Shown: positions 1-59,366 of the stretch, piece by piece
Numbering within the stretch: the first letter of the stretch is position 1
Layout: each line of letters starts with the position of its first letter
DNA from: Planktothrix tepida PCC 9214
GTDB lineage: Bacteria > Cyanobacteriota > Cyanobacteriia > Cyanobacteriales > Microcoleaceae
DNA length: 59,366 nucleotides
NCBI RefSeq assembly: GCF_900009145.1
Contig: NZ_LN889762.1
Coordinates: 1-59,366, forward strand
Direction: 5' to 3'
Notes under the pieces: generated by a model
Databases searched by the model: none
Seen by the model: only the letters and a program-made list of their open reading frames with translations
Told to the model about the DNA's origin: nothing
Translations under genes and position numbers: made by a program

Positions 1-127
1 AAAGCAGGCAAGCGGTTTTGACAACTTACGCCCTTTGCGGGTGAAAGAAAATAGGTATCGCTGAAATGCTTGAGAGATAAAGGTTTCAACCTTAGCGTAC
101 AATTTTCCCGTTTTGGCACGGTGATGC

Positions 128-853
128 CTAATTAATAGAAGTTCTAATTTTTTTTAGAGCTAAACTTCCACCCAAAGCACCGAACATTAACAAGCTCAAA
201 ACCGAAGAAGATTCTGGAACAGAAGCTGTTTTACCAGGATTCACAAAGGTACGAAAATTTAGATCATTATCGTCATAAGAATCCCATTGAGTTAGCTCAT
301 TACTGAAAACTAGCTGTCCTCCAAGATATTCGTTACCCACTCTGCCGCTCCAAATACCTATTCCCTGTTGAGCGCCTGAAGGGGGAGCGCCAAAATAATT
401 AACAATAATAGCGTATTGTTTGCCAATAACTTGAGGAATAGTTTGCGAAAAACTTATAAAATTGTTTAAAGAAGCACTACTTGAATTTAATATAGTTTCA
501 CCTAGAATATTACGGGTTGGTAATCCGGCTGATACTTCATGAATAGCTACACGCAATGGAAAATACTCGGTTATCTTACGCCCATTAAGATCATTAAAGC
601 TATTTACATCAATATTAACTCCAGTCAGTGTACCTGTTAAGCCAGCCGTATATGTTTGACCAACGAAAATAAATCCTTCATTGATAAATGCACCTAAGTT
701 AGTCGATCCAACAAATTCCTGATCGAGTACGGTTGTATCTAATAGAATGTTGTTCTCCGGTTGAGAAAGAGCAACTTTAACGGTTAAAAGAGAAACTGTT
801 GAACTCAACAAAATTACTTCTAGTATTCGTTTTGAAAAGTTTAAAAAATTCAT
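128..853 (-). CDS. PEP-CTERM sorting-signal exported protein
   Basis: Predicted exported protein of 241 aa. Residues about 10-30 form a hydrophobic signal peptide ending near ALSQ. The last 30 residues are a PEP-CTERM tail: VPESS, a hydrophobic helix, then KKIRTS. In this system an exosortase processes the tail during export to the cell surface or matrix. The middle is a Ser/Thr/Asn/Gly-rich beta-type domain with no catalytic motif that I recognise. It stands alone; the 240 bp upstream hold no gene. The PEP-CTERM call is firm and the biological role is unknown. Confidence 0.85.
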   Translation of the reverse strand: MNFLNFSKRILEVILLSSTVSLLTVKVALSQPENNILLDTTVLDQEFVGSTNLGAFINEGFIFVGQTYTAGLTGTLTGVNIDVNSFNDLNGRKITEYFPLRVAIHEVSAGLPTRNILGETILNSSSASLNNFISFSQTIPQVIGKQYAIIVNYFGAPPSGAQQGIGIWSGRVGNEYLGGQLVFSNELTQWDSYDDNDLNFRTFVNPGKTASVPESSSVLSLLMFGALGGSLALKKIRTSIN

Positions 854-1092
854 TGGTTTATTGTAGTTTAGAGATTTTATTCTGCCATCATTTATTGTTA
901 ATAAGTTATCACAAAATTAAATGAGGATAAGATAGCTATGGAACCTTCATCAACTCTTTACAAGCTGAATCTCTAATCTTCATACAAGTAGGGTTTATGT
1001 AAAGCTGCATCCACAAAAAGCTACATTTTGAAATAATAATAATAAAGAAACTAAGTTCTAGGGGACAATAGAAGAAGTATCTGAACTACACT

Positions 1093-1380
1093 ATGCCCAG
1101 AATTAACGATTGTATTTCTTGTCGATACTACGCCTGGGACTCCTATCTCGTTTGTGCGCTGCATCCGGCTGGCCCCGATGGTAAAACTTGCAATGATTAT
1201 CAATTCGATGCTGAACAGACGGGTAGGAAATTTATTGACTTTCTAGGACTGGGTGAACCTGCTGAAATTGATGGTGTGATTAACAATCCTTGGAGTGAAG
1301 AACCCACAGATAATTGGAGTCCGCCAGGGACAAAGTATATTAATGGGGAATTGGTATTGATTCGAGAATCTGAAGGTTAA
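1093..1380 (+). CDS. small four-cysteine cyanobacterial protein
   Basis: Conserved-looking 95-aa protein. Four N-terminal cysteines (C7, C10, C21, C33) spaced C-x2-C-x10-C-x11-C suggest a small metal site, probably zinc. The C-terminal half is acidic and Trp/Pro-rich with no known domain. An ATG follows an A-rich stretch without a clear Shine-Dalgarno sequence. The neighbours are unrelated PEP-CTERM genes on the other strand. I do not recognise a function. Confidence 0.7.
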   Translation: MPRINDCISCRYYAWDSYLVCALHPAGPDGKTCNDYQFDAEQTGRKFIDFLGLGEPAEIDGVINNPWSEEPTDNWSPPGTKYINGELVLIRESEG

Positions 1381-1474
1381 TTCAATTATTCACCCAATTC
1401 TTCTTCCAAAAATTTATGCGACAGTAGCTAAAATCTAATATGGCGAAAAATGAGTCATTTTACAAAACTTTACA

Positions 1475-1501
1475 AGGCTGCACCTGATGACACGAACCTT
1501 C
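1475..1501. repeat. 27-bp repeat, inverted copy at 16347-16373
   Basis: A 27-bp sequence beginning AGGCTGCACCTGATGACACG. Its exact reverse complement lies at 16347-16373 within a truncated resolvase reading frame. It lies in the intergenic stretch just downstream of the second PEP-CTERM gene. It may be a terminal repeat or the scar of a mobile element. Confidence 0.75.
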
Positions 1502-1569
1502 AGCACCGGGGGATTTGAGTTTTTTGGGATGCGGTAAATTTGGAAACGGTTCTCACATCGGAACGGTTT

Positions 1570-2580
1570 TTAGGTGCTTGCTGAGTTATGCTGTTGCCAT
1601 TTCCGACGAAGGGCTGGAGAAGCACCTAGAGCCCCAACAGCTACAAGACCTAAAACGAAGGATGGTTCGGGGATGTGGCACGGCTGGCAAACAGAGCATA
1701 CATCAGCTTGAGCAGAGCTTAAGTTTCTTTGGTTTCCTGATTGTTGAGGGCTACAGTGTGTGACATCATATACTGGAGCTTGCATAAAAGTAACCACTTC
1801 AGGCCCCCCCGGAAGAGTTAAATCCTCTATTACTGTTGCTACTCCCAAAGTTCTGATTCTACCAAACTCATCTATCTGGTCATTTTTTACCCATCCATTG
1901 ACAGAAAAAAGGGAGCCATTAGTCATTTTAAAACCAGGAGCATACGACATCGTAAATTTAGGGTTGTCAACATCCCCACTAAAATTCATAGTAAAGGGAG
2001 CAGTAGCAGGATTATCCCAACCAAAATTAATCCCTCCACCCGAACCTAAAATCTCAACCGAGAAGCCGAAGCTGTTAGTTTTATTCTCATCATCAATGAT
2101 GTCAAATTTACCACTCCAGGGATGTATTTCATCTAGTACAAACCGAGCATTATCCTGTCTTGAAAACCGGAAGTCATAGGACGAATTGTATGGGTCGAAC
2201 AGTTTACTAAGATCGTTTATTATTCCTGGCAAAAGAGATGCTTCACTACCTACATCTCCTGAATCTAAAATAAAGAAGCGCTCTGAAAAGTTGAATGCTG
2301 TAGGGGTAAGTGCATGATGATGCTGCCAGTTAGGTTCAGGAAGAGGATACGGATGCTGACGATCTACAGCGTGCTCAGACTGAATTCGCAACTCGGTTTC
2401 AATTTTATACTTACCCGTACTTACACCAGAAAAACCTGGAAGCATCTCTACTACATTCTTACCATGTTGCTGATCTGGGCCTGTTCTACCTGTGGTAAAT
2501 GTTGCTGCTGATGTAACTGAAGTGGTAGTTAAAAAAAGTACCACTGTTATGGGTATAGCTTGATTTAGAGTTTTAGACAT
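1570..2580 (-). CDS. PEP-CTERM sorting-signal exported protein (336 aa)
   Basis: Exported protein of 336 aa. It has a signal peptide (residues 1-25, ending VTSAATF) and a C-terminal PEP-CTERM tail: IPEPS, a hydrophobic stretch with GLVAVGALGA, then RRKWQQ. The central part is beta-rich and has no enzyme signature. Just before the tail a cysteine cluster (C-x2-C-x2-C spacing near residue 295) may form disulfides or bind metal. It is a second PEP-CTERM protein within 2 kb of the first, but the two are not obviously paralogous outside the tail. Surface or matrix location is inferred from the sorting signal. Confidence 0.85.
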   Translation of the reverse strand: MSKTLNQAIPITVVLFLTTTSVTSAATFTTGRTGPDQQHGKNVVEMLPGFSGVSTGKYKIETELRIQSEHAVDRQHPYPLPEPNWQHHHALTPTAFNFSERFFILDSGDVGSEASLLPGIINDLSKLFDPYNSSYDFRFSRQDNARFVLDEIHPWSGKFDIIDDENKTNSFGFSVEILGSGGGINFGWDNPATAPFTMNFSGDVDNPKFTMSYAPGFKMTNGSLFSVNGWVKNDQIDEFGRIRTLGVATVIEDLTLPGGPEVVTFMQAPVYDVTHCSPQQSGNQRNLSSAQADVCSVCQPCHIPEPSFVLGLVAVGALGASPALRRKWQQHNSAST

Positions 2581-3084
2581 GACTTAACCTGTTTGCATGA
2601 AAGTCTTATAACTGAATACTCAAATTTAAATGTTATTCATCTTTTTTAATTAGATGAATTGTTAGTCTGGTCGCTTTCTTGTAAGTGATGATAACAGAAG
2701 CTCATCTAAATTATTCTCTTTTGCAGAACAGTTAGTCCTATAGAAGAAATATTCAATGAACTTAATGTTATCTGAGCCTAATGCCCACTGAAGAAGAATT
2801 TAGCTAAACTTTTAAAAACAATACTTTTTTTATGCACCTCTCTCTGCGCCTATATTATTGATTTATTTTTCTGAAAACAAGGGTGTTATGTAAAGTTCAT
2901 TCATTTATTTATAAAGATTTAGTAAAGCTTATGAAAATTAGGACTAAATAGGTATAAATAAACAGAATGAGTATAAATTATCAAGAATTTGATTGTTTAC
3001 ATAAATTAATTTACAGCAATTAATTGTAATAATTGGCTCAATAACTAAAGAATTAATTCCTATAAAATCATTCACTCAATTCTT
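2581..3084. other. AT-rich intergenic stretch, nothing recognised
   Basis: About 500 bp upstream of the minus-strand PEP-CTERM gene and downstream of the next minus-strand gene. It is AT-rich, with stops in all frames. I see no RNA gene, repeat or convincing terminator. Confidence 0.6.
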
Positions 3085-3456
3085 CTAACAGTTTTCATCA
3101 GGAACAAGCTGGTAAAGCCTGAGACTCGGATGCTGCGCTTCTAACTGCCATCTGACTCCTGCTTGAGTTGGTGATGGTGTCACTCCCAGTCTGTAAAGAA
3201 ACATCGGTTCTTCCCTAAGAACAGCAGTTAAGGTCAAGTCTTGAATATTCTGATTGCCAACATCAAAGATCAAATGACCCCTGCCATGATAGCCTGCTTC
3301 TAAGAATCCTTCCGTGAGCCACTTAACGATATTATAGATTTCCTCCTCACTGAGTCCGCAGGAGTTTTGATAATAGGTTTCGATTTCGAGTTTGTTGGAT
3401 TTGGGCTTCAATGTCGCTATCAGTCCCGATACCAGATTCTTTAATCCTTGCATCAC
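3085..3456 (-). CDS. hypothetical protein (123 aa), parent of a nearby gene fragment
   Basis: Unrecognised 123-aa protein beginning MMQGLKNLVSGL; the first 15 residues are hydrophobic/amphipathic. It ends in a Leu/Gln-rich C-terminus. A decayed copy of its first 24 codons lies at 4289-4359, on the other side of the methyltransferase gene. Either the gene was duplicated and cut, or a segment with the methyltransferase was inserted next to a duplicated copy. No function assigned. Confidence 0.65.
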   Translation of the reverse strand: MMQGLKNLVSGLIATLKPKSNKLEIETYYQNSCGLSEEEIYNIVKWLTEGFLEAGYHGRGHLIFDVGNQNIQDLTLTAVLREEPMFLYRLGVTPSPTQAGVRWQLEAQHPSLRLYQLVPDENC

Positions 3457-3511
3457 ATAACTGGAATAATGTTATTCATCTATTTTAACCTTGTAACCTG
3501 GCGTAAATCCA

Positions 3512-4288
3512 ATGAGTCAAGTAGATTTTTAAATTCGATTTCCTGAAGAAAATGTTGATTTCAGTCGAGATCAAGAATACTTTTTTGTGATTCAAAATGG
3601 TGTAGAAACCAAATACATTTTACAAAACTATGTCCAGTTATATAGCCTTCCAAAATTGCACCAAGAAATTTCATTAAGGCTAAAAGTTCAATCCCCTCAG
3701 ACAATTACGATGCAGTTAATCGCTCAGTTAATTAAATCAAAAACAGATATTGAATCTTTGGTGGTTTTAGATATTGCAGCCGGAAGTGGATTAGTTGGTA
3801 AACATCTTGCGAGTTTTGGTGTTAAATCAATTGTGGGAGTTGATATTATTCCAGAAGCTGCCCAAGCTGCTGAAAGGGAGTTTCCGGGTGTCTATGAAAA
3901 ATATTATGTGGAAGATTTAACTAATATTTCTCCTACAGCAAAGCAAGAATTATCTAACCGAGGATTTAACTGTTTAGTTTGTTGTTCATCTCTAAGCTGT
4001 CATTTGCCCATACAAGTCTTTATCAATTCTTTCAATCTAATTTCTCAAGATGGATGGGTTGCTTTCAATGTTAGTACATATATCCTAGACAATCCCAATA
4101 ATATAGATGCTTTTGAATCTAAAAAAGCTGTTAATTTCAGCCAACTCTATTATAAAATGGTTGAAGCAGGAATTTTAGAGATTAGCCATAAACATTATTA
4201 TTTGCATCGGTATATGACGAATGGAAAAGCTGTTCATTATGTTAGTGTAGTAGCCAGAAAACGAGGCAATATACCCGAAAATTGGTAG
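3512..4288 (+). pseudogene. class I SAM-dependent methyltransferase with in-frame stop near its 5' end
   Basis: Rossmann-fold methyltransferase. The SAM-binding motif LDIAAGSG is followed by the acidic residue in VGVDII (residues 62-68 and 86 counted from a GTG at 3587). Reading upstream in the same frame gives FPEENVDFSRDQEYFFV and then an ATG at 3512 (MSQVDF). A single TAA at 3530-3532 separates that ATG from the rest. Similar methyltransferases, as I recall them, have a comparable N-terminal extension, so the gene probably lost its start region to a nonsense mutation. Translation from GTG 3587 or a rare ATT at 3533 could still give a nearly complete enzyme. The substrate is unknown. Confidence 0.7.
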
Positions 4289-4359
4289 GATTCGAGTTGA
4301 TGGGATTTGGGTTTGAGAGAAACCATCATACCTAACAGAAGATTTTTCAGTCCTTGCAT
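4289..4359 (-). pseudogene. 5' fragment of a paralogue of the 123-aa gene at 3085-3456
   Basis: The minus strand reads MQGLKNLLLGMMVSLKPKS. This matches the start of the 123-aa protein (MQGLKNLVSGLIATLKPKS) before similarity stops at the methyltransferase stop codon. It is a truncated duplicate, too short to function. Confidence 0.7.
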
Positions 4360-4388
4360 AGCATAACAACAATAACGCTATCCTTGGG

Positions 4389-4423
4389 AATAGCAAAACT
4401 TGATATTCTGCTATTGAGATGAG
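4389..4423. repeat. 35-bp direct repeat, copy 1
   Basis: Identical to 4970-5004. It contains the inverted pair AATAGCA...TGCTATT and covers the last codons (SSQ-stop) and 3' flank of the minus-strand gene that ends here. The second copy does the same for the next gene. Confidence 0.85.
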
Positions 4424-4836
4424 ATCCCGTTATCATTTTTTACTGAAGCGTCATTAAGCTCGTCGTTACCTTTAGATGTCATTTCATCTAGCAGTGATGC
4501 TGCTCTTTGCAATATCGCTGTGAGTAAACCCGAATCAACTGCTCCTTCCAACGAACCCTCCCAAAAACGATCCTGTCGAATTAAGGTGGTTAGCAAGCAA
4601 GTTAAGTCATACTCTGATGCTTTCGCTAATGCAGTCGGCTCATCCCGTAATTTTTTAGCTTCATCAGTTTGCATCCACTGTCCCCAATTGATATTGCCGC
4701 TTACCCAGTTATTTGCATAGGCAGTATCTACGAACTGATTGAGACTAGACAAGCCTTTTCCCTCTTTAAATGCTGGTAAAAAAGTGGCGATCGCTGTTAA
4801 TTTTTTCACTAATGACAATTCAGATTGACTATTCAT
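4411..4836 (-). CDS. DUF6508-like protein
   Basis: 141-aa soluble protein. The pattern FVDTAYANNWV, then NWGQWMQTDEAKKLRDEP, then LLTTLIRQDRFWEGSLEGAVDSG matches my memory of DUF6508 proteins, which are found in accessory DNA and have no known activity. Its last codons lie in a 35-bp repeat shared with the next gene upstream. It is the last gene of a minus-strand series with 4992-5294 and 5341-6105. Confidence 0.65.
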   Translation of the reverse strand: MNSQSELSLVKKLTAIATFLPAFKEGKGLSSLNQFVDTAYANNWVSGNINWGQWMQTDEAKKLRDEPTALAKASEYDLTCLLTTLIRQDRFWEGSLEGAVDSGLLTAILQRAASLLDEMTSKGNDELNDASVKNDNGISSQ

Positions 4837-4969
4837 AAATGGTATTAGAAAGAATTACCGATTGCTATAGCGTGCTTGCGGAAGTCCTGCTAAAAAACAC
4901 TTGAATCTCTTACTTTTTTGGGAGTAAGCCCGGAGTTTATGGAACGCTCCCAAACCATTCCATGCGCCG

Positions 4970-5004
4970 AATAGCAAAACTTGATATTCTGCTATTGAGA
5001 TGAG
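4970..5004. repeat. 35-bp direct repeat, copy 2
   Basis: Same 35 bp as 4389-4423, at the 3' end of the 100-aa gene. It suggests that the shared gene ends arose by duplication or gene conversion. Confidence 0.85.
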
Positions 5005-5294
5005 TTGTTATTGGGATCAGTGTTCCAGAACAGGTTTTCAATCAGTTGCAGATGTTCAGGAGTTGGGCGATACCCACAAGCTTGCTCCCAAGCATCAAGA
5101 AACGTTTGCCATTGCTCCGGTGTTTCTGGCTTTCGTTGAGCTAAAGTAATAAACAGAGTTTTGATTCGAGCTTCTGTTGGATCAAGTCCTTTCTTAACTA
5201 ACTCTAATTCAAAGTTAGGATTAGCACTGTTTGTTAGAATATCAATGTATTCTGTATCTAAAAGATTAAGTTGTTCAAGCGGTGGATTATCCAT
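4992..5294 (-). CDS. hypothetical protein (100 aa)
   Basis: Unrecognised acidic 100-aa protein, predicted mainly helical, with a Trp-containing middle (EQWQTFLDAWEQACG). It lies 47 bp downstream of the methyltransferase-like gene 5341-6105 on the same strand, so the two may be cotranscribed. It ends NNNSSQ within the duplicated 35-bp repeat. Confidence 0.6.
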   Translation of the reverse strand: MDNPPLEQLNLLDTEYIDILTNSANPNFELELVKKGLDPTEARIKTLFITLAQRKPETPEQWQTFLDAWEQACGYRPTPEHLQLIENLFWNTDPNNNSSQ

Positions 5295-5340
5295 GTTAAA
5301 ATTAAATTAAAAGTTAACAATTTCTTGAATTTGTAGCTAT

Positions 5341-6105
5341 TTAATTATATTCCATTGCTTGTGAAGTCGCTTGTAGACAATAACCAGGATAATTTGGATT
5401 TTGAGATTCAATTAAGGGAATTTCAATAGTTTTAATATACTCCTGATATTGTTTCAAAGTTGGGGGTGGTTCATAGCCTTCTTCAGACAGAAAACTAATA
5501 AAATCTAACTCTTGACCCCAAAGAGCAACTTGTTGAGATTGGACATGATTCTGTATTCGTTGACCATCAGAACGTAAATTCATATCCCCTAGTTTAGACC
5601 AGATATCCACGCTCAAAAAGTCCACAGGTTCATCCGGTTTCCAGTTCAGGGCATCGGCAATCACAATCTTTACCTTGTCCCATCCTGTCCAAGATTTCGG
5701 ATTAGCAATCTGATAAAGCAGTTCCACTATTTCAGGGTCACGCTCCACAACCGTTACTTGCCTTACACTGTCTTTCTGGATAACGTTGTAGAGTAATAGC
5801 CCCATCCCTAAACCCATAATCACTGTATGACCACACGCTGCGATCGCATGATGGGCTTGGCTTTCTAATTCCATTGGTGTCAAACTCATCCAAACGGTTT
5901 CCCCTTTCCGAAGAACGTAGTTAGGACTGGCTGATTGCAAGAAAGTAAAATAACCTCGCATTAATATTCCGTCTTGACGTTCTAACACCCACTGACCATG
6001 CCGCCTTTCTTGATATTCAGGTATTTTTAGTAAAGGATAGGGAGAAATTTGAAGTTGTTGTAATTCTTCGGCTATTGCTATCAGTTCTCGTAACTTTTCT
6101 TCCAT
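5341..6105 (-). CDS. methyltransferase / spermidine-synthase-fold protein
   Basis: 254-aa protein with a class I methyltransferase-like Rossmann core. VIMGLGMGLLLYN (residues about 94-107) resembles the glycine-rich SAM motif. VTVVERDPEIVELL follows, with Glu121 at the end of beta-2, and DALNWKPDEPVDFLSVDIW gives the motif IV region. This arrangement resembles spermidine-synthase-fold proteins. No substrate-specificity motif is visible. It starts at an ATG 22 bp from the divergent ParB-like gene, so the two share a small promoter region. Confidence 0.7.
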   Translation of the reverse strand: MEEKLRELIAIAEELQQLQISPYPLLKIPEYQERRHGQWVLERQDGILMRGYFTFLQSASPNYVLRKGETVWMSLTPMELESQAHHAIAACGHTVIMGLGMGLLLYNVIQKDSVRQVTVVERDPEIVELLYQIANPKSWTGWDKVKIVIADALNWKPDEPVDFLSVDIWSKLGDMNLRSDGQRIQNHVQSQQVALWGQELDFISFLSEEGYEPPPTLKQYQEYIKTIEIPLIESQNPNYPGYCLQATSQAMEYN

Positions 6106-6127
6106 AGATTTAATTATAGAGGTATTA

Positions 6128-6352
6128 ATGAAAATCGCAGTTCAAAGAATTGTTTATTTTTTCACAGGCACAAATTGGGAAGACCCTGATAAAACTGAAA
6201 AATACATCAATGCGCTCCAATCGGGTGACAAATTTCCGCCGATTTTAGTTGATGATAATGGAGATGGGACTTTTACTTGTTATGATGGTCATCATCGGCT
6301 CAAAGCTCACAAGGTTTTGAACATCCCTTATATTGATTGTCGATTTGAATAA
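6128..6352 (+). CDS. small ParB/Srx-fold protein
   Basis: 74-aa protein consisting only of a ParB/sulfiredoxin-type domain. FPPILVDDNGDGTFTCYDG is followed by HHRLKAHKVL, the conserved GxHRxxA-type loop that binds nucleotide in this superfamily. There is no helix-turn-helix, so it is not a partition ParB. Free-standing domains of this kind occur in phage and defence contexts. It is divergent from the 254-aa methyltransferase-like gene. Confidence 0.75.
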   Translation: MKIAVQRIVYFFTGTNWEDPDKTEKYINALQSGDKFPPILVDDNGDGTFTCYDGHHRLKAHKVLNIPYIDCRFE

Positions 6353-6383
6353 ACTTAGATTAATTACAAAAAAGCTGGATAAT

Positions 6384-6629
6384 TTATTGAATAATATTAC
6401 CATATTTATCTCGTTTAATTTCAACAATTTTAACATCAAAAGGTTCCCATTCCTGAACAGTAAATCCAAGTTCTGTTTCTTCAGGAAATCGAATCGCCAT
6501 CTTTTCCCAAGCTTCTTCAATACCATGAGCTTTGATATAATATCCTTGCCGAGCAGAAATATCATTTTGTCCCAAGCAATTATGTTGATAAAGAGCGTTC
6601 CGCGTACACCGATAATCTTTGAGTTCCAT
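6384..6629 (-). CDS. hypothetical protein (81 aa)
   Basis: Unrecognised small protein with CTRNALYQHNCLGQ and DISARQGYYIKAHG near the N-terminus, a pattern I associate with small conserved cyanobacterial proteins. It lies 11 bp downstream of the HNH gene 6641-7792 on the same strand, so it is probably its operon partner. The two cysteines (C8, C18) might bind metal. Confidence 0.65.
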   Translation of the reverse strand: MELKDYRCTRNALYQHNCLGQNDISARQGYYIKAHGIEEAWEKMAIRFPEETELGFTVQEWEPFDVKIVEIKRDKYGNIIQ

Positions 6630-6640
6630 AATTTTAAACG

Positions 6641-7792
6641 TTAAAAACGAGCTAAATTTCGAGAGGATGCAACAATTTCAATCAAGTTAACGACAGCCTT
6701 AGCCAGTGTTTTGGGAACCATAGCATCAGAAGTGGGAAAGCGAATTCTGATATCTTCTTGCAATGCGGTAGATAGCAAAGCAGAACTGCTATAGTGCTGA
6801 TAAGCTAACTCGAAGTAAGGTTGAGCCGTTTGAAGGCGCATCAGAGAAGGCAGGCGATCGCGTTTCTTGTGAGAATTAAATTTAGGATCAGCAGGCAAAA
6901 GATTCCAGAGTTCATTAATGGGAATGACCGATACCGGAACCAAATGATCCAAATGATATTCTATGCCTGGAACAATGCGTTTTTCTGTCCAAGGGCAAAT
7001 AAATTCTTTTCCTTCCATTAACAATAAATCTACTTGATTGCGTTCCCAAGTTAGGGGGCGGCGGTTATCAGGTCTATCGGTGAGGAGGGTATAAATCAAC
7101 CCTCGCTCTGCCCGTTGCGGACTTTCTTGTTGGACTTTTTCACTAAACAAGCACCATTCGTGAATGCACAGCGCCTCGACCCATAATGACATTTCTTGAA
7201 AAGCTTGCCAAAGATTTGCTTCAACAATTAAACATTTATCTTCTAGTTGAGTTCCTGGTACAGCAATCACCGGATGATCAAGTAACTTAAGTTTGCAAGG
7301 TTTAGCAAAAACTTCCCAGTGTCCCAGTCCAGCATATTTAATCGGCATTTCTAAAGCTTTTTCAATAGATGCCACCGTCTCAGCATAAGCTTGGTGTAGG
7401 GATTGAGGATATTTGGTATATTTTCTAGGAACCCGCAACTCTCCAATTAGGAAAAATCCATCACTAGGACGAGATACACCTCCTAACACCTGCTCCCATT
7501 CCTGACGCAATGCCGTAAGCTGAGGGCGGAATGTCATGTCATTGCGGATTTCTCCCTTGAATAAACTGCGCTGTCCTTGAAAAATTGGTTGCTCGGATTG
7601 GACAAACGGCCAGTAATAAGCTATCCAAAACTGAGCCAGGAGTTTTAAGGGAATGGCAACGTCACGCTGATAGAGTTGTAAATCAGGAAAATTTAGCACA
7701 ACATCATTAATCGCGCGTAACAACGCAATTTTGTAGCTGGTGATTTTGGCATCATGCTTGAGAATAGAACTAATAACATTTCTAGCTAACAC
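6641..7792 (-). CDS. HNH endonuclease (383 aa)
   Basis: The C-terminal third carries an HNH nuclease core: HLDHLVPVSVIP (residues about 280-291, with Asp282-His283), the NLLPAD segment with Asn297, and NSHKKRDRLP with His308. The preceding FICPWTEK region could contribute to the fold. The N-terminal 250 residues are unassigned and may recognise DNA. The start is GTG, 19 bp from the divergent HNH gene at 7812. Two head-to-head HNH nucleases suggest a restriction or defence locus (inference). No cognate modification gene is adjacent. Confidence 0.8.
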   Translation of the reverse strand: MLARNVISSILKHDAKITSYKIALLRAINDVVLNFPDLQLYQRDVAIPLKLLAQFWIAYYWPFVQSEQPIFQGQRSLFKGEIRNDMTFRPQLTALRQEWEQVLGGVSRPSDGFFLIGELRVPRKYTKYPQSLHQAYAETVASIEKALEMPIKYAGLGHWEVFAKPCKLKLLDHPVIAVPGTQLEDKCLIVEANLWQAFQEMSLWVEALCIHEWCLFSEKVQQESPQRAERGLIYTLLTDRPDNRRPLTWERNQVDLLLMEGKEFICPWTEKRIVPGIEYHLDHLVPVSVIPINELWNLLPADPKFNSHKKRDRLPSLMRLQTAQPYFELAYQHYSSSALLSTALQEDIRIRFPTSDAMVPKTLAKAVVNLIEIVASSRNLARF

Positions 7793-7811
7793 TTGATAAA
7801 TTATTCAACCT

Positions 7812-8795
7812 ATGATTAAGGATATTAACTATTATTGTCTCAAGTTTTCGCCTCGCTCTCAGTTTAATAAAATTGGTTTAAATGTCAGCTTATCTGCGGG
7901 GTTTGCTCCTAATAAACCTGTGTTACTGTTATCGATTATTGAATTAATTGGGCGTGGGCAAATTCAATATAATCAAATTGAAGTTTCTCCTGAACTGATT
8001 GCAACGTTTCTTAAACTATGGCAAACCCTAGATATTCATCGTCGTGCAGATATGGGTTTACCATTCTTTCACCTGCGAAGTGATGGTTTCTGGCATTTCA
8101 AAGCTAAACCAGGATTTGAATTTATAGAATCTTCTCAGTCTAAAATTAAAGTCAGGAATATTACGTCACTCCGTCAAGCTGTTGATTATGCCTACCTAGA
8201 TTCTGAACTGTTTACGCTGCTATTAAATCCTACTTCAAGAATTGAATTAACGGCGGTTCTGCTGAATTCTTGGTTTCCGAGTCAAACTGAGCAGTTAGAA
8301 CAATCCCTAGAGTTTAATGCCTTTGAAGAATTGCAAAATCGGTTATTGCGGGAGGGAGGTCAAGTTTATCAGCCTGATGAAGTTGAGAGAGAAGATCAGG
8401 AAACTGCTATCGTGCGAGATGGAGCCTTTCGCCGCATTGTGACTTCAGTTTATGGCTATCGTTGTGCCTTCTGTGGTTTGCAGATTCTCAATCACCAGGA
8501 AAATATCGTTGATGGCTCTCATATCAAACCGTTCTCTAAATTCTATGATGACCGCATCAATAACGGCATTTCCCTCTGTAAAAACCACCATTGGGCGTTT
8601 GATCGCTTTTGGTTTACCATTAATGATGACTACACCATTGAAGTTGCCCAAACTCTTCATGAAGATGCTCCCCACACAACACCCATGAAGGAATTCCAAG
8701 GTCAACAAATCTGGCTACCCAATCGCGAAGAGTACCACCCTCGACCGGATGCTCTGTACTGGCATCGTCAAACATTTTGGGAACGAGTCAGTTAA
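7812..8795 (+). CDS. HNH restriction endonuclease, probable phosphorothioate-DNA-binding type
   Basis: 327-aa protein. The C-terminal HNH domain has C218-x2-C221, GSHIKP with His237, Asn251 in NNGISLC, and CKNHHWAFD (C256, H259, H260), the usual zinc-braced arrangement. The N-terminal 110 residues (FAPNKPVLLLSIIELI, later LPFFHLRSDGFWHF) resemble the sulfur-binding domain of ScoMcrA-type enzymes, which cut DNA carrying Dnd phosphorothioate marks. That domain call is from memory of the pattern. No dnd genes lie in the window, so the enzyme would act on incoming modified DNA. Confidence 0.75.
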   Translation: MIKDINYYCLKFSPRSQFNKIGLNVSLSAGFAPNKPVLLLSIIELIGRGQIQYNQIEVSPELIATFLKLWQTLDIHRRADMGLPFFHLRSDGFWHFKAKPGFEFIESSQSKIKVRNITSLRQAVDYAYLDSELFTLLLNPTSRIELTAVLLNSWFPSQTEQLEQSLEFNAFEELQNRLLREGGQVYQPDEVEREDQETAIVRDGAFRRIVTSVYGYRCAFCGLQILNHQENIVDGSHIKPFSKFYDDRINNGISLCKNHHWAFDRFWFTINDDYTIEVAQTLHEDAPHTTPMKEFQGQQIWLPNREEYHPRPDALYWHRQTFWERVS

Positions 8796-8853
8796 CGGTT
8801 GTATTTACTTCGTAAACGAAGTATGATAGAAGTAGAGATTATATAATTCTCGA

Positions 8854-9144
8854 ATGCTGAAACAGCAAATTATAGAGTTCGCTGAAAAGTGGGGCTATAT
8901 CTTGGTCTACCCCGAATACTCCCCTAAAGCTCAAACTAACCTCTGGACTGTTAAAGTCCCGACCACTCAATTCAAAAGTAAACCTAGCTTTACGAGAACT
9001 CGCAAAATTCTGGAGGATGAAAACTTAGAGCAATTGTTAGAGCAAATAAAGCAGTATTTTTCAAGTCATAAAAAACCGATTAAAGTTCTACTGCGAGAAA
9101 CTAAGTTAAGCTTGGAAAATCAAGAACTGTTTACTATTAGTTAA
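8854..9144 (+). CDS. hypothetical protein (96 aa)
   Basis: Unrecognised basic 96-aa protein that begins 58 bp after the HNH gene and may be cotranscribed with it. A decayed relative of its C-terminus (KPIKVLLRETKLSLENQELF) is found at about 10262-10386. This implies a local duplication in this gene run. Confidence 0.6.
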   Translation: MLKQQIIEFAEKWGYILVYPEYSPKAQTNLWTVKVPTTQFKSKPSFTRTRKILEDENLEQLLEQIKQYFSSHKKPIKVLLRETKLSLENQELFTIS

Positions 9145-9152
9145 AGTGTAAT

Positions 9153-9352
9153 ATGGAAATAAAACCCACTATTTTAAAGAAAAAATCTGGAGAAAATGTG
9201 GAATTTTATCTTGTTGGAAAAGAGTTTTTTTACTTGAATCAGTTAGTTTAATTGGTGCTTTTAGAGAGGCATTATTGATTGAGCCTGACTTAGATAAAAC
9301 TAGCTGGATCGACGAAAAAAACAAAACTGTTCCAGTTTTATTCAAAATATAA
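9153..9352 (+). pseudogene. frameshifted small gene
   Basis: An ATG frame reads MEIKPTILKKKSGENVEF and reaches GKEFFYLNQLV-stop. Shifting at the run of seven T in GAGTTTTTTTAC gives a smooth continuation: LLESVSLIGAFREALL, then LDKTSWIDEKNKTVPVLFKI-stop. One extra T would restore a single protein of about 66 aa. It is either a decayed gene, a sequencing error in a homopolymer, or slippage expression. It begins 8 bp after the 96-aa gene. Confidence 0.6.
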
Positions 9353-9425
9353 GTTAAAATACAGAAATCCGATGGCTTACGTTAACTTTTGTTTTTTCTA
9401 ATTATTCAATTTAGGGGTTAATACA

Positions 9426-9878
9426 ATGAATCCAGAACACCAAAAAGTTCAAAATATCACATCTTTACTTCGAGTTGCCCGTGATTTACTTAACACTATT
9501 GAACCAGGTTCTTTAACGAAATTTGAATCTAACAACTTTATCGAACCTGCACTAACGGATTTGATTAAAACGTTTTCTTATATCAGAAACGGAGTAGATC
9601 TAGCTGAGGTGTCCTTAGATCCTGGAGAGCTAGAAAAAGTAAAGATTACTAGACGGTATTTTGAAGCTTTTCTACAAGAGGAAGATTTTAAGGGGGTGAA
9701 AGACAGTGTTTATGTTCGAGAAAAAGCAACATATATTGCTCTTGAAATTGGTAAAGCTAAGGCGGATCAAACGTTCATGAATATAGTTGATGACGAACTT
9801 GAAACATGGTATTTATATGATGAACTGTTAAGCGATTGGCTAGATTATGAAGCAAACAAATATCCAGTTCGGTACTAA
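9426..9878 (+). CDS. hypothetical protein (150 aa)
   Basis: Unrecognised helical, acidic protein. Its N-terminus (ITSLLRVARDLLNTIE) resembles the start of the 240-aa protein at 10415 (VLALLRIARNELTSSN), so the two may be distant paralogues. It is the first of a plus-strand run of small genes separated by short gaps up to 13301. No domain identified. Confidence 0.6.
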   Translation: MNPEHQKVQNITSLLRVARDLLNTIEPGSLTKFESNNFIEPALTDLIKTFSYIRNGVDLAEVSLDPGELEKVKITRRYFEAFLQEEDFKGVKDSVYVREKATYIALEIGKAKADQTFMNIVDDELETWYLYDELLSDWLDYEANKYPVRY

Positions 9879-9894
9879 TTATAAGGAGAAGAAC

Positions 9895-10260
9895 ATGAAT
9901 AAGGATGAATTACTTTACGGCTCTGGTTTAACCGAATTAACAGAAGAGTTTTTATCAAGTGTTGGTTATCCTCGTCATCATAAAAGCTGGAGTGAGTGGG
10001 AAGTATTAGCTAGAGAATATGGATTGACAGATGAATTAATTATTGAATTAGAGAAATTCCTTGAACAGAATCAACAGCTTACGGTTCCGATAAGATTTAA
10101 TGGTCAACAATGGTGGCTAACCAAGCAAGAAATAAAGCACGTTAATCTTATAAAGAAATACTTCCCTAAAACCTGGGAATCTCACGTTGCTGAAATCATG
10201 AATAAATTAAGTTTAGGGGACATAGATAAAGATCATAAGTTAAACAGTAGGATGAAATAA
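9895..10260 (+). CDS. hypothetical protein (121 aa)
   Basis: The start at 9895 is preferred because AAGGAGA sits 6-12 nt upstream. A longer frame opening at 9847 would overlap the previous gene. The protein is Trp-rich in the middle (WSEWEVLAREYGL, GQQWWLTKQE) and ends basic. It is probably cotranscribed with 9426-9878. No known function. Confidence 0.65.
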   Translation: MNKDELLYGSGLTELTEEFLSSVGYPRHHKSWSEWEVLAREYGLTDELIIELEKFLEQNQQLTVPIRFNGQQWWLTKQEIKHVNLIKKYFPKTWESHVAEIMNKLSLGDIDKDHKLNSRMK

Positions 10261-10261
10261 G

Positions 10262-10386
10262 CAAGCAGATTCTCGAACAAGAGCAATCTAAGAACATTAA
10301 TTCAACTCAAGTCGCAAAAACCGATTAAGGTTTTGCTGCGAGCAACCCAGTTAAGTTTAGAAAGTCATGAAATGTTTACTCTTTAG
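10262..10386 (+). pseudogene. 3' remnant of a paralogue of the 96-aa gene at 8854
   Basis: From about 10300 the frame reads KPIKVLLRATQLSLESHEMF and then TL-stop, matching the end of the 96-aa protein. Just upstream, another frame gives KQILEQEQ, matching its EQLLEQIKQ segment, so the copy is both truncated and frameshifted. Confidence 0.65.
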
Positions 10387-10414
10387 TAAAAATTAAAAAT
10401 AAGAGAATTTTACT

Positions 10415-11137
10415 ATGCCAGATAAAATTTTAAGCGAAATTATTGAAAATGTTTTGGCTCTCCTCAGAATTGCTCGTAATGAGTTAACCTCATCAAATTG
10501 GAAAGAATCTGACTTTGCAAACGCTCAAGACAGAAAAAATATCCAAAAAATCAAAACAGCAAGTAATATATTCCTTCAGGAACTCCGTTACATAGAAGAG
10601 TCTATTTATGCGCGGTACTACAAGAAAGTTTGTAACGCCAGATCCAAAGGAAATATTGATTTTAATTTGATAGAAGAGATGTCCTGGTTAGACTTGTATA
10701 AAGCAGTCTATGAAGAGAATAAAATACTTCAGAGAGAAAACGACCAACTCAAAAAAGAATTAAGGCAGTTAAAAGGGGAAGAACCGATTAGTCATCCTGT
10801 AGATGAGTTGTTAAAGGCTAAGACTCCAAACATAAGAATGCCATCAGCTAGACGGTATGAGCAATTGTGCCTCATCTATGATGAACTAGCCAGATATGGC
10901 GTTAAAATTCTGTCTGCCGAGCAATCTATAATAACGTACTTTCCTTTAGAAAAGAACGGAGATCATTCAGCCGCATTGTACCTTTATGACCAAGAACGGA
11001 AGATGGGGTACAAATCGGGTTGGGTGATTGAGCCATTAGATCCAGAGCAAAAGGAATTAACAGGAGAATGGGAAGGTTATACACTTGCACGGATAACGGG
11101 CATGATTAAATGGTCTCGCGAATTTAGTATTTTGTAA
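10415..11137 (+). CDS. coiled-coil hypothetical protein (240 aa)
   Basis: Residues about 95-122 (YEENKILQRENDQLKKEL) form a coiled coil that links an N-terminal helical part (similar to the 150-aa protein at 9426) with a C-terminal globular part containing RRYEQLCLIYDELARYGVKIL and GYKSGWVIEPLDPEQ. The architecture is not one I recognise. It could be a DNA- or partner-binding accessory protein of this gene run. Confidence 0.65.
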   Translation: MPDKILSEIIENVLALLRIARNELTSSNWKESDFANAQDRKNIQKIKTASNIFLQELRYIEESIYARYYKKVCNARSKGNIDFNLIEEMSWLDLYKAVYEENKILQRENDQLKKELRQLKGEEPISHPVDELLKAKTPNIRMPSARRYEQLCLIYDELARYGVKILSAEQSIITYFPLEKNGDHSAALYLYDQERKMGYKSGWVIEPLDPEQKELTGEWEGYTLARITGMIKWSREFSIL

Positions 11138-11204
11138 TTACTCAATAACTCTCAAGTTATGCCAAATACAGAACGAATAAAAACCATTTATATTAGGAAC
11201 TTCA

Positions 11205-11405
11205 ATGACTTACATTATTGCCAAATCAGACAAACTAAAAACAGTATCCGGTGGTTGGGCTGTTGCCAGTAATCCTCACATTGCGATTTTTCCTGATTAT
11301 GAAACTGCTAGAGAATATCACGATGGCGGAATGGAAACTATTTTTGAAGCTAAAGTTTTTAGTTTAGATAGTAAACCTGCCAATACATTTACCAGTGAAT
11401 TCTAG
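11205..11405 (+). CDS. hypothetical protein (66 aa)
   Basis: Small unrecognised protein (MTYIIAKSDKLKTVSGGWAV) with no signal peptide or membrane segment. It is followed 8 bp later by the next gene, which suggests cotranscription. Confidence 0.55.
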   Translation: MTYIIAKSDKLKTVSGGWAVASNPHIAIFPDYETAREYHDGGMETIFEAKVFSLDSKPANTFTSEF

Positions 11406-11413
11406 TCAAAACC

Positions 11414-11779
11414 ATGCTCAAACTTCAATCTCAGAGCCTTCATGTTCAACTCACCCACTGTTTAAATACTATTAGTCATCTGTCCAAACCCCTTGTACAG
11501 CAGCGCCCTGTTCCCGCCGAATTAGCCGCCGAGATTGGGAAACTGCAACTGCTACTCCAAAGCACACATGACCAAGCAACTCAGCTACCTACATCTCCAA
11601 AAAAATCAACTCTGATTAAATCTTTGTTGGAGCTTCCCATTGAACAAGCGATCGCACAAATTAATTCAATGGCAGCTTACTCCTCCTGTATGGAGACAGC
11701 TTTGTTTCATGATTTGATGGATATTCGCAATCTTCTAATTTCGGCTAAGAGAATGATTATAGAGTTTATCTCAATTTAG
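11414..11779 (+). CDS. helical hypothetical protein (121 aa)
   Basis: Unrecognised, largely helical Leu/Gln-rich protein lying 8 bp after the 66-aa gene. It contains a HIP1 octamer within the coding sequence at about 11648. No catalytic or binding motif is visible. Confidence 0.55.
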   Translation: MLKLQSQSLHVQLTHCLNTISHLSKPLVQQRPVPAELAAEIGKLQLLLQSTHDQATQLPTSPKKSTLIKSLLELPIEQAIAQINSMAAYSSCMETALFHDLMDIRNLLISAKRMIIEFISI

Positions 11780-11821
11780 TACCCTTTGAAAATCATTATT
11801 AAAGAGTGAGGAATAAACGCA

Positions 11822-12349
11822 ATGAGTACCAATGAAACAATGAGTTTCCCTGAAATAGCAAGCACTTATGAAATCCTTCGATGGTGTAACCAAGTTCTAC
11901 AAGGACAGTTTCGTAAATATGGGTCAGTTATAAATCAGGTGGCAGTCTTTTGCGTTCGTGACGCCAATTCATTAGAAGAAGCTAAGGAGCGTTTTAAAGA
12001 AATTAATTTAGCCGTTGCTCGTATTTTATCAACTGGAGTACAAAAACATAGAATAGAGGATCTCGATGGAGATACGCCTGAAATCTTAGAGTATGCTGAA
12101 GAGTTAAATAACCACATAAATATTAGAGAAATCTGGATGAAATTAAAGATTTTGGCAGTGGAAAAATCAATTATTGCAATTAATCAAGAAACTGGAGAGG
12201 AAAAGACTGGAAAAATTATTAAAATTGATTCTACAATCAAGGTTGATTTTGGAAATGAAATTCAGTCATTTGCAATAAATAGTTGGAAAGAATATGGAAG
12301 TAAATCTGGACAAAAATCTGACTATTTTAGAATTAAAGAAGTATTTTAA
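11822..12349 (+). CDS. hypothetical protein (175 aa)
   Basis: Two-part protein: a helical N-terminal 110 residues, and a small C-terminal beta-type part (ETGEEKTGKIIKIDSTIKVD, SFAINSWKEYGS) that reads like an SH3-type fold. A GAGTGAGGAA stretch 6-15 nt upstream may include the ribosome-binding site. Its domain is unknown to me. Confidence 0.6.
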   Translation: MSTNETMSFPEIASTYEILRWCNQVLQGQFRKYGSVINQVAVFCVRDANSLEEAKERFKEINLAVARILSTGVQKHRIEDLDGDTPEILEYAEELNNHINIREIWMKLKILAVEKSIIAINQETGEEKTGKIIKIDSTIKVDFGNEIQSFAINSWKEYGSKSGQKSDYFRIKEVF

Positions 12350-12376
12350 TCTAGTGAAAAATATGATTAGTCAATT

Positions 12377-12808
12377 ATGGAGATTAAACACGAACTGTCT
12401 TTAACTGAAGAAGAACTTAAAATTGTCAAGCTTGGTTTACTGGGAAAGTTAAACAAAAATTCTCCCTATTGGAACAAAGCTCAAAGACTTGCTGATTCTA
12501 TCCCGATTGAAGTTAAAACTCAAGAAGCTCCCAAAGCAGGTATTACAGAAACAATACTTTTAGCCATTGAGGCGCTAGAAACTGCAACATCTCAAGAAAT
12601 CGTTGAACATCTGGGGTTAGATTATCCAAACTCTGTTTCTGCCTTGTGTTCTAAACTTTATCGTAACGGTAAGCTCGAACGATTCAAAACAGAAATTGAC
12701 CCCTATGATCGCCAAACTCAAGGAGTTAGACCGATACACCGTTATAAATTAGCTAAGAAAACAATTTACGAACTGAAGGAAAAAAAACAATCTGGCAAAC
12801 TCAGTTAA
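12377..12808 (+). CDS. winged-helix-like small protein (143 aa)
   Basis: Residues 55-110 (ITETILLAIEALETATSQEI, EHLGLDYPNSVSALCSKLY, NGKLERF) have the spacing of a winged helix-turn-helix in which the second helix reads a DNA groove. The C-terminus is Lys-rich. It may regulate this run of small genes (inference). It begins 27 bp after the preceding gene. Confidence 0.55.
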   Translation: MEIKHELSLTEEELKIVKLGLLGKLNKNSPYWNKAQRLADSIPIEVKTQEAPKAGITETILLAIEALETATSQEIVEHLGLDYPNSVSALCSKLYRNGKLERFKTEIDPYDRQTQGVRPIHRYKLAKKTIYELKEKKQSGKLS

Positions 12809-12827
12809 TTTGGCATATTAAGGAATC

Positions 12828-13301
12828 ATGTACTACGGTTATCGCTGTTACGATGAATTTGGCAATCCCTTGGGGTGGCTGTATACCCTGAAGGAAGATC
12901 ATCAAATTGTATGGACGGAAAACCAAGAATGTCTCCATTGGTGTAAACGCTGGAAAACTGAACAAGGCGCAAAAAAACATCATCAATATTATAATCAGCT
13001 TTGGCAATCTCTATTTTTAGGAGGATATCTACAAGTGGAACCCATACCTGTACCGGATGAACAACCTTTAACTTCCCCACGCCAAAGTCAAGAAAAATGG
13101 GATGCTAATAATTCTGATATCATTAAAGAATCTAAAGCAAAATATGATAGTAATAATCCTATCTGGTCTGTACGCTTTAAAGCAGAACATCAAGATATTT
13201 TAGATTGGCTCAATGAAGAACGTTATGATGATGAAACTAATCAAGATTTGCTGATTCGGAAACTTAGAAAGCTGATGAAGATGGAAAATCAAGGTTATTA
13301 G
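12828..13301 (+). CDS. hypothetical protein (157 aa)
   Basis: Unrecognised protein, aromatic at the N-terminus (MYYGYRCYDEFGNPLGWLYT), with a basic Trp/His patch (CLHWCKRWKTEQGAKKHH) and an acidic C-terminus. It is the last of the tightly spaced plus-strand small genes. The 370 bp that follow are noncoding and appear structured. Confidence 0.6.
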   Translation: MYYGYRCYDEFGNPLGWLYTLKEDHQIVWTENQECLHWCKRWKTEQGAKKHHQYYNQLWQSLFLGGYLQVEPIPVPDEQPLTSPRQSQEKWDANNSDIIKESKAKYDSNNPIWSVRFKAEHQDILDWLNEERYDDETNQDLLIRKLRKLMKMENQGY

Positions 13302-13369
13302 TAAGTTGTAATATTTCATTATATTTTACGGGTAATAACATGGATAAAATCAAAATAATTTACGTTTGT

Positions 13370-13590
13370 CAATTTGGTGGTTGGTGGAGTTTCCCCCCTC
13401 AGAACTGGATATCGAACTGCAAATATGGTAAACTTAATAAATGATTGCAGAAGGCAGAGGTGTAAATCCTCAGTAAACGGTTGGCATCGCCGGAAGTACC
13501 ACACATAGTTTAATAAGTTAACAGAACGTCTGCAATCACACCCGGCGTAGAAATAGCGAATATGAAGGGTAAGCTATTACAATAAAACCT
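13370..13590 (+). ncRNA. candidate structured RNA element
   Basis: Noncoding stretch with nested inverted repeats. TGATTGCAGA (13442-13451) pairs perfectly with TCTGCAATCA (13529-13538). Inside are GAGG-N7-CCTC (13457-13471) and smaller stems, and an ATAGC/GCTAT pair follows (13553 onwards). The strand is a guess. It could be the catalytic-RNA part of a decayed group II intron or a small RNA. There is no open frame of note. It occupies most of the gene-free 13302-13671. Confidence 0.4.
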
Positions 13591-13671
13591 TTACATCCCA
13601 CTCTATTTAATATTCTGTGTTTACCAATTTAAGTTAAGGATACAATAGTTTTTAAATTAGGAAATCAAGCA

Positions 13672-14181
13672 ATGACAGATTCAGCACTGTTAACGCTCAG
13701 AACAATGTTGCAAGAACGAGCCGATTTAATGAAAACGATTCATAGTAAAAATGAACACTGGAAATATAAAGGATTTGAAGAACTGGTGTTAAACTGTGGG
13801 AGAGAAATGGAAGCCATACCGTTACCTAAAAAGATAAAACTGGGTATCCCGAAGCAATGTTATTTTAATTGTATTGAACTGATTCAAAAACATCAAGATT
13901 TAACCTATGTAGAAGGCTATGCTTTAGATGCTGATATTTCTTTCCCTGTTGCCCATTCTTGGTTAATGAATCCTCAAGGAAAAGCGATTGACCCCACTTG
14001 GAAGTCTGCCGGACTTTGCTACATTGGTGTTCCCTTCTCAACTCAGTGGGTATTGGATTTTCTGGAAGCTCGGAAACAACGGGGCAGGGATGATTATTTG
14101 AGTTTATTTGAAAGCAATTATCTTGAGGAATTTTCGTTTTTGAAGGAGGGAGTTCCGCAGTTTGATAAGTCTGGGGTATAA
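13672..14181 (+). CDS. possible papain/transglutaminase-like fold protein (169 aa)
   Basis: Contains a Cys-His-Asp series in the right order for a cysteine-peptidase or transglutaminase-like fold: KQCYFNCIEL (Cys about 64), PVAHSWLMN (His about 104), IDPTWKS (Asp about 117). The flanking TYVEGYALDADISFPVAHSW also resembles such domains in phage and accessory proteins. Substrate and activity are unknown, and the triad assignment is inferred. It has its own AT-rich upstream region. Confidence 0.55.
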   Translation: MTDSALLTLRTMLQERADLMKTIHSKNEHWKYKGFEELVLNCGREMEAIPLPKKIKLGIPKQCYFNCIELIQKHQDLTYVEGYALDADISFPVAHSWLMNPQGKAIDPTWKSAGLCYIGVPFSTQWVLDFLEARKQRGRDDYLSLFESNYLEEFSFLKEGVPQFDKSGV

Positions 14182-14297
14182 TTTTAAGTCAATCTTTATA
14201 CAGAAATTCACCTTATACATTCATAGCCAATATTATCTAAACTGTCTTTATATTCAGACCCCTCCTCCCACCAAATCGTTAGTGTTCGGCAAAAGTT

Positions 14298-14604
14298 TTA
14301 GGTTGATAGCTGCTGAATGTTCATTCGTCGGATTAATCCATCTTCAAGCGTGTAAAGATGCTGAACAATCTGATCTACAATCAAATTTCCTTGCAAATCA
14401 TGCACCACTTGATGAACATCGACTACGATGCACCCGTTGTCATCTAATTGAAATCTTTGTGGCTCAACATGAGGAGCAATGGAATTCCACTGCCGAGTCC
14501 AGTAATCTCGTACAGCTTTATGCCCGTAAACATACCCGCCATCCATACCATTTGCCCACTCTACATCGGGATGCAAGACTGCAAGAACGGCATCAATATC
14601 TGGA
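14298..14604 (-). pseudogene. SnoaL-like (NTF2-fold) gene, 3' part only
   Basis: The frame DIDAVLAVLHPDVEWANGMD, then GHKAVRDYWTRQW, is a typical SnoaL-like polyketide-cyclase/NTF2 domain. Its N-terminal part is missing. The reading frame upstream runs straight into group II intron domains VI and V, so those codons are intron RNA and not protein. The intron is itself 5'-truncated and no 5' exon is visible, so the gene is broken. Confidence 0.75.
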
Positions 14605-16180
14605 TGCCTAAGCCAGGAAGTCACCCCCCTGACTCGGCTACAAAACCGTGCATGAAACGTTAATTTCACACGGCTCCTCAATGATTTGGTGCTTGTCACG
14701 CACACCTCTAAATTCAGAGTTAAAAGGGATTACAGTTGAGATAATCCTCATCTATCTCTTGAACTGAAACAGCAATTTTATCAGAGGAAGCTGTTTTAGC
14801 ATCATGGCAATGTCCATGAAGTAATTGAAGGTTGTCGTAACTATCCTTACCACCTTTTGAACGGGGGATTTTATGGTCGATTTCCATCAAATCTTCATGA
14901 TTGAAAAACAGCCCACAATGAGTACACTTTCCTTTCTGCATCTTCAAGAGTGTTGCCATTCTTTTTGAAGCTTCAGGATGTTTACCCATTCTCGAACTCC
15001 AGTATACCCAGTCACCATCAAACGGGCTACGGCTTCCTTGCACCTGTATGTGTCTCACAATGCGAGTTTCACGGTGCTTGAGTAAGCGAATTTTCTGGTT
15101 ATGGGGTTTAAATACCCAATTATCAGACCCTACGGTTTGCCAATACTTTTGACAACTCCATCGGGAAGATTTATTAGGGTGACGATGTTCTGCCCATGCT
15201 TTTAGCTGACTGAATAATGTTGTATCAGCCTGGTTAAATATGCGTTTGCTGACGACACCTGAGTAGTAGTTTGTCCATCCACGGATGACGGGATTCAAAT
15301 GAGCGATTAAATCAGATTGTGGTACTGACTTATGCCCATCAATCAATTTACCTATCTTCTGCGTGTGTGTCTTCAGCTTTGCTTTACTTGGGGTAATTAG
15401 AGTTTTGTAACCCAGTAATTTTCCGCTTGAGCTTTTACCACTGTGATATTTTCCAACAGGAAATTGTCGAACAGTGAAACCCAGAAAATCAAAACCCACC
15501 TTACCTTCATACATATTAAGTGTATGAGATATTCGGGTTTTACTTGGTTTCAATTCCAGTCCCAATTCGCTTAACCATTCACTAATAATCTGCTGACATC
15601 TTTGGATAACGGCAAGGTCTTTATGCAGAATGACGAAATCATCTGCAAATCGAATTAAACTTATTGCTGTATAGTTCGCCGCTAGAGAGCCGGGTAGACT
15701 TAAAGCAACTTGTTTAATTCTATTCTCCATACCGTGAAGGGCTATATTCGCTAATAACGGCGAAATCGTACCCCCTTGTGGAACACCCATTGATGTTGTT
15801 GTGTTGTCAGATTTCTCCCTCACAGCATATTCCGAGAAATCAATCACTCCCGCTTTTAACCATGCACAAATTTGTCGGCGGATGGTGGGGAATGTATTTA
15901 ATTTTGACAGCAGAACATTATGATCAATTTTGTCAAAACATTTTGCAATATCGGCATCCAACACATATTTAGGTTTCAGCTTAATAGTGTTGAATATTGC
16001 CTTAATCGCATCATGGGCGCTTCTTCCTGGTCGGAAACCGAAGGAGTTTGGCTCGAAGCGAGCTTCCCATTCAGGTTCCAGAGCTAGTTTTACTAGCGAT
16101 TGCAAGGCGCGGTCGTATAGAGTGGGTATAGAAAGGGGTCGTTTTCTTAACCGCAGCCACAAAAACTCGACAACCTCTCA
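14604..16180 (-). mobile_element. 5'-truncated group II intron
   Basis: On the minus strand the intron-encoded protein is followed by a classic domain V (14641-14676: GAGCCGTGTG, an internal loop, GCACGGTTTTG) and a domain VI hairpin (14605-14640). The 3' end is near 14604, where SnoaL coding sequence resumes. No GTGCG-like 5' end is present before the resolvase remnant, and the protein lacks its N-terminus. This fits incomplete reverse transcription during insertion or a later deletion. The exact 5' limit is uncertain. Confidence 0.8.
14720..16162 (-). CDS. group II intron reverse transcriptase/maturase, N-terminally truncated
   Basis: 480-aa intron-encoded protein. It keeps the fingers/palm (VLDADIAKCFDKIDH, MGVPQGGTISPLLAN, catalytic FADD at 172-175), the maturase X region (NPVIRGWTNYYSG) and a C-terminal HNH domain (CTHC 413-416, MEIDHKIPRSKGGKD, HCHD 451-454). 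It opens at a TTG within KRPLSIPTLYDRA, so RT0 and most of RT1 are missing; a TGA lies six codons upstream. Full-length relatives have roughly another 80-100 residues. It is probably inactive alone. Confidence 0.85.
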   Translation of the reverse strand: MWLRLRKRPLSIPTLYDRALQSLVKLALEPEWEARFEPNSFGFRPGRSAHDAIKAIFNTIKLKPKYVLDADIAKCFDKIDHNVLLSKLNTFPTIRRQICAWLKAGVIDFSEYAVREKSDNTTTSMGVPQGGTISPLLANIALHGMENRIKQVALSLPGSLAANYTAISLIRFADDFVILHKDLAVIQRCQQIISEWLSELGLELKPSKTRISHTLNMYEGKVGFDFLGFTVRQFPVGKYHSGKSSSGKLLGYKTLITPSKAKLKTHTQKIGKLIDGHKSVPQSDLIAHLNPVIRGWTNYYSGVVSKRIFNQADTTLFSQLKAWAEHRHPNKSSRWSCQKYWQTVGSDNWVFKPHNQKIRLLKHRETRIVRHIQVQGSRSPFDGDWVYWSSRMGKHPEASKRMATLLKMQKGKCTHCGLFFNHEDLMEIDHKIPRSKGGKDSYDNLQLLHGHCHDAKTASSDKIAVSVQEIDEDYLNCNPF

Positions 16181-16279
16181 AACTAGCTCAAGTTTAGTAA
16201 CGAAACTCGGTAATTCAATCTAAGTCAACATACCCTATTGAGTAACGAGTATATTAACTCGTGTACTGGGGTTGAAAGG

Positions 16280-16390
16280 ATGCTGATAGGCTATGCCCGA
16301 ATTTCAACAGACGACCAAAATCTCAACCTGCAAAAGGGCGTAAATAGAAGGTTCGTGTCATCAGGTGCAGCCTGTGGCTATAACACTTGA
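16280..16390 (+). pseudogene. serine recombinase/resolvase, N-terminal stub
   Basis: ATG at 16280 encodes MLIGYARISTDDQNLNLQKG, the textbook start of resolvase/invertase proteins, including the Tyr-Ala-Arg-x-Ser with the nucleophilic serine. The frame then leaves the family and stops after 36 codons. The break lies in the 27-bp sequence (16347-16373) that recurs inverted at 1475. It is the remnant of a transposon or IS607-type element. Confidence 0.8.
16347..16373. repeat. 27-bp repeat, inverted copy of 1475-1501
   Basis: Exact reverse complement of the 27 bp at 1475-1501. It sits where the resolvase reading frame is cut, as expected for the end of an inserted element. Confidence 0.75.
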
Positions 16391-16760
16391 TATATATGGA
16401 TTCTAGCCTCTTAATAACTTTCCTCTCTTAGCTTCCTTTTTGCCCCTGATTCATAATTTTTTTAAATATATCTTTTTTAAAACGTTTGGAGAGTATTCCG
16501 AGAAAATATCTTTGCCGAAAAGGGATGTTGGATAGTGAGAGATAGCATGGGTCAAGTCCTCATTTAGAAATTAACGTTTTTATAGGGTGTCTAGTGTTCA
16601 CTGTACAGTTAACTAGACACCCGTTAGATTAGCGATTAGCTATAATACGCGCACAAAGGACACGATATAAAATTTTATTACAAATAATCGCTGCAACATT
16701 TACGCAGAAGGTTTTTTAGTGGCTAGTTTGTGGTTCATTACACGCTCGCTATTTATAAGC
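16391..16760. other. gene-free stretch with a strong hairpin
   Basis: Contains an 11-bp perfect inverted repeat, GGGTGTCTAGT at 16585-16595 and its complement at 16612-16622, around a loop that holds the small palindrome ACTGTACAGT. No T-run follows on either strand, so it is not a standard terminator. It may be a mobile-element end. Nothing else recognised. Confidence 0.55.
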
Positions 16761-18650
16761 CTATTGCGATAAAATGAGGGCACTGTAGCGACCAATGCCT
16801 ACATTTCCTCGGTAAGGCATATGGTCGGGGTCTCCTGCATCCGTTGGATAAGCTTCGGTGTGATAGCCTGGATGGTTTTCAAAATCAGGACTGTAACCGT
16901 TCCAGTCACTGTTAAAGCGTACCCACCACATTCCGTCTTGAGGAAAGCCAATGCTGTAGCTATCGTAAGCTTGATTGCTCAGATTAACAACCACAATGAC
17001 ATCATCTCCAGAACCACCATTTTCCCATCGGTGAAAAGCGATAACTTTGTTTTGGTCGTTAACATGATGAACGTGGACGTGCTGTCCGCGCAAACCTCGC
17101 GTATTGTTGTACCAGTTGCGTCTCAGATGAATCAGGTCTTTATACAAGTTATAAATACCTGGATATTTAGAAAGATTATTCCAATCCAGTGGCACATTAT
17201 CTTTCCAAGCACCTTGTTCCAGGAATTCTTGACCTTGGAAAATCATTGGAATGCCGGGTGAAGTTAAGGTTAAAACAGCACCTAAAATAGAGCGTTTTCT
17301 GGCATAGAAGCTATCGGGTTGATTTTCATCAATGCTATTGGGTAAACGCTTTTTGTGATTAATCTCAGCAACTTCATCATGGTTTTCGCTATAGATGACT
17401 CGCTTTAAGGCATCTGTCTCGAAGCGATGCAGAATTGCATTTTGTACATTAACGATGTTACGAGAACTGTCCACCGGATTGACGAGAGCATCGTGAATAG
17501 GCCAGTAGAATGAACTCCCCCACTGAGAGTTAAACCCTGCGCCTCCTGCGCCCGTATCTTTAGTGATCCAGTCGTTGTTCTGCAAATCTTCAGCAATGGT
17601 GATTTTCCAGGGCTGCTTGTTATTTTTATCGTAGTTTATCCACTGCATTAACCCCCATCCTTCGGCAATATCGTTGCTGGGGTCGTTATTATTTCCTTTG
17701 GCGTTTCTAATGTTTACAGTGGAATCAAATCGCAAGCCATCCAGTTGATACTCTTCTAGCCACATTAAGGCATTATCTCGAATAAAGTGGCGTACCTCAT
17801 CTCGACCAAAATCAGGGCGGGGGCCAAAAGACGTATTAGCACGCCAATCATTATAGAAGTAGATACCACCATAGTCTCCTTCATGCCAGCCATCAAAGAG
17901 CCAAAGACTTGGAAATTCTTGATCGTAAATACCCGAATCAAAATGGTTGTAGACCACATCTAAGATGATAGCAATGCCTCTATCGTGAGCCGCCATCACA
18001 AATTTTTTGAAGTCTTCGGGGGAACCATAGCTACTTTCAATATCAAAAGGTAGATTGGGGTTATATCCCAGAGATGTTTGAGTTGGAAAGTCAACAATTG
18101 GTAGGATTTCTATGGCATTGATTCCCAGATCTTTGAGGTAATCTAGTTTTTCAATGATGCTAGTAAAAGTCCCTAGCTGCTGAGTAGAATTTACAGAACT
18201 TCCATTAAAAGAACTGACGTGCAGTTCATAAATCACCAATTCATTCCAGGCTGGCATGGTGAAATGATGGTCACCCCAATCAAAGGGAGCTTTGATTTCC
18301 ACTTTGCCTACATCAGGATCGTTTCTGTTATCGCGAGGATCGATGACGTGCTTGCCGTAGGGGTCTGCACGATGGAAAATTCCATTATTATGCAGTACAT
18401 AGCGGTAGTAATCACCAGGTTTAGCGCCGGGAACATCTGCCGACCAATATCCATTACCTTCAGATGCTAGAGGTGTTGCTTCCTGAGACCAATTGTTAAA
18501 ATCTCCTTCTACATAAACCAGCGATGCAAATTTTGCCCAAACTCTGAAGGTAGTTCCTCCATCATAAACAATAGCTCCCATTCCATTTCGGGTAGATGGT
18601 CGGTGAGAAGATGAAGTAATAACGTCTGGTTGAGTAATTGCAGTAACCAT
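16761..18650 (-). CDS. GH13 alpha-glucan enzyme (branching-enzyme/amylase-like) with CBM48
   Basis: 629-aa enzyme acting on alpha-1,4/1,6-glucans. An N-terminal CBM48/E-set domain (residues about 25-100, VYVEGDFNNWSQEATPL) precedes a GH13 TIM barrel. The barrel has conserved region I DVVYNH (231-236), region II GLRFDS with nucleophile Asp309, region III Glu354 in IAEDL, and region IV SENHD with Asp425. The C-terminal beta domain ends near 629. It lacks a signal peptide and is likely cytosolic in glycogen metabolism. Sequence alone does not decide branching enzyme against alpha-amylase. Confidence 0.85.
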   Translation of the reverse strand: MVTAITQPDVITSSSHRPSTRNGMGAIVYDGGTTFRVWAKFASLVYVEGDFNNWSQEATPLASEGNGYWSADVPGAKPGDYYRYVLHNNGIFHRADPYGKHVIDPRDNRNDPDVGKVEIKAPFDWGDHHFTMPAWNELVIYELHVSSFNGSSVNSTQQLGTFTSIIEKLDYLKDLGINAIEILPIVDFPTQTSLGYNPNLPFDIESSYGSPEDFKKFVMAAHDRGIAIILDVVYNHFDSGIYDQEFPSLWLFDGWHEGDYGGIYFYNDWRANTSFGPRPDFGRDEVRHFIRDNALMWLEEYQLDGLRFDSTVNIRNAKGNNNDPSNDIAEGWGLMQWINYDKNNKQPWKITIAEDLQNNDWITKDTGAGGAGFNSQWGSSFYWPIHDALVNPVDSSRNIVNVQNAILHRFETDALKRVIYSENHDEVAEINHKKRLPNSIDENQPDSFYARKRSILGAVLTLTSPGIPMIFQGQEFLEQGAWKDNVPLDWNNLSKYPGIYNLYKDLIHLRRNWYNNTRGLRGQHVHVHHVNDQNKVIAFHRWENGGSGDDVIVVVNLSNQAYDSYSIGFPQDGMWWVRFNSDWNGYSPDFENHPGYHTEAYPTDAGDPDHMPYRGNVGIGRYSALILSQ

Positions 18651-19321
18651 GATTGACTATGCTGAACAGTTCGCTTTCTCGAAAATAACTTGTAAAAGTT
18701 TCTCTGTCAAATAACTCTTGGTTATCTCTTTTAAATTTTATTGGTATGAAGTGCAAAGTAGCCATTAAACCCCCTACTGTATAAGGCTTTGGCGGTTTAT
18801 CTTGCACAAAATTACACGAATCTCGGCTCAATGCCGTGGAGCTATGCCAATACAGCATAGAAAACGGAAACTTCTAAAGGTTACAAATAATTTAACTGAT
18901 GATGCTAAAAATATGTTGCCATTTTGGCAGGTTTCGGCGTTTGAGTAGCAATCGTACACAAACTTACGCGCTTGGCTAAAACCCAATTACAGCATAGGTT
19001 TTAGAAGTTAACTTTTCTTAACAAATCTCTCAATCCGTTTTGTACCAATTCAACTAAGGTTTAACTGGTACAGTGAGTGAAAGCCAAATCCTTAACGGCA
19101 CTTTCTGCACCGTTGCTACTCAAACGCCGGGAACGGGAAGATTTAGTAATTGATTTAATTGAACGTTTGGGTAGGGTTATTTAAGGAAAAACGATCCCTA
19201 TGGGACTTTACTGAAAATTTCCCGGTGATTAACATCACTTTAAGTGTTGAGTCAAGTCACTGTTACAATCTTTAACATTACGTTACATTTATTTACATAA
19301 GCCCAGCAAAGGAAAACCACC
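18651..19321. other. long intergenic region with a 17-bp inverted repeat
   Basis: 670 bp between two divergent genes. CGGCGTTTGAGTAGCAA at 18935-18951 is repeated exactly inverted at 19113-19129, enclosing 161 bp that include AT-rich DNA. It could be a small nonautonomous element or a regulatory region. The 60 bp before psb34 are likely its promoter. Confidence 0.55.
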
Positions 19322-19489
19322 ATGTACACCACCAACGAAAACGGAATCCTCAATAATTACGCTACCGAACCCAAACTTTATTTTGCTGAGTACCCCTCAC
19401 CCGAACAGCAAAGTCGCTATGCACTTCAAGGTGCGGCTGCTGTCCTCCTGGTCACTTCCTTGCTCATGATTGCTTTTGCTGCCTCTTAA
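19322..19489 (+). CDS. psb34: photosystem II assembly protein Psb34 (Hlip-like)
   Basis: 55-aa protein starting MYTTNENGILNNYATEP, with YPSPEQQSRYALQGAAA leading into one transmembrane helix. This is the pattern of Psb34 (Ssl1498 family), a single-helix protein related to high-light-inducible proteins that binds a photosystem II assembly intermediate in the thylakoid. It is a core cyanobacterial gene, which indicates that this part of the window is chromosomal or chromosome-derived. A hairpin terminator follows. Confidence 0.85.
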   Translation: MYTTNENGILNNYATEPKLYFAEYPSPEQQSRYALQGAAAVLLVTSLLMIAFAAS

Positions 19490-19522
19490 ACAACCATCAG
19501 TTATTGTCAACCTTAAAATCAC

Positions 19523-19547
19523 AACTGCCTCATCAGGGGCGGTTTTT
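19523..19547 (+). terminator. rho-independent terminator of psb34
   Basis: AACTGCC (19523-19529), an 8-nt loop, GGCGGTT (19538-19544), then T residues. One G-T pair in the stem. Confidence 0.75.
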
Positions 19548-19707
19548 CCGTTTCTAAGGCAAATATCGAGGCTTCTCCTTATTTATATTGATCAACTGCT
19601 TTGTTCATTTTTTCAGGGTTTGGGAATTTATCAATTGACCTAACTCGTTACATTTGTTCACAATTCCCCTGGGACTTTCTCTACAGCCGAGTCTTTCCTT
19701 GACCCAA

Positions 19708-19785
19708 TAGCGTAACGAATAGCATAACGAATAGCATAACGAATAGCAAAACAGGATAGCATAACGAATAGCAGGAATAGCAAAT
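19708..19785. repeat. tandem AATAGC(A/G)TAACG repeats
   Basis: Three near-perfect 12-bp units (AATAGCATAACG type) followed by degenerate AATAGC units, ending a few bases before the recombinase start codon. A related array, inverted, lies at 23690-23747. It could be a binding or crossover site for the recombinase, or a slipped-strand repeat. Confidence 0.75.
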
Positions 19786-19793
19786 AAATCAAT

Positions 19794-20750
19794 ATGTCTG
19801 GACTCGTTGTTCACGGAAATAAGACTTTCCATCTGCTTTCAGAAGATATTGACATTTTGACAGAATTACTGGCCAATAAACGCAGTATCGAAACCCGTCA
19901 AGCTTACGCTAAGGATTTACGAGATTTCTTTAATGTCATTGCCCGTAGTGACCCGACACCGGAGTTAGTGGGAGAATTTTTGGCTTTAGAACAGTTTGAT
20001 GCCTTGGCCCTGGTTCTCAGATACCGTCAACACCTAATTAACAAGGGACTGAAAGAATCCACCGTTAACCGTCGCCTTGCTGCCATTAAATCCTTAGTTA
20101 ACTATGCCCGCACCATTGGCCGTTGTAACTTTACTCTGGCTGATATCAAAAACGAGAAAGTTCGCCGCTACACCGACACTTCTGGTATTCCCACCGACCA
20201 AATGAAAACGCTTCTGGAACTTTGCGATCGCACGACCCTCAAGGGCAAACGCGATTATGCTATTTTCCGCTTGTTGTGGTCAAATGCCCTGCGACGGGGT
20301 GAAATTTCCCGTACCAATATTAGTGATTTGGATGTTGAGAATTCTTGTCTCTGGATTCGGGGCAAGGGACAAACTGATAAGGAAAAGATTGAGTTAGGTT
20401 TGGCTACCCTAGAAGCAATTCAAGATTGGCTAACGGCTAGGGGACGGGTGAGGAAAAACTCTCCTTTATTCTGTACCCTCGATTACTGCACCAAAGGACA
20501 CCGCCTGGGGGGATGTGGAATTTATCATCTAGTGCGGGAGTTCTCCAAAAAAGCCGGGATTTCTAAACCGATGTCACCCCACCGTGTCCGCCATAGTTCC
20601 ATCACTGCTGCCCTCGATGCTACCCATGGGGATGTCCGCCGTGTCCAGAAACTAAGCCGCCACCAGGATGTGAATATCTTGATGGCCTATGACGATAACC
20701 GCAAGAATGCTCAGGGAGAAATTACGAATTTATTAGATGATTTGGTGTAA
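19794..20750 (+). CDS. tyrosine recombinase (XerC/D-like integrase)
   Basis: 318-aa site-specific recombinase. The N-terminal core-binding SAM-like domain (residues 25-110, ETRQAYAKDLRDF) precedes the catalytic domain with Arg167 (ALRRGE), Lys191 (RGKGQ), His263/Arg266 (PHRVRH), His290 (SRHQD) and nucleophile Tyr299 (MAYDD). All catalytic residues are present. It stands between psb34 and plasmid-type genes and directly follows the AATAGC repeats. This suggests a role in integration or resolution of the element (inference). Confidence 0.9.
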   Translation: MSGLVVHGNKTFHLLSEDIDILTELLANKRSIETRQAYAKDLRDFFNVIARSDPTPELVGEFLALEQFDALALVLRYRQHLINKGLKESTVNRRLAAIKSLVNYARTIGRCNFTLADIKNEKVRRYTDTSGIPTDQMKTLLELCDRTTLKGKRDYAIFRLLWSNALRRGEISRTNISDLDVENSCLWIRGKGQTDKEKIELGLATLEAIQDWLTARGRVRKNSPLFCTLDYCTKGHRLGGCGIYHLVREFSKKAGISKPMSPHRVRHSSITAALDATHGDVRRVQKLSRHQDVNILMAYDDNRKNAQGEITNLLDDLV

Positions 20751-20775
20751 GGGGCGAGGGGCGAGGGGCGAGTTT
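20750..20775. repeat. GGGGCGA heptamer repeat
   Basis: Three tandem GGGGCGA units directly after the recombinase stop codon. The same heptamer recurs inside the replication gene (27338-27362, 27791-27819, 30058-30080) and, complemented, in the ribbon-helix-helix gene (30647-30671). Confidence 0.85.
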
Positions 20776-20799
20776 GAGCTTAACCTTGTGTAAATAATT

Positions 20800-21402
20800 T
20801 CAGGAGGTTGTGAATAGTTTTTTGAAGAATATTTGGTAACTGACGATGAGAATGAATAAGAAAAATCCTACCATTAATAATATAGAAATTATCAAAATCA
20901 TCCAATTATAGGGGCTTGATAAAGATTCAAATATAGTGATCATTAATGAAATAATAGCTACTAAGGAAAATAAAACCTGATAAATAATAGTTTGAAACCT
21001 GAGTTCTTTATCTTGATCAAAAGCTATAGAAGAATTTAAAATCTTCTTGAAAGATTGGCTTTGGTCTGGGTTACAATATTGATTGATTTTATATTCTGAT
21101 TTAACAATACTGTGCTGAGACTTTATCTGCCGTTCAGTATCTAACCAGTAGGAATAGCCAATAATGATGCAAAGAAAAGGAATAATATACAATGAAAGGA
21201 TAGTCAAAGCTTCATTAGATTTACCTCGCATACTTGCCAGAAAAGTTAGCAATAACCCAATTGAAGAAAATCCAAAAGTTAGAACAGTATGACGTGACTG
21301 TATTGCATTCAACCTTTCAGCATGAGCCGCTTTATATTCTTCCAAGAGGATCGGGATTAAGTCCATAGAGTTAAGCATTCCCTGAATTGATAATATAAAC
21401 AT
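20800..21402 (-). CDS. four-helix membrane protein (200 aa)
   Basis: Hydrophobic segments lie at residues about 42-60, 68-86, 140-160 and 168-190, with a charged soluble loop between the second and third. Helix pairs around a cytosolic loop resemble small membrane effector proteins in some defence systems (SLATT-like), but no signature supports that. Function unknown. It is convergent with the recombinase. Confidence 0.6.
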   Translation of the reverse strand: MFILSIQGMLNSMDLIPILLEEYKAAHAERLNAIQSRHTVLTFGFSSIGLLLTFLASMRGKSNEALTILSLYIIPFLCIIIGYSYWLDTERQIKSQHSIVKSEYKINQYCNPDQSQSFKKILNSSIAFDQDKELRFQTIIYQVLFSLVAIISLMITIFESLSSPYNWMILIISILLMVGFFLFILIVSYQIFFKKLFTTS

Positions 21403-21478
21403 TATCTTAAAATTACAGCTTAAATCGTAACGATTACGGAAACACCACCATTTTCAGATGATGTCTCCATAACTCAAC

Positions 21479-21886
21479 TTAATATTCAGAAGGCAGCATT
21501 AACACACCACCACTAACATAAAGTTTGACTTCAATCAGGGGAAATTTCGTGTACTCAATCTGTTGAATGACAGCAGGTTTTAGACCTTCTTTTGGTGTAT
21601 CCGGCCAGCACGTTAGCACCGCTTGATAGTTATCTTCAGGCAGAAGAAATGGATAATCTCGTTCTCCTTCTCCAGCAACAGATAGCACCCAAACTTGGAA
21701 CTCAGCTAGGTATTCATCCCGCTTCAGTTGATGTTGATAAGAAGCAATGGCATCAATTAACCAATACGCTTCAGCTTGTTCTGCTAAATACTGAATACCA
21801 TCGGTGTAAAGCAATCCGGTAAAGTGGCGATACCAAGTTTCAGTTCCTGTGAATTGAGAGAGATCTGATAAAGTGATAGTGTTCAT
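21479..21886 (-). CDS. DUF6876 family protein
   Basis: 135-aa protein with LSQFTGTETWYRH, YTDGIQYLAEQAEAYWLIDA and ASYQHQL near the N-terminus, the distinctive start of DUF6876 proteins as I know them, common on cyanobacterial plasmids. No activity is known. The gene has its own upstream GCTACCGC element (21917-21924). Confidence 0.75.
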   Translation of the reverse strand: MNTITLSDLSQFTGTETWYRHFTGLLYTDGIQYLAEQAEAYWLIDAIASYQHQLKRDEYLAEFQVWVLSVAGEGERDYPFLLPEDNYQAVLTCWPDTPKEGLKPAVIQQIEYTKFPLIEVKLYVSGGVLMLPSEY

Positions 21887-21916
21887 AATTTTAACCTAAA
21901 AAACTCTCTCCCAAAA

Positions 21917-21924
21917 GCGGTAGC
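21917..21924 (-). promoter_or_regulatory. GCTACCGC element before the DUF6876 gene
   Basis: Core begins 31 nt before the ATG, followed by the T-rich GAGTTTTTTAGG. Confidence 0.6.
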
Positions 21925-21941
21925 CCATTTAATTATTGTTG

Positions 21942-22223
21942 CTAAATTTCGTCTTCTTCAGGAGATAAAGAAGGTAAAATTGGAGTAGCAGAAGGCGGAT
22001 ATGGTAATTGAATTGTTTCAGCAGTTGTGTCATTGACAACAACTTTTAAGAAATAAGCTTCTGCATCGTTACAATAAAATTCAGGATGTTGTTCTTCTCC
22101 AGAAACTAAGGCAGATAATAAAGTGTAAATTAGAGCGATCGCACCTTCTTTATTACAAATTATTTGTGCCGCATCTCTGGCTTGAGTTTGAGGGTACAGA
22201 TGTAGAATAGGTTCAGTTTCCAT
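21942..22223 (-). CDS. hypothetical protein (93 aa)
   Basis: The start is placed at METEPI (22223), because the upstream AATTTTAACA spacing matches neighbouring genes; a longer frame opens at 22250. The protein is acidic with a Pro-rich tail. QARDAAQIICNKEGAIALIY suggests a helical core. It lies between the DUF6876 gene and the 93-aa gene at 22319. No known function and no GCTAnCGC element. Confidence 0.6.
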   Translation of the reverse strand: METEPILHLYPQTQARDAAQIICNKEGAIALIYTLLSALVSGEEQHPEFYCNDAEAYFLKVVVNDTTAETIQLPYPPSATPILPSLSPEEDEI

Positions 22224-22284
22224 TGTTAAAATTGAGGGGAAGCGTTTCAATTCTCAACCAAGTTAAAACTCGATTGTTAGGGTT

Positions 22285-22318
22285 AAATTTCTGGGGGAGC
22301 GACCCCCCAACAACGCAA
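22285..22318 (-). terminator. GGGGG-AGCGA-CCCCC hairpin
   Basis: A perfect G5/C5 hairpin (loop AGCGA on the plus strand) directly downstream of the gene ending at 22319. The T-run is weak. A similar GTGGG-AGCGA-CCCAC hairpin lies at 23414-23428. Confidence 0.5.
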
Positions 22319-22600
22319 TTACTGTTGAACTTTTGCAGACTGAATCATGCGCTGAATCGTAGGATGGCTAAACTGCTGATTCAGGTTTTCTGCTGCCTTG
22401 AATAAACCTTGATAAGCTTGTTCGACAGTTTGCTGAATTTGTTGATAACAAGCGGCATTACGATTCACAGAGGTTGCACTAGATTCTTGAAAATGGCTAT
22501 AAGAATCATTGAGAAGTTTTTGCATTTCTTGACATTTCTCCAAGGCTTGTAACATCTGATTCATTGCCATGTTCATTTCAGCTAAAGCTTTCTCGTTCAT
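22319..22600 (-). CDS. helical hypothetical protein (93 aa)
   Basis: Starts at MNEKALAEMNMAMNQ (22600) behind AGGAGA; a longer frame would overlap the next gene. It is almost entirely helical, Gln/Met-rich, with heptad-like spacing, so a small coiled coil or helical bundle is likely. It has a GCTACCGC element upstream. Function unknown. Confidence 0.65.
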   Translation of the reverse strand: MNEKALAEMNMAMNQMLQALEKCQEMQKLLNDSYSHFQESSATSVNRNAACYQQIQQTVEQAYQGLFKAAENLNQQFSHPTIQRMIQSAKVQQ

Positions 22601-22635
22601 TGGTTTTTCTCCTAGAAAAGAACTAAAATTATTAA

Positions 22636-22643
22636 GCGGTAGC
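22636..22643 (-). promoter_or_regulatory. GCTACCGC element before the 93-aa helical gene
   Basis: Core begins 36 nt before the ATG at 22600. AGTTCTTTTCTAGG follows. Confidence 0.6.
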
Positions 22644-22647
22644 CTTA

Positions 22648-22872
22648 TTAAGAATTGTGAGTTTGTTGCAGTTGCGTAATCAATGATTCTAAAATGGATA
22701 AATGACACGGTTGGAATCGAATCACAAATCCATTGCCACCATTCGGAACACCAGGACAAACCAAATGTGTTGTACCGTCTTCTGAACTGCTAACTACATA
22801 AAGCCAAGTTTCTTGAGTCAGTGAATACGTTGTATCCGTCCAAGTTGTGAGTTTGGATTCTGTGTTTGACAT
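22648..22872 (-). CDS. hypothetical protein (74 aa)
   Basis: Start taken at MSNTES (22872). A small beta-type protein with TWLYVVSSSEDGTTHLVCPG and GNGFVIRFQPCHL. Unrecognised. A GCTACCGC element precedes it, and the GCTACCGC element of the next gene immediately follows its stop codon. Confidence 0.6.
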   Translation of the reverse strand: MSNTESKLTTWTDTTYSLTQETWLYVVSSSEDGTTHLVCPGVPNGGNGFVIRFQPCHLSILESLITQLQQTHNS

Positions 22873-22905
22873 GGAGTTAATTCCTAATAGAACCAACCCC
22901 AAGAA

Positions 22906-22913
22906 GCGGTAGC
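22906..22913 (-). promoter_or_regulatory. GCTACCGC element before the 74-aa gene
   Basis: Core begins 34 nt before the ATG at 22872, followed by GGGTTGGTTCTATTAGG. Confidence 0.6.
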
Positions 22914-22940
22914 GATTTAAGGGACGATTTTACCTTAGCT

Positions 22941-23408
22941 CTAATTTTTCTGTTGCCCTTTCATGCCCAATTGCTGACTAATTTGCTGTTGAATCTCATC
23001 AGAAACATCCCATAATCCAGGTAGACCCCGAACAGGAATCGGTTGTTGTAAAGGTTTAATATCGGTGAATTCCCAAGCAAATCGTCCGGGTTCCCAATAA
23101 CCGCACACCTGCTCAAGATGTGATTGTTTATTAATCAGTTCCCTCGTCATCAAATGAATATCTTTCAATCTGGCAATGGCAATAATTTTACCGAAGGTTG
23201 AATTGAAATAAGGTTCATTAAAATCGATTGAATCGTTTCTCAGTTCCCAAAGAATATCATAATAATCTTCTAAGGGACTCAGAGGTTCTTTTCCGGCATG
23301 AATGGCTATTAATCCTCGATACATCCGTTGCCAATCACGGGTTTCAAACTGTTTCTTTTTCCAGACTAAGAGACTAGCCCAAGGTTGATGAATGGTTAAG
23401 CCTTTCAT
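22941..23408 (-). CDS. ASCH-domain protein
   Basis: 155-aa protein with the ASCH fold, a PUA-like beta-barrel that binds RNA or modified nucleotides. LTIHQPWASLLVWKKKQFET, RDWQRMYRGLIAIHAGKEP and GKIIAIARLKDI mark the conserved strands and the Gly-x-Lys-x2-Glu-Thr-Arg-type loop. Related domains act as coactivators or ribonucleases; which applies here is unknown. Its upstream element differs from GCTAnCGC and includes a GGGAGCGACCC hairpin. Confidence 0.8.
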   Translation of the reverse strand: MKGLTIHQPWASLLVWKKKQFETRDWQRMYRGLIAIHAGKEPLSPLEDYYDILWELRNDSIDFNEPYFNSTFGKIIAIARLKDIHLMTRELINKQSHLEQVCGYWEPGRFAWEFTDIKPLQQPIPVRGLPGLWDVSDEIQQQISQQLGMKGQQKN

Positions 23409-23733
23409 TGGTTTAATAGTGGGAGCGACCCACCCTGACGCTATTTAATAACTATTCTGATTGGGGAGACTTGTATGTTACCAGAAATCAATCGTGATCC
23501 TGATACGTCCATCTCTACTTAACCTCATTCATTAGAAAACCAACATAATCAAGCGGTAGCCAAAAGTTCTAAATTTATTTCTAATTCGGTTATCATTAGA
23601 TTACCCTCATCTACATCATCCACTCCATCCACTCCATCCCGTAGCGATTTAATCACCGGATTAATCCCTACGGGATAACAATTTTTGCTATCTGTTACGC
23701 TATTTGTTATTCTTGCTATTCTTGCTATTCTTG
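23409..23733. other. gene-free stretch with orphan element and hairpins
   Basis: Contains an orphan GCTACCGC core (23553-23560, minus strand) that precedes no convincing gene, short TCCATCCAC repeats (about 23618-23637), a hairpin (CCCGTAG at 23638-23644 with CTACGGG at 23668-23674) and AATAGC-type repeats up to 23747. It looks like the site of a lost gene unit. Confidence 0.6.
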
Positions 23734-23747
23734 CTATCCGCTATTCT
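23690..23747. repeat. AAGAATAGC repeats
   Basis: On the minus strand three 9-bp AAGAATAGC units, then AAATAGCGTAACAGATAGC. The stop codon of the KfrA-like gene lies in the array. It is related to, and inverted against, the array before the recombinase. Confidence 0.75.
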
Positions 23748-24573
23748 TGTGACGGGAGTTGCGTTGTTTTTGAAGGGGGACAAGTTTAGGAGAGGGATCA
23801 TTCGCTGTTTCTGAAGTAGATTTTTGTTGAGATTCTAAGCGAGTAATGGTTTCGTTAGCGTCTTTAAGTTGACTTTGCAAAGTAGAGAGTTGAGATTCTA
23901 AAACCTGCTTTTCACCAACGGCTGAATTCAGTTTAACTAATAAATCATTCCGTTCTTGATGCAGTGAATCCAACTGTTGACGGAATTGTTCGGAATCTGC
24001 TAACTGTTGTTTATTGAGATTGATATAGGCTTCTTTAAGCTCTGACCGTTGCCGTTCATATTCAGACTTGTAGAAATTTAACTCAAGCTGCAACCGAGGA
24101 AAATCTTTGAGTTGTTGTTGAAGTAAATCATTGTCTGAAGTTAAGACTTTCATTCGTTCTCCACTCACAGACGTATCGGCTTTTTGGTAAGCTAGTCGAT
24201 AGGAAGCGATCGCCATTTGTCGAGTTGCCATCAAATATTCTTCGGGAATATCCAACTCATCTAACAATCCATCATCCGTTGCATCCAAAATCACTGAAAC
24301 AATATCTTTTTCTCCTCTTCCAGCTTTCAACAAGAGCAGATGATCGTTTCTCCACTCTCGGAGCAGACCGCAGACGGTATCGGAACTTCCCCCAATCCCA
24401 TAGATGAATTTGAGAGCCGCCTGAACCGAACGGATCACTACACCAATTCTATTCTTCTGGAGCACAGCGCAAGCGGTATCGACCATCTCACGGGTGACGG
24501 CACTGTACTGCTTTTCTTCTATCTGAAATCCTGATAAATCCAAGCTCTGAAACGTTGTTGGTAACTTCGCCAT
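23734..24573 (-). CDS. KfrA-like DNA-binding coiled-coil protein
   Basis: 279-aa protein. The N-terminal 110 residues (SAVTREMVDTACAVLQKNRI, VIRSVQAALKFIYGIGGSSD, VCGLLREWRNDHLL) resemble the KfrA N-terminal DNA-binding domain. A long coiled coil follows (about 140-255) and then a basic tail (RNSRHKNSG). KfrA proteins are plasmid-encoded autoregulators that help plasmid stability. Its place next to the replication and partition genes fits. The HIP1 site at 24208 is intragenic. Confidence 0.75.
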   Translation of the reverse strand: MAKLPTTFQSLDLSGFQIEEKQYSAVTREMVDTACAVLQKNRIGVVIRSVQAALKFIYGIGGSSDTVCGLLREWRNDHLLLLKAGRGEKDIVSVILDATDDGLLDELDIPEEYLMATRQMAIASYRLAYQKADTSVSGERMKVLTSDNDLLQQQLKDFPRLQLELNFYKSEYERQRSELKEAYINLNKQQLADSEQFRQQLDSLHQERNDLLVKLNSAVGEKQVLESQLSTLQSQLKDANETITRLESQQKSTSETANDPSPKLVPLQKQRNSRHKNSG

Positions 24574-24718
24574 TGTTGTCTTGATTTACTCTTCATATCT
24601 TTAATTATACTCCTGAATCTTCCATTGTTGTAAAATTTAACCGAGAGTTTGGGCAGAAAAAGAAAGGCACAATGTTGCTAATCGATTCAAAGTCTATGAC
24701 AAATTCAGGACAAGAGGG

Positions 24719-25063
24719 CTAGAGAAAGTCTAAGTAATCCGCCAGAATACGGAGAATTTTAGAGATTTGGCTTGGAGATAATATCGGGGCTTGATTTTGG
24801 ACTTGCTCTAACAGACGCTCAAAGGGATCTGGCAAGTCTCCAGGATTTTCCAGGTGACTGACAAATTCTGAAATGGTTTCCCCTCGCAAAATGGCGATTT
24901 TCTCCATGTTCTTTTTTTCAGGATACACGGAGCTTTCAGGATTTTCCCAGGCTCTAATAATGGCATGGGACAGTCCCAGAATTTTGGCAAATTCCCTTGT
25001 GCTCCTATTCCCTCTGAGTTGTCTGACAGCTTCAGCAAACTTCTTTCTTTCACTGGGTTTCAC
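24719..25063 (-). CDS. XRE-family regulator (114 aa)
   Basis: Residues 8-62 form a Cro/C1-type helix-turn-helix: FAEAVRQLRGNRSTREFAKI, LGLSHAIIRAWENPES. A helical C-terminus (SPSQISKILRILADYL) may dimerise. It is divergent from the winged-helix replication-type gene at 25184 with 120 bp between them, so it may control that gene and hence plasmid copy number (inference). Confidence 0.8.
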   Translation of the reverse strand: MKPSERKKFAEAVRQLRGNRSTREFAKILGLSHAIIRAWENPESSVYPEKKNMEKIAILRGETISEFVSHLENPGDLPDPFERLLEQVQNQAPILSPSQISKILRILADYLDFL

Positions 25064-25183
25064 TGAAGTACCTAAATGTAAATATCAATATCTTCCTGAT
25101 CATCTCTTATATTTCTTCAATTTGCCAATTTTGGTAAATTAAAGGGTAAATTTTTCACTGTTGGAAAATCAAAGGGTCATGAG

Positions 25184-26179
25184 ATGAGCAATCCTGAATT
25201 ATTATTTGTCAAGATTCGAGATGATGTTGTTGATTGGGTGATGCAGCATGGTTTGAGCAAAACCGAATCTAAGCTATTTTTCTACCTCCTCAAACTTGAC
25301 CGCTTTGGTGATCGTCCCGCTCAGGTAAAAGTCGCAGAAATTCTTCTGAAAACTGGAATTAGTAAAACTTCCTATCACGCTGCTATTGCTAAGTTCCAAG
25401 GTCTGGGATGGTTCGATTTTTGTCATTCTGATGTCAAGGTCAGTAACCTGTGCTGTATTCCGAAATCTCGAACTGATAGTCCAAAATCTCGAACTGATAG
25501 TCCGAAATTCCGAACTGATAGTCCGAAATCTCGAACCGAAATACCGAAATTCCGAACCGAAATTCCGAAATCTCGAACTGAATCTCATGCCCAACCCTTA
25601 CCAAAAGCCAGTTCTAGCTTCTCTCAGACTATTCAGACTTATTCAGACTTTATTCAGACTCTCTCAGACAACGAGAGAACGAGATTTATTAATTTTTGTG
25701 AAGCTAAAACGATTCATTTCAACCCGCCATTGGTGAAGCTGCAAACTTGGTTAGGGTCAATCGATAAAGTCACGGGACTGCCCAACTACATTGAACTTTA
25801 TGATAAATTTCAGCGTTCTCCGCAAGAAGTCCAGATTAGGAACCTGATTCAGCAACAAGCCCAGACGGAACGATGGGAAAGTGACGGCCGTTTATCTGAT
25901 TGGTTATGGGAATGGAGTTGGTTTAGGAACTACGGTCTGACTTCTGAATGGATTAATTTGGCGGCTTCAGAATCCGAACATCAGGAACGCACCGAGTTTG
26001 CCAGTTGGGCAGAAATTCATGGGATTGGACGGTCGGAAACCCAACGAGAAGAAATGCCACCCAGTTTGATTGAAGCTATGTCACTTTCACCTCATGAACA
26101 GCAGAAGATACAAACCTTTACTCAGCAGAAAAAACAGATGAAATCTCGGTTACAGTCCACAGTCACCAGTCCACAGTAA
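25184..26179 (+). CDS. winged-helix plasmid protein with a heptapeptide repeat tract
   Basis: 331-aa protein. Residues 10-88 look like a winged helix (LSKTESKLFFYLLKLD, VKVAEILLKTGISKTSYHAA), as in replication initiators or plasmid regulators. Residues about 92-134 are six to seven copies of a K-S/F-R-T-D/E-S/I-P heptapeptide encoded by 21-bp DNA repeats (about 25461-25585). The rest is Trp-rich and helical. The next gene begins 11 bp downstream. The role in replication is inferred from position. Confidence 0.6.
   Translation: MSNPELLFVKIRDDVVDWVMQHGLSKTESKLFFYLLKLDRFGDRPAQVKVAEILLKTGISKTSYHAAIAKFQGLGWFDFCHSDVKVSNLCCIPKSRTDSPKSRTDSPKFRTDSPKSRTEIPKFRTEIPKSRTESHAQPLPKASSSFSQTIQTYSDFIQTLSDNERTRFINFCEAKTIHFNPPLVKLQTWLGSIDKVTGLPNYIELYDKFQRSPQEVQIRNLIQQQAQTERWESDGRLSDWLWEWSWFRNYGLTSEWINLAASESEHQERTEFASWAEIHGIGRSETQREEMPPSLIEAMSLSPHEQQKIQTFTQQKKQMKSRLQSTVTSPQ
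25461..25585 (+). repeat. 21-bp coding minisatellite
   Basis: About six 21-bp units of the CCGAAATCTCGAACTGATAG type encode the basic heptapeptide tract. Units vary between S/F and D/E codons. Confidence 0.85.
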
Positions 26180-26190
26180 TCAGTCCCGCT

Positions 26191-26685
26191 ATGGTTGATT
26201 TATCCTCTATTCCCAAACTGCAACGGCTCCGGCATCCGAAGGTTGTCCAACAGGAACAACAGATTTATCAACCGTCGTGGCATTGTCACTGTTGCCGAGA
26301 TTCGGGCTTGGTTATTGGGCCTGGAAAAGTCATTGAAGGATATCAAGAAATGGAAGATTTACCTGTCCTCTGTAACCGCCCCGGTTGTTCCGCAGCTTCT
26401 CAGTGGCGACAGATGGGACTCGATGAACGGGTTAGTCCAGAAATCTGTCAACTGCTTCATGATTTTAGTGTGGAAGATTGGAAAGTTACCGTTAAACTTC
26501 AGTGGAGTCGTGCTAAACAAATTGCTGAACAAATCGCTATCCTCAGTCAGAAGAAGTCTCTCCGACCCCAGGGATGCGAACGCACTGACAACGATGAACG
26601 AGAAATTCAGATTCGTAAAGAAAATGTCCAAGCCCAATTAGATACTTATGGAGAGAATTCAACCGAGAAGTTAATTAAATCCTGA
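26191..26685 (+). CDS. zinc-finger-like plasmid protein (164 aa)
   Basis: The N-terminal half has WHCHCCRDSG and LCNRPGCSAA, two cysteine pairs spaced about 30 residues apart, a likely zinc ribbon. The C-terminal half is helical (AKQIAEQIAIL, RKENVQAQLDTYG). It lies 11 bp downstream of the winged-helix gene and upstream of CyRepA1, so it is probably part of the replication operon. Function unknown. Confidence 0.65.
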   Translation: MVDLSSIPKLQRLRHPKVVQQEQQIYQPSWHCHCCRDSGLVIGPGKVIEGYQEMEDLPVLCNRPGCSAASQWRQMGLDERVSPEICQLLHDFSVEDWKVTVKLQWSRAKQIAEQIAILSQKKSLRPQGCERTDNDEREIQIRKENVQAQLDTYGENSTEKLIKS

Positions 26686-26814
26686 TTGTCTAATGCTTTG
26701 GGCTTTAAATCCAAGCCTTTCTCACACACCGAGATGGAGTTTCTCAAGTCGTAGAGATTTGTTAAATGTTACCGAGATTGATTGATTTTTCAACGAATTT
26801 AGGCTTAAATGATT

Positions 26815-26853
26815 ATCACCCACAGGAATCTTTGCGAGGCTTCTGCGGGTGAT
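26815..26853 (+). promoter_or_regulatory. hairpin over the replication-gene start
   Basis: ATCACCC (26815-26821) pairs with GGGTGAT (26847-26853), extended by CAG/CTG. The 3' arm covers the GTG start at 26849 and masks the GAGG upstream. It may control translation of the replication protein. Confidence 0.55.
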
Positions 26854-29800
26854 TAATGTCCATTCAACCAGGGTTTTGTGGAAACCCTTTCATAAACTTA
26901 TGGATATATTAGCACAAACAGGGTGCTGTGCAAGTGTTTCTTTAAAATTCAGACCAGATTTTATCAAGGAGTCCCATTTCAGCGAATGGCGGGCATCTGG
27001 AGTCCATCAAGATCTCATTGGGTTGAACGTTGTTAGTTTAGAAGGATATCAACCCGCCGAGTATTTACTTTATTCGCCACAGCTAAAGCGACTCAACACT
27101 GGAAGACTCAATAGTTCTACCCTCCACAACTATCAACACTTGGAAGCTGGGGGCTGGTATTGCCAAGGTCTGGACAATTGGGGCTGTTTCAAACCCGATC
27201 AACCTCGACAAGCTACCGATCTGAAAACGGGCAAAACCAAAGTCATTAAATACGAACATCCCCCCAAAGTTCCGACTAGCATCTTTCAACTGTCCGTTTC
27301 CTGGCGCATTGGTCTGAAAATTGCCCTCAAGAATGAGGGGCGAGGGGCGAGGGACGAGGGGCAAACAGAAAACTCTCAAGTCTATTTAAAACGTCTGCAA
27401 CATCATTGGCAGCTTCCCTTCAATATTTCCCCGGCGCATTTGCTCAACGGATACGATAGTTTACTAGACTCCCTGCTGTCTGAAGAAGATATCGACTTTT
27501 GGGACTGGGTTGAATCTGTTAATTTACCGATTATTCTCTGTGAAGGGGCGAAAAAAGCGGGGGCATTGTTGACTGCTGGATATGTGGCGATCGCCTTACC
27601 TGGAATTACGGGAGGAGTACGAGTTCAGCGAGATAGCAATGGGGTGAAAATTAATAGTTTCCTGCTTCCTGAACTGGAACGGTTTGCTAATGGACGATTG
27701 ATTTATATTTGTTTTGACCATGACCAGAAGCGCACCGCCCGAATAGCGGTTAATCGAGAAATTCAGAAACTTGGTCAGTGTTTTCAGGGACAAGGGGCGA
27801 GGGGCGAGGGGCGAGGGGACAATGATTTTCCTCCCTCATCGGTTTGGGTCATCAGTTTACCGGGGCCAGATAAAGGTGTTGATGATTTTATTGTTAATTG
27901 TGGTGAACATCAATTTGATGAACTATTTGCTGAAGCAACGGATTTAGACTATTGGATTTATCGCAAAGATTATGAAATTACTTATCCTGCCACTAAACTG
28001 AATAGTCGTTATCTGAAGCTGAATTTTCCAGAACAAGGATTAGTTTGTATTAAATCAGGAAAAGGTACAGGCAAAACTGAGAATTTAATTCCGTTAATTC
28101 AAGAATCGATGGACATTGGGCGGAAAGTTTTAGTGATTACCCATCGGATTCAATTGGGGCGCTCGATTTGTAATCGCTTAGGGTTAGTGTGGGTAGAAGA
28201 TCGGCAGGAACATCAAGAAGATTCTATCTTTGGGTTTGGATTATGTATTGATAGTTTACATCCTCTGAGTCAAGCTAAATTTAATCCATCTGAATGGGAA
28301 GATGCTATCATTATTTTAGATGAAACTGAACAAATTATTTGGCATTTACTCAATAGCTCAACCTGTATCGATAAACGAGCCATCTTATGTCGAATGTTTA
28401 CGGAATTAGTACAAACTGTTTTAAGTTCTGGTGGATTAATTATTGCTCAAGATGCAGATTTATCTGATTATGCCATTGATTATTTAATAGATTGTGCTGG
28501 ATTTAGAATTAATCCCCAAGTTTATGTTAATGAATATAAGCACAGTCAGCAACGGAAAGTTATTGTTTATAATCAATCAAATCCGTCTCATCTAATCACT
28601 CAACTCTATGAATCAGTCGGGAAAGCTCCGATTTTATTGGTCTTAGATAGTCAGAAAGTGAAAGGAAAGTTTTCTTGTATTAATCTGGAAAGTCAACTGC
28701 AAGAATCTTTTCCTGAATTGAAGATTATCAGAATAGATTCGGAAACCGTTGCTGATGAAACTCATGCAGCTTTTGGTTGTATGGAAGATATTAATAACCG
28801 AATTAAAGATTATGATATTATTATTACATCTCCAACAATTGGCACGGGAGTTAGTATTGATTTAGTGAATCATTTTCAAGCGATATTTGCTATTTTCCAA
28901 GGTGCAATTAATGTTAAAGATGCTTGTCAATTTTTAGCACGGGTTCGAGATTTGAATGTTCCTTGTCATGTCTGGGCATCAAGTTACGGTTGTGGTCAAA
29001 TTGGCAATCGCTCAACTTATTGGAAACCATTGTTAGCAACTCAGACTAAAGTTTTCAAGCGTAATCTTCAGATTTTACAACAAATTGATTTAAACTTATC
29101 CATTGACTTTGATGAGCAACTGACTCCAGAACATACTAAAGTTTGGGCTAAGTTTGCAGCACGAGTGAATGCAGGTCTATGGCAATTCAGGAAAACTTTA
29201 ATTCGGGAATTAGAAGCGGAAGGTCATAAGATTGAAGTTTCAGAAATTGAGAAAACGTTTTTAGAATGTGAACAGTTATTAGCTGATGTTTTTACGTTAG
29301 ATCCCCTTGCTCAAGTTCCAGAAGTTTCTGAACAATTGAAAGGAACGGTTGAGAAGCTGCATCACTTAGAACAATCTGCTAAAACTTATTTAGAGCAAGC
29401 AACGAAAACTCGGAATGCTAATCAATATAATTATGCTTTGTTTATTGCCAGTCAGCTTTTATTGACTCAGGAACAATACGAAGAACTGAAAAGTAAACGC
29501 CAGAAAACTAAAGATGAGTTAGCCCAACAGCGCTATTATGAAATTTACTCTCGGTATGGTGTAGAAGTTACGCCGGAATTAGTGTTAATGGATATGGACG
29601 GGTATTATCCGAAGCTGCGGTTACATTATTATTTACTGCATCCTGAACTGGTTCACCAACGGGATAAACGCTATTTAGAACGACAGTTAGAGACAGGTGA
29701 AGGTAAAGTTTGTTTACAAGATCTTAAATTATTATCGGCACAAGTCCAAGTCTTGAAACTATTGGGAGTTGATAGTTTACTGGAGTTAGATAGAGAATTC

Positions 29801-30364
29801 ACTTTGGAGTCTGAAGAAATTCTGGACTTTGCAGATAAGGTCGTAAGCTTCAGCCGAGATGTGGGGGATTATCTAGGGATTAGTCCTAATACTAAAGCGT
29901 CTCCGATTCGGATTGTTCAAGATGTCCTCCGCAATAAAATCGGTTTACCTCTCAAGTGTGTTCGGCAGATTAAGTTACCCGACGGTACTCGACAACGAGT
30001 TTATGCCTTTGATTGTCCCACCTGGCGTTATTCTATCTTTGACCAATGGTACATGAGGGACGAGGAACGAGGGGCGAGGGAGGGAACACCGCAGTCAATA
30101 ATAAATAATGTAGAAGCTGTTGTGAGTGATGTTCCTGAGCACAAACCCGCCGGAGAACCACCGGAATTGCTGAAACGATTTTGGACACAGTTTTGGAATC
30201 TGTTGACTCATGCTGACTGGAAACCTCGACTGATTAAGCTATTGAAAATACCCCCGGCATTGCAATGGGTCGCGGAGGAGTTGCAAACTCAGCCTATTCT
30301 GGAGGATATTCTCAGGACAATTGAAGATTGGTTGAGGACAGATGAAAAGTTAGATTATTCCTGA
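26849..30364 (+). CDS. CyRepA1-type plasmid replication protein (DUF3854 + helicase)
   Basis: 1171-aa protein. The N-terminal HFSEWRASGVHQDLIGLNV, EYLLYSPQLKRLNTGRL and HLEAGGWYCQGLD match the CyRepA1 family. A DUF3854/TOPRIM-like domain follows (ILCEGAKKAG about 229-238, LPGITGG, ICFDHD), as in primases. Then a P-loop helicase with Walker A GKGTGKT (about 404-410) and Walker B IILDETEQ (about 488). It is the likely initiator of this replicon. GTG 26849 lies in a hairpin; ATG 26900 is an alternative start. Three GGGGCGA tracts add in-frame Arg/Gly/Glu-rich insertions. Confidence 0.85.
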   Translation: MINVHSTRVLWKPFHKLMDILAQTGCCASVSLKFRPDFIKESHFSEWRASGVHQDLIGLNVVSLEGYQPAEYLLYSPQLKRLNTGRLNSSTLHNYQHLEAGGWYCQGLDNWGCFKPDQPRQATDLKTGKTKVIKYEHPPKVPTSIFQLSVSWRIGLKIALKNEGRGARDEGQTENSQVYLKRLQHHWQLPFNISPAHLLNGYDSLLDSLLSEEDIDFWDWVESVNLPIILCEGAKKAGALLTAGYVAIALPGITGGVRVQRDSNGVKINSFLLPELERFANGRLIYICFDHDQKRTARIAVNREIQKLGQCFQGQGARGEGRGDNDFPPSSVWVISLPGPDKGVDDFIVNCGEHQFDELFAEATDLDYWIYRKDYEITYPATKLNSRYLKLNFPEQGLVCIKSGKGTGKTENLIPLIQESMDIGRKVLVITHRIQLGRSICNRLGLVWVEDRQEHQEDSIFGFGLCIDSLHPLSQAKFNPSEWEDAIIILDETEQIIWHLLNSSTCIDKRAILCRMFTELVQTVLSSGGLIIAQDADLSDYAIDYLIDCAGFRINPQVYVNEYKHSQQRKVIVYNQSNPSHLITQLYESVGKAPILLVLDSQKVKGKFSCINLESQLQESFPELKIIRIDSETVADETHAAFGCMEDINNRIKDYDIIITSPTIGTGVSIDLVNHFQAIFAIFQGAINVKDACQFLARVRDLNVPCHVWASSYGCGQIGNRSTYWKPLLATQTKVFKRNLQILQQIDLNLSIDFDEQLTPEHTKVWAKFAARVNAGLWQFRKTLIRELEAEGHKIEVSEIEKTFLECEQLLADVFTLDPLAQVPEVSEQLKGTVEKLHHLEQSAKTYLEQATKTRNANQYNYALFIASQLLLTQEQYEELKSKRQKTKDELAQQRYYEIYSRYGVEVTPELVLMDMDGYYPKLRLHYYLLHPELVHQRDKRYLERQLETGEGKVCLQDLKLLSAQVQVLKLLGVDSLLELDREFTLESEEILDFADKVVSFSRDVGDYLGISPNTKASPIRIVQDVLRNKIGLPLKCVRQIKLPDGTRQRVYAFDCPTWRYSIFDQWYMRDEERGAREGTPQSIINNVEAVVSDVPEHKPAGEPPELLKRFWTQFWNLLTHADWKPRLIKLLKIPPALQWVAEELQTQPILEDILRTIEDWLRTDEKLDYS
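27338..27362 (+). repeat. GGGGCGA repeat inside the replication gene
   Basis: About three heptamers, read in frame as EGRGARDEG, between the N-terminal domain and the DUF3854 region. Confidence 0.8.
27791..27819 (+). repeat. GGGGCGA repeat inside the replication gene (second)
   Basis: About four heptamers, read as GARGEGRG, in the linker before the helicase domain. Confidence 0.8.
30058..30080 (+). repeat. GGGGCGA-type repeat inside the replication gene (third)
   Basis: Degenerate heptamers read as DEERGAREG near the C-terminus, outside the catalytic domains. Confidence 0.7.
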
Positions 30365-30732
30365 ACATCCTTGAGGGCATCTTCCAACAGCAGTCTGACA
30401 ATTTCCGCTTTCGTTCGTCCTGTCCTGGCGGCTAACATCGACAACTTTCTATGGGTGGATTCAGCTAAATCAACAGTGAACCGCTTTGTCCCTTCCTTGG
30501 GTTGAAATTGTAGTTTGTCCATCATTGTTAATTGCTGTTGTGGTGTTGGTTGTGGTGTAGGCTCTGGTGTTGATTCGGGTTCTGAAGCTTCAACGGTTGC
30601 TATCGGTTCAGGAGTTACCGCCGGAGTTATGGAAACTTTCTCGTCCCTTGCCCCTTGCCCCTCGTCCCTCCCATACACAAATTCTTTAGCAAGCGCATCA
30701 GTCAAGGGTTTGCGGGATTGTTTTCTGTTCAT
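30355..30732 (-). CDS. ribbon-helix-helix partition partner (ParG-like)
   Basis: 125-aa protein. A flexible Pro/Thr/Glu-rich N-terminal arm precedes a C-terminal ribbon-helix-helix (GTKRFTVDLAESTHRKLSML, GRTKAEIVRLLLEDAL), the fold of ParG/Omega centromere-binding proteins. Its ATG overlaps the parA stop (ATGA), so the two are translationally coupled. Its 3' end overlaps the convergent replication gene by 10 bp. A GGGGCGA-type repeat encodes part of the arm (RDEGQGARDEK). Confidence 0.8.
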   Translation of the reverse strand: MNRKQSRKPLTDALAKEFVYGRDEGQGARDEKVSITPAVTPEPIATVEASEPESTPEPTPQPTPQQQLTMMDKLQFQPKEGTKRFTVDLAESTHRKLSMLAARTGRTKAEIVRLLLEDALKDVQE

Positions 30733-31379
30733 GCTCCCTCCAACTGCTTGAGAATCGCTTTGAATAATCGCTCGTATTCTGTCGCAGCTTCATTCGCCGC
30801 TTGTCCGGGTAAGTCCCACACCGTTAAGGATTGACCGGAAGTGTCTGCTACGGCTTGTTTCTGGTGAATGATGGGCTTTAGAAATTTAGCATCGGGAATC
30901 TGAGATAAAAGGGCGATCGCTTCATCTTTGAGTTTGGTGTTTTTGACCGCCCGACTTAGAAACACTAAACCTTTGGGTAATCCCCCTCGAACTGACTGGG
31001 CCTGTTTCAGCAATCGCATGGCATCGGAAGCAGACCGTAAATCAACACCCGTCGGCTGTACCGGAATTACGGCTAAATCACATCGGAATAAAATGGCTCT
31101 GGTTTCTTCTGCTAAACTTGCGGGGCCGTCAACAATCAGGTAATCGTAATCTTTCACCAACTCTGGAATCTGCTCCAGGAGGTCATCTGGTGATTGAATC
31201 ACCTGACAGGGGATCGGGTTCTCCATTCCCTCAACCCACTGTGAACTAGATTTCTGAGCATCAGCATCGATGAGCAACACCCGATAGTTCTGCTTGAACT
31301 GAAGCCAATACGCTAAATGAACCGAGGAGGTAGACTTGCCACACCCTCCCTTCTGATTGATTAACGCGATAACTGCCAC
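30729..31379 (-). CDS. parA: ParA-family partition ATPase
   Basis: 216-aa Walker-type partition ATPase. Deviant Walker A KGGCGKST begins at Lys10, VLLIDADAQ at about 35-43 gives Walker A', and YLIVDGPASLAEET Walker B. It lacks an N-terminal helix-turn-helix, as in small type Ib ParA proteins that pair with ribbon-helix-helix partners. It is followed by that partner and preceded by a dense TTACTG repeat region, a complete par locus. It moves plasmid copies along the nucleoid. Confidence 0.9.
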   Translation of the reverse strand: MAVIALINQKGGCGKSTSSVHLAYWLQFKQNYRVLLIDADAQKSSSQWVEGMENPIPCQVIQSPDDLLEQIPELVKDYDYLIVDGPASLAEETRAILFRCDLAVIPVQPTGVDLRSASDAMRLLKQAQSVRGGLPKGLVFLSRAVKNTKLKDEAIALLSQIPDAKFLKPIIHQKQAVADTSGQSLTVWDLPGQAANEAATEYERLFKAILKQLEGA

Positions 31380-31389
31380 CCTCTACCTC

Positions 31390-31755
31390 ACTTACTTATT
31401 TACTGACTGCAATACTTAATCATTTACTGATTTACTTACTGATTGCATTAAATACTTACTGATATACTTAAGTATATCAGTAAAACAGCCAACAAAACCT
31501 TAATGCAGTAAGCCATTACTGAAGTACGGCAATAAAGCATTAATGCAGTAAGAGATTACTGAAGTACGGCAATAAAGCATTACTGAAGTATTTCAGCAAA
31601 CGTTGCAGTCAATAAGTCTTTAAGCCAGTCAAGCATTACTGAAGGACAGCAGTAGAACAAGCATTAAGGCATTACATCATCATTTACTGAATAAATTACT
31701 TACTTACTGCATCACTTACTGCATCACTTACTGCATCACTGAAGTAAATAAACAT
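31390..31755. promoter_or_regulatory. TTACTG repeat array: candidate centromere/operator (or iterons)
   Basis: Upstream of parA there are 12 TTACTG and 3 CAGTAA hexamers in 366 bp. They include a 40-bp unit repeated in tandem with two mismatches (31501-31540, 31541-31580) and three TTACTGCATCAC units near 31700-31736. Small-ParA systems have centromeres of short repeats bound by the ribbon-helix-helix partner, which also represses the operon. Replication iterons are the alternative. Confidence 0.75.
31456..31483. repeat. 28-bp perfect palindrome in the partition region
   Basis: TTACTGATATAC, TTAA, GTATATCAGTAA: a perfect palindrome whose ends are the TTACTG hexamer. A probable dimer operator 77 bp upstream of parA. 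Confidence 0.8.
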
Positions 31756-32277
31756 TTAAGTCTGCACAATCCGAGTAGACAGGGCAACCCAGTTGCCGAG
31801 TTGGAGATTGGCGGCGTTAGTGTCAGGGTCATGCTGAATCAGAACGTGACGACCGATGAGATGCAAATCCGATTCAACCCCATTGAGAATGCAGTGCCAG
31901 AGCGCCACATGGATTAAGTGATCGAAAACCAAGCCATGCAGAGTCCGCCACAGTTCCACCGGATGCTCAGGAGGTTGGACAGAATAGGAACCGTCAGAAT
32001 AGCGGATCAAGAGTTGCGGGAGGTTGCCGAAGAATGTTTTTGTCCAATAGACCAGAGTGCGTTTTAAGATTCTCTGAGGGGGAGTGAGTTGCTGTTGAGT
32101 GTACAGATGTCGAGCCACTTCTGAAATCGTTAACTTATCTCCAATATCCGCAGCACTGAGAGTTTTAATTGTGATGGGATAATCCGACTCACTGGGATAG
32201 AGAAGTGACTGTGTTGTTGTTGTTAATGCCTGAATTAGTTGAGGCTCTGTTAGTGTTTTTGGGTGTAAAGTTATCAT
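31756..32277 (-). CDS. hypothetical plasmid protein (173 aa)
   Basis: Start taken at the ATG at 32277 rather than a TTG six bases earlier. The middle (LTISEVARHLYTQQQLTPPQ) reads like a helix-turn-helix. YWTKTFFGNLPQLLIRYSDG follows, and the C-terminus is beta-rich. Its stop codon borders the TTACTG array, so it and parA flank the presumed centromere in tandem. Function unknown. Confidence 0.55.
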   Translation of the reverse strand: MITLHPKTLTEPQLIQALTTTTQSLLYPSESDYPITIKTLSAADIGDKLTISEVARHLYTQQQLTPPQRILKRTLVYWTKTFFGNLPQLLIRYSDGSYSVQPPEHPVELWRTLHGLVFDHLIHVALWHCILNGVESDLHLIGRHVLIQHDPDTNAANLQLGNWVALSTRIVQT

Positions 32278-32363
32278 CAACAAGTTTTGCTAATAAATTA
32301 TTTAATAAGTATAATTTAATTTTGGACTTTACTAAACCAGAATACTACCCAATTAACCCCCCA

Positions 32364-33242
32364 ATGTTGAACCCATCTTTTAGCAATTTAAGAGAACAAA
32401 TTAATGCTTTTCTCTATTCAAGCCCTGGAGTAGCTTGTTATATTGACTATTCTCTAAATTATATCTCAGTTAATGAATCTTTTGCAGAATTCTTTGGCTT
32501 AGAAACTAAGAACTTTATTGAAAAGCCTGTCGGTTGGCTCAATGAAAGCAATCAGCTTAAAAGAAATTTAGAATCCTTTTGCAAAACGGCTACTGTACAA
32601 GCCAATTGGGAAGTAGAGATTTCAAGCCAAGATAAACAATTCTATTTCTTAATTTTAGCTAAAAAATGTACAGAGGGCATTGCAATCTTTGGTTTTGATA
32701 TTACAGAAAAGAAAGAATTAGAATCTGCCTTAAGAGCCTCTGAGGAAAGACATACAGCATTAATTAAAGCATTACCTCAAGTGCTAAAGTCCTCCTCTCT
32801 CCGTCGCTCAACAGAATCTTTTGAAGCCTTAATCGAAAAACTAACGGATGATCCGGTATTTTCAGATTCAGGAATTCGGGAACTGTCCACCTCTCAGATT
32901 GAAAAACTGGTAAAATTAGAAGTAGAGGTTAGGGAAAACTCAACTCGACTCCGACAAGTTGAATGCTCTTTATTTACTAACCCTAATAGTTTAAATAATC
33001 GCTTGAAAGGATTAGAAATTCACCAAGATAAGGATGAAGAAAATTGGAAATCACTGGAATCCGATTTATTCCCCTTTCGCACTTTTGGCAGAATTGTTAA
33101 AGGTACACCAGGTGGATTAAAAACTTGGTTTATTATGATTATATTTTCTGTCTTAATTTCTATTTTTATGGTAGATATTTTTATCAGAATTTATGATATT
33201 AGACCGAAAGATTTACTCAATCAAATCGAGAAAACTGATTAA
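32364..33242 (+). CDS. PAS-domain protein with C-terminal membrane anchor
   Basis: Start set at the ATG at 32364 (MLNPSF); a longer frame overlaps the preceding divergent gene. Residues 8-120 form a PAS sensor domain (FLYSSPGVACYIDYSLNYIS, NESFAEFFGL, FGFDITEKKELE). A helical coiled-coil region follows and then one transmembrane helix (about 257-280, WFIMIIFSVLISIFMVDIFI). There is no kinase or cyclase output domain, so it may signal through protein contacts. Confidence 0.75.
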   Translation: MLNPSFSNLREQINAFLYSSPGVACYIDYSLNYISVNESFAEFFGLETKNFIEKPVGWLNESNQLKRNLESFCKTATVQANWEVEISSQDKQFYFLILAKKCTEGIAIFGFDITEKKELESALRASEERHTALIKALPQVLKSSSLRRSTESFEALIEKLTDDPVFSDSGIRELSTSQIEKLVKLEVEVRENSTRLRQVECSLFTNPNSLNNRLKGLEIHQDKDEENWKSLESDLFPFRTFGRIVKGTPGGLKTWFIMIIFSVLISIFMVDIFIRIYDIRPKDLLNQIEKTD

Positions 33243-33250
33243 ATATTTTA

Positions 33251-33739
33251 TCAAATCATTTTCCTATATTCACTCGGTATCATAAATTGTGCATCTGACC
33301 AGACTCCTTTTTGAGATTGAATGGCATAATATTGATGTTGTAAAATGCGAGTAGCTAAAATAATATCAAGTTTTGTTAAATTTCGACTTTCATAAACGAT
33401 TCTAGGTTCTAAAAAAGCCACGGCTAAACCGACTCGTAACAGTTGCAGTTGAAGATTAGAGCGTCCTAAGTACCAATCTGATAAAATCCGATTATAAGGA
33501 TCTGTTTCATGGATGATAACCGTCAGTTGTTTACCTTGAATTAAATGATCAAGATAACGCCGTGACAGTTCCCCCCACTTCCATTGATTCAAATCCGTTT
33601 CTGTAGAAATTTTACCAAGCTTTTGAATTTCAGGGGCATCAATCCATCTAGCTCTAAATTTAGTAGCTGCGCCATTATATTCAGCAATAAAGGTATCACC
33701 ATCAATAATAAAGTTGGGAGTCAGAATTAGTTTTTGCAT
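33251..33739 (-). CDS. staphylococcal-nuclease-like protein
   Basis: SNase/thermonuclease family. IDGDTFIAEYNG, then RARWIDAPEIQKLG with the conserved Arg and Asp/Glu metal site, then DPYNRILSDWYL with the second catalytic Arg. The start is placed at MQKLIL (33739), directly after the terminator of the gene upstream. No signal peptide, so cytosolic. It may process nucleic acid on the plasmid. Confidence 0.8.
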   Translation of the reverse strand: MQKLILTPNFIIDGDTFIAEYNGAATKFRARWIDAPEIQKLGKISTETDLNQWKWGELSRRYLDHLIQGKQLTVIIHETDPYNRILSDWYLGRSNLQLQLLRVGLAVAFLEPRIVYESRNLTKLDIILATRILQHQYYAIQSQKGVWSDAQFMIPSEYRKMI

Positions 33740-33750
33740 CTTTATTAAAT

Positions 33751-33772
33751 AAAAAACCCCCATTGGGGGGAA
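33751..33772 (-). terminator. terminator of the 190-aa gene
   Basis: CCCCCC-AAT-GGGGG followed by TTTTTT on the minus strand. Confidence 0.85.
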
Positions 33773-33810
33773 AGGCAAACATGGAAGAGTACGATTCAGA
33801 TTGATCAGAG

Positions 33811-34383
33811 CTAATTATTCAAATTCTCTCCTAACAAAGTTTGACAAATAATTGAAGAATCTGTACCTGTTGCTACCTCTTTAAATTCACCACAAATCAC
33901 CATAATTTTCCCCTCTTCAACAAATCCTAAATCGCCTGTCACTTCATAAATGCGAGGATTATTGAGCTTACTAAAAATCACTCCTAATTGCATAATCTGT
34001 TCAAGTTGCTGCACGGCTTCTAAATTTGATAACGTATTCGTGATATTGGGAGGATTTTCAAATTGTAGAGTCTTAACTTGAGCGTGTGACTGTTGAGCTA
34101 ATGTTTGAAACGTAGTTTTAGCATCTAAAGTTGTGACTTGTTTATTAGGCAGTTCTTTGACAGTTCCCATACCCATATCTTCTGCAATCCCACGCCACAG
34201 GGTTTCTGCACGCTTGAGAGCGAGTTCGGGAGTGAGGACAGTTCGAGAGGTTTTAACTTCAATTTCTCCTGATAAATTAGGCATTCCAGGCATCACAAAA
34301 AGTTCATAATCCTTCAGAACTGACCGAATCAGAGATGCGACTTGAGAGGGTTTAGTTAATCCGGCTAAATCGATTGCTAACAT
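33811..34383 (-). CDS. hypothetical protein (190 aa)
   Basis: Unrecognised protein. The N-terminal part (LTKPSQVASLIRSVLKDYEL, VMPGMPNLSGEIEVKTSRT) and C-terminal beta part (RIYEVTGDLGFVEEGKIMVI) suggest two small domains. A clear terminator follows. No GCTAnCGC element. Function unknown. Confidence 0.65.
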   Translation of the reverse strand: MLAIDLAGLTKPSQVASLIRSVLKDYELFVMPGMPNLSGEIEVKTSRTVLTPELALKRAETLWRGIAEDMGMGTVKELPNKQVTTLDAKTTFQTLAQQSHAQVKTLQFENPPNITNTLSNLEAVQQLEQIMQLGVIFSKLNNPRIYEVTGDLGFVEEGKIMVICGEFKEVATGTDSSIICQTLLGENLNN

Positions 34384-34641
34384 TACGAGAGTTCCAATTT
34401 GAGCATCCCTAATTATAGAAGAAAATGGGACAAATTTGATTAATAAAAATGCAATTGTAACTGTTAATTTAATTATAGACTATTGCTGCATAAATTAACT
34501 AATATTCAACAAATATATGGTTTAATATTTCAATAAAATAAAGCCTCCATAGTATCAGATTGTGATACAATGAAAGCTAAGGATTTACTGATTCAAAAAC
34601 TTAAAGATTATCAGTTATCGAGATTTTGTCTGGATTGGTGC

Positions 34642-35007
34642 TTAAGGATTGGCTGTTTCCGAGAATAGTGACAGTTGACCATTCCTTTCTCGTTTCAGAT
34701 ACTTTTTCAGATTCAATTGTTTAAGGTCATAGGTGCAATGGCAAACGCTACACCAAGCTTTAAGGTTAGAGCGATCGCAATCCATTGGTGTATGATTCAG
34801 GTGAGCTACAGTGAGGGTGAAGCGCTGCGGTTTATCATCGAACTCGATTTGATGCCAAACCGCAATCCGATTCCTAAACTCTCGCTTACTCTCTCCCTGG
34901 CGGCGACATGGGCGATGGCAGTTCTCACAAATCCAGTTAGCGGCTTCTTTGACTTCGAGTGCGATCACTTTCCAATTCGGAGGATAGTCTTTGGGATTCA
35001 TGGGCAT
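34642..35007 (-). CDS. HNH-like zinc nuclease
   Basis: Start at MPMNPKDYP (35007), behind GAGGAC. A Cys4-type HNH scaffold: CENCHRPC, then LTVAHLNHTPMDCDRSNLKA (His in AHLNH, Asn in RSNL), then WCSVCHCTYD. The pattern matches small phage and plasmid HNH nucleases. It is followed on the minus strand by the 190-aa gene after 258 bp. Confidence 0.8.
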   Translation of the reverse strand: MPMNPKDYPPNWKVIALEVKEAANWICENCHRPCRRQGESKREFRNRIAVWHQIEFDDKPQRFTLTVAHLNHTPMDCDRSNLKAWCSVCHCTYDLKQLNLKKYLKRERNGQLSLFSETANP

Positions 35008-35030
35008 AATTTTGTCCTCACAGGTAAATA

Positions 35031-35055
35031 AAAAAGCCAGGGTTTCCCCCAGCTT
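35031..35055 (-). terminator. terminator of the 247-aa gene
   Basis: AGCTGGGG-GAAA-CCCTGGCT followed by TTTTTAT on the minus strand. Confidence 0.8.
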
Positions 35056-35082
35056 TCGGTTAATCAATGAGAATTACTAGAT

Positions 35083-35826
35083 CTATTTACTAGCTTTGGT
35101 TTTAGCTGGAATTTGAGCAACAGCCGCACCATTTCCCGCAGGTAAGGCATTAGGAGCCGCAGCCGGAGGAAGAACAGCACCAACATTATTGAGATGATTT
35201 TCTTCAAGACGAGAATCTGTACAAGCCGTGGGATAAAGTTCACAAACTTCTTTAGCTGCCAACAAAGCCGCTTTATCAAGTTCAGAATTCGGCTCACGAG
35301 TTTCAACTTTCACCCAATGATAGTTACCATGAGGAGAAGTTTCAGAGATGAACTCAAAGCGGAAAATCTTACTAAATCGCAGTTCAGTCGCCTTATGAAA
35401 AGCATATTCGTTAGCATCACCTTTCATGCCTTCATTTACCCAAGCCATAAACGCTTCTTTGGCAAAAGTATCCACTAAGCCAATCATTTTATCTTTGCTC
35501 CGGCGATGCAATAGAAATGTTACCAGTTGAGACGCTTTTTCGGGCAGTTCATTCTTCATTTCTCCAGCCACAGGAAAGCCCCAAATTTCGAGAAACGGTT
35601 CAGCTTGATAGTGAGGTTCAAAGGTTAAGATTTTCTCACTGATTTGACAAACCGCCAGTTCAACAAAATTACCACGAGTTAAACCCGCTTTTTCTGCTTT
35701 AGAATGGGTTAAATTTTTGGTGTCTCCGGTGACGAAACAGCCCCATTCACCATTACAATTGGCTCGATAACGATTCGCTAATTCAGACACTCGAAAAGCA
35801 AATCCTTCTTTGACGATAATGTTCAT
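35083..35826 (-). CDS. hypothetical protein (247 aa)
   Basis: Unrecognised protein with a folded part of about 200 residues (AFRVSELANRYRANCNGEWG, FVELAVCQISEKILTF, FLEIWGFPV) and a disordered Ala/Pro-rich tail (VLPPAAAPNALPAG). Tails of this kind occur in single-strand-DNA-binding proteins, but the core does not show an OB-fold signature that I can trust. A GCTACCGC element lies farther upstream than usual (about 90 nt). Confidence 0.65.
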   Translation of the reverse strand: MNIIVKEGFAFRVSELANRYRANCNGEWGCFVTGDTKNLTHSKAEKAGLTRGNFVELAVCQISEKILTFEPHYQAEPFLEIWGFPVAGEMKNELPEKASQLVTFLLHRRSKDKMIGLVDTFAKEAFMAWVNEGMKGDANEYAFHKATELRFSKIFRFEFISETSPHGNYHWVKVETREPNSELDKAALLAAKEVCELYPTACTDSRLEENHLNNVGAVLPPAAAPNALPAGNGAAVAQIPAKTKASK

Positions 35827-35909
35827 GATTTTAGTGATCCTTGAGTAAAAGTTTAAGGTTCAGTTTCAGTTTTAGTTTCAGATTAATTTCCAGAAACCAA
35901 CTCAAAAAA

Positions 35910-35917
35910 GCGGTAGC
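35910..35917 (-). promoter_or_regulatory. GCTACCGC element, distant, before the 247-aa gene
   Basis: Core begins 91 nt before the ATG at 35826, immediately after the upstream gene's terminator. TTTTTTGAGTTGG follows. A (GAAACT)-type tandem stretch fills the extra distance. Confidence 0.55.
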
Positions 35918-35921
35918 CCAT

Positions 35922-35968
35922 TCAAAAAAGAAGCCGATATAATTAATTTTAATAACTACAACGACTTC
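35922..35968 (-). terminator. terminator of the coiled-coil gene
   Basis: GAAGTCG (35968-35962) with CGGCTTC (35936-35930), a long AT-rich loop, then TTTTTTG. Confidence 0.6.
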
Positions 35969-36002
35969 TTTAATTTTAGTATTGATTGATTAGAAAGTCA
36001 GC

Positions 36003-36593
36003 TTACTTTTTGATATGAACACTGAGGTAAGCTTGTTTGTAAGCAGAATCTTGAATTGCAGAAAAGAGATGGAACTTTAAACGATTCAACTGTTTATTTG
36101 TCATGAGTTTATCTCGTTGTTCTTCAAGTTGTTTAATTTGATTCTCTAATTCCTGAATCTGAGCATCAATCTGATTGAGTTTAGCTGCCATTTTCTTCTG
36201 CTGTGCCTGTTCAGCAAGTTGAATCTCATCTTCTAATCGAGCAATCTTGGTATTATCCTTAGCAGATTCATACTTCTGACGAAAGCCAATAACAACTTTT
36301 GCTATGTCCGAATCAAAGATAACGTTATTCTTGTTGTTATCCTGATTCTGAGACAAGATATTAAGAGCTTCATTAATCGCTTCGAGTTCCAGAGATTCAA
36401 GTTTAGCCTCGGTTTCCTTCAGTTCAATTTTAGTTTCAACAAAGCGTTGCAAAGGAGAAGATTGAATGTTAGAATTAGATTCAGCAATTTGTTCAGTTTC
36501 AGAAGCAATAGAAAGTTCCAGGGGGAGAAATTCTAACTCTTCTTCTTCTGTAGATAATTGTAGTTGTTGGAATTGCATTTTGTTGGGAATCAT
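36003..36593 (-). CDS. coiled-coil protein (196 aa)
   Basis: Acidic N-terminus, then an almost continuous coiled coil (about 50-185; KIARLEDEIQLAEQAQQKKM, IQELENQIKQLEEQRDKL). No catalytic motif; probably structural or a scaffold. It has no GCTAnCGC element, unlike the next gene upstream. Confidence 0.7.
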   Translation of the reverse strand: MIPNKMQFQQLQLSTEEEELEFLPLELSIASETEQIAESNSNIQSSPLQRFVETKIELKETEAKLESLELEAINEALNILSQNQDNNKNNVIFDSDIAKVVIGFRQKYESAKDNTKIARLEDEIQLAEQAQQKKMAAKLNQIDAQIQELENQIKQLEEQRDKLMTNKQLNRLKFHLFSAIQDSAYKQAYLSVHIKK

Positions 36594-36627
36594 GATATAA
36601 TTTCCTTATTGAAGTGAATAGAAAGCC

Positions 36628-36657
36628 AAAAACAGATGCAGGAAAATCCCACATCTG
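36628..36657 (-). terminator. terminator of the 94-aa gene
   Basis: CAGATG...CATCTG stem around a TGGGATTTTCCTG loop, then TTTTTGG. Confidence 0.7.
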
Positions 36658-36702
36658 CTCATAACTATGAATTGAGTTCGTGATTCTTTTTCACCGCAGA
36701 AG

Positions 36703-36987
36703 TTAGAGAGTAGCGAACTCTTTTAGTTCAGATTCATCCTGAAAGTCAGGTTCATGATCTAAAGGTTCAGGAAGATGGTTTTTAAACTGTTTAGTGCAGT
36801 GATTCCGAATCCACCATTCCGGTTCTTCATTCATCGATTCAACAATGGAGTCAAACCAATGAATCAGAGCTTGTTTAACTAGACTGGGAGGGATGCGATC
36901 GCAATTCAGAACGCCATCAGCTTGTAACCGTTCAACAATCAAATTTAAATCAAGGTTTGCGTTACATTTAGTTGTCAGTTGTTGCAT
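36703..36987 (-). CDS. hypothetical protein (94 aa)
   Basis: Acidic small protein with a Trp-containing helical middle (ALIHWFDSIVESMNEEPEWW). Unrecognised. Its upstream GCTACCGC element overlaps the last codons of the preceding gene, encoding that gene's final Ala-Thr-Ala. Confidence 0.65.
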   Translation of the reverse strand: MQQLTTKCNANLDLNLIVERLQADGVLNCDRIPPSLVKQALIHWFDSIVESMNEEPEWWIRNHCTKQFKNHLPEPLDHEPDFQDESELKEFATL

Positions 36988-37017
36988 AATGAGTGTTAAG
37001 TAAGAAAACTACAAACA

Positions 37018-37368
37018 TCAAGCGGTAGCAAGTTGAGGAGGTGTTAAAACAATCAATTTTCCTTCAGGACTAATGATGTAACTTCCAGGTCTGAAGAATT
37101 CTCGAACATCAGTAATTCGTAAATGCTGAAGATTCAAACATCCGTAAGCGTAAGCATCCCAAAACTGATTACTCCACAGATAGTCACACAGATAAAAGGC
37201 ATATTTTGGGTAATAACATTGCGGTGCTAACAGTCCGAAACAACCTTTCTGATATTCTTGAACTGGTTTACCTAACATTTCCTGAGAATGACGACTAATT
37301 AACCAGAAATCTGCACCAGGAAAAGCCGAGTGAATTGTCCAAAGAATAGGATGGCGTTCGTAATACAT
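37018..37368 (-). CDS. hypothetical protein (116 aa)
   Basis: Start at 37368 (MYYERHP), because GGAG precedes it and the element spacing then matches the other units. The protein is aromatic-rich (YYPKYAFYLCDYLWSNQFWD) with YGCLNLQHLRITDVREFF. Unrecognised. It ends ...ATA-stop within the next unit's GCTACCGC core. Confidence 0.65.
   Translation of the reverse strand: MYYERHPILWTIHSAFPGADFWLISRHSQEMLGKPVQEYQKGCFGLLAPQCYYPKYAFYLCDYLWSNQFWDAYAYGCLNLQHLRITDVREFFRPGSYIISPEGKLIVLTPPQLATA
37022..37029 (-). promoter_or_regulatory. GCTACCGC element before the 94-aa gene
   Basis: Core begins 35 nt before 36985-36987 and is part of the preceding reading frame. GTAGTTTTCTTA follows. Confidence 0.65.
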
Positions 37369-37402
37369 TTCTTGACTCCAGAAAAACAACTGAAGCCAAG
37401 AA

Positions 37403-37410
37403 GCGGTAGC
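37403..37410 (-). promoter_or_regulatory. GCTACCGC element before the 116-aa gene
   Basis: Core begins 36 nt before the ATG at 37368. CAGTTGTTTTTCTGGAG follows, and the core starts just after the stop of the SLOG gene. Confidence 0.65.
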
Positions 37411-37413
37411 GAA

Positions 37414-37923
37414 TTAGCCGAATAAATTTAACTGTTTTGGCGGTTCTTCTACGCTAATTTCAAATGTTTTAGGATTGAAAATAATCAACGGTAACTTTGC
37501 TTTCTTTGCCATTTGAACTGTTAGATATGTTCCTCCGGTTTCTCGTCCATTCCAAACAGCGAGACACAAATCAGAATTTTTAACCAACCAAGCATCACGA
37601 CCTTGCATAACACCTTGTTCGTATTGAGGATATAAAACCTTAACTTCAGTTGCTTTAGTTAATAGCTGGCGATAAAGAATCTGTTGTTTGTAAGTCCATA
37701 AGTTGGATTGATCTGAACAAGGTAAAATCGCTTTCCAAGTTAGATAACGTTCAGCCCAAATCATGGCGGCTAAAGCATCAGTTCCCAGAGCCATTCCCGT
37801 TAAAAAAGTTGTGATTCCTCGCTCAATCGCTAAGTTAGTAAGTTGATTAATTCCTTGACGAAGACTAGGATAATAGAAGGGATAGTCAAAAGTTCTGTGT
37901 CCGGTAATAAATGCAGTGTTCAT
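37414..37923 (-). CDS. SLOG-family protein (DUF1273/YpsA-like)
   Basis: 169-aa Rossmann-type SLOG protein. ITGHRTFDYP at the N-terminus, FLTGMALGTDALAAMIWAER (nucleotide-binding glycine loop), and NSDLCLAVWNGRETGGT complete the fold's ligand pocket. SLOG proteins bind nucleotides or cleave nucleoside monophosphates and often serve as stress or defence sensors. A second, different SLOG-like gene lies 1.6 kb away. It is a single-gene unit with its own GCTACCGC element. Confidence 0.8.
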   Translation of the reverse strand: MNTAFITGHRTFDYPFYYPSLRQGINQLTNLAIERGITTFLTGMALGTDALAAMIWAERYLTWKAILPCSDQSNLWTYKQQILYRQLLTKATEVKVLYPQYEQGVMQGRDAWLVKNSDLCLAVWNGRETGGTYLTVQMAKKAKLPLIIFNPKTFEISVEEPPKQLNLFG

Positions 37924-37954
37924 TATGCTATATTAGAAACAACAAAAACTTGTG

Positions 37955-37962
37955 GCGGTAGC
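37955..37962 (-). promoter_or_regulatory. GCTACCGC element before the SLOG gene
   Basis: Core begins 32-39 nt before the ATG at 37923, three bases after the previous unit's terminator T-run. Confidence 0.7.
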
Positions 37963-37965
37963 AAT

Positions 37966-37993
37966 AAAAAAAGCCCCTAGATTTCTCTAAAGG
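37966..37993 (-). terminator. terminator of the 2OG-oxygenase gene
   Basis: CCTTTAGA-GAAA-TCTAGGGG, then CTTTTTTTATT on the minus strand. Confidence 0.85.
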
Positions 37994-38011
37994 ACTTAAA
38001 CTTGATTAAAC

Positions 38012-38554
38012 CTAATACAAACTTTTAAAACCTTTCGCTTTATTTAATTTCCAAAACACCAAACTAAATCTTTCTTCAGTTAGGATTTCTTTAACCGCAT
38101 GAAGAATTTTACAATTAAATTCAATAATGTCACCATCCTGAAGAAGATAATCAGTTTGTTCTGGTTCACCGTAACTAAAGATTGCTTCACCTAAATTAAC
38201 ACTAACTGCTTTAGGATTTGCATAGCTATGATCTCGATGTAAACCAATTCTGCCATCACTGACTTGATTATTATCTAATTGTCCACCGAAAGTTAACAAA
38301 CCAATATCACAACCCGGATAAACCCGTTGACTAAAGTTATAGATTCTGTCATCAAAATAGCCTTTACTAAGTTTACCATTTCTGAAGTCAACATCATGAA
38401 AAATCCATAACCGATATCTGCCTTTCGCATAGTTACTAGGGTCTGCAACTAATTGAGATTTCAGAGATTGACACCAATTTCTCAAGGCTTCTGGATTTTC
38501 AACAGTAGTTAACTTTCTAAGTTCAGTTGCAAAATTTAATTTAGTTTTGTTCAT
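38012..38554 (-). CDS. 2OG-Fe(II) oxygenase-like protein
   Basis: 180-aa protein with the double-stranded beta-helix signature: IGLHRDHSY (His-x-Asp iron ligands), DGDIIEFNCKILHAV (distal His) and RFSLVFWK (Arg for the 2-oxoglutarate carboxylate). The layout is closest to AlkB/prolyl-hydroxylase-type enzymes. The substrate (nucleic acid or protein) is unknown. It is a single-gene unit with its own element and terminator. Confidence 0.8.
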   Translation of the reverse strand: MNKTKLNFATELRKLTTVENPEALRNWCQSLKSQLVADPSNYAKGRYRLWIFHDVDFRNGKLSKGYFDDRIYNFSQRVYPGCDIGLLTFGGQLDNNQVSDGRIGLHRDHSYANPKAVSVNLGEAIFSYGEPEQTDYLLQDGDIIEFNCKILHAVKEILTEERFSLVFWKLNKAKGFKSLY

Positions 38555-38586
38555 GTTAATTTACCCAAAAACTTCATCAACTCTTA

Positions 38587-38594
38587 GCGATAGC
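38587..38594 (-). promoter_or_regulatory. GCTATCGC element before the oxygenase gene
   Basis: Variant core with T at position 5, beginning 33-40 nt before the ATG at 38554. AAGTTTTTGGG follows. Confidence 0.65.
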
Positions 38595-38614
38595 TTCCTA
38601 ATTAGTTGAGGTTC

Positions 38615-38644
38615 AATAAAAGAACCCTAGCGTTTGCTAAGGTT
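38615..38644 (-). terminator. terminator of the pseudopilin gene
   Basis: AACCTTAGC-AAAC-GCTAGGGTT, then CTTTTATT. Confidence 0.85.
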
Positions 38645-38650
38645 ATCAAT

Positions 38651-39187
38651 TTATTTCTGACAATCTTTACCTTTACGGATATCAATATTAGTTTCATATC
38701 CCAGATTATCAACATTCTTCAGAGTTTGAAATAAACACATTGTATTGCGATTGGTCAGAGGTTCATTGGCTGTTCTTGTCGTGAAAGTTATTCGTCCTAA
38801 TTGACCACCGTTAGTGTTACCAGAGAAAGATATTTTGTAGAAATCATTGCCTTTGCCAGAAATACTACCAGCTTTATTAGAAAATGTTGAATTAGTAACA
38901 TCTAAACTGACTCCAGAAGGTAAGGATTTGATGGATTTATTGTGACAATTTCCATCTGTTGTTGAGGTGATTTGACCTTCAAGAATACAAACTGTTTTGA
39001 TACCAGAATCAGTGAGGGCATCATATCGAGATTGAGTTGTATATTGTTTAACTTGATGAATTGTTGCGACTAATCGACTTAACTTGAGATAATTCAAAAA
39101 CATTGGTAAACTAATTGAACTTAAAATACCAATAATTACAATAACAACTAAAAGTTCAGTCAGAGATTTGCCAGATTCAGATTTCAT
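38651..39187 (-). CDS. type IV pseudopilin (GspH/FimT-like)
   Basis: Start at MKSESG (39187). It has a prepilin leader with cleavage after Gly in ESGKSLTELLVV, Glu at mature position 5, then a 20-residue hydrophobic helix (VIVIIGILSSISLP). The C-terminal part is a Thr/Ser/Asn-rich beta domain with cysteines. It needs a prepilin peptidase and assembly machinery encoded elsewhere. Its presence as a lone unit in this plasmid-like row is unusual; a role in DNA uptake or adhesion is possible. Confidence 0.85.
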   Translation of the reverse strand: MKSESGKSLTELLVVIVIIGILSSISLPMFLNYLKLSRLVATIHQVKQYTTQSRYDALTDSGIKTVCILEGQITSTTDGNCHNKSIKSLPSGVSLDVTNSTFSNKAGSISGKGNDFYKISFSGNTNGGQLGRITFTTRTANEPLTNRNTMCLFQTLKNVDNLGYETNIDIRKGKDCQK

Positions 39188-39218
39188 AATAATTACAAAA
39201 AACAACTACTTTCTCTGC

Positions 39219-39226
39219 GCGATAGC
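39219..39226 (-). promoter_or_regulatory. GCTATCGC element before the pseudopilin gene
   Basis: Core begins 32-39 nt before the ATG at 39187. GTAGTTGTTTTTTG follows. This spacing supports the MKSESG start. Confidence 0.65.
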
Positions 39227-39307
39227 GTCCTATTCCAAAAACTCTAAAAAAAAATCCCCAGACTTGTGCTGAGGAACGAAGTATTGCTCCAGGGATGAAA
39301 TCATTAG

Positions 39308-39475
39308 TTAAAATTCGTCATAATCAATTGATGTTTGAGATTGAGAATTAGTGTTATAATCAGGTTTAGATTCTTCTAATTCATCTTCATCCCAAAGATA
39401 ATCATAAGATGGTGAATTATCAGGACAGAAATAGGGAATGCCGCCAACTTCGATCCATTGACCGTTATCTAACAT
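39308..39475 (-). CDS. hypothetical acidic protein (55 aa)
   Basis: Start at MLDNGQW (39475). It is very acidic with repeated Asp/Tyr and a disordered Asn/Ser tail. Unrecognised. It is supported as a gene by its own upstream element and by the preceding terminator. Confidence 0.6.
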   Translation of the reverse strand: MLDNGQWIEVGGIPYFCPDNSPSYDYLWDEDELEESKPDYNTNSQSQTSIDYDEF

Positions 39476-39508
39476 GATGATTAATCCAAAAACAACTACC
39501 ATCTGTTA

Positions 39509-39516
39509 GCGGTAGC
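39509..39516 (-). promoter_or_regulatory. GCTACCGC element before the 55-aa gene
   Basis: Core begins 34-41 nt before the ATG at 39475. GTAGTTGTTTTTGGA follows. It sits 7 nt after the upstream terminator. Confidence 0.7.
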
Positions 39517-39522
39517 GCCTAA

Positions 39523-39548
39523 TAAAAAAGCCTCTGGAAAACCAGAGA
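39523..39548 (-). terminator. terminator of the second SLOG-like gene
   Basis: CTCTGG-TTTT-CCAGAG, then GCTTTTTTATT. Confidence 0.9.
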
Positions 39549-39559
39549 CGGAATTAAAT

Positions 39560-39952
39560 TTATTGAATTAAAACAACTCTCATGCGATTACCTAACTGTT
39601 CAATATTTCGTTTAGTTCCACGACTACGACCATCCCAAATTGCTAAACCAAACTTACAATATCGGTGCATACTTCTATCTCTATCTGTATAATTTCCAGA
39701 AACTTCAACAGTATGCCAATTGCCAATATTATTCCGAGGTTTGTTGCCAATATGCCAAACTTGAACAGAAGGATAATTAACAGAATGGAGATAAGATTGA
39801 ACTAAAGTGTCAATACCCGGAGCATCACCCATCCGAATTTGGTAATTGAGTTCAATGATTTTGTTGATTCTAGCAATACATTCTGAATTTAAAGATTTGA
39901 TTGAACGTGAACCTGAAATTGCAACAGAGACAGGGAGTTGAATAGAGTTCAT
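39560..39952 (-). CDS. SLOG-like protein (DUF2493/YspA-type)
   Basis: 130-aa Rossmann protein. SVAISGSRSIKSLNSECIAR begins like DUF2493 members; MGDAPGIDTLVQSYL is the glycine loop, and GLAIWDGRSRGTKRNIEQ resembles the second ligand loop. It belongs to the nucleotide-sensing SLOG superfamily but is clearly a different subfamily from the gene at 37414. Ligand unknown. Confidence 0.75.
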   Translation of the reverse strand: MNSIQLPVSVAISGSRSIKSLNSECIARINKIIELNYQIRMGDAPGIDTLVQSYLHSVNYPSVQVWHIGNKPRNNIGNWHTVEVSGNYTDRDRSMHRYCKFGLAIWDGRSRGTKRNIEQLGNRMRVVLIQ

Positions 39953-39981
39953 GATTTTACCTTACACTTCATTAACTAATT

Positions 39982-39989
39982 GCGTTAGC
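39982..39989 (-). promoter_or_regulatory. GCTAACGC element before the second SLOG-like gene
   Basis: Variant core with A at position 5, beginning 30-37 nt before the ATG at 39952. Confidence 0.65.
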
Positions 39990-40001
39990 TTCTGATAAAA
40001 A

Positions 40002-40035
40002 AAGACCGTACAGACGTGCCATGGCACGTCTCTAC
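40002..40035 (-). terminator. palindromic repeat acting as terminator
   Basis: The 28-bp element at 40008-40035 (inner 20 bp AGACGTGCCATGGCACGTCT perfectly palindromic) is followed on the minus strand by GGTCTTTTTTT. It probably terminates the 135-aa gene. A second copy is at 41912-41939. Confidence 0.75.
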
Positions 40036-40072
40036 TAGATTAGGGATCTAATTAGCTAGGCTGAGATTTGAA

Positions 40073-40477
40073 CTATTTAACGAGATTTAGCTTAATGCCA
40101 AGTGATTGCAAATATTCGTAATATTCGTCAGGAGACATTGGTTTCTCGCTATCTTCGCCGCCATAGTTAACATAATTAAGCGGATTTAAACTATCCAAAT
40201 AAGCTATAAATGAAGCTGCCCGAATAATGACATCAGCAAGAGATTTATCAGCAACACAAAGGATCATCTGGGGATTGGCTGCTAAACCTTTCAATACTTT
40301 GAGATTGTGGCTTGCTGGAGAGACTCGCATTACCTTAATATCTTCCCAAAACAATTGTCGCATTTGTTCAGCCGTTGGCATAGTTGCACCGAATCTAAAA
40401 TCATTTAGGGTAATTTTCGGTTTGGTTGAAGATTTCTGAACACGGATCGGTAGGATGGGAAAGTTAGGTTGCATCAT
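40073..40477 (-). CDS. hypothetical protein (134 aa)
   Basis: Start at MMQPNFP (40477). It has a basic N-terminal arm, a helical middle (PTAEQMRQLFWEDIKVMRV, LADVIIRAASFIAYLDSL) and an acidic tail. Unrecognised. It is a single-gene unit with its own element and terminator. Confidence 0.65.
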   Translation of the reverse strand: MMQPNFPILPIRVQKSSTKPKITLNDFRFGATMPTAEQMRQLFWEDIKVMRVSPASHNLKVLKGLAANPQMILCVADKSLADVIIRAASFIAYLDSLNPLNYVNYGGEDSEKPMSPDEYYEYLQSLGIKLNLVK

Positions 40478-40505
40478 TAAAACCAAAAAACAACACTACC
40501 TTTTG

Positions 40506-40513
40506 GCGTTAGC
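40506..40513 (-). promoter_or_regulatory. GCTAACGC element before the 134-aa gene
   Basis: Core begins 29-36 nt before the ATG at 40477. GTTGTTTTTTGG follows. Confidence 0.7.
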
Positions 40514-40535
40514 CGTCCAAACCATTAACTTTAAA

Positions 40536-40567
40536 TAAAAAAAAGCCCCAATCTCACAAAGAGACTG
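40536..40567 (-). terminator. terminator of the 114-aa gene
   Basis: AGTCTC-TTTGT-GAGATT stem, then GGGGCTTTTTTTTATT. Confidence 0.75.
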
Positions 40568-40594
40568 AAGCTTTTAGTTAACAGAAACTAGAAA

Positions 40595-40939
40595 CTAGAA
40601 TGCAGGTTGGTCTGTAGAGGAATTAGATTCTGTGTATTGGCTACCATTCCCATTGTTGTAGGAAGATTTACGAGAATAGTAGTCTTCACGGATTTCTTGA
40701 ATTTCATCTTCAGAATAGCCAAGAGACTTAACAAGCTTCTGAACTTTGGGTAAATCCATTTTGTGAATCTCGTGATTTTCCCACTCTTTAGAGAAGACTT
40801 CATAAAGTTTAAGACCTTCAAGCTTTTTCTGACCTTCAGCAGGCTTATATTCAGCTTTATAGGCTTGCCAAGCGAGGATTCGCAAACCGTCAACGAGGAG
40901 AGAGCATTGTTTTTCAGATTTAGTAGGAATAGAAAGCAT
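40595..40939 (-). CDS. hypothetical protein (114 aa)
   Basis: Helical protein (LLVDGLRILAWQAYKAEYKP, KVQKLVKSLGYSEDEIQEIR) with a disordered Ser/Asn-rich tail (YNNGNGSQYTESNSS). Unrecognised. Single-gene unit with element and terminator. Confidence 0.65.
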   Translation of the reverse strand: MLSIPTKSEKQCSLLVDGLRILAWQAYKAEYKPAEGQKKLEGLKLYEVFSKEWENHEIHKMDLPKVQKLVKSLGYSEDEIQEIREDYYSRKSSYNNGNGSQYTESNSSTDQPAF

Positions 40940-40976
40940 GGTAAATAAACTCCAAAAAATTAACTACCCTCCTTTG

Positions 40977-40984
40977 GCGATAGC
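40977..40984 (-). promoter_or_regulatory. GCTATCGC element before the 114-aa gene
   Basis: Core begins 38-45 nt before the ATG at 40939. GTTAATTTTTTGGAG follows. Confidence 0.65.
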
Positions 40985-41012
40985 CACCCTCACCGATTAC
41001 TTGCGATTACGT

Positions 41013-41420
41013 CTATATCCAATTCTCCATAAACCAATCCTGAGTTTTCAGCCACCCGATGGCAGCTACAATTACATCACCATGACAAGGCAGCGGTGAA
41101 CAGTAGCAAACTAACATTAATTCTGTGTGAGTCTCAGCTAAATCTTTTTCCACTCTGGCAATATTAATGAGTTCTATCATAATCCGGTCAAGCGGTAATC
41201 CATCTCTCATGGCTTTTATTGAATTCCACAGGTGTTGTTTATAAAGTGCGATGGCTTCTAGCCGGGCGTAGCCCATCGCTAAATTGCGGTTAACGGTTTT
41301 CGTGATTGGATAAGGATTATATAAAGGACTTTCCTTTAAGTTATAGTATCTGTTATATCTTCCAATATAGATTTTATTAGAGCCAATGAATCCATCAATT
41401 TTACCGTTGATTACCTTCAT
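41013..41420 (-). CDS. DUF4326 protein
   Basis: 135-aa protein with KIYIGRYNRYYNLKESPLYN near the N-terminus and LMLVCYCSPLPCHGDVI near the C-terminus, the two marks of DUF4326. The Cys-x-Cys-x4-Cys-His group may bind metal. Such proteins occur in phages and plasmids next to nucleotide-handling genes. It has no GCTAnCGC element. Confidence 0.8.
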   Translation of the reverse strand: MKVINGKIDGFIGSNKIYIGRYNRYYNLKESPLYNPYPITKTVNRNLAMGYARLEAIALYKQHLWNSIKAMRDGLPLDRIMIELINIARVEKDLAETHTELMLVCYCSPLPCHGDVIVAAIGWLKTQDWFMENWI

Positions 41421-41449
41421 TCTAAATTACCTCTAATCAAAGGTTCAAA

Positions 41450-41475
41450 ATCAGGCAGTTATTAAACCGCCCGAT
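41450..41475 (-). terminator. terminator of the KGG-repeat gene
   Basis: ATCGGGCGGTT-TAAT-AACTGCCTGAT, then TTTG. Three imperfect 12-bp GATTCAATTAA units lie between it and the gene. Confidence 0.7.
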
Positions 41476-41496
41476 TAAGATTCAATTAAGATTCAA

Positions 41497-41745
41497 TTAG
41501 GATTCATTAACATCATTAGAGTTAGTATTTTTATGGCTATTTTTACCGCCTTTGCGTCCAATAGTAGCCATGTGTTCCCGATTCTGACTTACGGCTTTAC
41601 CGCCTTTGCGCCCTGCTTCTCTAGCTGTTTCCGATGTCCATTTATGAGCAGTTCCTTTCTCATGAGCCGTCTTTCCACCCTTACTAGCAATTTCACGTTG
41701 TTGCTCTTTGTCCATTGAAGCAAATCCTCGTTTTTTGATAGTCAT
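41497..41745 (-). CDS. KGG-repeat stress-type protein
   Basis: 82-aa hydrophilic protein with three KGG motifs (ASKGGKTAHEKG, AGRKGGKAVSQ, IGRKGGKNSHK), the stress-induced repeat found in GsiB/YciG-type proteins. Predicted disordered, possibly protective under desiccation or osmotic stress. It has no GCTAnCGC element. Confidence 0.85.
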   Translation of the reverse strand: MTIKKRGFASMDKEQQREIASKGGKTAHEKGTAHKWTSETAREAGRKGGKAVSQNREHMATIGRKGGKNSHKNTNSNDVNES

Positions 41746-41911
41746 AAACCGATTAATTAACTCAACATTCTGAATCTAATTTTAGCACAATAATACCCTT
41801 ACTTTAAGTCTAAAAAATCTTAATAAAGGTTGTTTTCTCATGGTTATTCATGATATGATTAATAACGATGAATAGATTGGAAAGATAAGGTTAACTAGAA
41901 TTAAATCTACA

Positions 41912-41939
41912 GTACAGACGTGCCATGGCACGTCTCTAC
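41912..41939. repeat. 28-bp palindromic repeat, second copy
   Basis: Identical 28 bp to 40008-40035. It lies downstream of the minus-strand gene ending at 41954. This class of palindrome is common in filamentous cyanobacteria as I recall. Confidence 0.85.
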
Positions 41940-41953
41940 AATTAACCTTTAAT

Positions 41954-42199
41954 TTAGGTTTTATCTAATTCCCAAATAGAATATAATAAAATTAAGGGAA
42001 CTTTTCGAGCTAAGAATCTCCCCGGAAATCTAACCCAAATTCCATTATCAGCGATTGAAAAGATGATTCCAAATCTTCCCCTCAAGTTATATTCTCCACT
42101 GGAATCAAAGCCAGTAATTTTAACTTTCTGTCCTCTCTTGAGTTTAGGATATAATGGCAATTCCAATTGAACATAGTTGCTGTTGATTTTACTTTTCAT
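41954..42199 (-). CDS. small SH3-like hypothetical protein (81 aa)
   Basis: Basic beta-type protein (KRGQKVKITGFDSSGEYNLR, GRFGIIFSIADNGIWVRFPG) of the sort seen in KOW/SH3-like barrels. Its function is unknown and it has no GCTAnCGC element. Confidence 0.6.
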   Translation of the reverse strand: MKSKINSNYVQLELPLYPKLKRGQKVKITGFDSSGEYNLRGRFGIIFSIADNGIWVRFPGRFLARKVPLILLYSIWELDKT

Positions 42200-42220
42200 A
42201 ATTTATTGATGGGTAGAAAA

Positions 42221-42277
42221 AATAAACCAACAACATTAAGCTTGTGCCGAGGAACGAACTAATGCTGCTGATTTATT
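42221..42277 (-). terminator. terminator of the 120-aa gene
   Basis: Long stem with G-T pairs: AATAAATCAGCAGCATTAG with the AATAAACCAACAACATTAA arm, ending in TTTTTTC. Confidence 0.7.
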
Positions 42278-42296
42278 AAATCTTGATTTATTGACT

Positions 42297-42659
42297 CTAA
42301 GGATTAAATTTTTCGTAAAGAATGCGATAGGCTTTTTGAATTAATTCGCTGCTATTTGCTATAAATTCAGCATGAGGAACTTTGGCAACCCGGTAAATCT
42401 TAATCATTGCCCATCTTTCATCAGAATCTATTTCAGGGCCACATTCACCGCAACTTTCGATAATTTCAACTGAAACATTCTTTGCCCATATCGTAAATGC
42501 AACATGGTATCGGTTAAAATCATCGTTATCAGGCATTATAAACTTAGAAAATCGAATATAAGGGATCAGTTTACCTTCTGGTGATTCCCAAGTGTCACTT
42601 TCCTCCTGCCATTCTTTACTAAGGCATTCAATCACTTTATCTCTTATGCTGTTCATCAC
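42297..42659 (-). CDS. hypothetical protein, paralogue A (120 aa)
   Basis: Begins MNSIRDKVIECLSKEWQEES and shares the whole layout with the next gene (IPYIRFSKFIMP, AFTIWAKNVSVEI, ELIQKAYRILYEKF). The two arose by tandem duplication and have diverged widely. Unrecognised fold. It has its own GCTAACGC element and terminator. Confidence 0.65.
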   Translation of the reverse strand: MMNSIRDKVIECLSKEWQEESDTWESPEGKLIPYIRFSKFIMPDNDDFNRYHVAFTIWAKNVSVEIIESCGECGPEIDSDERWAMIKIYRVAKVPHAEFIANSSELIQKAYRILYEKFNP

Positions 42660-42689
42660 TTGTTTCTAACTAAACTTCATTTTCATTAA

Positions 42690-42697
42690 GCGTTAGC
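42690..42697 (-). promoter_or_regulatory. GCTAACGC element before paralogue A
   Basis: Core begins 31-38 nt before 42659. GAAGTTTAGTTAG follows. Confidence 0.6.
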
Positions 42698-42771
42698 TTC
42701 GATAGCAAATATCAATAAGTTACTCAAGAGAACATAGTTGTTGATTTGATGTTTCGTAATTTATTGGTGGG

Positions 42772-42810
42772 TAAAAAAAATAAACCAACAACTTATGCTG
42801 CTGGTTTATT
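42772..42810 (-). terminator. terminator of paralogue B
   Basis: AATAAACCAGCAGC / GTTGTTGGTTTATT stem, then TTTTTTTT. Closely related to the terminator of paralogue A, so the duplication included the terminator. Confidence 0.8.
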
Positions 42811-42827
42811 ATGTCTTATTGAGTTTA

Positions 42828-43157
42828 TTAGGGAATAAAATGCTTATACAAATACTGATGTGCAGATTCAATTAATTCATCGCTTCTCTCAAGAAAATCA
42901 GCAAAAGTAACTTGGGCAATTCTCCGCATTGTATTAAGATCATCACAAGTTGAAGAGTATTCTTGAATATCCGTAGTTACACTTTTACCCCAAACTGTAA
43001 CCGCCACGCAATAACGGAAATCTTTATTATTTTGTGGCATTATGGGATTAGAGAAACGAACATAAGGAATGATTTTATCAGTTTTCCATTCTTCATCTTC
43101 CCTGTCCCATCCTTTGGAACTGAGACATTCAATCACTTTATCTCTTATGCTGTTCAT
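42828..43157 (-). CDS. hypothetical protein, paralogue B (109 aa)
   Basis: Begins MNSIRDKVIECLSSKGWDRE; aligns along its length with the 120-aa neighbour (IPYVRFSNPIMP, AVTVWGKSVTTDI, ELIESAHQYLYKHF). It has no GCTAnCGC element, unlike paralogue A. Confidence 0.65.
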   Translation of the reverse strand: MNSIRDKVIECLSSKGWDREDEEWKTDKIIPYVRFSNPIMPQNNKDFRYCVAVTVWGKSVTTDIQEYSSTCDDLNTMRRIAQVTFADFLERSDELIESAHQYLYKHFIP

Positions 43158-43195
43158 GTTTCAATTTCCTCAATCAAGAAATGTTACTAAAATTC

Positions 43196-43231
43196 ATCAA
43201 TAACGCTACTCAAGGGAATAACGCTATTGAT
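43196..43231 (-). terminator. repeated hairpin, terminator of the 91-aa gene
   Basis: A 36-bp inverted repeat (ATCAATAGCGTTATTC arm with G-T pairs) followed by a T-rich stretch. Nearly identical to 43565-43600. Confidence 0.65.
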
Positions 43232-43246
43232 TTTGTTATTTGCTAT

Positions 43247-43519
43247 CTATCGTTCATACCAAGAAACTGAATTATAATTGTCTGCAAGAAACTCAACAAT
43301 TGGAACCAGCGACTGATCAATTTTAGCTACTTTTTCCTTTAATTCATCAGAAGCAATTTTTTGTCCTGAAGCCAATAAGAAACCAATGTAAGGATACCAA
43401 TCTCTGCACCATTCATCATTTTGAACTTCTCCTAAATGTTGACAAATCTTTCGATTTATTTCTACAAACGGTTCAGGTTGATTAGTTGAACGTGAAATTA
43501 GTTGAAAACAATTGGGCAT
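43247..43519 (-). CDS. hypothetical protein (90 aa)
   Basis: Start at MPNCFQL (43519). Helical small protein with WCRDWYPYIGFLLASGQKI in the middle. Unrecognised. Own GCTACCGC element and hairpin terminator. Confidence 0.6.
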   Translation of the reverse strand: MPNCFQLISRSTNQPEPFVEINRKICQHLGEVQNDEWCRDWYPYIGFLLASGQKIASDELKEKVAKIDQSLVPIVEFLADNYNSVSWYER

Positions 43520-43552
43520 CTTCTTTACCTGATAATTAATCAACAATCTTTA

Positions 43553-43560
43553 GCGGTAGC
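43553..43560 (-). promoter_or_regulatory. GCTACCGC element before the 90-aa gene
   Basis: Core begins 34-41 nt before the ATG at 43519, five bases after the upstream hairpin. Confidence 0.65.
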
Positions 43561-43564
43561 TATA

Positions 43565-43600
43565 ATCAATAACGCTACTCAAGAGAATAACGCTATTGAT
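43565..43600 (-). terminator. repeated hairpin, terminator of the 119-aa gene
   Basis: Copy of 43196-43231 with one mismatch in the loop. Confidence 0.65.
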
Positions 43601-43611
43601 TTTGTTATTTG

Positions 43612-43971
43612 TTACTGAAGTTCGTTAAGCAACTGGACAAGTGATTCAGGCGAGAGTTTTCTGACTTTAAACTCAAGAGGAAAATGTTTGTTACGTTTAG
43701 AATCTCGGAAATCGTCAATCTGACCGCCATAGAATTGAATTTGATCTGAAATAGCCGATAATTCAGGTTTAGAACAACCAATATAAGTGATGAAGGAAAC
43801 AAAACCAGATTGTTGTTCAGGGTTCTCTTCCCACTGGAATTTATTATTAATCGCGCCCACGATTACAATGCGTTTACTGAGTTGAACTGTCAAGTAACTT
43901 CCATGAGGTGAAATCGATAAAACTTTACCTTGAATTCCCGCAAAAGTGATGTTAGAATTAATTCGTAACAT
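43612..43971 (-). CDS. hypothetical protein (119 aa)
   Basis: Start at MLRINSN (43971), behind GGAG. It has a beta-rich N-terminus (ITFAGIQGKVLSISPHGSYL) and a helical C-terminus (RKLSPESLVQLLNELQ). Unrecognised. Own GCTACCGC element and terminator. Confidence 0.65.
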   Translation of the reverse strand: MLRINSNITFAGIQGKVLSISPHGSYLTVQLSKRIVIVGAINNKFQWEENPEQQSGFVSFITYIGCSKPELSAISDQIQFYGGQIDDFRDSKRNKHFPLEFKVRKLSPESLVQLLNELQ

Positions 43972-44005
43972 AATGATTACTCCAAAAAACAACTAAAACT
44001 TAAAA

Positions 44006-44013
44006 GCGGTAGC
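44006..44013 (-). promoter_or_regulatory. GCTACCGC element before the 119-aa gene
   Basis: Core begins 35-42 nt before the ATG at 43971. AGTTGTTTTTTGGAG follows, the clearest full version of the element. Confidence 0.7.
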
Positions 44014-44060
44014 TAGGAATTTTCCGTTACACCTAATTACCGCTTAATTTATTTGAAAGT

Positions 44061-44339
44061 CTAAATCTGGGCTAAGATTTCTCCAATTTTGTTATAATCA
44101 TCATCCCTGCCATTCTCATAATTTCCATAACCTGCGCCTGTGTAGTAGAAAGTGTTGTCAGTCGGCATGAAGATAATGCAAGTGTGACGGTATAAAGGAA
44201 ATAAATCTTTTAAATGGGGTTGAATATTTTCTCGTTCCCATTTGAGCTTTGCATTAAGCTTATCAAAAATGCTACCTTGGGATTGATCAGGTTCAGGAGG
44301 AGGAAGTTTAGAACCGAATTTAGGTGGGATTCTAATCAT
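44061..44339 (-). CDS. hypothetical protein (92 aa)
   Basis: Start at MIRIPPKF (44339). A basic Pro-rich N-terminus is followed by a Tyr/Gly-rich tail (DNTFYYTGAGYGNYENG). Unrecognised. Own GCTACCGC element. It lies downstream of the DNA ligase gene. Confidence 0.6.
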   Translation of the reverse strand: MIRIPPKFGSKLPPPEPDQSQGSIFDKLNAKLKWERENIQPHLKDLFPLYRHTCIIFMPTDNTFYYTGAGYGNYENGRDDDYNKIGEILAQI

Positions 44340-44376
44340 TGTAAAATTCCATTGGAAATAAAACCAACAGCTTAAA

Positions 44377-44384
44377 GCGGTAGC
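44377..44384 (-). promoter_or_regulatory. GCTACCGC element before the 92-aa gene
   Basis: Core begins 38-45 nt before the ATG at 44339 and lies just past the stop codon of the ligase gene. Confidence 0.65.
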
Positions 44385-44388
44385 ATCT

Positions 44389-45222
44389 TTAAACAAACCT
44401 TGAAAACACTGGATGCCTTAGAGAATATTTAGAAGTCACACCCAAATAAATCACTTCTACCTGACGATTTAAGAACCGAGTTTGATTATTCCAAATTTCC
44501 AACCTTTCAGCATCAGTAAATCCAGTGCCAACTTTAGCAGTAACTTTAACAGAGTTAACATCTCCTTCAATTAATATTTTACCTAAACTTCCTGAATATT
44601 TACCTGTTCCTTTAGAAAATCCTACAACAGTAAACACAGATTTCTCAAAATTCTTCACCTTTAATAAATGATGACTTCTGCCTTGGAAATAAGCAATATC
44701 CTGATGCCTAAGCATGGTTCCTTCTAAGGAAAAGCTATTATCTCTATTAAATTGATTCTGAGCTTGAATAGCAATCGGATTATTCTCAATAAAAACATAA
44801 GGCACTGGCACAATAATAGATTGATGAGCAGGTAAAATAGCAGGAATTGCATTAACCATTTCATCTGTATCTTGCCAAGCCGTTGTAGCGCTCCATAAAG
44901 CAAAGACATGAAATTGAACTTTTTGTTTTAAAGCCAGATCATAATTTTTCCGATCTCTAACGATTCCTGAGATTATATCAAATCTTTCACCAGGAATATA
45001 AAGCTCACCATCAATGATATTGAATCCGCCATTAATTTGATTGCAGATATTTTCTATATGTTCTAATCCAACAAACTTTGTCTTCAATGTTCGACTCAAT
45101 AATCCTTGACCGGGAAGGAATAAACAGCGAATTCCATCCAATTTAGGACTTGACCACCAGCCCTTACCTTCATAGTTTTTAGTTGGGTTATAAGTTGTCG
45201 CAAGCTGACAGGAGAACATCAT
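44389..45222 (-). CDS. ATP-dependent DNA ligase
   Basis: 277-aa minimal ligase. Motif I PKLDGIR has the AMP-accepting Lys27. IIDGELYIPG is motif III, SLEGTMLR motif IV and LLKVKNF motif V. A C-terminal OB fold (GKILIEGDVNSVKVTA, later RQVEVIYLGVTSKYSLRHP) completes it. It resembles T7-type phage ligases and differs from the NAD-dependent LigA of the host. It is divergent from the operon containing the polymerase-like gene, 64 bp apart. No GCTAnCGC element. Confidence 0.9.
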   Translation of the reverse strand: MMFSCQLATTYNPTKNYEGKGWWSSPKLDGIRCLFLPGQGLLSRTLKTKFVGLEHIENICNQINGGFNIIDGELYIPGERFDIISGIVRDRKNYDLALKQKVQFHVFALWSATTAWQDTDEMVNAIPAILPAHQSIIVPVPYVFIENNPIAIQAQNQFNRDNSFSLEGTMLRHQDIAYFQGRSHHLLKVKNFEKSVFTVVGFSKGTGKYSGSLGKILIEGDVNSVKVTAKVGTGFTDAERLEIWNNQTRFLNRQVEVIYLGVTSKYSLRHPVFSRFV

Positions 45223-45286
45223 TTTATTGATACCAAAATCTGATTTTATGATAAACTAGATTCGATTAAATTAGAGAGGCAAAACG

Positions 45287-46165
45287 ATGACCGCCGGAAA
45301 ATTAAGTTTTACTGCTAGTGAATATAAAGTTAATGAAAAAGGAGAATGGCAAGGATTAAAGCCTGCTGTTGAACGAGTAGAAGGAACAGTTGGACAAGTC
45401 TCAATTCGAGTGAGTAATACCTCCAGTTCTGCTTTAGGTAGAGGAACCCGAAATGAAGATTATTTAGTACCCGGAACAGGAGAGATTTTGACCTGGGCAG
45501 ATGGAGAATCGGGAATTAAATATATTGAATTTGCTGTAAAAGATGATTTTTTAGTAGAAGATAAAGAATCAGTTCCTCTAAGTTTGAGTTCAATTCAAGG
45601 GGCTGAATATGGAAGTATTAAAAATAGTAAAGTTGTGATTATTGATGATGATTGGTTTATTCCCCGTCATCAGTGGCAAGGAACCGCACTACAATTTCAA
45701 CAAGCAGATGGAACTTGGGGAGAATCGGTTGAATTAAAAGGAGAAAAAGGTGATACTGGAGCGGGTTTAGTTTGGAAAGGAAATTGGGCTTACGGTCATT
45801 ACGAAGTTGGGGATTTAGTTAATTATTTTGATGCTGTAGATTTATCAGTTTACATCTGCGTAGCGAAACCCGTTATCAACTACCCGATTGGACTAACGGA
45901 TTATTCTGGCTATGAAGATTCCACTATCTACCCAAATGCCTCTCCCTATTGGCAATTATTTTGCAAGGGAACGAGAGGAAATGACGGTCGAGACTACATC
46001 ATCACTTACAAAGGTGAATGGAGCTCTACAACCCTCTACATTCAACGAGATGCGGTGCTTTATCAGGGAAGTTCCTACCTTTGTATTAAAGAAAATGGGA
46101 GGGGACGAAACCCTGTCTCTGAACCTACTTTCTGGGCTTTAATTGCTAAAGGATTCCCTGGTTAA
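45287..46165 (+). CDS. Calx-beta / carbohydrate-binding-module-like protein
   Basis: 292-aa protein with no signal peptide. Residues about 10-122 resemble a Calx-beta domain (FTASEYKVNE, TRNEDYLVPGTGEILTWADG, VVIIDDDW). A collagen-like GEKGDTGAG and two Trp/Tyr modules follow (LVWKGNWAYGHYEVGDLVNY; YKGEWSSTTLYIQRDAVLYQ), similar to modules in phage tail and chitin-binding proteins. First gene of the plus-strand operon with the membrane protein and the polymerase-like gene. Role unknown. Confidence 0.7.
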   Translation: MTAGKLSFTASEYKVNEKGEWQGLKPAVERVEGTVGQVSIRVSNTSSSALGRGTRNEDYLVPGTGEILTWADGESGIKYIEFAVKDDFLVEDKESVPLSLSSIQGAEYGSIKNSKVVIIDDDWFIPRHQWQGTALQFQQADGTWGESVELKGEKGDTGAGLVWKGNWAYGHYEVGDLVNYFDAVDLSVYICVAKPVINYPIGLTDYSGYEDSTIYPNASPYWQLFCKGTRGNDGRDYIITYKGEWSSTTLYIQRDAVLYQGSSYLCIKENGRGRNPVSEPTFWALIAKGFPG

Positions 46166-46237
46166 TCACTCATTGCGAGCACAATCCTTCCAGGTGATCG
46201 TAAAAGATTCCCTTTTTTAGTAAATGGAGTTTAAATT

Positions 46238-47581
46238 ATGAGCTTGATTTATGATTACTTAAAATCTAAAATTGTCAATATCAATGGTACAAATCGTTGG
46301 TTAGGTAAAGATGTTCTCGAAATTGCTGAAGATTTGATTAATCTCGTTAATGGAGGTGTAAATAATTTTCCCCCGACTCAAATTCTGACAGGATTAACTG
46401 AACCTATATTAGATCCTATTAAGAATATTGCAGAACAACTTTTAACCTTACCTGATATTTCGATTTCTAGTGCTTTACTAACATTAGAAACTTGCTATGG
46501 AATTAATAAAGCTTTTAATACGAAACTTCGGAAGAATCAAGATTTAATATCTTATGGAAATAGTTTACTAAATTCAATTCCATCATCCGATGATCAATAT
46601 TATTATTCTATGGGAGTTGAAGCTTGGAATGAATCTTTAAATATTCCTCTCCTGAATTCTGAACTGAATAACCTTCAATCTAAAATTGGTTCAATACAAT
46701 CTAATGTTAATTCTAAAATTAATGAATTTGAAAATAAATTTGGATTAGATTATATTCAATCTACAATTCAATCTCTGGAAGCTTTAGGAGAATCGGCTAC
46801 AGAGACAATAAAGAATCAATTATATCGATTAAAAGCTTTTGTTAAAAAATTAACTAATCAATCTTCTAATAATCAACAAAGTTTAAATGCAATACAAATT
46901 AATTATAATTCATTGGTAATTAGTCCAATAAAACCTGTAAGAATACCAAATTTAACCGATGTTGTCGGAGTAATTCATCAACTAGCAGGATGGTTTTTAT
47001 CAATCTTTTCTATATCAGGACAAGCATTAACAGCATTAGCTCATACCGTAACATCAGTTGTCTGTAAAGCTATTGGTTCAGTTGGAGCAAATGCCTCTCG
47101 ATATTTAGCCGCAGGAGTTCTTAAATCCTTACCTCAATTAGTTCCAAAAGTGGGTTCAGCAACAGGAACTTTATTTGGTGGAGCTTGGGCATTTTTGATG
47201 GCTTATGCTCCTTATATTGCGTTAGTTGCAGGATTAATTTTAATTGCTATAAAATGGAGTAAGAAGACTAAATTAGGTGAATTTATTTATCTGATTGGAA
47301 CTACAAATAACGGTAATCCTGATTTGGGATTTGCTAGAGTTGCCCAGATGAATGAAGCTCAAATTAGAAGTTACATTATAGATTTTGCTAATCGAATGAT
47401 TAATGAATCTCTAAAAACTTATCAAAACTTTTATGGATTTATATTAAACAACAGTCAGGAAATTACACTTTGTCTCAATTTTAATAATTTAACTTTACCT
47501 CAAACGATTAATGATGAAGCAACTAAAACCAGTTTATGGGAAAGCTTTAAACCTTTCTTAGATGAATTTAGTGAGGATTAA
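46238..47581 (+). CDS. membrane protein coupled to the polymerase-like gene (447 aa)
   Basis: N-terminal 230 residues are helical and coiled-coil-like. Residues about 245-345 hold two or more hydrophobic helices (QLAGWFLSIFSISGQALTAL; FLMAYAPYIALVAGLILIAI) with a Gly/Ala-rich region between them. Soluble C-terminus. The next start codon follows after 3 bp with GAGG inside its own 3' end, so the two are translationally coupled. No family recognised. Confidence 0.65.
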   Translation: MSLIYDYLKSKIVNINGTNRWLGKDVLEIAEDLINLVNGGVNNFPPTQILTGLTEPILDPIKNIAEQLLTLPDISISSALLTLETCYGINKAFNTKLRKNQDLISYGNSLLNSIPSSDDQYYYSMGVEAWNESLNIPLLNSELNNLQSKIGSIQSNVNSKINEFENKFGLDYIQSTIQSLEALGESATETIKNQLYRLKAFVKKLTNQSSNNQQSLNAIQINYNSLVISPIKPVRIPNLTDVVGVIHQLAGWFLSIFSISGQALTALAHTVTSVVCKAIGSVGANASRYLAAGVLKSLPQLVPKVGSATGTLFGGAWAFLMAYAPYIALVAGLILIAIKWSKKTKLGEFIYLIGTTNNGNPDLGFARVAQMNEAQIRSYIIDFANRMINESLKTYQNFYGFILNNSQEITLCLNFNNLTLPQTINDEATKTSLWESFKPFLDEFSED

Positions 47582-47584
47582 TTG

Positions 47585-50212
47585 ATGCCAACTGTCTTTG
47601 AAAATATTAGACTAAATGAAGCCGGAACGGAAGGACAAATTAAAACGATTTCTACCTTCAGTATTTGGAAATGTAAGGAAAAACGATGGTCAATGGGGCC
47701 GTCTGTTGTGTTGCGGAATACCATGTTAGGCGCTTTACATCCGTATAAAGAATTTTGTATTGGAGAAATTAGTAAAACCGATACGAATGCTGCCTTATTA
47801 AATCCCTTTAAACCGAAAGATTTTCAAGATGCGTTTTTCTTAGATTTAGCATCAAATAGTCGGACACATGGACGGTTTACATTTACTGCTCAGAAAACTA
47901 TCGGTAAAGATTATTTTGGAGAAGATTGGAAACGAATTATTTATGGTTCAATTCTACACACGGGCTGTAATCGAATGTTTTATCGTCAGATGAAATACAT
48001 TATTGTAGATGATGAACGTCGCAATCCGAATGATGGTTCTCCTCAAGATGATCCTACAAATAACACCCATTGGGATACCGGAGATTGTCATGCTAAAGCG
48101 AGTAGCAGTTTAATGGCATTATTAGAAGCCTATTCAAGAAATTTAGATCCGTTAAACCCTATTGATGAAGAACAACCGATTGGATTACAATTTAGAGCGG
48201 CTTTAAGAAATGAATGGGTTGCTAAAGGAACTGTTGCCTGGAATCCCGCATTAGATAATACTGAATTTGATTTAGTGATTCCTTTGAGTTCTTTGAAAGG
48301 AAATAAACCAGCATTAGGCAATTATGAAGGTAAGATTTTAGTTGGTGTTGTTCATGAAGCTGAAGAACGAAGGGCAAAACCGGGATGGATGTTATGGCAA
48401 TGGTTTGATTTTGAAACCTTAGAAGAAGATGGCATTATCACGAGACTAGAGGAGAAGTGTCAGAATTTAGCGGGTGCATTTAATTCAATTCAAAACCTGG
48501 CTGAGATTATGCGAGTAGACTTGCAGGAAGCTGAAGAAGAATTAGCAGACCTAGATGATAATCCTGATGCGGAAGCTGAGTATGCTAATATTGCTGCTCG
48601 TGTGATTCAAGCTGATAGAAATGGTTTACTTTTGTTACATCCTTATATTGTGAAGAAAGTTAAAGAAAGATGTCGAGAAATGTGGAAGAATTTAGCTAAA
48701 GCAGCAGGTGTAAGATTCTATTCTGTGATGTGTATGCCTGATCAATATTTTGAACGATATCAGGTGAAGTTACCCGATGGTAAAATGCAATATAGTCCTA
48801 AAGCTTTCTGTTCTAAATCATTTAATCAAGGTGAATATATTGTGTTTTGTAATCCCATGAGACATTGGGGCGATGTGCAGTTATGGCAAAATAAACATGA
48901 AGGAATGTTTGTAAATGACCCTGGAGTTTTAGCCGCCACTCGTGAATTATTGTTAGAATTAGGACGAGATACTGATGGTGATTTTGTACAATTAATTAAG
49001 AGTAATGCTTATCCGAATGTTAGGAATGCGATCGCTAACTTTAATTCTTCTCCATCTGTTAAGAAATTTCCCAAAGTTCCATTAACAGGTAGTTTTCAGC
49101 AGATTGCCATTAATTCAATGAATGATCTAACAGGAGTTGTTGCATCCTTATTAGGTAGAGCCAGAGCAGTCAGAGCCGAGGATAAAGTTCTTAATATTCC
49201 CGGTGAAGGGGAGATGCGGATTATTGATTTCCTTTCCCAAGAATTACAAATTGCTGTTGATAGTTTAAAATCGGCTCATCCTAATAATACAGAAGGATTA
49301 GATGTTGTTAAAAAGTTCTTAGATGCAGTAGATGGTGATGTTAAATGGTTAGGAGATTTAAAATCCGATGATTGTTATTTAACCCGTCCCTGTCAAGTCA
49401 ATCCCAATTTAACTGATACCGTAACTCGGATTATTCAGTTAGTAAATAGTTATTGGCGTTCTCCCGATTTAAAAGAAGATAGCAGTCCCCAAGCTTATCA
49501 AAATGTTCTGTTTTCTCAGGTAGAAGTTGACCCTTATCAAATGCAGTTAGCTACTGAACATCGGGATAGTTACCGAGAAGAGATGGGTAAAGCCATTGCT
49601 CATAGAGAACAAAATGATGGTGATGATAGATTAATTAAAGCCGTTGCTGAGAATGCTCGACTCAGACGAGATGAACTGCTTAAACTTCCGAAACGAGATG
49701 GTAGTTTCTATTCGGGAGAATCTTGGGCGGCGGCTTATTGGAGAGTTTCTCATACTGCTCATACTGGAACTGCTGGGTTAGTGTTTCTGGTGTTTGCTGA
49801 TGAAATTATTGCTGAATTAAATAACACCAAATTAGAAGAAGCAAAAGTTTTAACCGTTTATGCGATTCAATATGGCAAATGGGCAACTCCCCGTCGCGCA
49901 CCCTGGAGAGGTCAAGAAGTTGATGTGAGAGCCTATATGACTGAATCTCAAGGGAAAAAATATTTGGCTTTAGAGATGAAATGGGATGGCGCTCAAACTC
50001 AGATCGGATTCCATCACTTAGGAATGATTGGCGATAAATCTCATGCTTATATTTTACCAGGATGGACAAAACGAATGAAAATCTATGGTGTTGCTTATGA
50101 AAATGATAAATATCCAAGAAAACGCACGGCTGAAGATAAAACCACACGAGTTTATTTATTTGACCTGTCTCTGAGTGAAGAACAAATTCGAGACTTTTTA
50201 GAGTTTAAATAG
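47585..50212 (+). CDS. putative single-subunit two-barrel RNA polymerase (RdRP/YonO-like)
   Basis: 875-aa protein. Residues 418-470 read VFCNPMRHWGDVQLW (Asn423...Asp430), then ELGRDTDGDFVQLI with Asp462, Asp464 and Asp466. This matches the NPxxHxGD...DxDGD signature of the second double-psi beta-barrel in cellular RNA-dependent RNA polymerases and YonO, and parallels NRxPTLHR...NADFDGD of bacterial beta'. The three aspartates would hold catalytic magnesium. A preceding segment (about 380-416, QVKLPDGKMQYSPKAFCSKS) could form the lysine-bearing barrel. Assignment is by motif only. TTG 47582 is an alternative start. Confidence 0.7.
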   Translation: MPTVFENIRLNEAGTEGQIKTISTFSIWKCKEKRWSMGPSVVLRNTMLGALHPYKEFCIGEISKTDTNAALLNPFKPKDFQDAFFLDLASNSRTHGRFTFTAQKTIGKDYFGEDWKRIIYGSILHTGCNRMFYRQMKYIIVDDERRNPNDGSPQDDPTNNTHWDTGDCHAKASSSLMALLEAYSRNLDPLNPIDEEQPIGLQFRAALRNEWVAKGTVAWNPALDNTEFDLVIPLSSLKGNKPALGNYEGKILVGVVHEAEERRAKPGWMLWQWFDFETLEEDGIITRLEEKCQNLAGAFNSIQNLAEIMRVDLQEAEEELADLDDNPDAEAEYANIAARVIQADRNGLLLLHPYIVKKVKERCREMWKNLAKAAGVRFYSVMCMPDQYFERYQVKLPDGKMQYSPKAFCSKSFNQGEYIVFCNPMRHWGDVQLWQNKHEGMFVNDPGVLAATRELLLELGRDTDGDFVQLIKSNAYPNVRNAIANFNSSPSVKKFPKVPLTGSFQQIAINSMNDLTGVVASLLGRARAVRAEDKVLNIPGEGEMRIIDFLSQELQIAVDSLKSAHPNNTEGLDVVKKFLDAVDGDVKWLGDLKSDDCYLTRPCQVNPNLTDTVTRIIQLVNSYWRSPDLKEDSSPQAYQNVLFSQVEVDPYQMQLATEHRDSYREEMGKAIAHREQNDGDDRLIKAVAENARLRRDELLKLPKRDGSFYSGESWAAAYWRVSHTAHTGTAGLVFLVFADEIIAELNNTKLEEAKVLTVYAIQYGKWATPRRAPWRGQEVDVRAYMTESQGKKYLALEMKWDGAQTQIGFHHLGMIGDKSHAYILPGWTKRMKIYGVAYENDKYPRKRTAEDKTTRVYLFDLSLSEEQIRDFLEFK

Positions 50213-50271
50213 TTGATTATTTGAGAGAAATCTATTACAATCGAAATTGAATTAAGACTTTTGAATGAACA

Positions 50272-50844
50272 ATGGATACAACTTACATTGAACAAACAAC
50301 TGGATTTTCTGAACAGACCGTTAAAGGAGTAATTGACGGTTTCATTAAGTTTATTCAGTTGGAATTACGCTCTGGGAACGAAGTCAAAATCAGCGACTTT
50401 GGCGTATTTTATCCGAAAGAACTGGGTGAACGACAAGCTCGGAATCCACGCACCGGGGAAGTGATTATGGCAAAACCCCGAACTAAACCTCGATTCAAGT
50501 TCTATGACAGCTTCGAGAAAATGATTCAGGATAGTCCCGAAGCACAGAAATCTGTATCTGCATCAAATACTGCATTAAATACTGCATCAAATACTGCATC
50601 ATCTGCGCCACCCCCACCACCCCAGGAGTTAATCACGTCGCCATCGCCAGTACCACCGCCGCCACCTGCCGAGATGGTTAGCCGAACCTGGCACATTAGT
50701 TTGAGTGGAGAGAAAGTTGAGCCTGTGGCTGAAAATCAGTTAATTACCAAAGGTGTAACGTCTGCTACTCCAATTTGGTCTGAGGGAACCGGATGGAAAC
50801 GGGCGGGTGAAATTCCAGAACTGAAATATTTGTTTGCTGCTTAG
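50272..50844 (+). CDS. HU-family DNA-binding protein fused to a GYF_2-like domain
   Basis: 190-aa protein. Residues 1-85 are an HU/IHF-type DNA-bending domain (FIKFIQLELRSGNEVKISDF, GVFYPKELGERQARNPRTGE, AKPRTKPRFKFYDSFEKMI). A Thr/Ala/Pro-rich linker follows. Residues about 138-190 (TWHISLSGEKVEPVAENQLI, WSEGTGWKRAGEIPEL) resemble a GYF_2 domain, which binds peptides. The fusion is unusual and might connect DNA with a protein partner. It is 60 bp downstream of the polymerase-like gene. Confidence 0.85.
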   Translation: MDTTYIEQTTGFSEQTVKGVIDGFIKFIQLELRSGNEVKISDFGVFYPKELGERQARNPRTGEVIMAKPRTKPRFKFYDSFEKMIQDSPEAQKSVSASNTALNTASNTASSAPPPPPQELITSPSPVPPPPPAEMVSRTWHISLSGEKVEPVAENQLITKGVTSATPIWSEGTGWKRAGEIPELKYLFAA

Positions 50845-50853
50845 GAGGAGAAG

Positions 50854-50886
50854 ATGAGGGTCATTAACACAAGGGGTGAGTGCTGA
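50854..50886 (+). CDS. possible 10-codon leader peptide
   Basis: ATG after a strong TAGGAGGAGA reads MRVINTRGEC-stop. It overlaps the GTG start of the membrane protein at 50876 in another frame, an arrangement that fits translational coupling. Confidence 0.35.
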   Translation: MRVINTRGEC

Positions 50887-51055
50887 AGTGCTTGCCCTTT
50901 TGATTTTGGGTAAAGCCATGAAAGAAAAAGAAATTGTAGCGGGCGCGATCGCCATTCTGAGTTTAGGATTCAATCTCGGTTTGATGGGAGTGCCGCAGGT
51001 TTTGATGTTGTTGATTGTAGGTGTGGCGTTTATTGCTTGGAGTTATTGGGTTTAA
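50876..51055 (+). CDS. small two-helix membrane protein (59 aa)
   Basis: GTG at 50876 gives VSAEVLALLILGKAMKEKEI and a hydrophobic remainder (about 22-40 and 42-58) ending in FIAWSYWV. An internal ATG at 50918 would give 45 aa. Two short transmembrane helices, no known family. It follows the HU-GYF2 gene by 31 bp. Confidence 0.5.
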   Translation: MSAEVLALLILGKAMKEKEIVAGAIAILSLGFNLGLMGVPQVLMLLIVGVAFIAWSYWV

Positions 51056-51097
51056 CTAGACTATCAATTTCTAAAGAAGTGGCAGTTTCATAGATGC

Positions 51098-51460
51098 TTA
51101 ATCCTCCAGTTCTTTGATTAATTCCATCAACTTGGCTTTAATATCAACGGATTTTCTAGCAAGTTTTCTAGGTCTACCTGTTTCCGCAAAAGCTGTTTTA
51201 TCAGTTAATGCTAATGGATAGCCACCTGCAACTAAAGCATTTAATTTTTGAGTAACGGTTGTCGGATGAATATCAAGCTCAGTTGCAATTTCTTCAAAGG
51301 TTAATGGTCTATCGCTAATTAAGTCCAGTAGTTCCAGAGTATTTCTAACTCCTTTAGACAATAAAGGGAATAACCATTCTCTTTCCTTTTGTTCCAATTC
51401 CTGAAATTTAGCAATTAATTTAGCTTGCTCTGTTAACTTTTTTCTAAAGCTATCTTCCAT
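51098..51460 (-). CDS. ArsR/MarR-like winged-helix regulator (120 aa)
   Basis: Residues 35-90 form a winged helix-turn-helix (SKGVRNTLELLDLISDRPLT, FEEIATELDIHPTTVTQKL, NALVAGGYPLAL). The C-terminus is basic and helical. No metal-binding cysteines. It has a variant of the upstream element (GCTACCAC), so it may belong to the same regulon as the single-gene units. Confidence 0.7.
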   Translation of the reverse strand: MEDSFRKKLTEQAKLIAKFQELEQKEREWLFPLLSKGVRNTLELLDLISDRPLTFEEIATELDIHPTTVTQKLNALVAGGYPLALTDKTAFAETGRPRKLARKSVDIKAKLMELIKELED

Positions 51461-51493
51461 CTTAATATTAAATCAAAAACACAAAATTTAAAA

Positions 51494-51501
51494 GTGGTAG
51501 C
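51494..51501 (-). promoter_or_regulatory. GCTACCAC variant element before the winged-helix gene
   Basis: One base from the common core. It begins 34-41 nt before the ATG at 51460, and GTGTTTTTG follows. Confidence 0.5.
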
Positions 51502-51526
51502 AGGTAAATTATAATAGACTTTTAAT

Positions 51527-51796
51527 TTAACGTTGTTCACCTTCACAACCAATGCCATCTTTATCAGAATCAAAGTTATGGGGGTCAGGGTCAAGAACTA
51601 CGAATTGACGATAAGTGATATCTTTGCAGTCTAAATCTGGGGGCGGTGAGGGAATGCAGATTTTATTTCCAGCTAAGTCTGTGGGATAGGCAGGGTCACA
51701 GTTTTGGGTGGGTTGTTGAGTGGGTTGTTGAGCGACTGTTACAGTTCCGCCTACAATCAATAACAGGGAAGTCATTACACCCAATAATATCGCCAT
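51527..51796 (-). CDS. secreted excalibur-domain protein
   Basis: 89-aa protein with a signal peptide (residues 1-22), a Gln/Thr/Pro-rich stretch and a C-terminal excalibur calcium-binding domain (DLDCKDITYRQF, FDSDKDGIGCE; Asp-x-Asp-x-Asp-Gly loop and paired cysteines). Such domains are found on extracellular nucleases, and the divergent neighbour is SNase-like. Confidence 0.8.
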   Translation of the reverse strand: MAILLGVMTSLLLIVGGTVTVAQQPTQQPTQNCDPAYPTDLAGNKICIPSPPPDLDCKDITYRQFVVLDPDPHNFDSDKDGIGCEGEQR

Positions 51797-51807
51797 CAGT
51801 TCTCTCC

Positions 51808-52302
51808 ATGAAATCTCAACTATCTAAGATTTTGCCAGCTTTGGTTGCCTTGGGAATCTTAAGTTTTGCAGCCCTCTTTCTTTGGCAGTCCAGACAAACG
51901 AAAGATAAAGTGATCATGGCACAGCCCCAGAAACTTCTATTAACGGAAATATGGCAAGTGAAATCCGTTGATAGTCCTACTCAGTTTACAATTAAGAAAG
52001 GTTGGTTCAATACTAGAGAAATCCGAGTTTGTGGTGTAGCGGTTTCTGAGCAGAATTCTAAAGTTGCAATTAATGATCTCAATAAGCTTATCAAAGAATC
52101 TGAAGGAGAAGTTGGTGTTATTTTCTTGGCAAAAGATGGCAATCAATGGATTACTGAAGTTTATGCCAATCTGGGTAAATTACCAGAGGATATGATTGGA
52201 GAACAATTAATTACTAAAGGATTCGCTACTCTCACTGATGAAGTTTATAGCTGCCCTAATGGTGAAAGTTTAAGATTGGCTCAAAAAAGCCTCTCGAAAT
52301 AA
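51808..52302 (+). CDS. membrane-anchored SNase-like protein, degenerate
   Basis: Start at MKSQLSK (51808). Residues 8-26 are a membrane anchor or signal peptide. The rest resembles the OB core of thermonucleases (IWQVKSVDSPTQFTIKKGW, REIRVCGVAVSEQ, GEQLITKGFATLTDEVYSCP), but the catalytic Arg/Glu set is not evident, so it may only bind. It is 11 bp from the divergent excalibur gene. Confidence 0.6.
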   Translation: MKSQLSKILPALVALGILSFAALFLWQSRQTKDKVIMAQPQKLLLTEIWQVKSVDSPTQFTIKKGWFNTREIRVCGVAVSEQNSKVAINDLNKLIKESEGEVGVIFLAKDGNQWITEVYANLGKLPEDMIGEQLITKGFATLTDEVYSCPNGESLRLAQKSLSK

Positions 52303-52356
52303 AACTCAGGTTTAGGTTATAATTAGAATTATTTAGCTATTTCTTTATTTAATAAA

Positions 52357-53340
52357 ATGTCGTCCTCCGATTATAAAAAACAGCAACGAGATTTACTAAA
52401 GCATATAAAAAAAGAAACACTTTATTATGAACAATTAACTAAAGATTTTCCTAAAATTAAAGGATATCCTAATTATGAAAAAGCGGTCACTTCTCGATTA
52501 GCTTGTTTACTTTATGGATTTACTAACTTAGTACCCTCTGAGCAATTAGAAAAAGATCATACTTTAGAACAAGGTTGTCTAACTGCTTCATTAATGGCAT
52601 CTATAGAAGTTCCGATTTATTGGTTAAAAAAAGATTTATTAACAGCATTTCTAAGAACAGATTTACCAGAATTAATTTATGGTATGAAGCGAGTCATTCG
52701 ACATGGATTATTAATGTTACCGAATCAGCAGGAATTAATCAGTCCCGATGGTGAAGTTGTAGAGTGGGTACAGTTCTCTCATTTTTTAGCAGAAGATTTT
52801 GAGGATACTATTGAGATTTCTTCTAAGATTCAATTAGATAGTAAAGAAAAAGTTGATAAACTCAGATGGGTAACAATGTTATCCTCTGGAATCCTTTATA
52901 GCAATGTGATTGGATTAGAACCAGGGGAAGATAATAAACCAATTTCTGGATATTTGACAGTCAATGATATATTTAAAGTGACAGAACAAAATACAGATGT
53001 GGAAACTGAAACTCAATTTATTCAGAAAGTTGATAATCTAATTTTACAAACATTATTATTTTTGCAAACTAGACCTGATGATGTTGTTGCAGAAATGCCA
53101 GAATCTAAAGGATTTGGTCAATCTCCCAAAGGAAAACAGAAACTAGCACCGATTTGGATCGGATATCGTTATCAAATTCAAAAAGAGCGCTCGCCATCGC
53201 ATGAAAGTCTACAACAGAGACAACGACAAAGTGCTGGATGGTGGCGACGAGGACATTGGCGGCGGGTTCCGATTGGGAAACGGGAAGAAAATCTACGGGA
53301 TTGGCGTTGGATTGAACCGACTTGGTGTGAACCAAATTGA
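52357..53340 (+). CDS. hypothetical protein with HWRR-type C-terminus (327 aa)
   Basis: Helical protein with no enzyme motif. The C-terminal 60 residues (APIWIGYRYQIQKE; AGWWRRGHWRRVPIGKREEN; WRWIEPTW) form a basic Trp/Arg-rich tail that I have seen on unassigned phage and mobile-element proteins. It begins 54 bp after the SNase-like gene and is the last gene before the CRISPR locus. Confidence 0.6.
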   Translation: MSSSDYKKQQRDLLKHIKKETLYYEQLTKDFPKIKGYPNYEKAVTSRLACLLYGFTNLVPSEQLEKDHTLEQGCLTASLMASIEVPIYWLKKDLLTAFLRTDLPELIYGMKRVIRHGLLMLPNQQELISPDGEVVEWVQFSHFLAEDFEDTIEISSKIQLDSKEKVDKLRWVTMLSSGILYSNVIGLEPGEDNKPISGYLTVNDIFKVTEQNTDVETETQFIQKVDNLILQTLLFLQTRPDDVVAEMPESKGFGQSPKGKQKLAPIWIGYRYQIQKERSPSHESLQQRQRQSAGWWRRGHWRRVPIGKREENLRDWRWIEPTWCEPN

Positions 53341-53518
53341 TTTTTACGCCTATTTGGATGCCTAAGCCAAAGTCTAAATAAATCCGTAATTTCACTGATG
53401 CAAAATCTTTAAGTTTGTGTATTTTGATTTTATAAAGAATTTTCTCTAACTTTGCGTAATTCCCAATGAAGGCTTTGTTAAATTCATTAGAACATTAAAA
53501 ACCATTAAGGATTGTACC

Positions 53519-53800
53519 ATGTATATTTCTAACCGTGCCATTGTAGTTCGGAATTTTGCTATTGCCATTGTCAACGGAGCGATTACTTTAATTATTTTAT
53601 TAATTGCACCTTTGGGATTAATGGCCGTAATCAGTAATACCTTTTTAGTTACCGTTGCCAGTTTCTTTACTGCTACTATAGCCGATGGAGTCATCCGTTT
53701 TCTGCAAGCTTCTCGTTCTGGGGGGGAGATGCCTTTACACACTGATGCTCCCTATTCCAGCAAACTTGATGCACGTTCTTCCCATGAGATTGATCGCTAA
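53519..53800 (+). CDS. csx18: CRISPR-associated protein Csx18
   Basis: 93-aa protein. VRNFAIAIVNGAITLIILL, APLGLMAVISNTFLVTV and ASFFTATIADGVIRFL, two membrane helices, are characteristic of Csx18 in cyanobacteria, which is encoded beside cas1. Its function is not established. It is followed after 3 bp by cas1, making a csx18-cas1-cas2 operon. Confidence 0.85.
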   Translation: MYISNRAIVVRNFAIAIVNGAITLIILLIAPLGLMAVISNTFLVTVASFFTATIADGVIRFLQASRSGGEMPLHTDAPYSSKLDARSSHEIDR

Positions 53801-53803
53801 GTT

Positions 53804-54796
53804 ATGTTAACACTTTATGTGTCTCAACAGGGATGTTATCTAACTTTAAAAGCCGAAAGTTTGTTAATCAAAAAGGGAAAAGAAGTCTTAGCAGAAGCCC
53901 AAATTCCCCTCCTTGAACAAGTGTTAATTTTTGGTAAATCACAAGTCACCACCCAAGCAATTCGAGCCTGTTTAACTCGCAATGTTCCAATAGCTTATCT
54001 ATCTCGGATGGGATATTGTTATGGTCGAATTTTACCTGTTGAACGGGGGTATCGGCATCTGTCTCGGTATCAACAACAACTGACCAGAGTTGACCGTTTA
54101 ATTGTAGCTCGTCGCATAGTGAAAGCTAAACTCAAAAATAGCCGAACTATCCTCCAACGTCAAGCACGTCGTCGATCTTCTGAAACGATTAATTTGGCGA
54201 TTCAAAGTTTAAATCATCTGATGGAAAAGGTGATTGAAGCGGAAAGTTGGGAACGATTAATGGGGCTAGAAGGTGCGGCGGCTTCTCAATATTTTTCAGC
54301 TTTGGGAGAATGTTTAACTAATCCTAAGTTTGTGTTTACGGTGCGATCGCGTCGTCCCCCTGGCAATCCGGTGAATGCTTTATTGAGTTTTGGTTATCAA
54401 GTTCTGTGGAATCATCTTTTAAGTTTAATTGAACTTCAGGGACTTGACCCTTACTTTGGTTGTTTACACCAGGGAAGTGAACGTCATGCAGCTTTAGCTT
54501 CCGATTTAATTGAGGAGTTTAGAGCACCGATTGTGGATTCATTGGTCATGTATTTAATTAATCGCAATATGATTGATGCAGATACAGATTTTACCTACCA
54601 TGATGGCGGTTGTTTTCTGAATGATTCCGGTCGAGTTAAATACTTAAAAGCGTTTCTGCAACGGATGGAAGAAAAGTTAACCACTGCCGATGGAGAAGAA
54701 CAACCCCGATGGGATACTTTGAATCAACAAGTTAAGGCGTTTAAGCAGTTTGTTTACAATCCCATTGAAGGATATAAACCTTATGAAATTCGCTGA
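53804..54796 (+). CDS. cas1: Cas1 CRISPR integrase
   Basis: 330-aa Cas1, the integrase that inserts new spacers. The N-terminal beta domain (1-75) and C-terminal helical domain carry the metal site: Glu156 (LMGLEGAAA), His222 (CLHQGSERHAAL) and the acidic group in SDLIEEFR (about 233-240). The reading frame is complete. It overlaps cas2 by one base (TGATG). No Cas3, Cas10 or other effector lies in the window, so interference genes must be elsewhere or absent. Confidence 0.95.
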   Translation: MLTLYVSQQGCYLTLKAESLLIKKGKEVLAEAQIPLLEQVLIFGKSQVTTQAIRACLTRNVPIAYLSRMGYCYGRILPVERGYRHLSRYQQQLTRVDRLIVARRIVKAKLKNSRTILQRQARRRSSETINLAIQSLNHLMEKVIEAESWERLMGLEGAAASQYFSALGECLTNPKFVFTVRSRRPPGNPVNALLSFGYQVLWNHLLSLIELQGLDPYFGCLHQGSERHAALASDLIEEFRAPIVDSLVMYLINRNMIDADTDFTYHDGGCFLNDSGRVKYLKAFLQRMEEKLTTADGEEQPRWDTLNQQVKAFKQFVYNPIEGYKPYEIR

Positions 54797-55077
54797 TGTT
54801 ATTTTACATTATCGCTTATGATATTCCTTGTGATAAACGTCGCCGAAAAGTGGCAGAATTATTAGAAGGATATGGAAAGCGAGTTCAATATTCGGTGTTT
54901 GAATGTGTTTTGCCTCAATCAAAATATATTGAGTTACAGAAACGCTTGGAAAAACAAGTGAATCTAACTGAAGATAACCTGCGGTTTTATCCGCTTTCTC
55001 GCCATACCTGGGGAAGTGTGGAAACTTGGGGCAAAGGGCCAGAGATTACTGAATATCCCAGTTCAATGATTGTTTAA
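54796..55077 (+). CDS. cas2: Cas2
   Basis: 93-aa Cas2, the dimeric partner of Cas1 in spacer acquisition. YIIAYDIPCDKRRRKVAELL has the conserved Asp after the first strand; GKRVQYSVFECVL and LRFYPLS continue the ferredoxin-like fold. Last gene of the operon; the leader starts directly after it. Confidence 0.95.
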   Translation: MLFYIIAYDIPCDKRRRKVAELLEGYGKRVQYSVFECVLPQSKYIELQKRLEKQVNLTEDNLRFYPLSRHTWGSVETWGKGPEITEYPSSMIV

Positions 55078-55394
55078 GGAGGTTTAGGGCGGCTTAATGA
55101 GCCTCGATATTCCTCTATACAACGGTTTTAGGCTTTTGACAAGGAAACGGAAGCAGGGGTTTGGATGATTAAGATGAGGGAGGTTAGCAAGGATTATCAA
55201 CGATTTCATGGGCTTGCGAAGCTCAAAGAAAATGGCTGGAATACTTATAGTTTCGTTGGGAGCCTCGATATTCCTCTGGGTAAGGCTTTTGTCGATTTTA
55301 GGGAAAGGTTAATTATCGCTTCAGCCAACGGTTTTTCTGAGCCTCGCAAACCCTATCTGGACAGCCGATGGTGTCTGGGTTTAAGATAGGAAGG
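55078..55394 (+). promoter_or_regulatory. CRISPR leader
   Basis: About 317 bp between cas2 and the first repeat. It contains an 18-bp direct repeat, GAGCCTCGATATTCCTCT, at about 55103 and 55261, and related AACGG(T)4 stretches. A 74-codon frame here has no family support and I treat it as spurious. The leader should hold the array promoter and the site where Cas1-Cas2 acts. Confidence 0.75.
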
Positions 55395-58300
55395 GTTGCT
55401 TCTATTCTTAGAAGTAGAATTAATGGAAACGAGAGATTGCTTTTATTTCTTTAACTAAACTATTTAGGTTGCTTCTATTCTTAGAAGTAGAATTAATGGA
55501 AACTAGAATACATAAACTTAATGGCGTTAGGGGATAATTCAGGATGTCTGTTGCTTCTATTCTTAGAAGTAGAATTAATGGAAACGGTGTTCGTCAATAC
55601 TGCTGTAATGCTCTAGCTGCCCTTTCGTTGCTTCTATTCTTAGAAGTAGAATTAATGGAAACTTTATAGGGATATAAGGTCTTCCTTGTATCTCTCTTAG
55701 TTTGTTGCTTCTATTCTTAGAAGTAGAATTAATGGAAACAATACTGGGAGTTCATTACCCAAGGTGAATTGACCTGTTGCTTCTATTCTTAGAAGTAGAA
55801 TTAATGGAAACTTACATACATTTCCCTCCCCTTCTTTTAGTTGCGGGATAGTTGCTTCTATTCTTAGAAGTAGAATTAATGGAAACACTTGCTATCGTGA
55901 TTGTTCGCGTATGCCTTCACCCTTGGAGTTGCTTCTATTCTTAGAAGTAGAATTAATGGAGTTGCTTCTATTCTTAGAAGTAGAATTAATGGAAACTAGA
56001 GATTCGTGAACTGTTTCCAGGGTTAGCATTTCCTTGTTGCTTCTATTCTTAGAAGTAGAATTAATGGAAACGAAGCCAGTCGTTTAAGTTGATGAAGACG
56101 AAATATTTTTGAGTTGCTTCTATTCTTAGAAGTAGAATTAATGGAAACAAAACAGATCGGAGTCCATTACCCAGTCCTTCTCCTGTTGCTTCTATTCTTA
56201 GAAGTAGAATTAATGGAAACAAAGGAGAAGGTTATTTCCTTATGGAAAAGGAAGATGAAGTTGCTTCTATTCTTAGAAGTAGAATTAATGGAAACGTCAA
56301 TGCTATAAATAGTGATTTCGTGCTGTGTACCGTTAGTTGCTTCTATTCTTAGAAGTAGAATTAATGGAAACCATTGGTTATTCATACTTATCAGGTGGCG
56401 AGTATGAAGTTGCTTCTATTCTTAGAAGTAGAATTAATGGAAACCTGTCCGCAGAATCTCAGCGTCTTTAGACCTGAGAGTGTCAACTACGGACGTTGCT
56501 TCTATTCTTAGAAGTAGAATTAATGGAAACTTAAGACTTGTTCATGTGTGAGTGGAGTATCATTAGGGCGTTGCTTCTATTCTTAGAAGTAGAATTAATG
56601 GAAACATCAATGAGAAAACGTCTATGGAATAGATTTTCCCGTTCATGTTGCTTCTATTCTTAGAAGTAGAATTAATGGAAACAGCTTTCATGGGTATACC
56701 TGATATGAGTTGAACAGAGTTGCTTCTATTCTTAGAAGTAGAATTAATGGAAACAAGTGGATTGAAGAAATTCTTAGTGGTAATAGACCTCAAGTTGCTT
56801 CTATTCTTAGAAGTAGAATTAATGGAAACTCGATCTTTTAGTAAGTGAATCAATTGCTATTGAAGTTGCTTCTATTCTTAGAAGTAGAATTAATGGAAAC
56901 GAAACGTTCATGAGAGAACTCAAAAGCATCATATTTCATAAGGGTTGCTTCTATTCTTAGAAGTAGAATTAATGGAAACACCCCTTCCAAGCTTACGACC
57001 TTTGGTAAGCTTACTTTAGGTTGCTTCTATTCTTAGAAGTAGAATTAATGGAAACAAGATTTAAGAGCATTGCTTAGTCTTACCTTTTAAGTTGCTTCTA
57101 TTCTTAGAAGTAGAATTAATGGAAACTCAATTAACAATTTCATGAGTAGGAGCATGGGAGATGGTTGCTTCTATTCTTAGAAGTAGAATTAATGGAAACT
57201 AATAGTAGTCATTGTCTTATTCCAAATAACTTCAGAAAAGTTGCTTCTATTCTTAGAAGTAGAATTAATGGAAACCTACAACTCCCTGAATCTTAAATGT
57301 TAGACACCAGCACAAAAGTTGCTTCTATTCTTAGAAGTAGAATTAATGGAAACACCAATTTTGGGAGTAGTTTCGACAAGTGTTTTTGACATAGTTGCTT
57401 CTATTCTTAGAAGTAGAATTAATGGAAACAGAGCTAATAGCTCTCTACTGAACTCCCACAAGTTGAGGTGTTGCTTCTATTCTTAGAAGTAGAATTAATG
57501 GAAACTTGTTTCAATTCCTGATAGGCAATAAAAGGAATTTAGATGGGTTGCTTCTATTCTTAGAAGTAGAATTAATGGAAACTAATCATGTAGGGGATAG
57601 CACCTTTCTGCTGATTACTTGGAGTGTTGCTTCTATTCTTAGAAGTAGAATTAATGGAAACCTACCCATACATGACCTACATTAGGAATGTCATCTTCCT
57701 TGTTGCTTCTATTCTTAGAAGTAGAATTAATGGAAACTGCCCTCTCCCTCCAAGAGTTGCACCCAGTAATTACGCAGGTTGCTTCTATTCTTAGAAGTAG
57801 AATTAATGGAAACAAGTGTCTCTCATGTCATATCTCATAGTTAGAGCACATAGGTTGCTTCTATTCTTAGAAGTAGAATTAATGGAAACATAGGAGAAGC
57901 ACAAACCATCTTTGGCATTACTCGTAAAGTTGCTTCTATTCTTAGAAGTAGAATTAATGGAAACAATTCAAGTTCTCCGTGGATTCAATAACAGCCCCCT
58001 ACTCGGGTTGCTTCTATTCTTAGAAGTAGAATTAATGGAAACTGGATTAACCTTATCTAAATAGTTCTGACCTTACTTATTAACAGCGTTGCTTCTATTC
58101 TTAGAAGTAGAATTAATGGAAACAGATAACTAATGAACTTTCACATTGATATTACTACCTTGAGGTGTTGCTTCTATTCTTAGAAGTAGAATTAATGGAA
58201 ACATGATTTCCACGTCATTCCGACTAATTCAAAAACTACCATGTTGCTTCTATTCTTAGAAGTAGAATTAATGGAAACTGTGTAAGGGTGTGTAACGCTT

Positions 58301-59366
58301 CTTGAGTGCGATCGGTTGCTTCTATTCTTAGAAGTAGAATTAATGGAAACTACGCGGGTTGTACGTCCTTTAATATATTCAATACTTCCATAGTTGCTTC
58401 TATTCTTAGAAGTAGAATTAATGGAAACAACCACTCAGGCATGCATATCTACCTCCTATGTACACCGTTGCTTCTATTCTTAGAAGTAGAATTAATGGAA
58501 ACCACCCTCTAGTTCTTGTGAGAGTTTTATCTGCTCTGAGGTTGCTTCTATTCTTAGAAGTAGAATTAATGGAAACCCCAACTGTAATCAAATTTGATAT
58601 GCCCTTCGTTGCTTCTATTCTTAGAAGTAGAATTAATGGAAACAGTTTTTGCCCTATTACTAATCTATCTAATCGCTTCCGTTGCTTCTATTCTTAGAAG
58701 TAGAATTAATGGAAACATGAAGTTAGACATGATTCAGGTTTTTGTTGTTATTTACAACAAAGTTGCTTCTATTCTTAGAAGTAGAATTAATGGAAACTCG
58801 TGTCCAACCTTTGTCTGATTGTTCATACTTCTGTTGAGCGTTGCTTCTATTCTTAGAAGTAGAATTAATGGAAACAAATTGTCTACTGTAACAACTAATG
58901 ATTTCATTAAGTTGCTTCTATTCTTAGAAGTAGAATTAATGGAAACCAGCTACATATGTAATACCTTTTAGTTCTTCTAACACTTCCTGTTGCTTCTATT
59001 CTTAGAAGTAGAATTAATGGAAACATATCAAGAGATTGACACTTAGTTCTTAATGCTTGCTTTTTGTTGCTTCTATTCTTAGAAGTAGAATTAATGGAAA
59101 CCCCACCTTTCCCTGTTCTGGTTAGTAAAATCGCGGCAAGGAGTTGCTTCTATTCTTAGAAGTAGAATTAATGGAAACAATATTAATCCTGATTTATTCA
59201 GGCAATAATCAACCAGTTGCTTCTATTCTTAGAAGTAGAATTAATGGAAACTCTGGCTCCAACATTCCTAATCCAACCGTGATGCTGAGATAGGTTGCTT
59301 CTATTCTTAGAAGTAGAATTAATGGAAACACCCTGTACCCGGTTGTGAACACAACAAAATTGATGT
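55395..59366 (+). CRISPR. CRISPR array, 53 repeats in window, continues past the end
   Basis: 36-bp repeat starting GTTGCTTCTATTC and ending AATTAATGGAAAC, first copy at 55395-55430, last full copy at 59294-59329. All copies that I read are identical except one 33-bp copy at 55928-55960. There are 51 complete spacers of about 34-46 bp and a partial one at the window edge. The ATGGAAAC end would be the crRNA 5' tag. The repeat has an internal TTCTA/TAGAA pairing. Orientation follows the leader on the left. Short ORFs across the array are repeat artefacts. Confidence 0.98.
55928..55960 (+). repeat. truncated CRISPR repeat joined to the next without a spacer
   Basis: This copy ends at ...TTAATGGA, lacks the last AAC, and is followed at once by a full repeat at 55961-55996. 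It is a spacerless repeat-repeat junction eight repeats from the leader. Confidence 0.9.

Follow-up and report, generated by a model that had tools for sequence, protein, structure and literature searches.

The window, by which we mean the whole 59,366-nucleotide stretch analysed, lies on a contig that is a Planktothrix-type plasmid. It carries many small minus-strand genes preceded by a short element, GCTAHCGC, and a plus-strand gene for a predicted RNA polymerase (RNAP) with its own conserved neighbours (Table 1).

Table 1. Octamers, variant octamer and RNAP-associated genes, in window coordinates
Feature	Position	Strand	Remarks
octamer GCTACCGC	21917..21924	-	ahead of gene 21886 (DUF6876)
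octamer GCTACCGC	22636..22643	-	ahead of gene 22600
octamer GCTACCGC	22906..22913	-	ahead of gene 22872
octamer GCTACCGC	23553..23560	-	~150 nt from start of gene 23408; missing from the initial annotation's list
octamer GCTACCGC	35910..35917	-	91 nt ahead of gene 35826
octamer GCTACCGC	37022..37029	-	ahead of gene 36987; inside end of upstream ORF
octamer GCTACCGC	37403..37410	-	ahead of gene 37368 (DUF6943)
octamer GCTACCGC	37955..37962	-	ahead of gene 37923 (YpsA-like SLOG)
octamer GCTATCGC	38587..38594	-	ahead of gene 38554
octamer GCTATCGC	39219..39226	-	ahead of gene 39187 (pilin-like N-terminus)
octamer GCTACCGC	39509..39516	-	ahead of gene 39475
octamer GCTAACGC	39982..39989	-	ahead of gene 39952
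octamer GCTAACGC	40506..40513	-	ahead of gene 40477
octamer GCTATCGC	40977..40984	-	ahead of gene 40939
octamer GCTAACGC	42690..42697	-	ahead of gene 42659 (GTG) or 42656 (ATG)
octamer GCTACCGC	43553..43560	-	ahead of gene 43519
octamer GCTACCGC	44006..44013	-	ahead of gene 43971 (MotA-like candidate)
octamer GCTACCGC	44377..44384	-	ahead of gene 44339
variant GCTACCAC	51494..51501	-	41 nt ahead of gene 51460; pair 2-7 broken
predicted single-chain two-barrel RNA polymerase, 875 aa	47585..50212	+	DxDGD at residues 462-466
447-aa protein	46238..47581	+	directly upstream of RNAP gene; in 17/18 groups compared
119-aa array protein	43612..43971	-	co-conserved with RNAP; weak structural likeness to T4 MotA DNA-binding domain
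HU-type DNA-binding protein with GYF_2 domain	50272..50844	+	adjoins RNAP; in 12/18 groups compared

GCTAHCGC has 18 exact matches in the window, all 18 of them on the minus strand, whereas 100 shuffles of the window gave a mean of 1.38 and a maximum of 6. The initial annotation had placed the octamer upstream of 16 genes, and we found it at every one; the distant copy that it reported for gene 35826 and the one-mismatch variant at gene 51460 (at -41) were likewise recovered. The narrow spacing before start codons also held, although the range given, 29-45 nt, seemingly mixed two measures, as the octamers start 36-45 nt and end 28-37 nt upstream of the respective ATG or other start codon. The exact octamer is absent within 70 nt of seven other starts that we checked (23408, 36593, 41420, 41745, 42199, 43157 and 45222), so the element does not stand ahead of every gene. 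As annotated, a T-rich box follows most copies, with G(T/A)(T/A)G beginning, by eye, a variable 8-12 nt downstream. Within the window's own 6.78-Mb genome the pattern GCTAHCGCN{4,14}AGTTGTTTT has four matches, all on this contig; the looser GCTAHCGCN12GTTG has four here and one on another contig, and its reversed control has one.

The array had been said to lack a consistent TATAAT, and indeed sigma-70-like -35/-10 sites were not above background between 35.0 and 45.3 kb (35 found, 34.2 expected), a count on which we rejected sigma-70 promoters as the driver of the array. The absence of enrichment also speaks against the idea that the octamer is an operator, bound by a repressor of the plasmid and lying close to normal promoters of the host. 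A short common element at a narrow distance ahead of many unrelated genes is what an operator would look like, and phage SP-beta carries SOS-box operators ahead of several genes, as described in PMC8270828. We nevertheless consider an operator very improbable, since the small HTH genes at 24719 and 51098 have relatives in 7/18 and 0/18 of the groups compared, and the centre of the octamer, TNNC, is non-palindromic, unlike a dimer site.

Gene 47585 was initially annotated as polymerase-like, and we predict its product to be a single-chain two-barrel RNA polymerase like QDE-1, RDR2 and phage RNAPs. Its predicted structure has the overall fold of this class in one chain, the best structural matches being QDE-1 and RDR2 (10-14% identity in those alignments). 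Residues G460, D462, D464, G465 and D466, in and next to the DxDGD (DxDxD) metal-binding signature, are invariant among 29 aligned sequences. A sequence profile of the RNAP against the PDB returned a single row, 4v15, at a chance level (E 0.054); Pfam and NCBIfam assigned no family, and the protein matches PHROG 34895, a family annotated 'function unknown'. The two-barrel superfamily is also that of the cellular RNAPs.

RNAP relatives in other cyanobacterial genera adjoin similar arrays with different octamers, and the layout is kept across plasmids: octamer, about 10 nt, a TGWTGWTTT-like box, start codon. In the octamers of these relatives, bases 1/8 and 2/7 co-vary as Watson-Crick pairs, mostly complementary, around an invariant T..C (T3 and C6). 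The paired positions are visible solely by comparison with relatives and not from the window alone. When 386 genomes of the phylum were scanned with a strict pattern, 17 sites came up in seven of them, all on contigs that bear this RNAP. The window itself has no match to this pattern because its box stands at other spacings, and 11 of the 24 RNAP genomes compared at order level have no motif match. Together, the predicted fold of the 47585 product and the occurrence of the motif alongside the RNAP in different genomes support the dedicated-polymerase promoter among the three options first offered, an operator and a 5' UTR element being less likely. We therefore regard it as probable that the octamer and its downstream T-rich box form a promoter for the single-chain two-barrel RNAP that the plasmid itself encodes.

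Several results temper this reading or define its reach. In a box-only test, 53 of 86 sites had no paired octamer at that spacing, which we counted against an RNAP promoter. Positions 0 and 9 pair in 86 of 234 sites, the 234 being what remained of 266 real sites after de-duplication, with the control set (33) left un-de-duplicated. A relaxed scan, diluted by background and superseded by the covariation and box-only tests, gave 168 sites, 108 of them with pair 1-8 (permutation mean 70, maximum 87; reversed control 48 sites). Pairing is not absolute, given that the Lyngbya locus L017 has five TCTACCGC and two ACTACCGC alongside four paired octamers, and that the window's 51460 variant has a broken pair. 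In the listed output of an EM motif search, no clear element stood out for L011 or L009, and that for L017 and L027 was weak; there the element was seen by eye. At Pseudanabaena-type loci, whose RNAP is ~28% identical, GC-TNNC-GC was not enriched (132 distinct, versus 40-884 for 15 other end classes). We also noted GCTNNCGC then AAGTCC in 15 contexts, which we read as about three homologous positions and take as suggestive only.

A phage origin was considered and rejected. Megablast of window positions 34500-59366 and tblastn of the RNAP each gave zero matches in phages, and the strict motif occurred in 48 stretches of viral contigs, one match each, which we read as chance. One viral contig, L053, bears an RNAP relative, and the 16 kb of it that we examined has no array.

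Nearly as good a correlation with the RNAP holds for the 119-aa array protein, and this too counted against the RNAP-promoter reading. The octamer might instead be a double-stranded box for this MotA-like family (43612-43971), which would recruit host or plasmid RNAP in the way known for MotA at T4 middle promoters; in that case the octamer would not be read by the polymerase itself. In structural comparison the protein weakly resembles the MotA DNA-binding domain, and no SSB row stood among the structural matches listed for the modelled family. T4 middle promoters keep the host -10 element, unlike the array region with its lack of sigma-70-like enrichment. We judge such recruitment unlikely, and the MotA-like factor is the main rival to, or partner of, the RNAP.

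How the RNAP might recognise its promoter is suggested by the template strand of the octamer, which reads XY-GNNA-Y'X', with ends able to pair around a G..A loop and a covarying stem. This type belongs to a class of unusually stable DNA mini-hairpins (PMC4686876). The same covarying ends, 36-45 nt ahead of the start codon, could form an RNA hairpin in a 5' leader; transcription would then begin farther upstream, and the hairpin would control stability or translation. The RNA loop would be U-N-N-C, however, and it is the other strand whose invariant G and A fit the DNA class described in PMC4686876. There is also little room for an upstream promoter: a run of at least five T lies within 45 nt before 5 of the 16 octamers, one octamer (gene 36987) sits in the end of the upstream ORF, and three more (genes 22600, 37368 and 44339) begin within 5 nt of that end. 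An RNA element is accordingly a poor candidate. Fold-like covariation, together with small unrelated genes that run in one direction, many with the element, might also recall integrons, with octamers as folded single-stranded ends of exchangeable gene cassettes. Elements at a narrow distance ahead of start codons and a conserved TGWTGWTTT-like box make this hardly credible.

From sequence comparison we tentatively propose, as a possibility open to real doubt, that the two-barrel plasmid RNAP reads template-strand mini-hairpin promoters, d(XY-GNNA-Y'X'), as a sigma-independent transcription system on cyanobacterial plasmids. Recognition would be by the RNAP, either unaided or together with the co-conserved 119-aa MotA-like protein. 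It may depend on a mini-hairpin with a sheared G.A pair into which the template strand (XY-GNNA-Y'X' or GCGAAGC) would fold, analogous to N4 virion RNAP promoters. The transcripts would begin close to the T-rich box and so have short leaders, and many of the small genes would form transcription units of their own that need no host sigma factor. Besides cyanobacterial plasmids, such a system would occupy a chromosome-sized contig in one genome. The putative hairpin mostly has a 4-nt loop and a 2-bp stem; one lineage, with GCTTCGC (template GCGAAGC), has a 3-base loop. DNA energy rules give -0.8 kcal/mol for the template and -0.4 for the non-template strand of four GC-stem octamers, and 0 kcal/mol for both the GCTTCGC and the GTTTTCAC type. 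The extreme shortness of a 2-bp stem counts against a hairpin; to our knowledge it would be the smallest hairpin-promoter signal.

Start-site choice by single-chain two-barrel RNAPs is largely an open question, and among the papers listed by searches of the open PMC library none was seen to describe an RNAP of cyanobacterial plasmids that has promoters of this kind. Recognition becomes directly testable here, where numerous candidate promoters occur together with their likely cognate enzyme and with stem swaps made by nature. If the hairpin proposal is true, DNA-structure promoters would have a second origin, independent of the T7-like enzyme of phage N4. Cyanobacterial plasmids would then possess a transcription layer of their own, and biotechnology with cyanobacteria would gain a compact and orthogonal pair of promoter and polymerase.

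QDE-1 and RDR2 are eukaryotic RNA-dependent RNAPs that act in RNA silencing; unlike them, the plasmid RNAP, at 10-14% identity, is proposed to serve plasmid transcription. It resembles YonO of phage SP-beta, a single-chain two-barrel RNAP of ~100 kDa with relatives noted in cyanobacterial genomes (PMC5467207). YonO serves one late operon with one mapped start, and its promoter sequence was stated in that paper as still to be determined; here, in contrast, the carrier is a plasmid and a promoter-like element stands ahead of each of 16 genes. For gp64 and gp96 of Thermus phage P23-45, also single-chain two-barrel RNAPs, GC-rich and AT-rich DNA promoter motifs have been put forward on the basis of ChIP-seq and transcript starts (PMC10770324), and the word hairpin is absent from the main text of that paper. 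The 15 most frequent 8-mers upstream of minus-strand genes in P23-45 bases 1-50000 include no paired TNNC or GNNA form. The N4 virion RNAP promoters have a GC-rich template-strand hairpin with a sheared 5'G:A3' loop pair and non-conserved stem bases needed solely for pairing (PMC4496689). Similarly, the template-strand ends here could pair around a G..A loop, with a stem that covaries apart from the L017 exceptions. Promoters of the N4 type also depend on supercoiling and SSB. The N4 loop counts three bases and its stem is longer, with 7 bp in the construct used for crystals (PMC4496689), unlike the mostly 4-nt loop and 2-bp stem here, and, unlike N4's T7-like vRNAP, the plasmid enzyme is predicted to be of the two-barrel kind.

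The window (59,366 bases) contains 18 copies of the octamer GCTA(C/T/A)CGC, every one on the minus strand, compared with a mean of 1.38 and a maximum of 6 in 100 dinucleotide shuffles. The initial annotation had placed it upstream of 16 genes, with a distant copy for the gene at 35826 and a variant for that at 51460; all 16 genes carry it, starting 36–45 nt ahead of the start codon, and the distant copy (at −91) and the variant (GCTACCAC at −41) are likewise present. Seven other gene starts examined in the window had no exact octamer within 70 nt. Within the 6.78-Mb genome, all four matches to the composite GCTAHCGCN{4,14}AGTTGTTTT fell on the window contig and none elsewhere. This contig encodes a CyRepA1 plasmid replication protein, and megablast of positions 34500-59366 matched seven plasmid records in part, six of them from Planktothrix, with no record covering more than 9% of the query. 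The array is enriched for terminator-like sites (13 versus 6.2, sd 2.8), 12 of the 13 on the minus strand and one overlapping the octamer at 39516, so that many array genes are probably separate units.

The element travels with the predicted single-chain two-barrel RNA polymerase (RNAP). Among 386 cyanobacterial genomes, 14 encode a close relative by profile search (E < 1e-200). The strict pattern GCTAYCGCN10TGWTGWTTT, which has no match in the window, occurred at 17 places in seven of these genomes, every place on the RNAP-bearing contig (Fisher p 1.4e-11); the reversed pattern gave four matches in four other genomes. Across 388 genomes of the order, a sample overlapping the first, 32 places in 21 genomes matched a relaxed pattern. 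Of these, 24 (13 genomes) lay on the RNAP contig; the remaining eight were singletons elsewhere, equalling the reversed-control count (8). The pattern was present in 13/24 RNAP genomes versus 8/364 others (p 6.9e-13). The search pattern was derived from RNAP-bearing plasmids, and the genomes searched were not limited to those. Genome G064 has the RNAP together with an array of at least 12 copies of GCTACCGC on a contig of 5.84 Mb, suggesting integration into a chromosome. Many further genomes of the order encode longer, distant RNAP relatives. The chief rival to recognition by this RNAP is that the octamer is a MotA box used with the host RNAP; the array encodes a protein weakly resembling the T4 MotA DNA-binding domain. 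That the octamer is an operator is less likely.

RNAP-encoding plasmids of other genera carry small-gene arrays laid out as in the window, with different octamers (table). A de novo EM search, given no hairpin information, found the element clearly in at least six of ten loci (L010, L016, L024, L025, L026, L029), and an octamer of paired form was the commonest upstream 8-mer, or tied for commonest, in 10 of 20 locus sets. GCTGTCGC led for L021, L022 and L028 combined, with 11 of 14 copies in L028. No paired-form octamer appeared in this ranking for L053, L013, L014, L041 or L043; despite this, L043 (RNAP about 29% identical) has several octamer copies with GATG-type boxes. The L031 lineage carries GCTTCGC instead, with all 10 copies on a single strand. 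The GCTNNCGC-AAGTCC sites may be a diverged form of the element bearing a different box.

Anchoring on T3, C6 and a downstream box at 9–11 nt yielded 266 sites, 234 after duplicate removal, versus 33 in reversed sequence. The box lies at 10 nt in 133 of the 234, and positions 1-8 and 2-7 are both complementary in 97 of these, in 11/49 at 9 nt and in 14/52 at 11 nt. Excluding GC..GC stems, 24 of 60 were complementary versus a permutation mean of 5.6 and maximum of 16 (20,000 permutations), in a set that contains related plasmids and whose sites are therefore not fully independent. Stem swaps were found inside single plasmids, ahead of different genes. A perfect box as the only anchor gave 86 sites (8 in reversed sequence): 33 had both pairs at the expected place, five more a paired 7-mer and 48 neither. 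Among the 33, position 3 was T in all and position 6 was C in 32. Exceptions to pairing include five TCTACCGC and two ACTACCGC alongside four paired octamers in Lyngbya (L017).

On the template strand the octamer reads XY-GNNA-Y'X', and GCTTCGC reads GCGAAGC. DNA mini-hairpins are described as combining at least two G-C pairs with a loop of the GNA or GNNA type that contains a G-A pair; GCGAAGC melts at 78°C (PMC4686876). We infer that the octamer folds as a template-strand DNA hairpin. For four GC-stem octamers, ViennaRNA DNA parameters gave only −0.8 kcal/mol on the template strand and −0.4 on the non-template strand, and the GTTTTCAC and GCTTCGC types came out at 0; the parameters seem to miss the loop bonus, because GCGAAGC is known as very stable. 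A leader RNA hairpin is less likely, as its sense-strand loop would be U-N-N-C, and we know of no matching stable loop class. For the DNA hairpin, negative supercoiling or RNAP binding would most likely fold the template-strand octamer; the plasmid RNAP would dock on it, perhaps with help from the MotA-like protein, and start near the TGWTGWTTT-like box, producing a short leader.

The two genes preceding the RNAP are phage-like in appearance, and phage P23-45 is described as having a virion RNAP fused to its tape-measure protein (PMC10770324), so phage ancestry of the RNAP cluster is possible; no capsid or terminase gene was noticed. Separately, the Cas1/Cas2 genes with the repeat ORFs downstream have the look of a plasmid-borne CRISPR array.

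Features of the window and of related loci
Location	Position	Feature
Window	14720-16162	reverse-transcriptase/maturase-like ORF, judged from translation alone
Window	23553-23560	octamer copy absent from the initial annotation
Window	43612..43971 (−)	MotA-like protein, 119 aa
Window	45287-47581	two phage-like genes
Window	45287-46165	tail-fibre PHROG matches
Window	46238	protein with hydrophobic stretches
Window	47585..50212 (+)	predicted RNAP, 875 aa
Window	53804-55077; about 55.6-59 kb	genes for Cas1 and Cas2; stretch matches annotated cas1/cas2 of plasmid NC_019677; downstream, short ORFs on both strands with one peptide repeated
Own genome, G000:C59	218555-219466	additional RNAP-like match, weak (E 1.4e-13), in a 1394-aa frame
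G064:C1 (L150-L153)	4050001-4130000	dense GCTACCGC array and RNAP
Planktothrix genus, G510:C2	15321; 73454	two RNAP copies on one contig
Planktothrix genus, G255:C2, C3		two RNAP copies
L001	16700-16730	two octamers facing each other (GGCGATAGC ... GCTACCGCC) upstream of one gene; arrangement also in L002, L003, L015
L014	6189; 7281; 28204	GCTNNCGC then AAGTCC, upstream of genes near a distant RNAP, also at homologous Pseudanabaena places; copy at 28204 precedes an SSB gene
Anabaena WA102		octamer GCTATCGC
Cyanobacterium aponinum		octamers GTTTTCAC, ACTTTCGT, ATTTTCAT, GCTTTCGC
Synechocystis B12		octamers CCTATCGG, ACTATCGT
Phormidium yuhuli		octamer CCTACCGG

Single-chain two-barrel RNAPs, including their presence in cyanobacteria, have already been described (PMC5467207), as have the promoter motifs of two members from phages (PMC10770324); our searches of the open literature showed no hairpin-class promoter for this superfamily and no plasmid-borne regulon of the RNAP and octamer kind. 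N4 virion RNAP promoters are reported to form hairpins that contain a sheared 5'G:A3' pair; supercoiling extrudes these hairpins, SSB stabilises them, and their non-conserved stem bases are required for pairing only (PMC4496689). The octamer would resemble them in its predicted G..A loop on the template strand and in stem bases that vary but mostly stay complementary.
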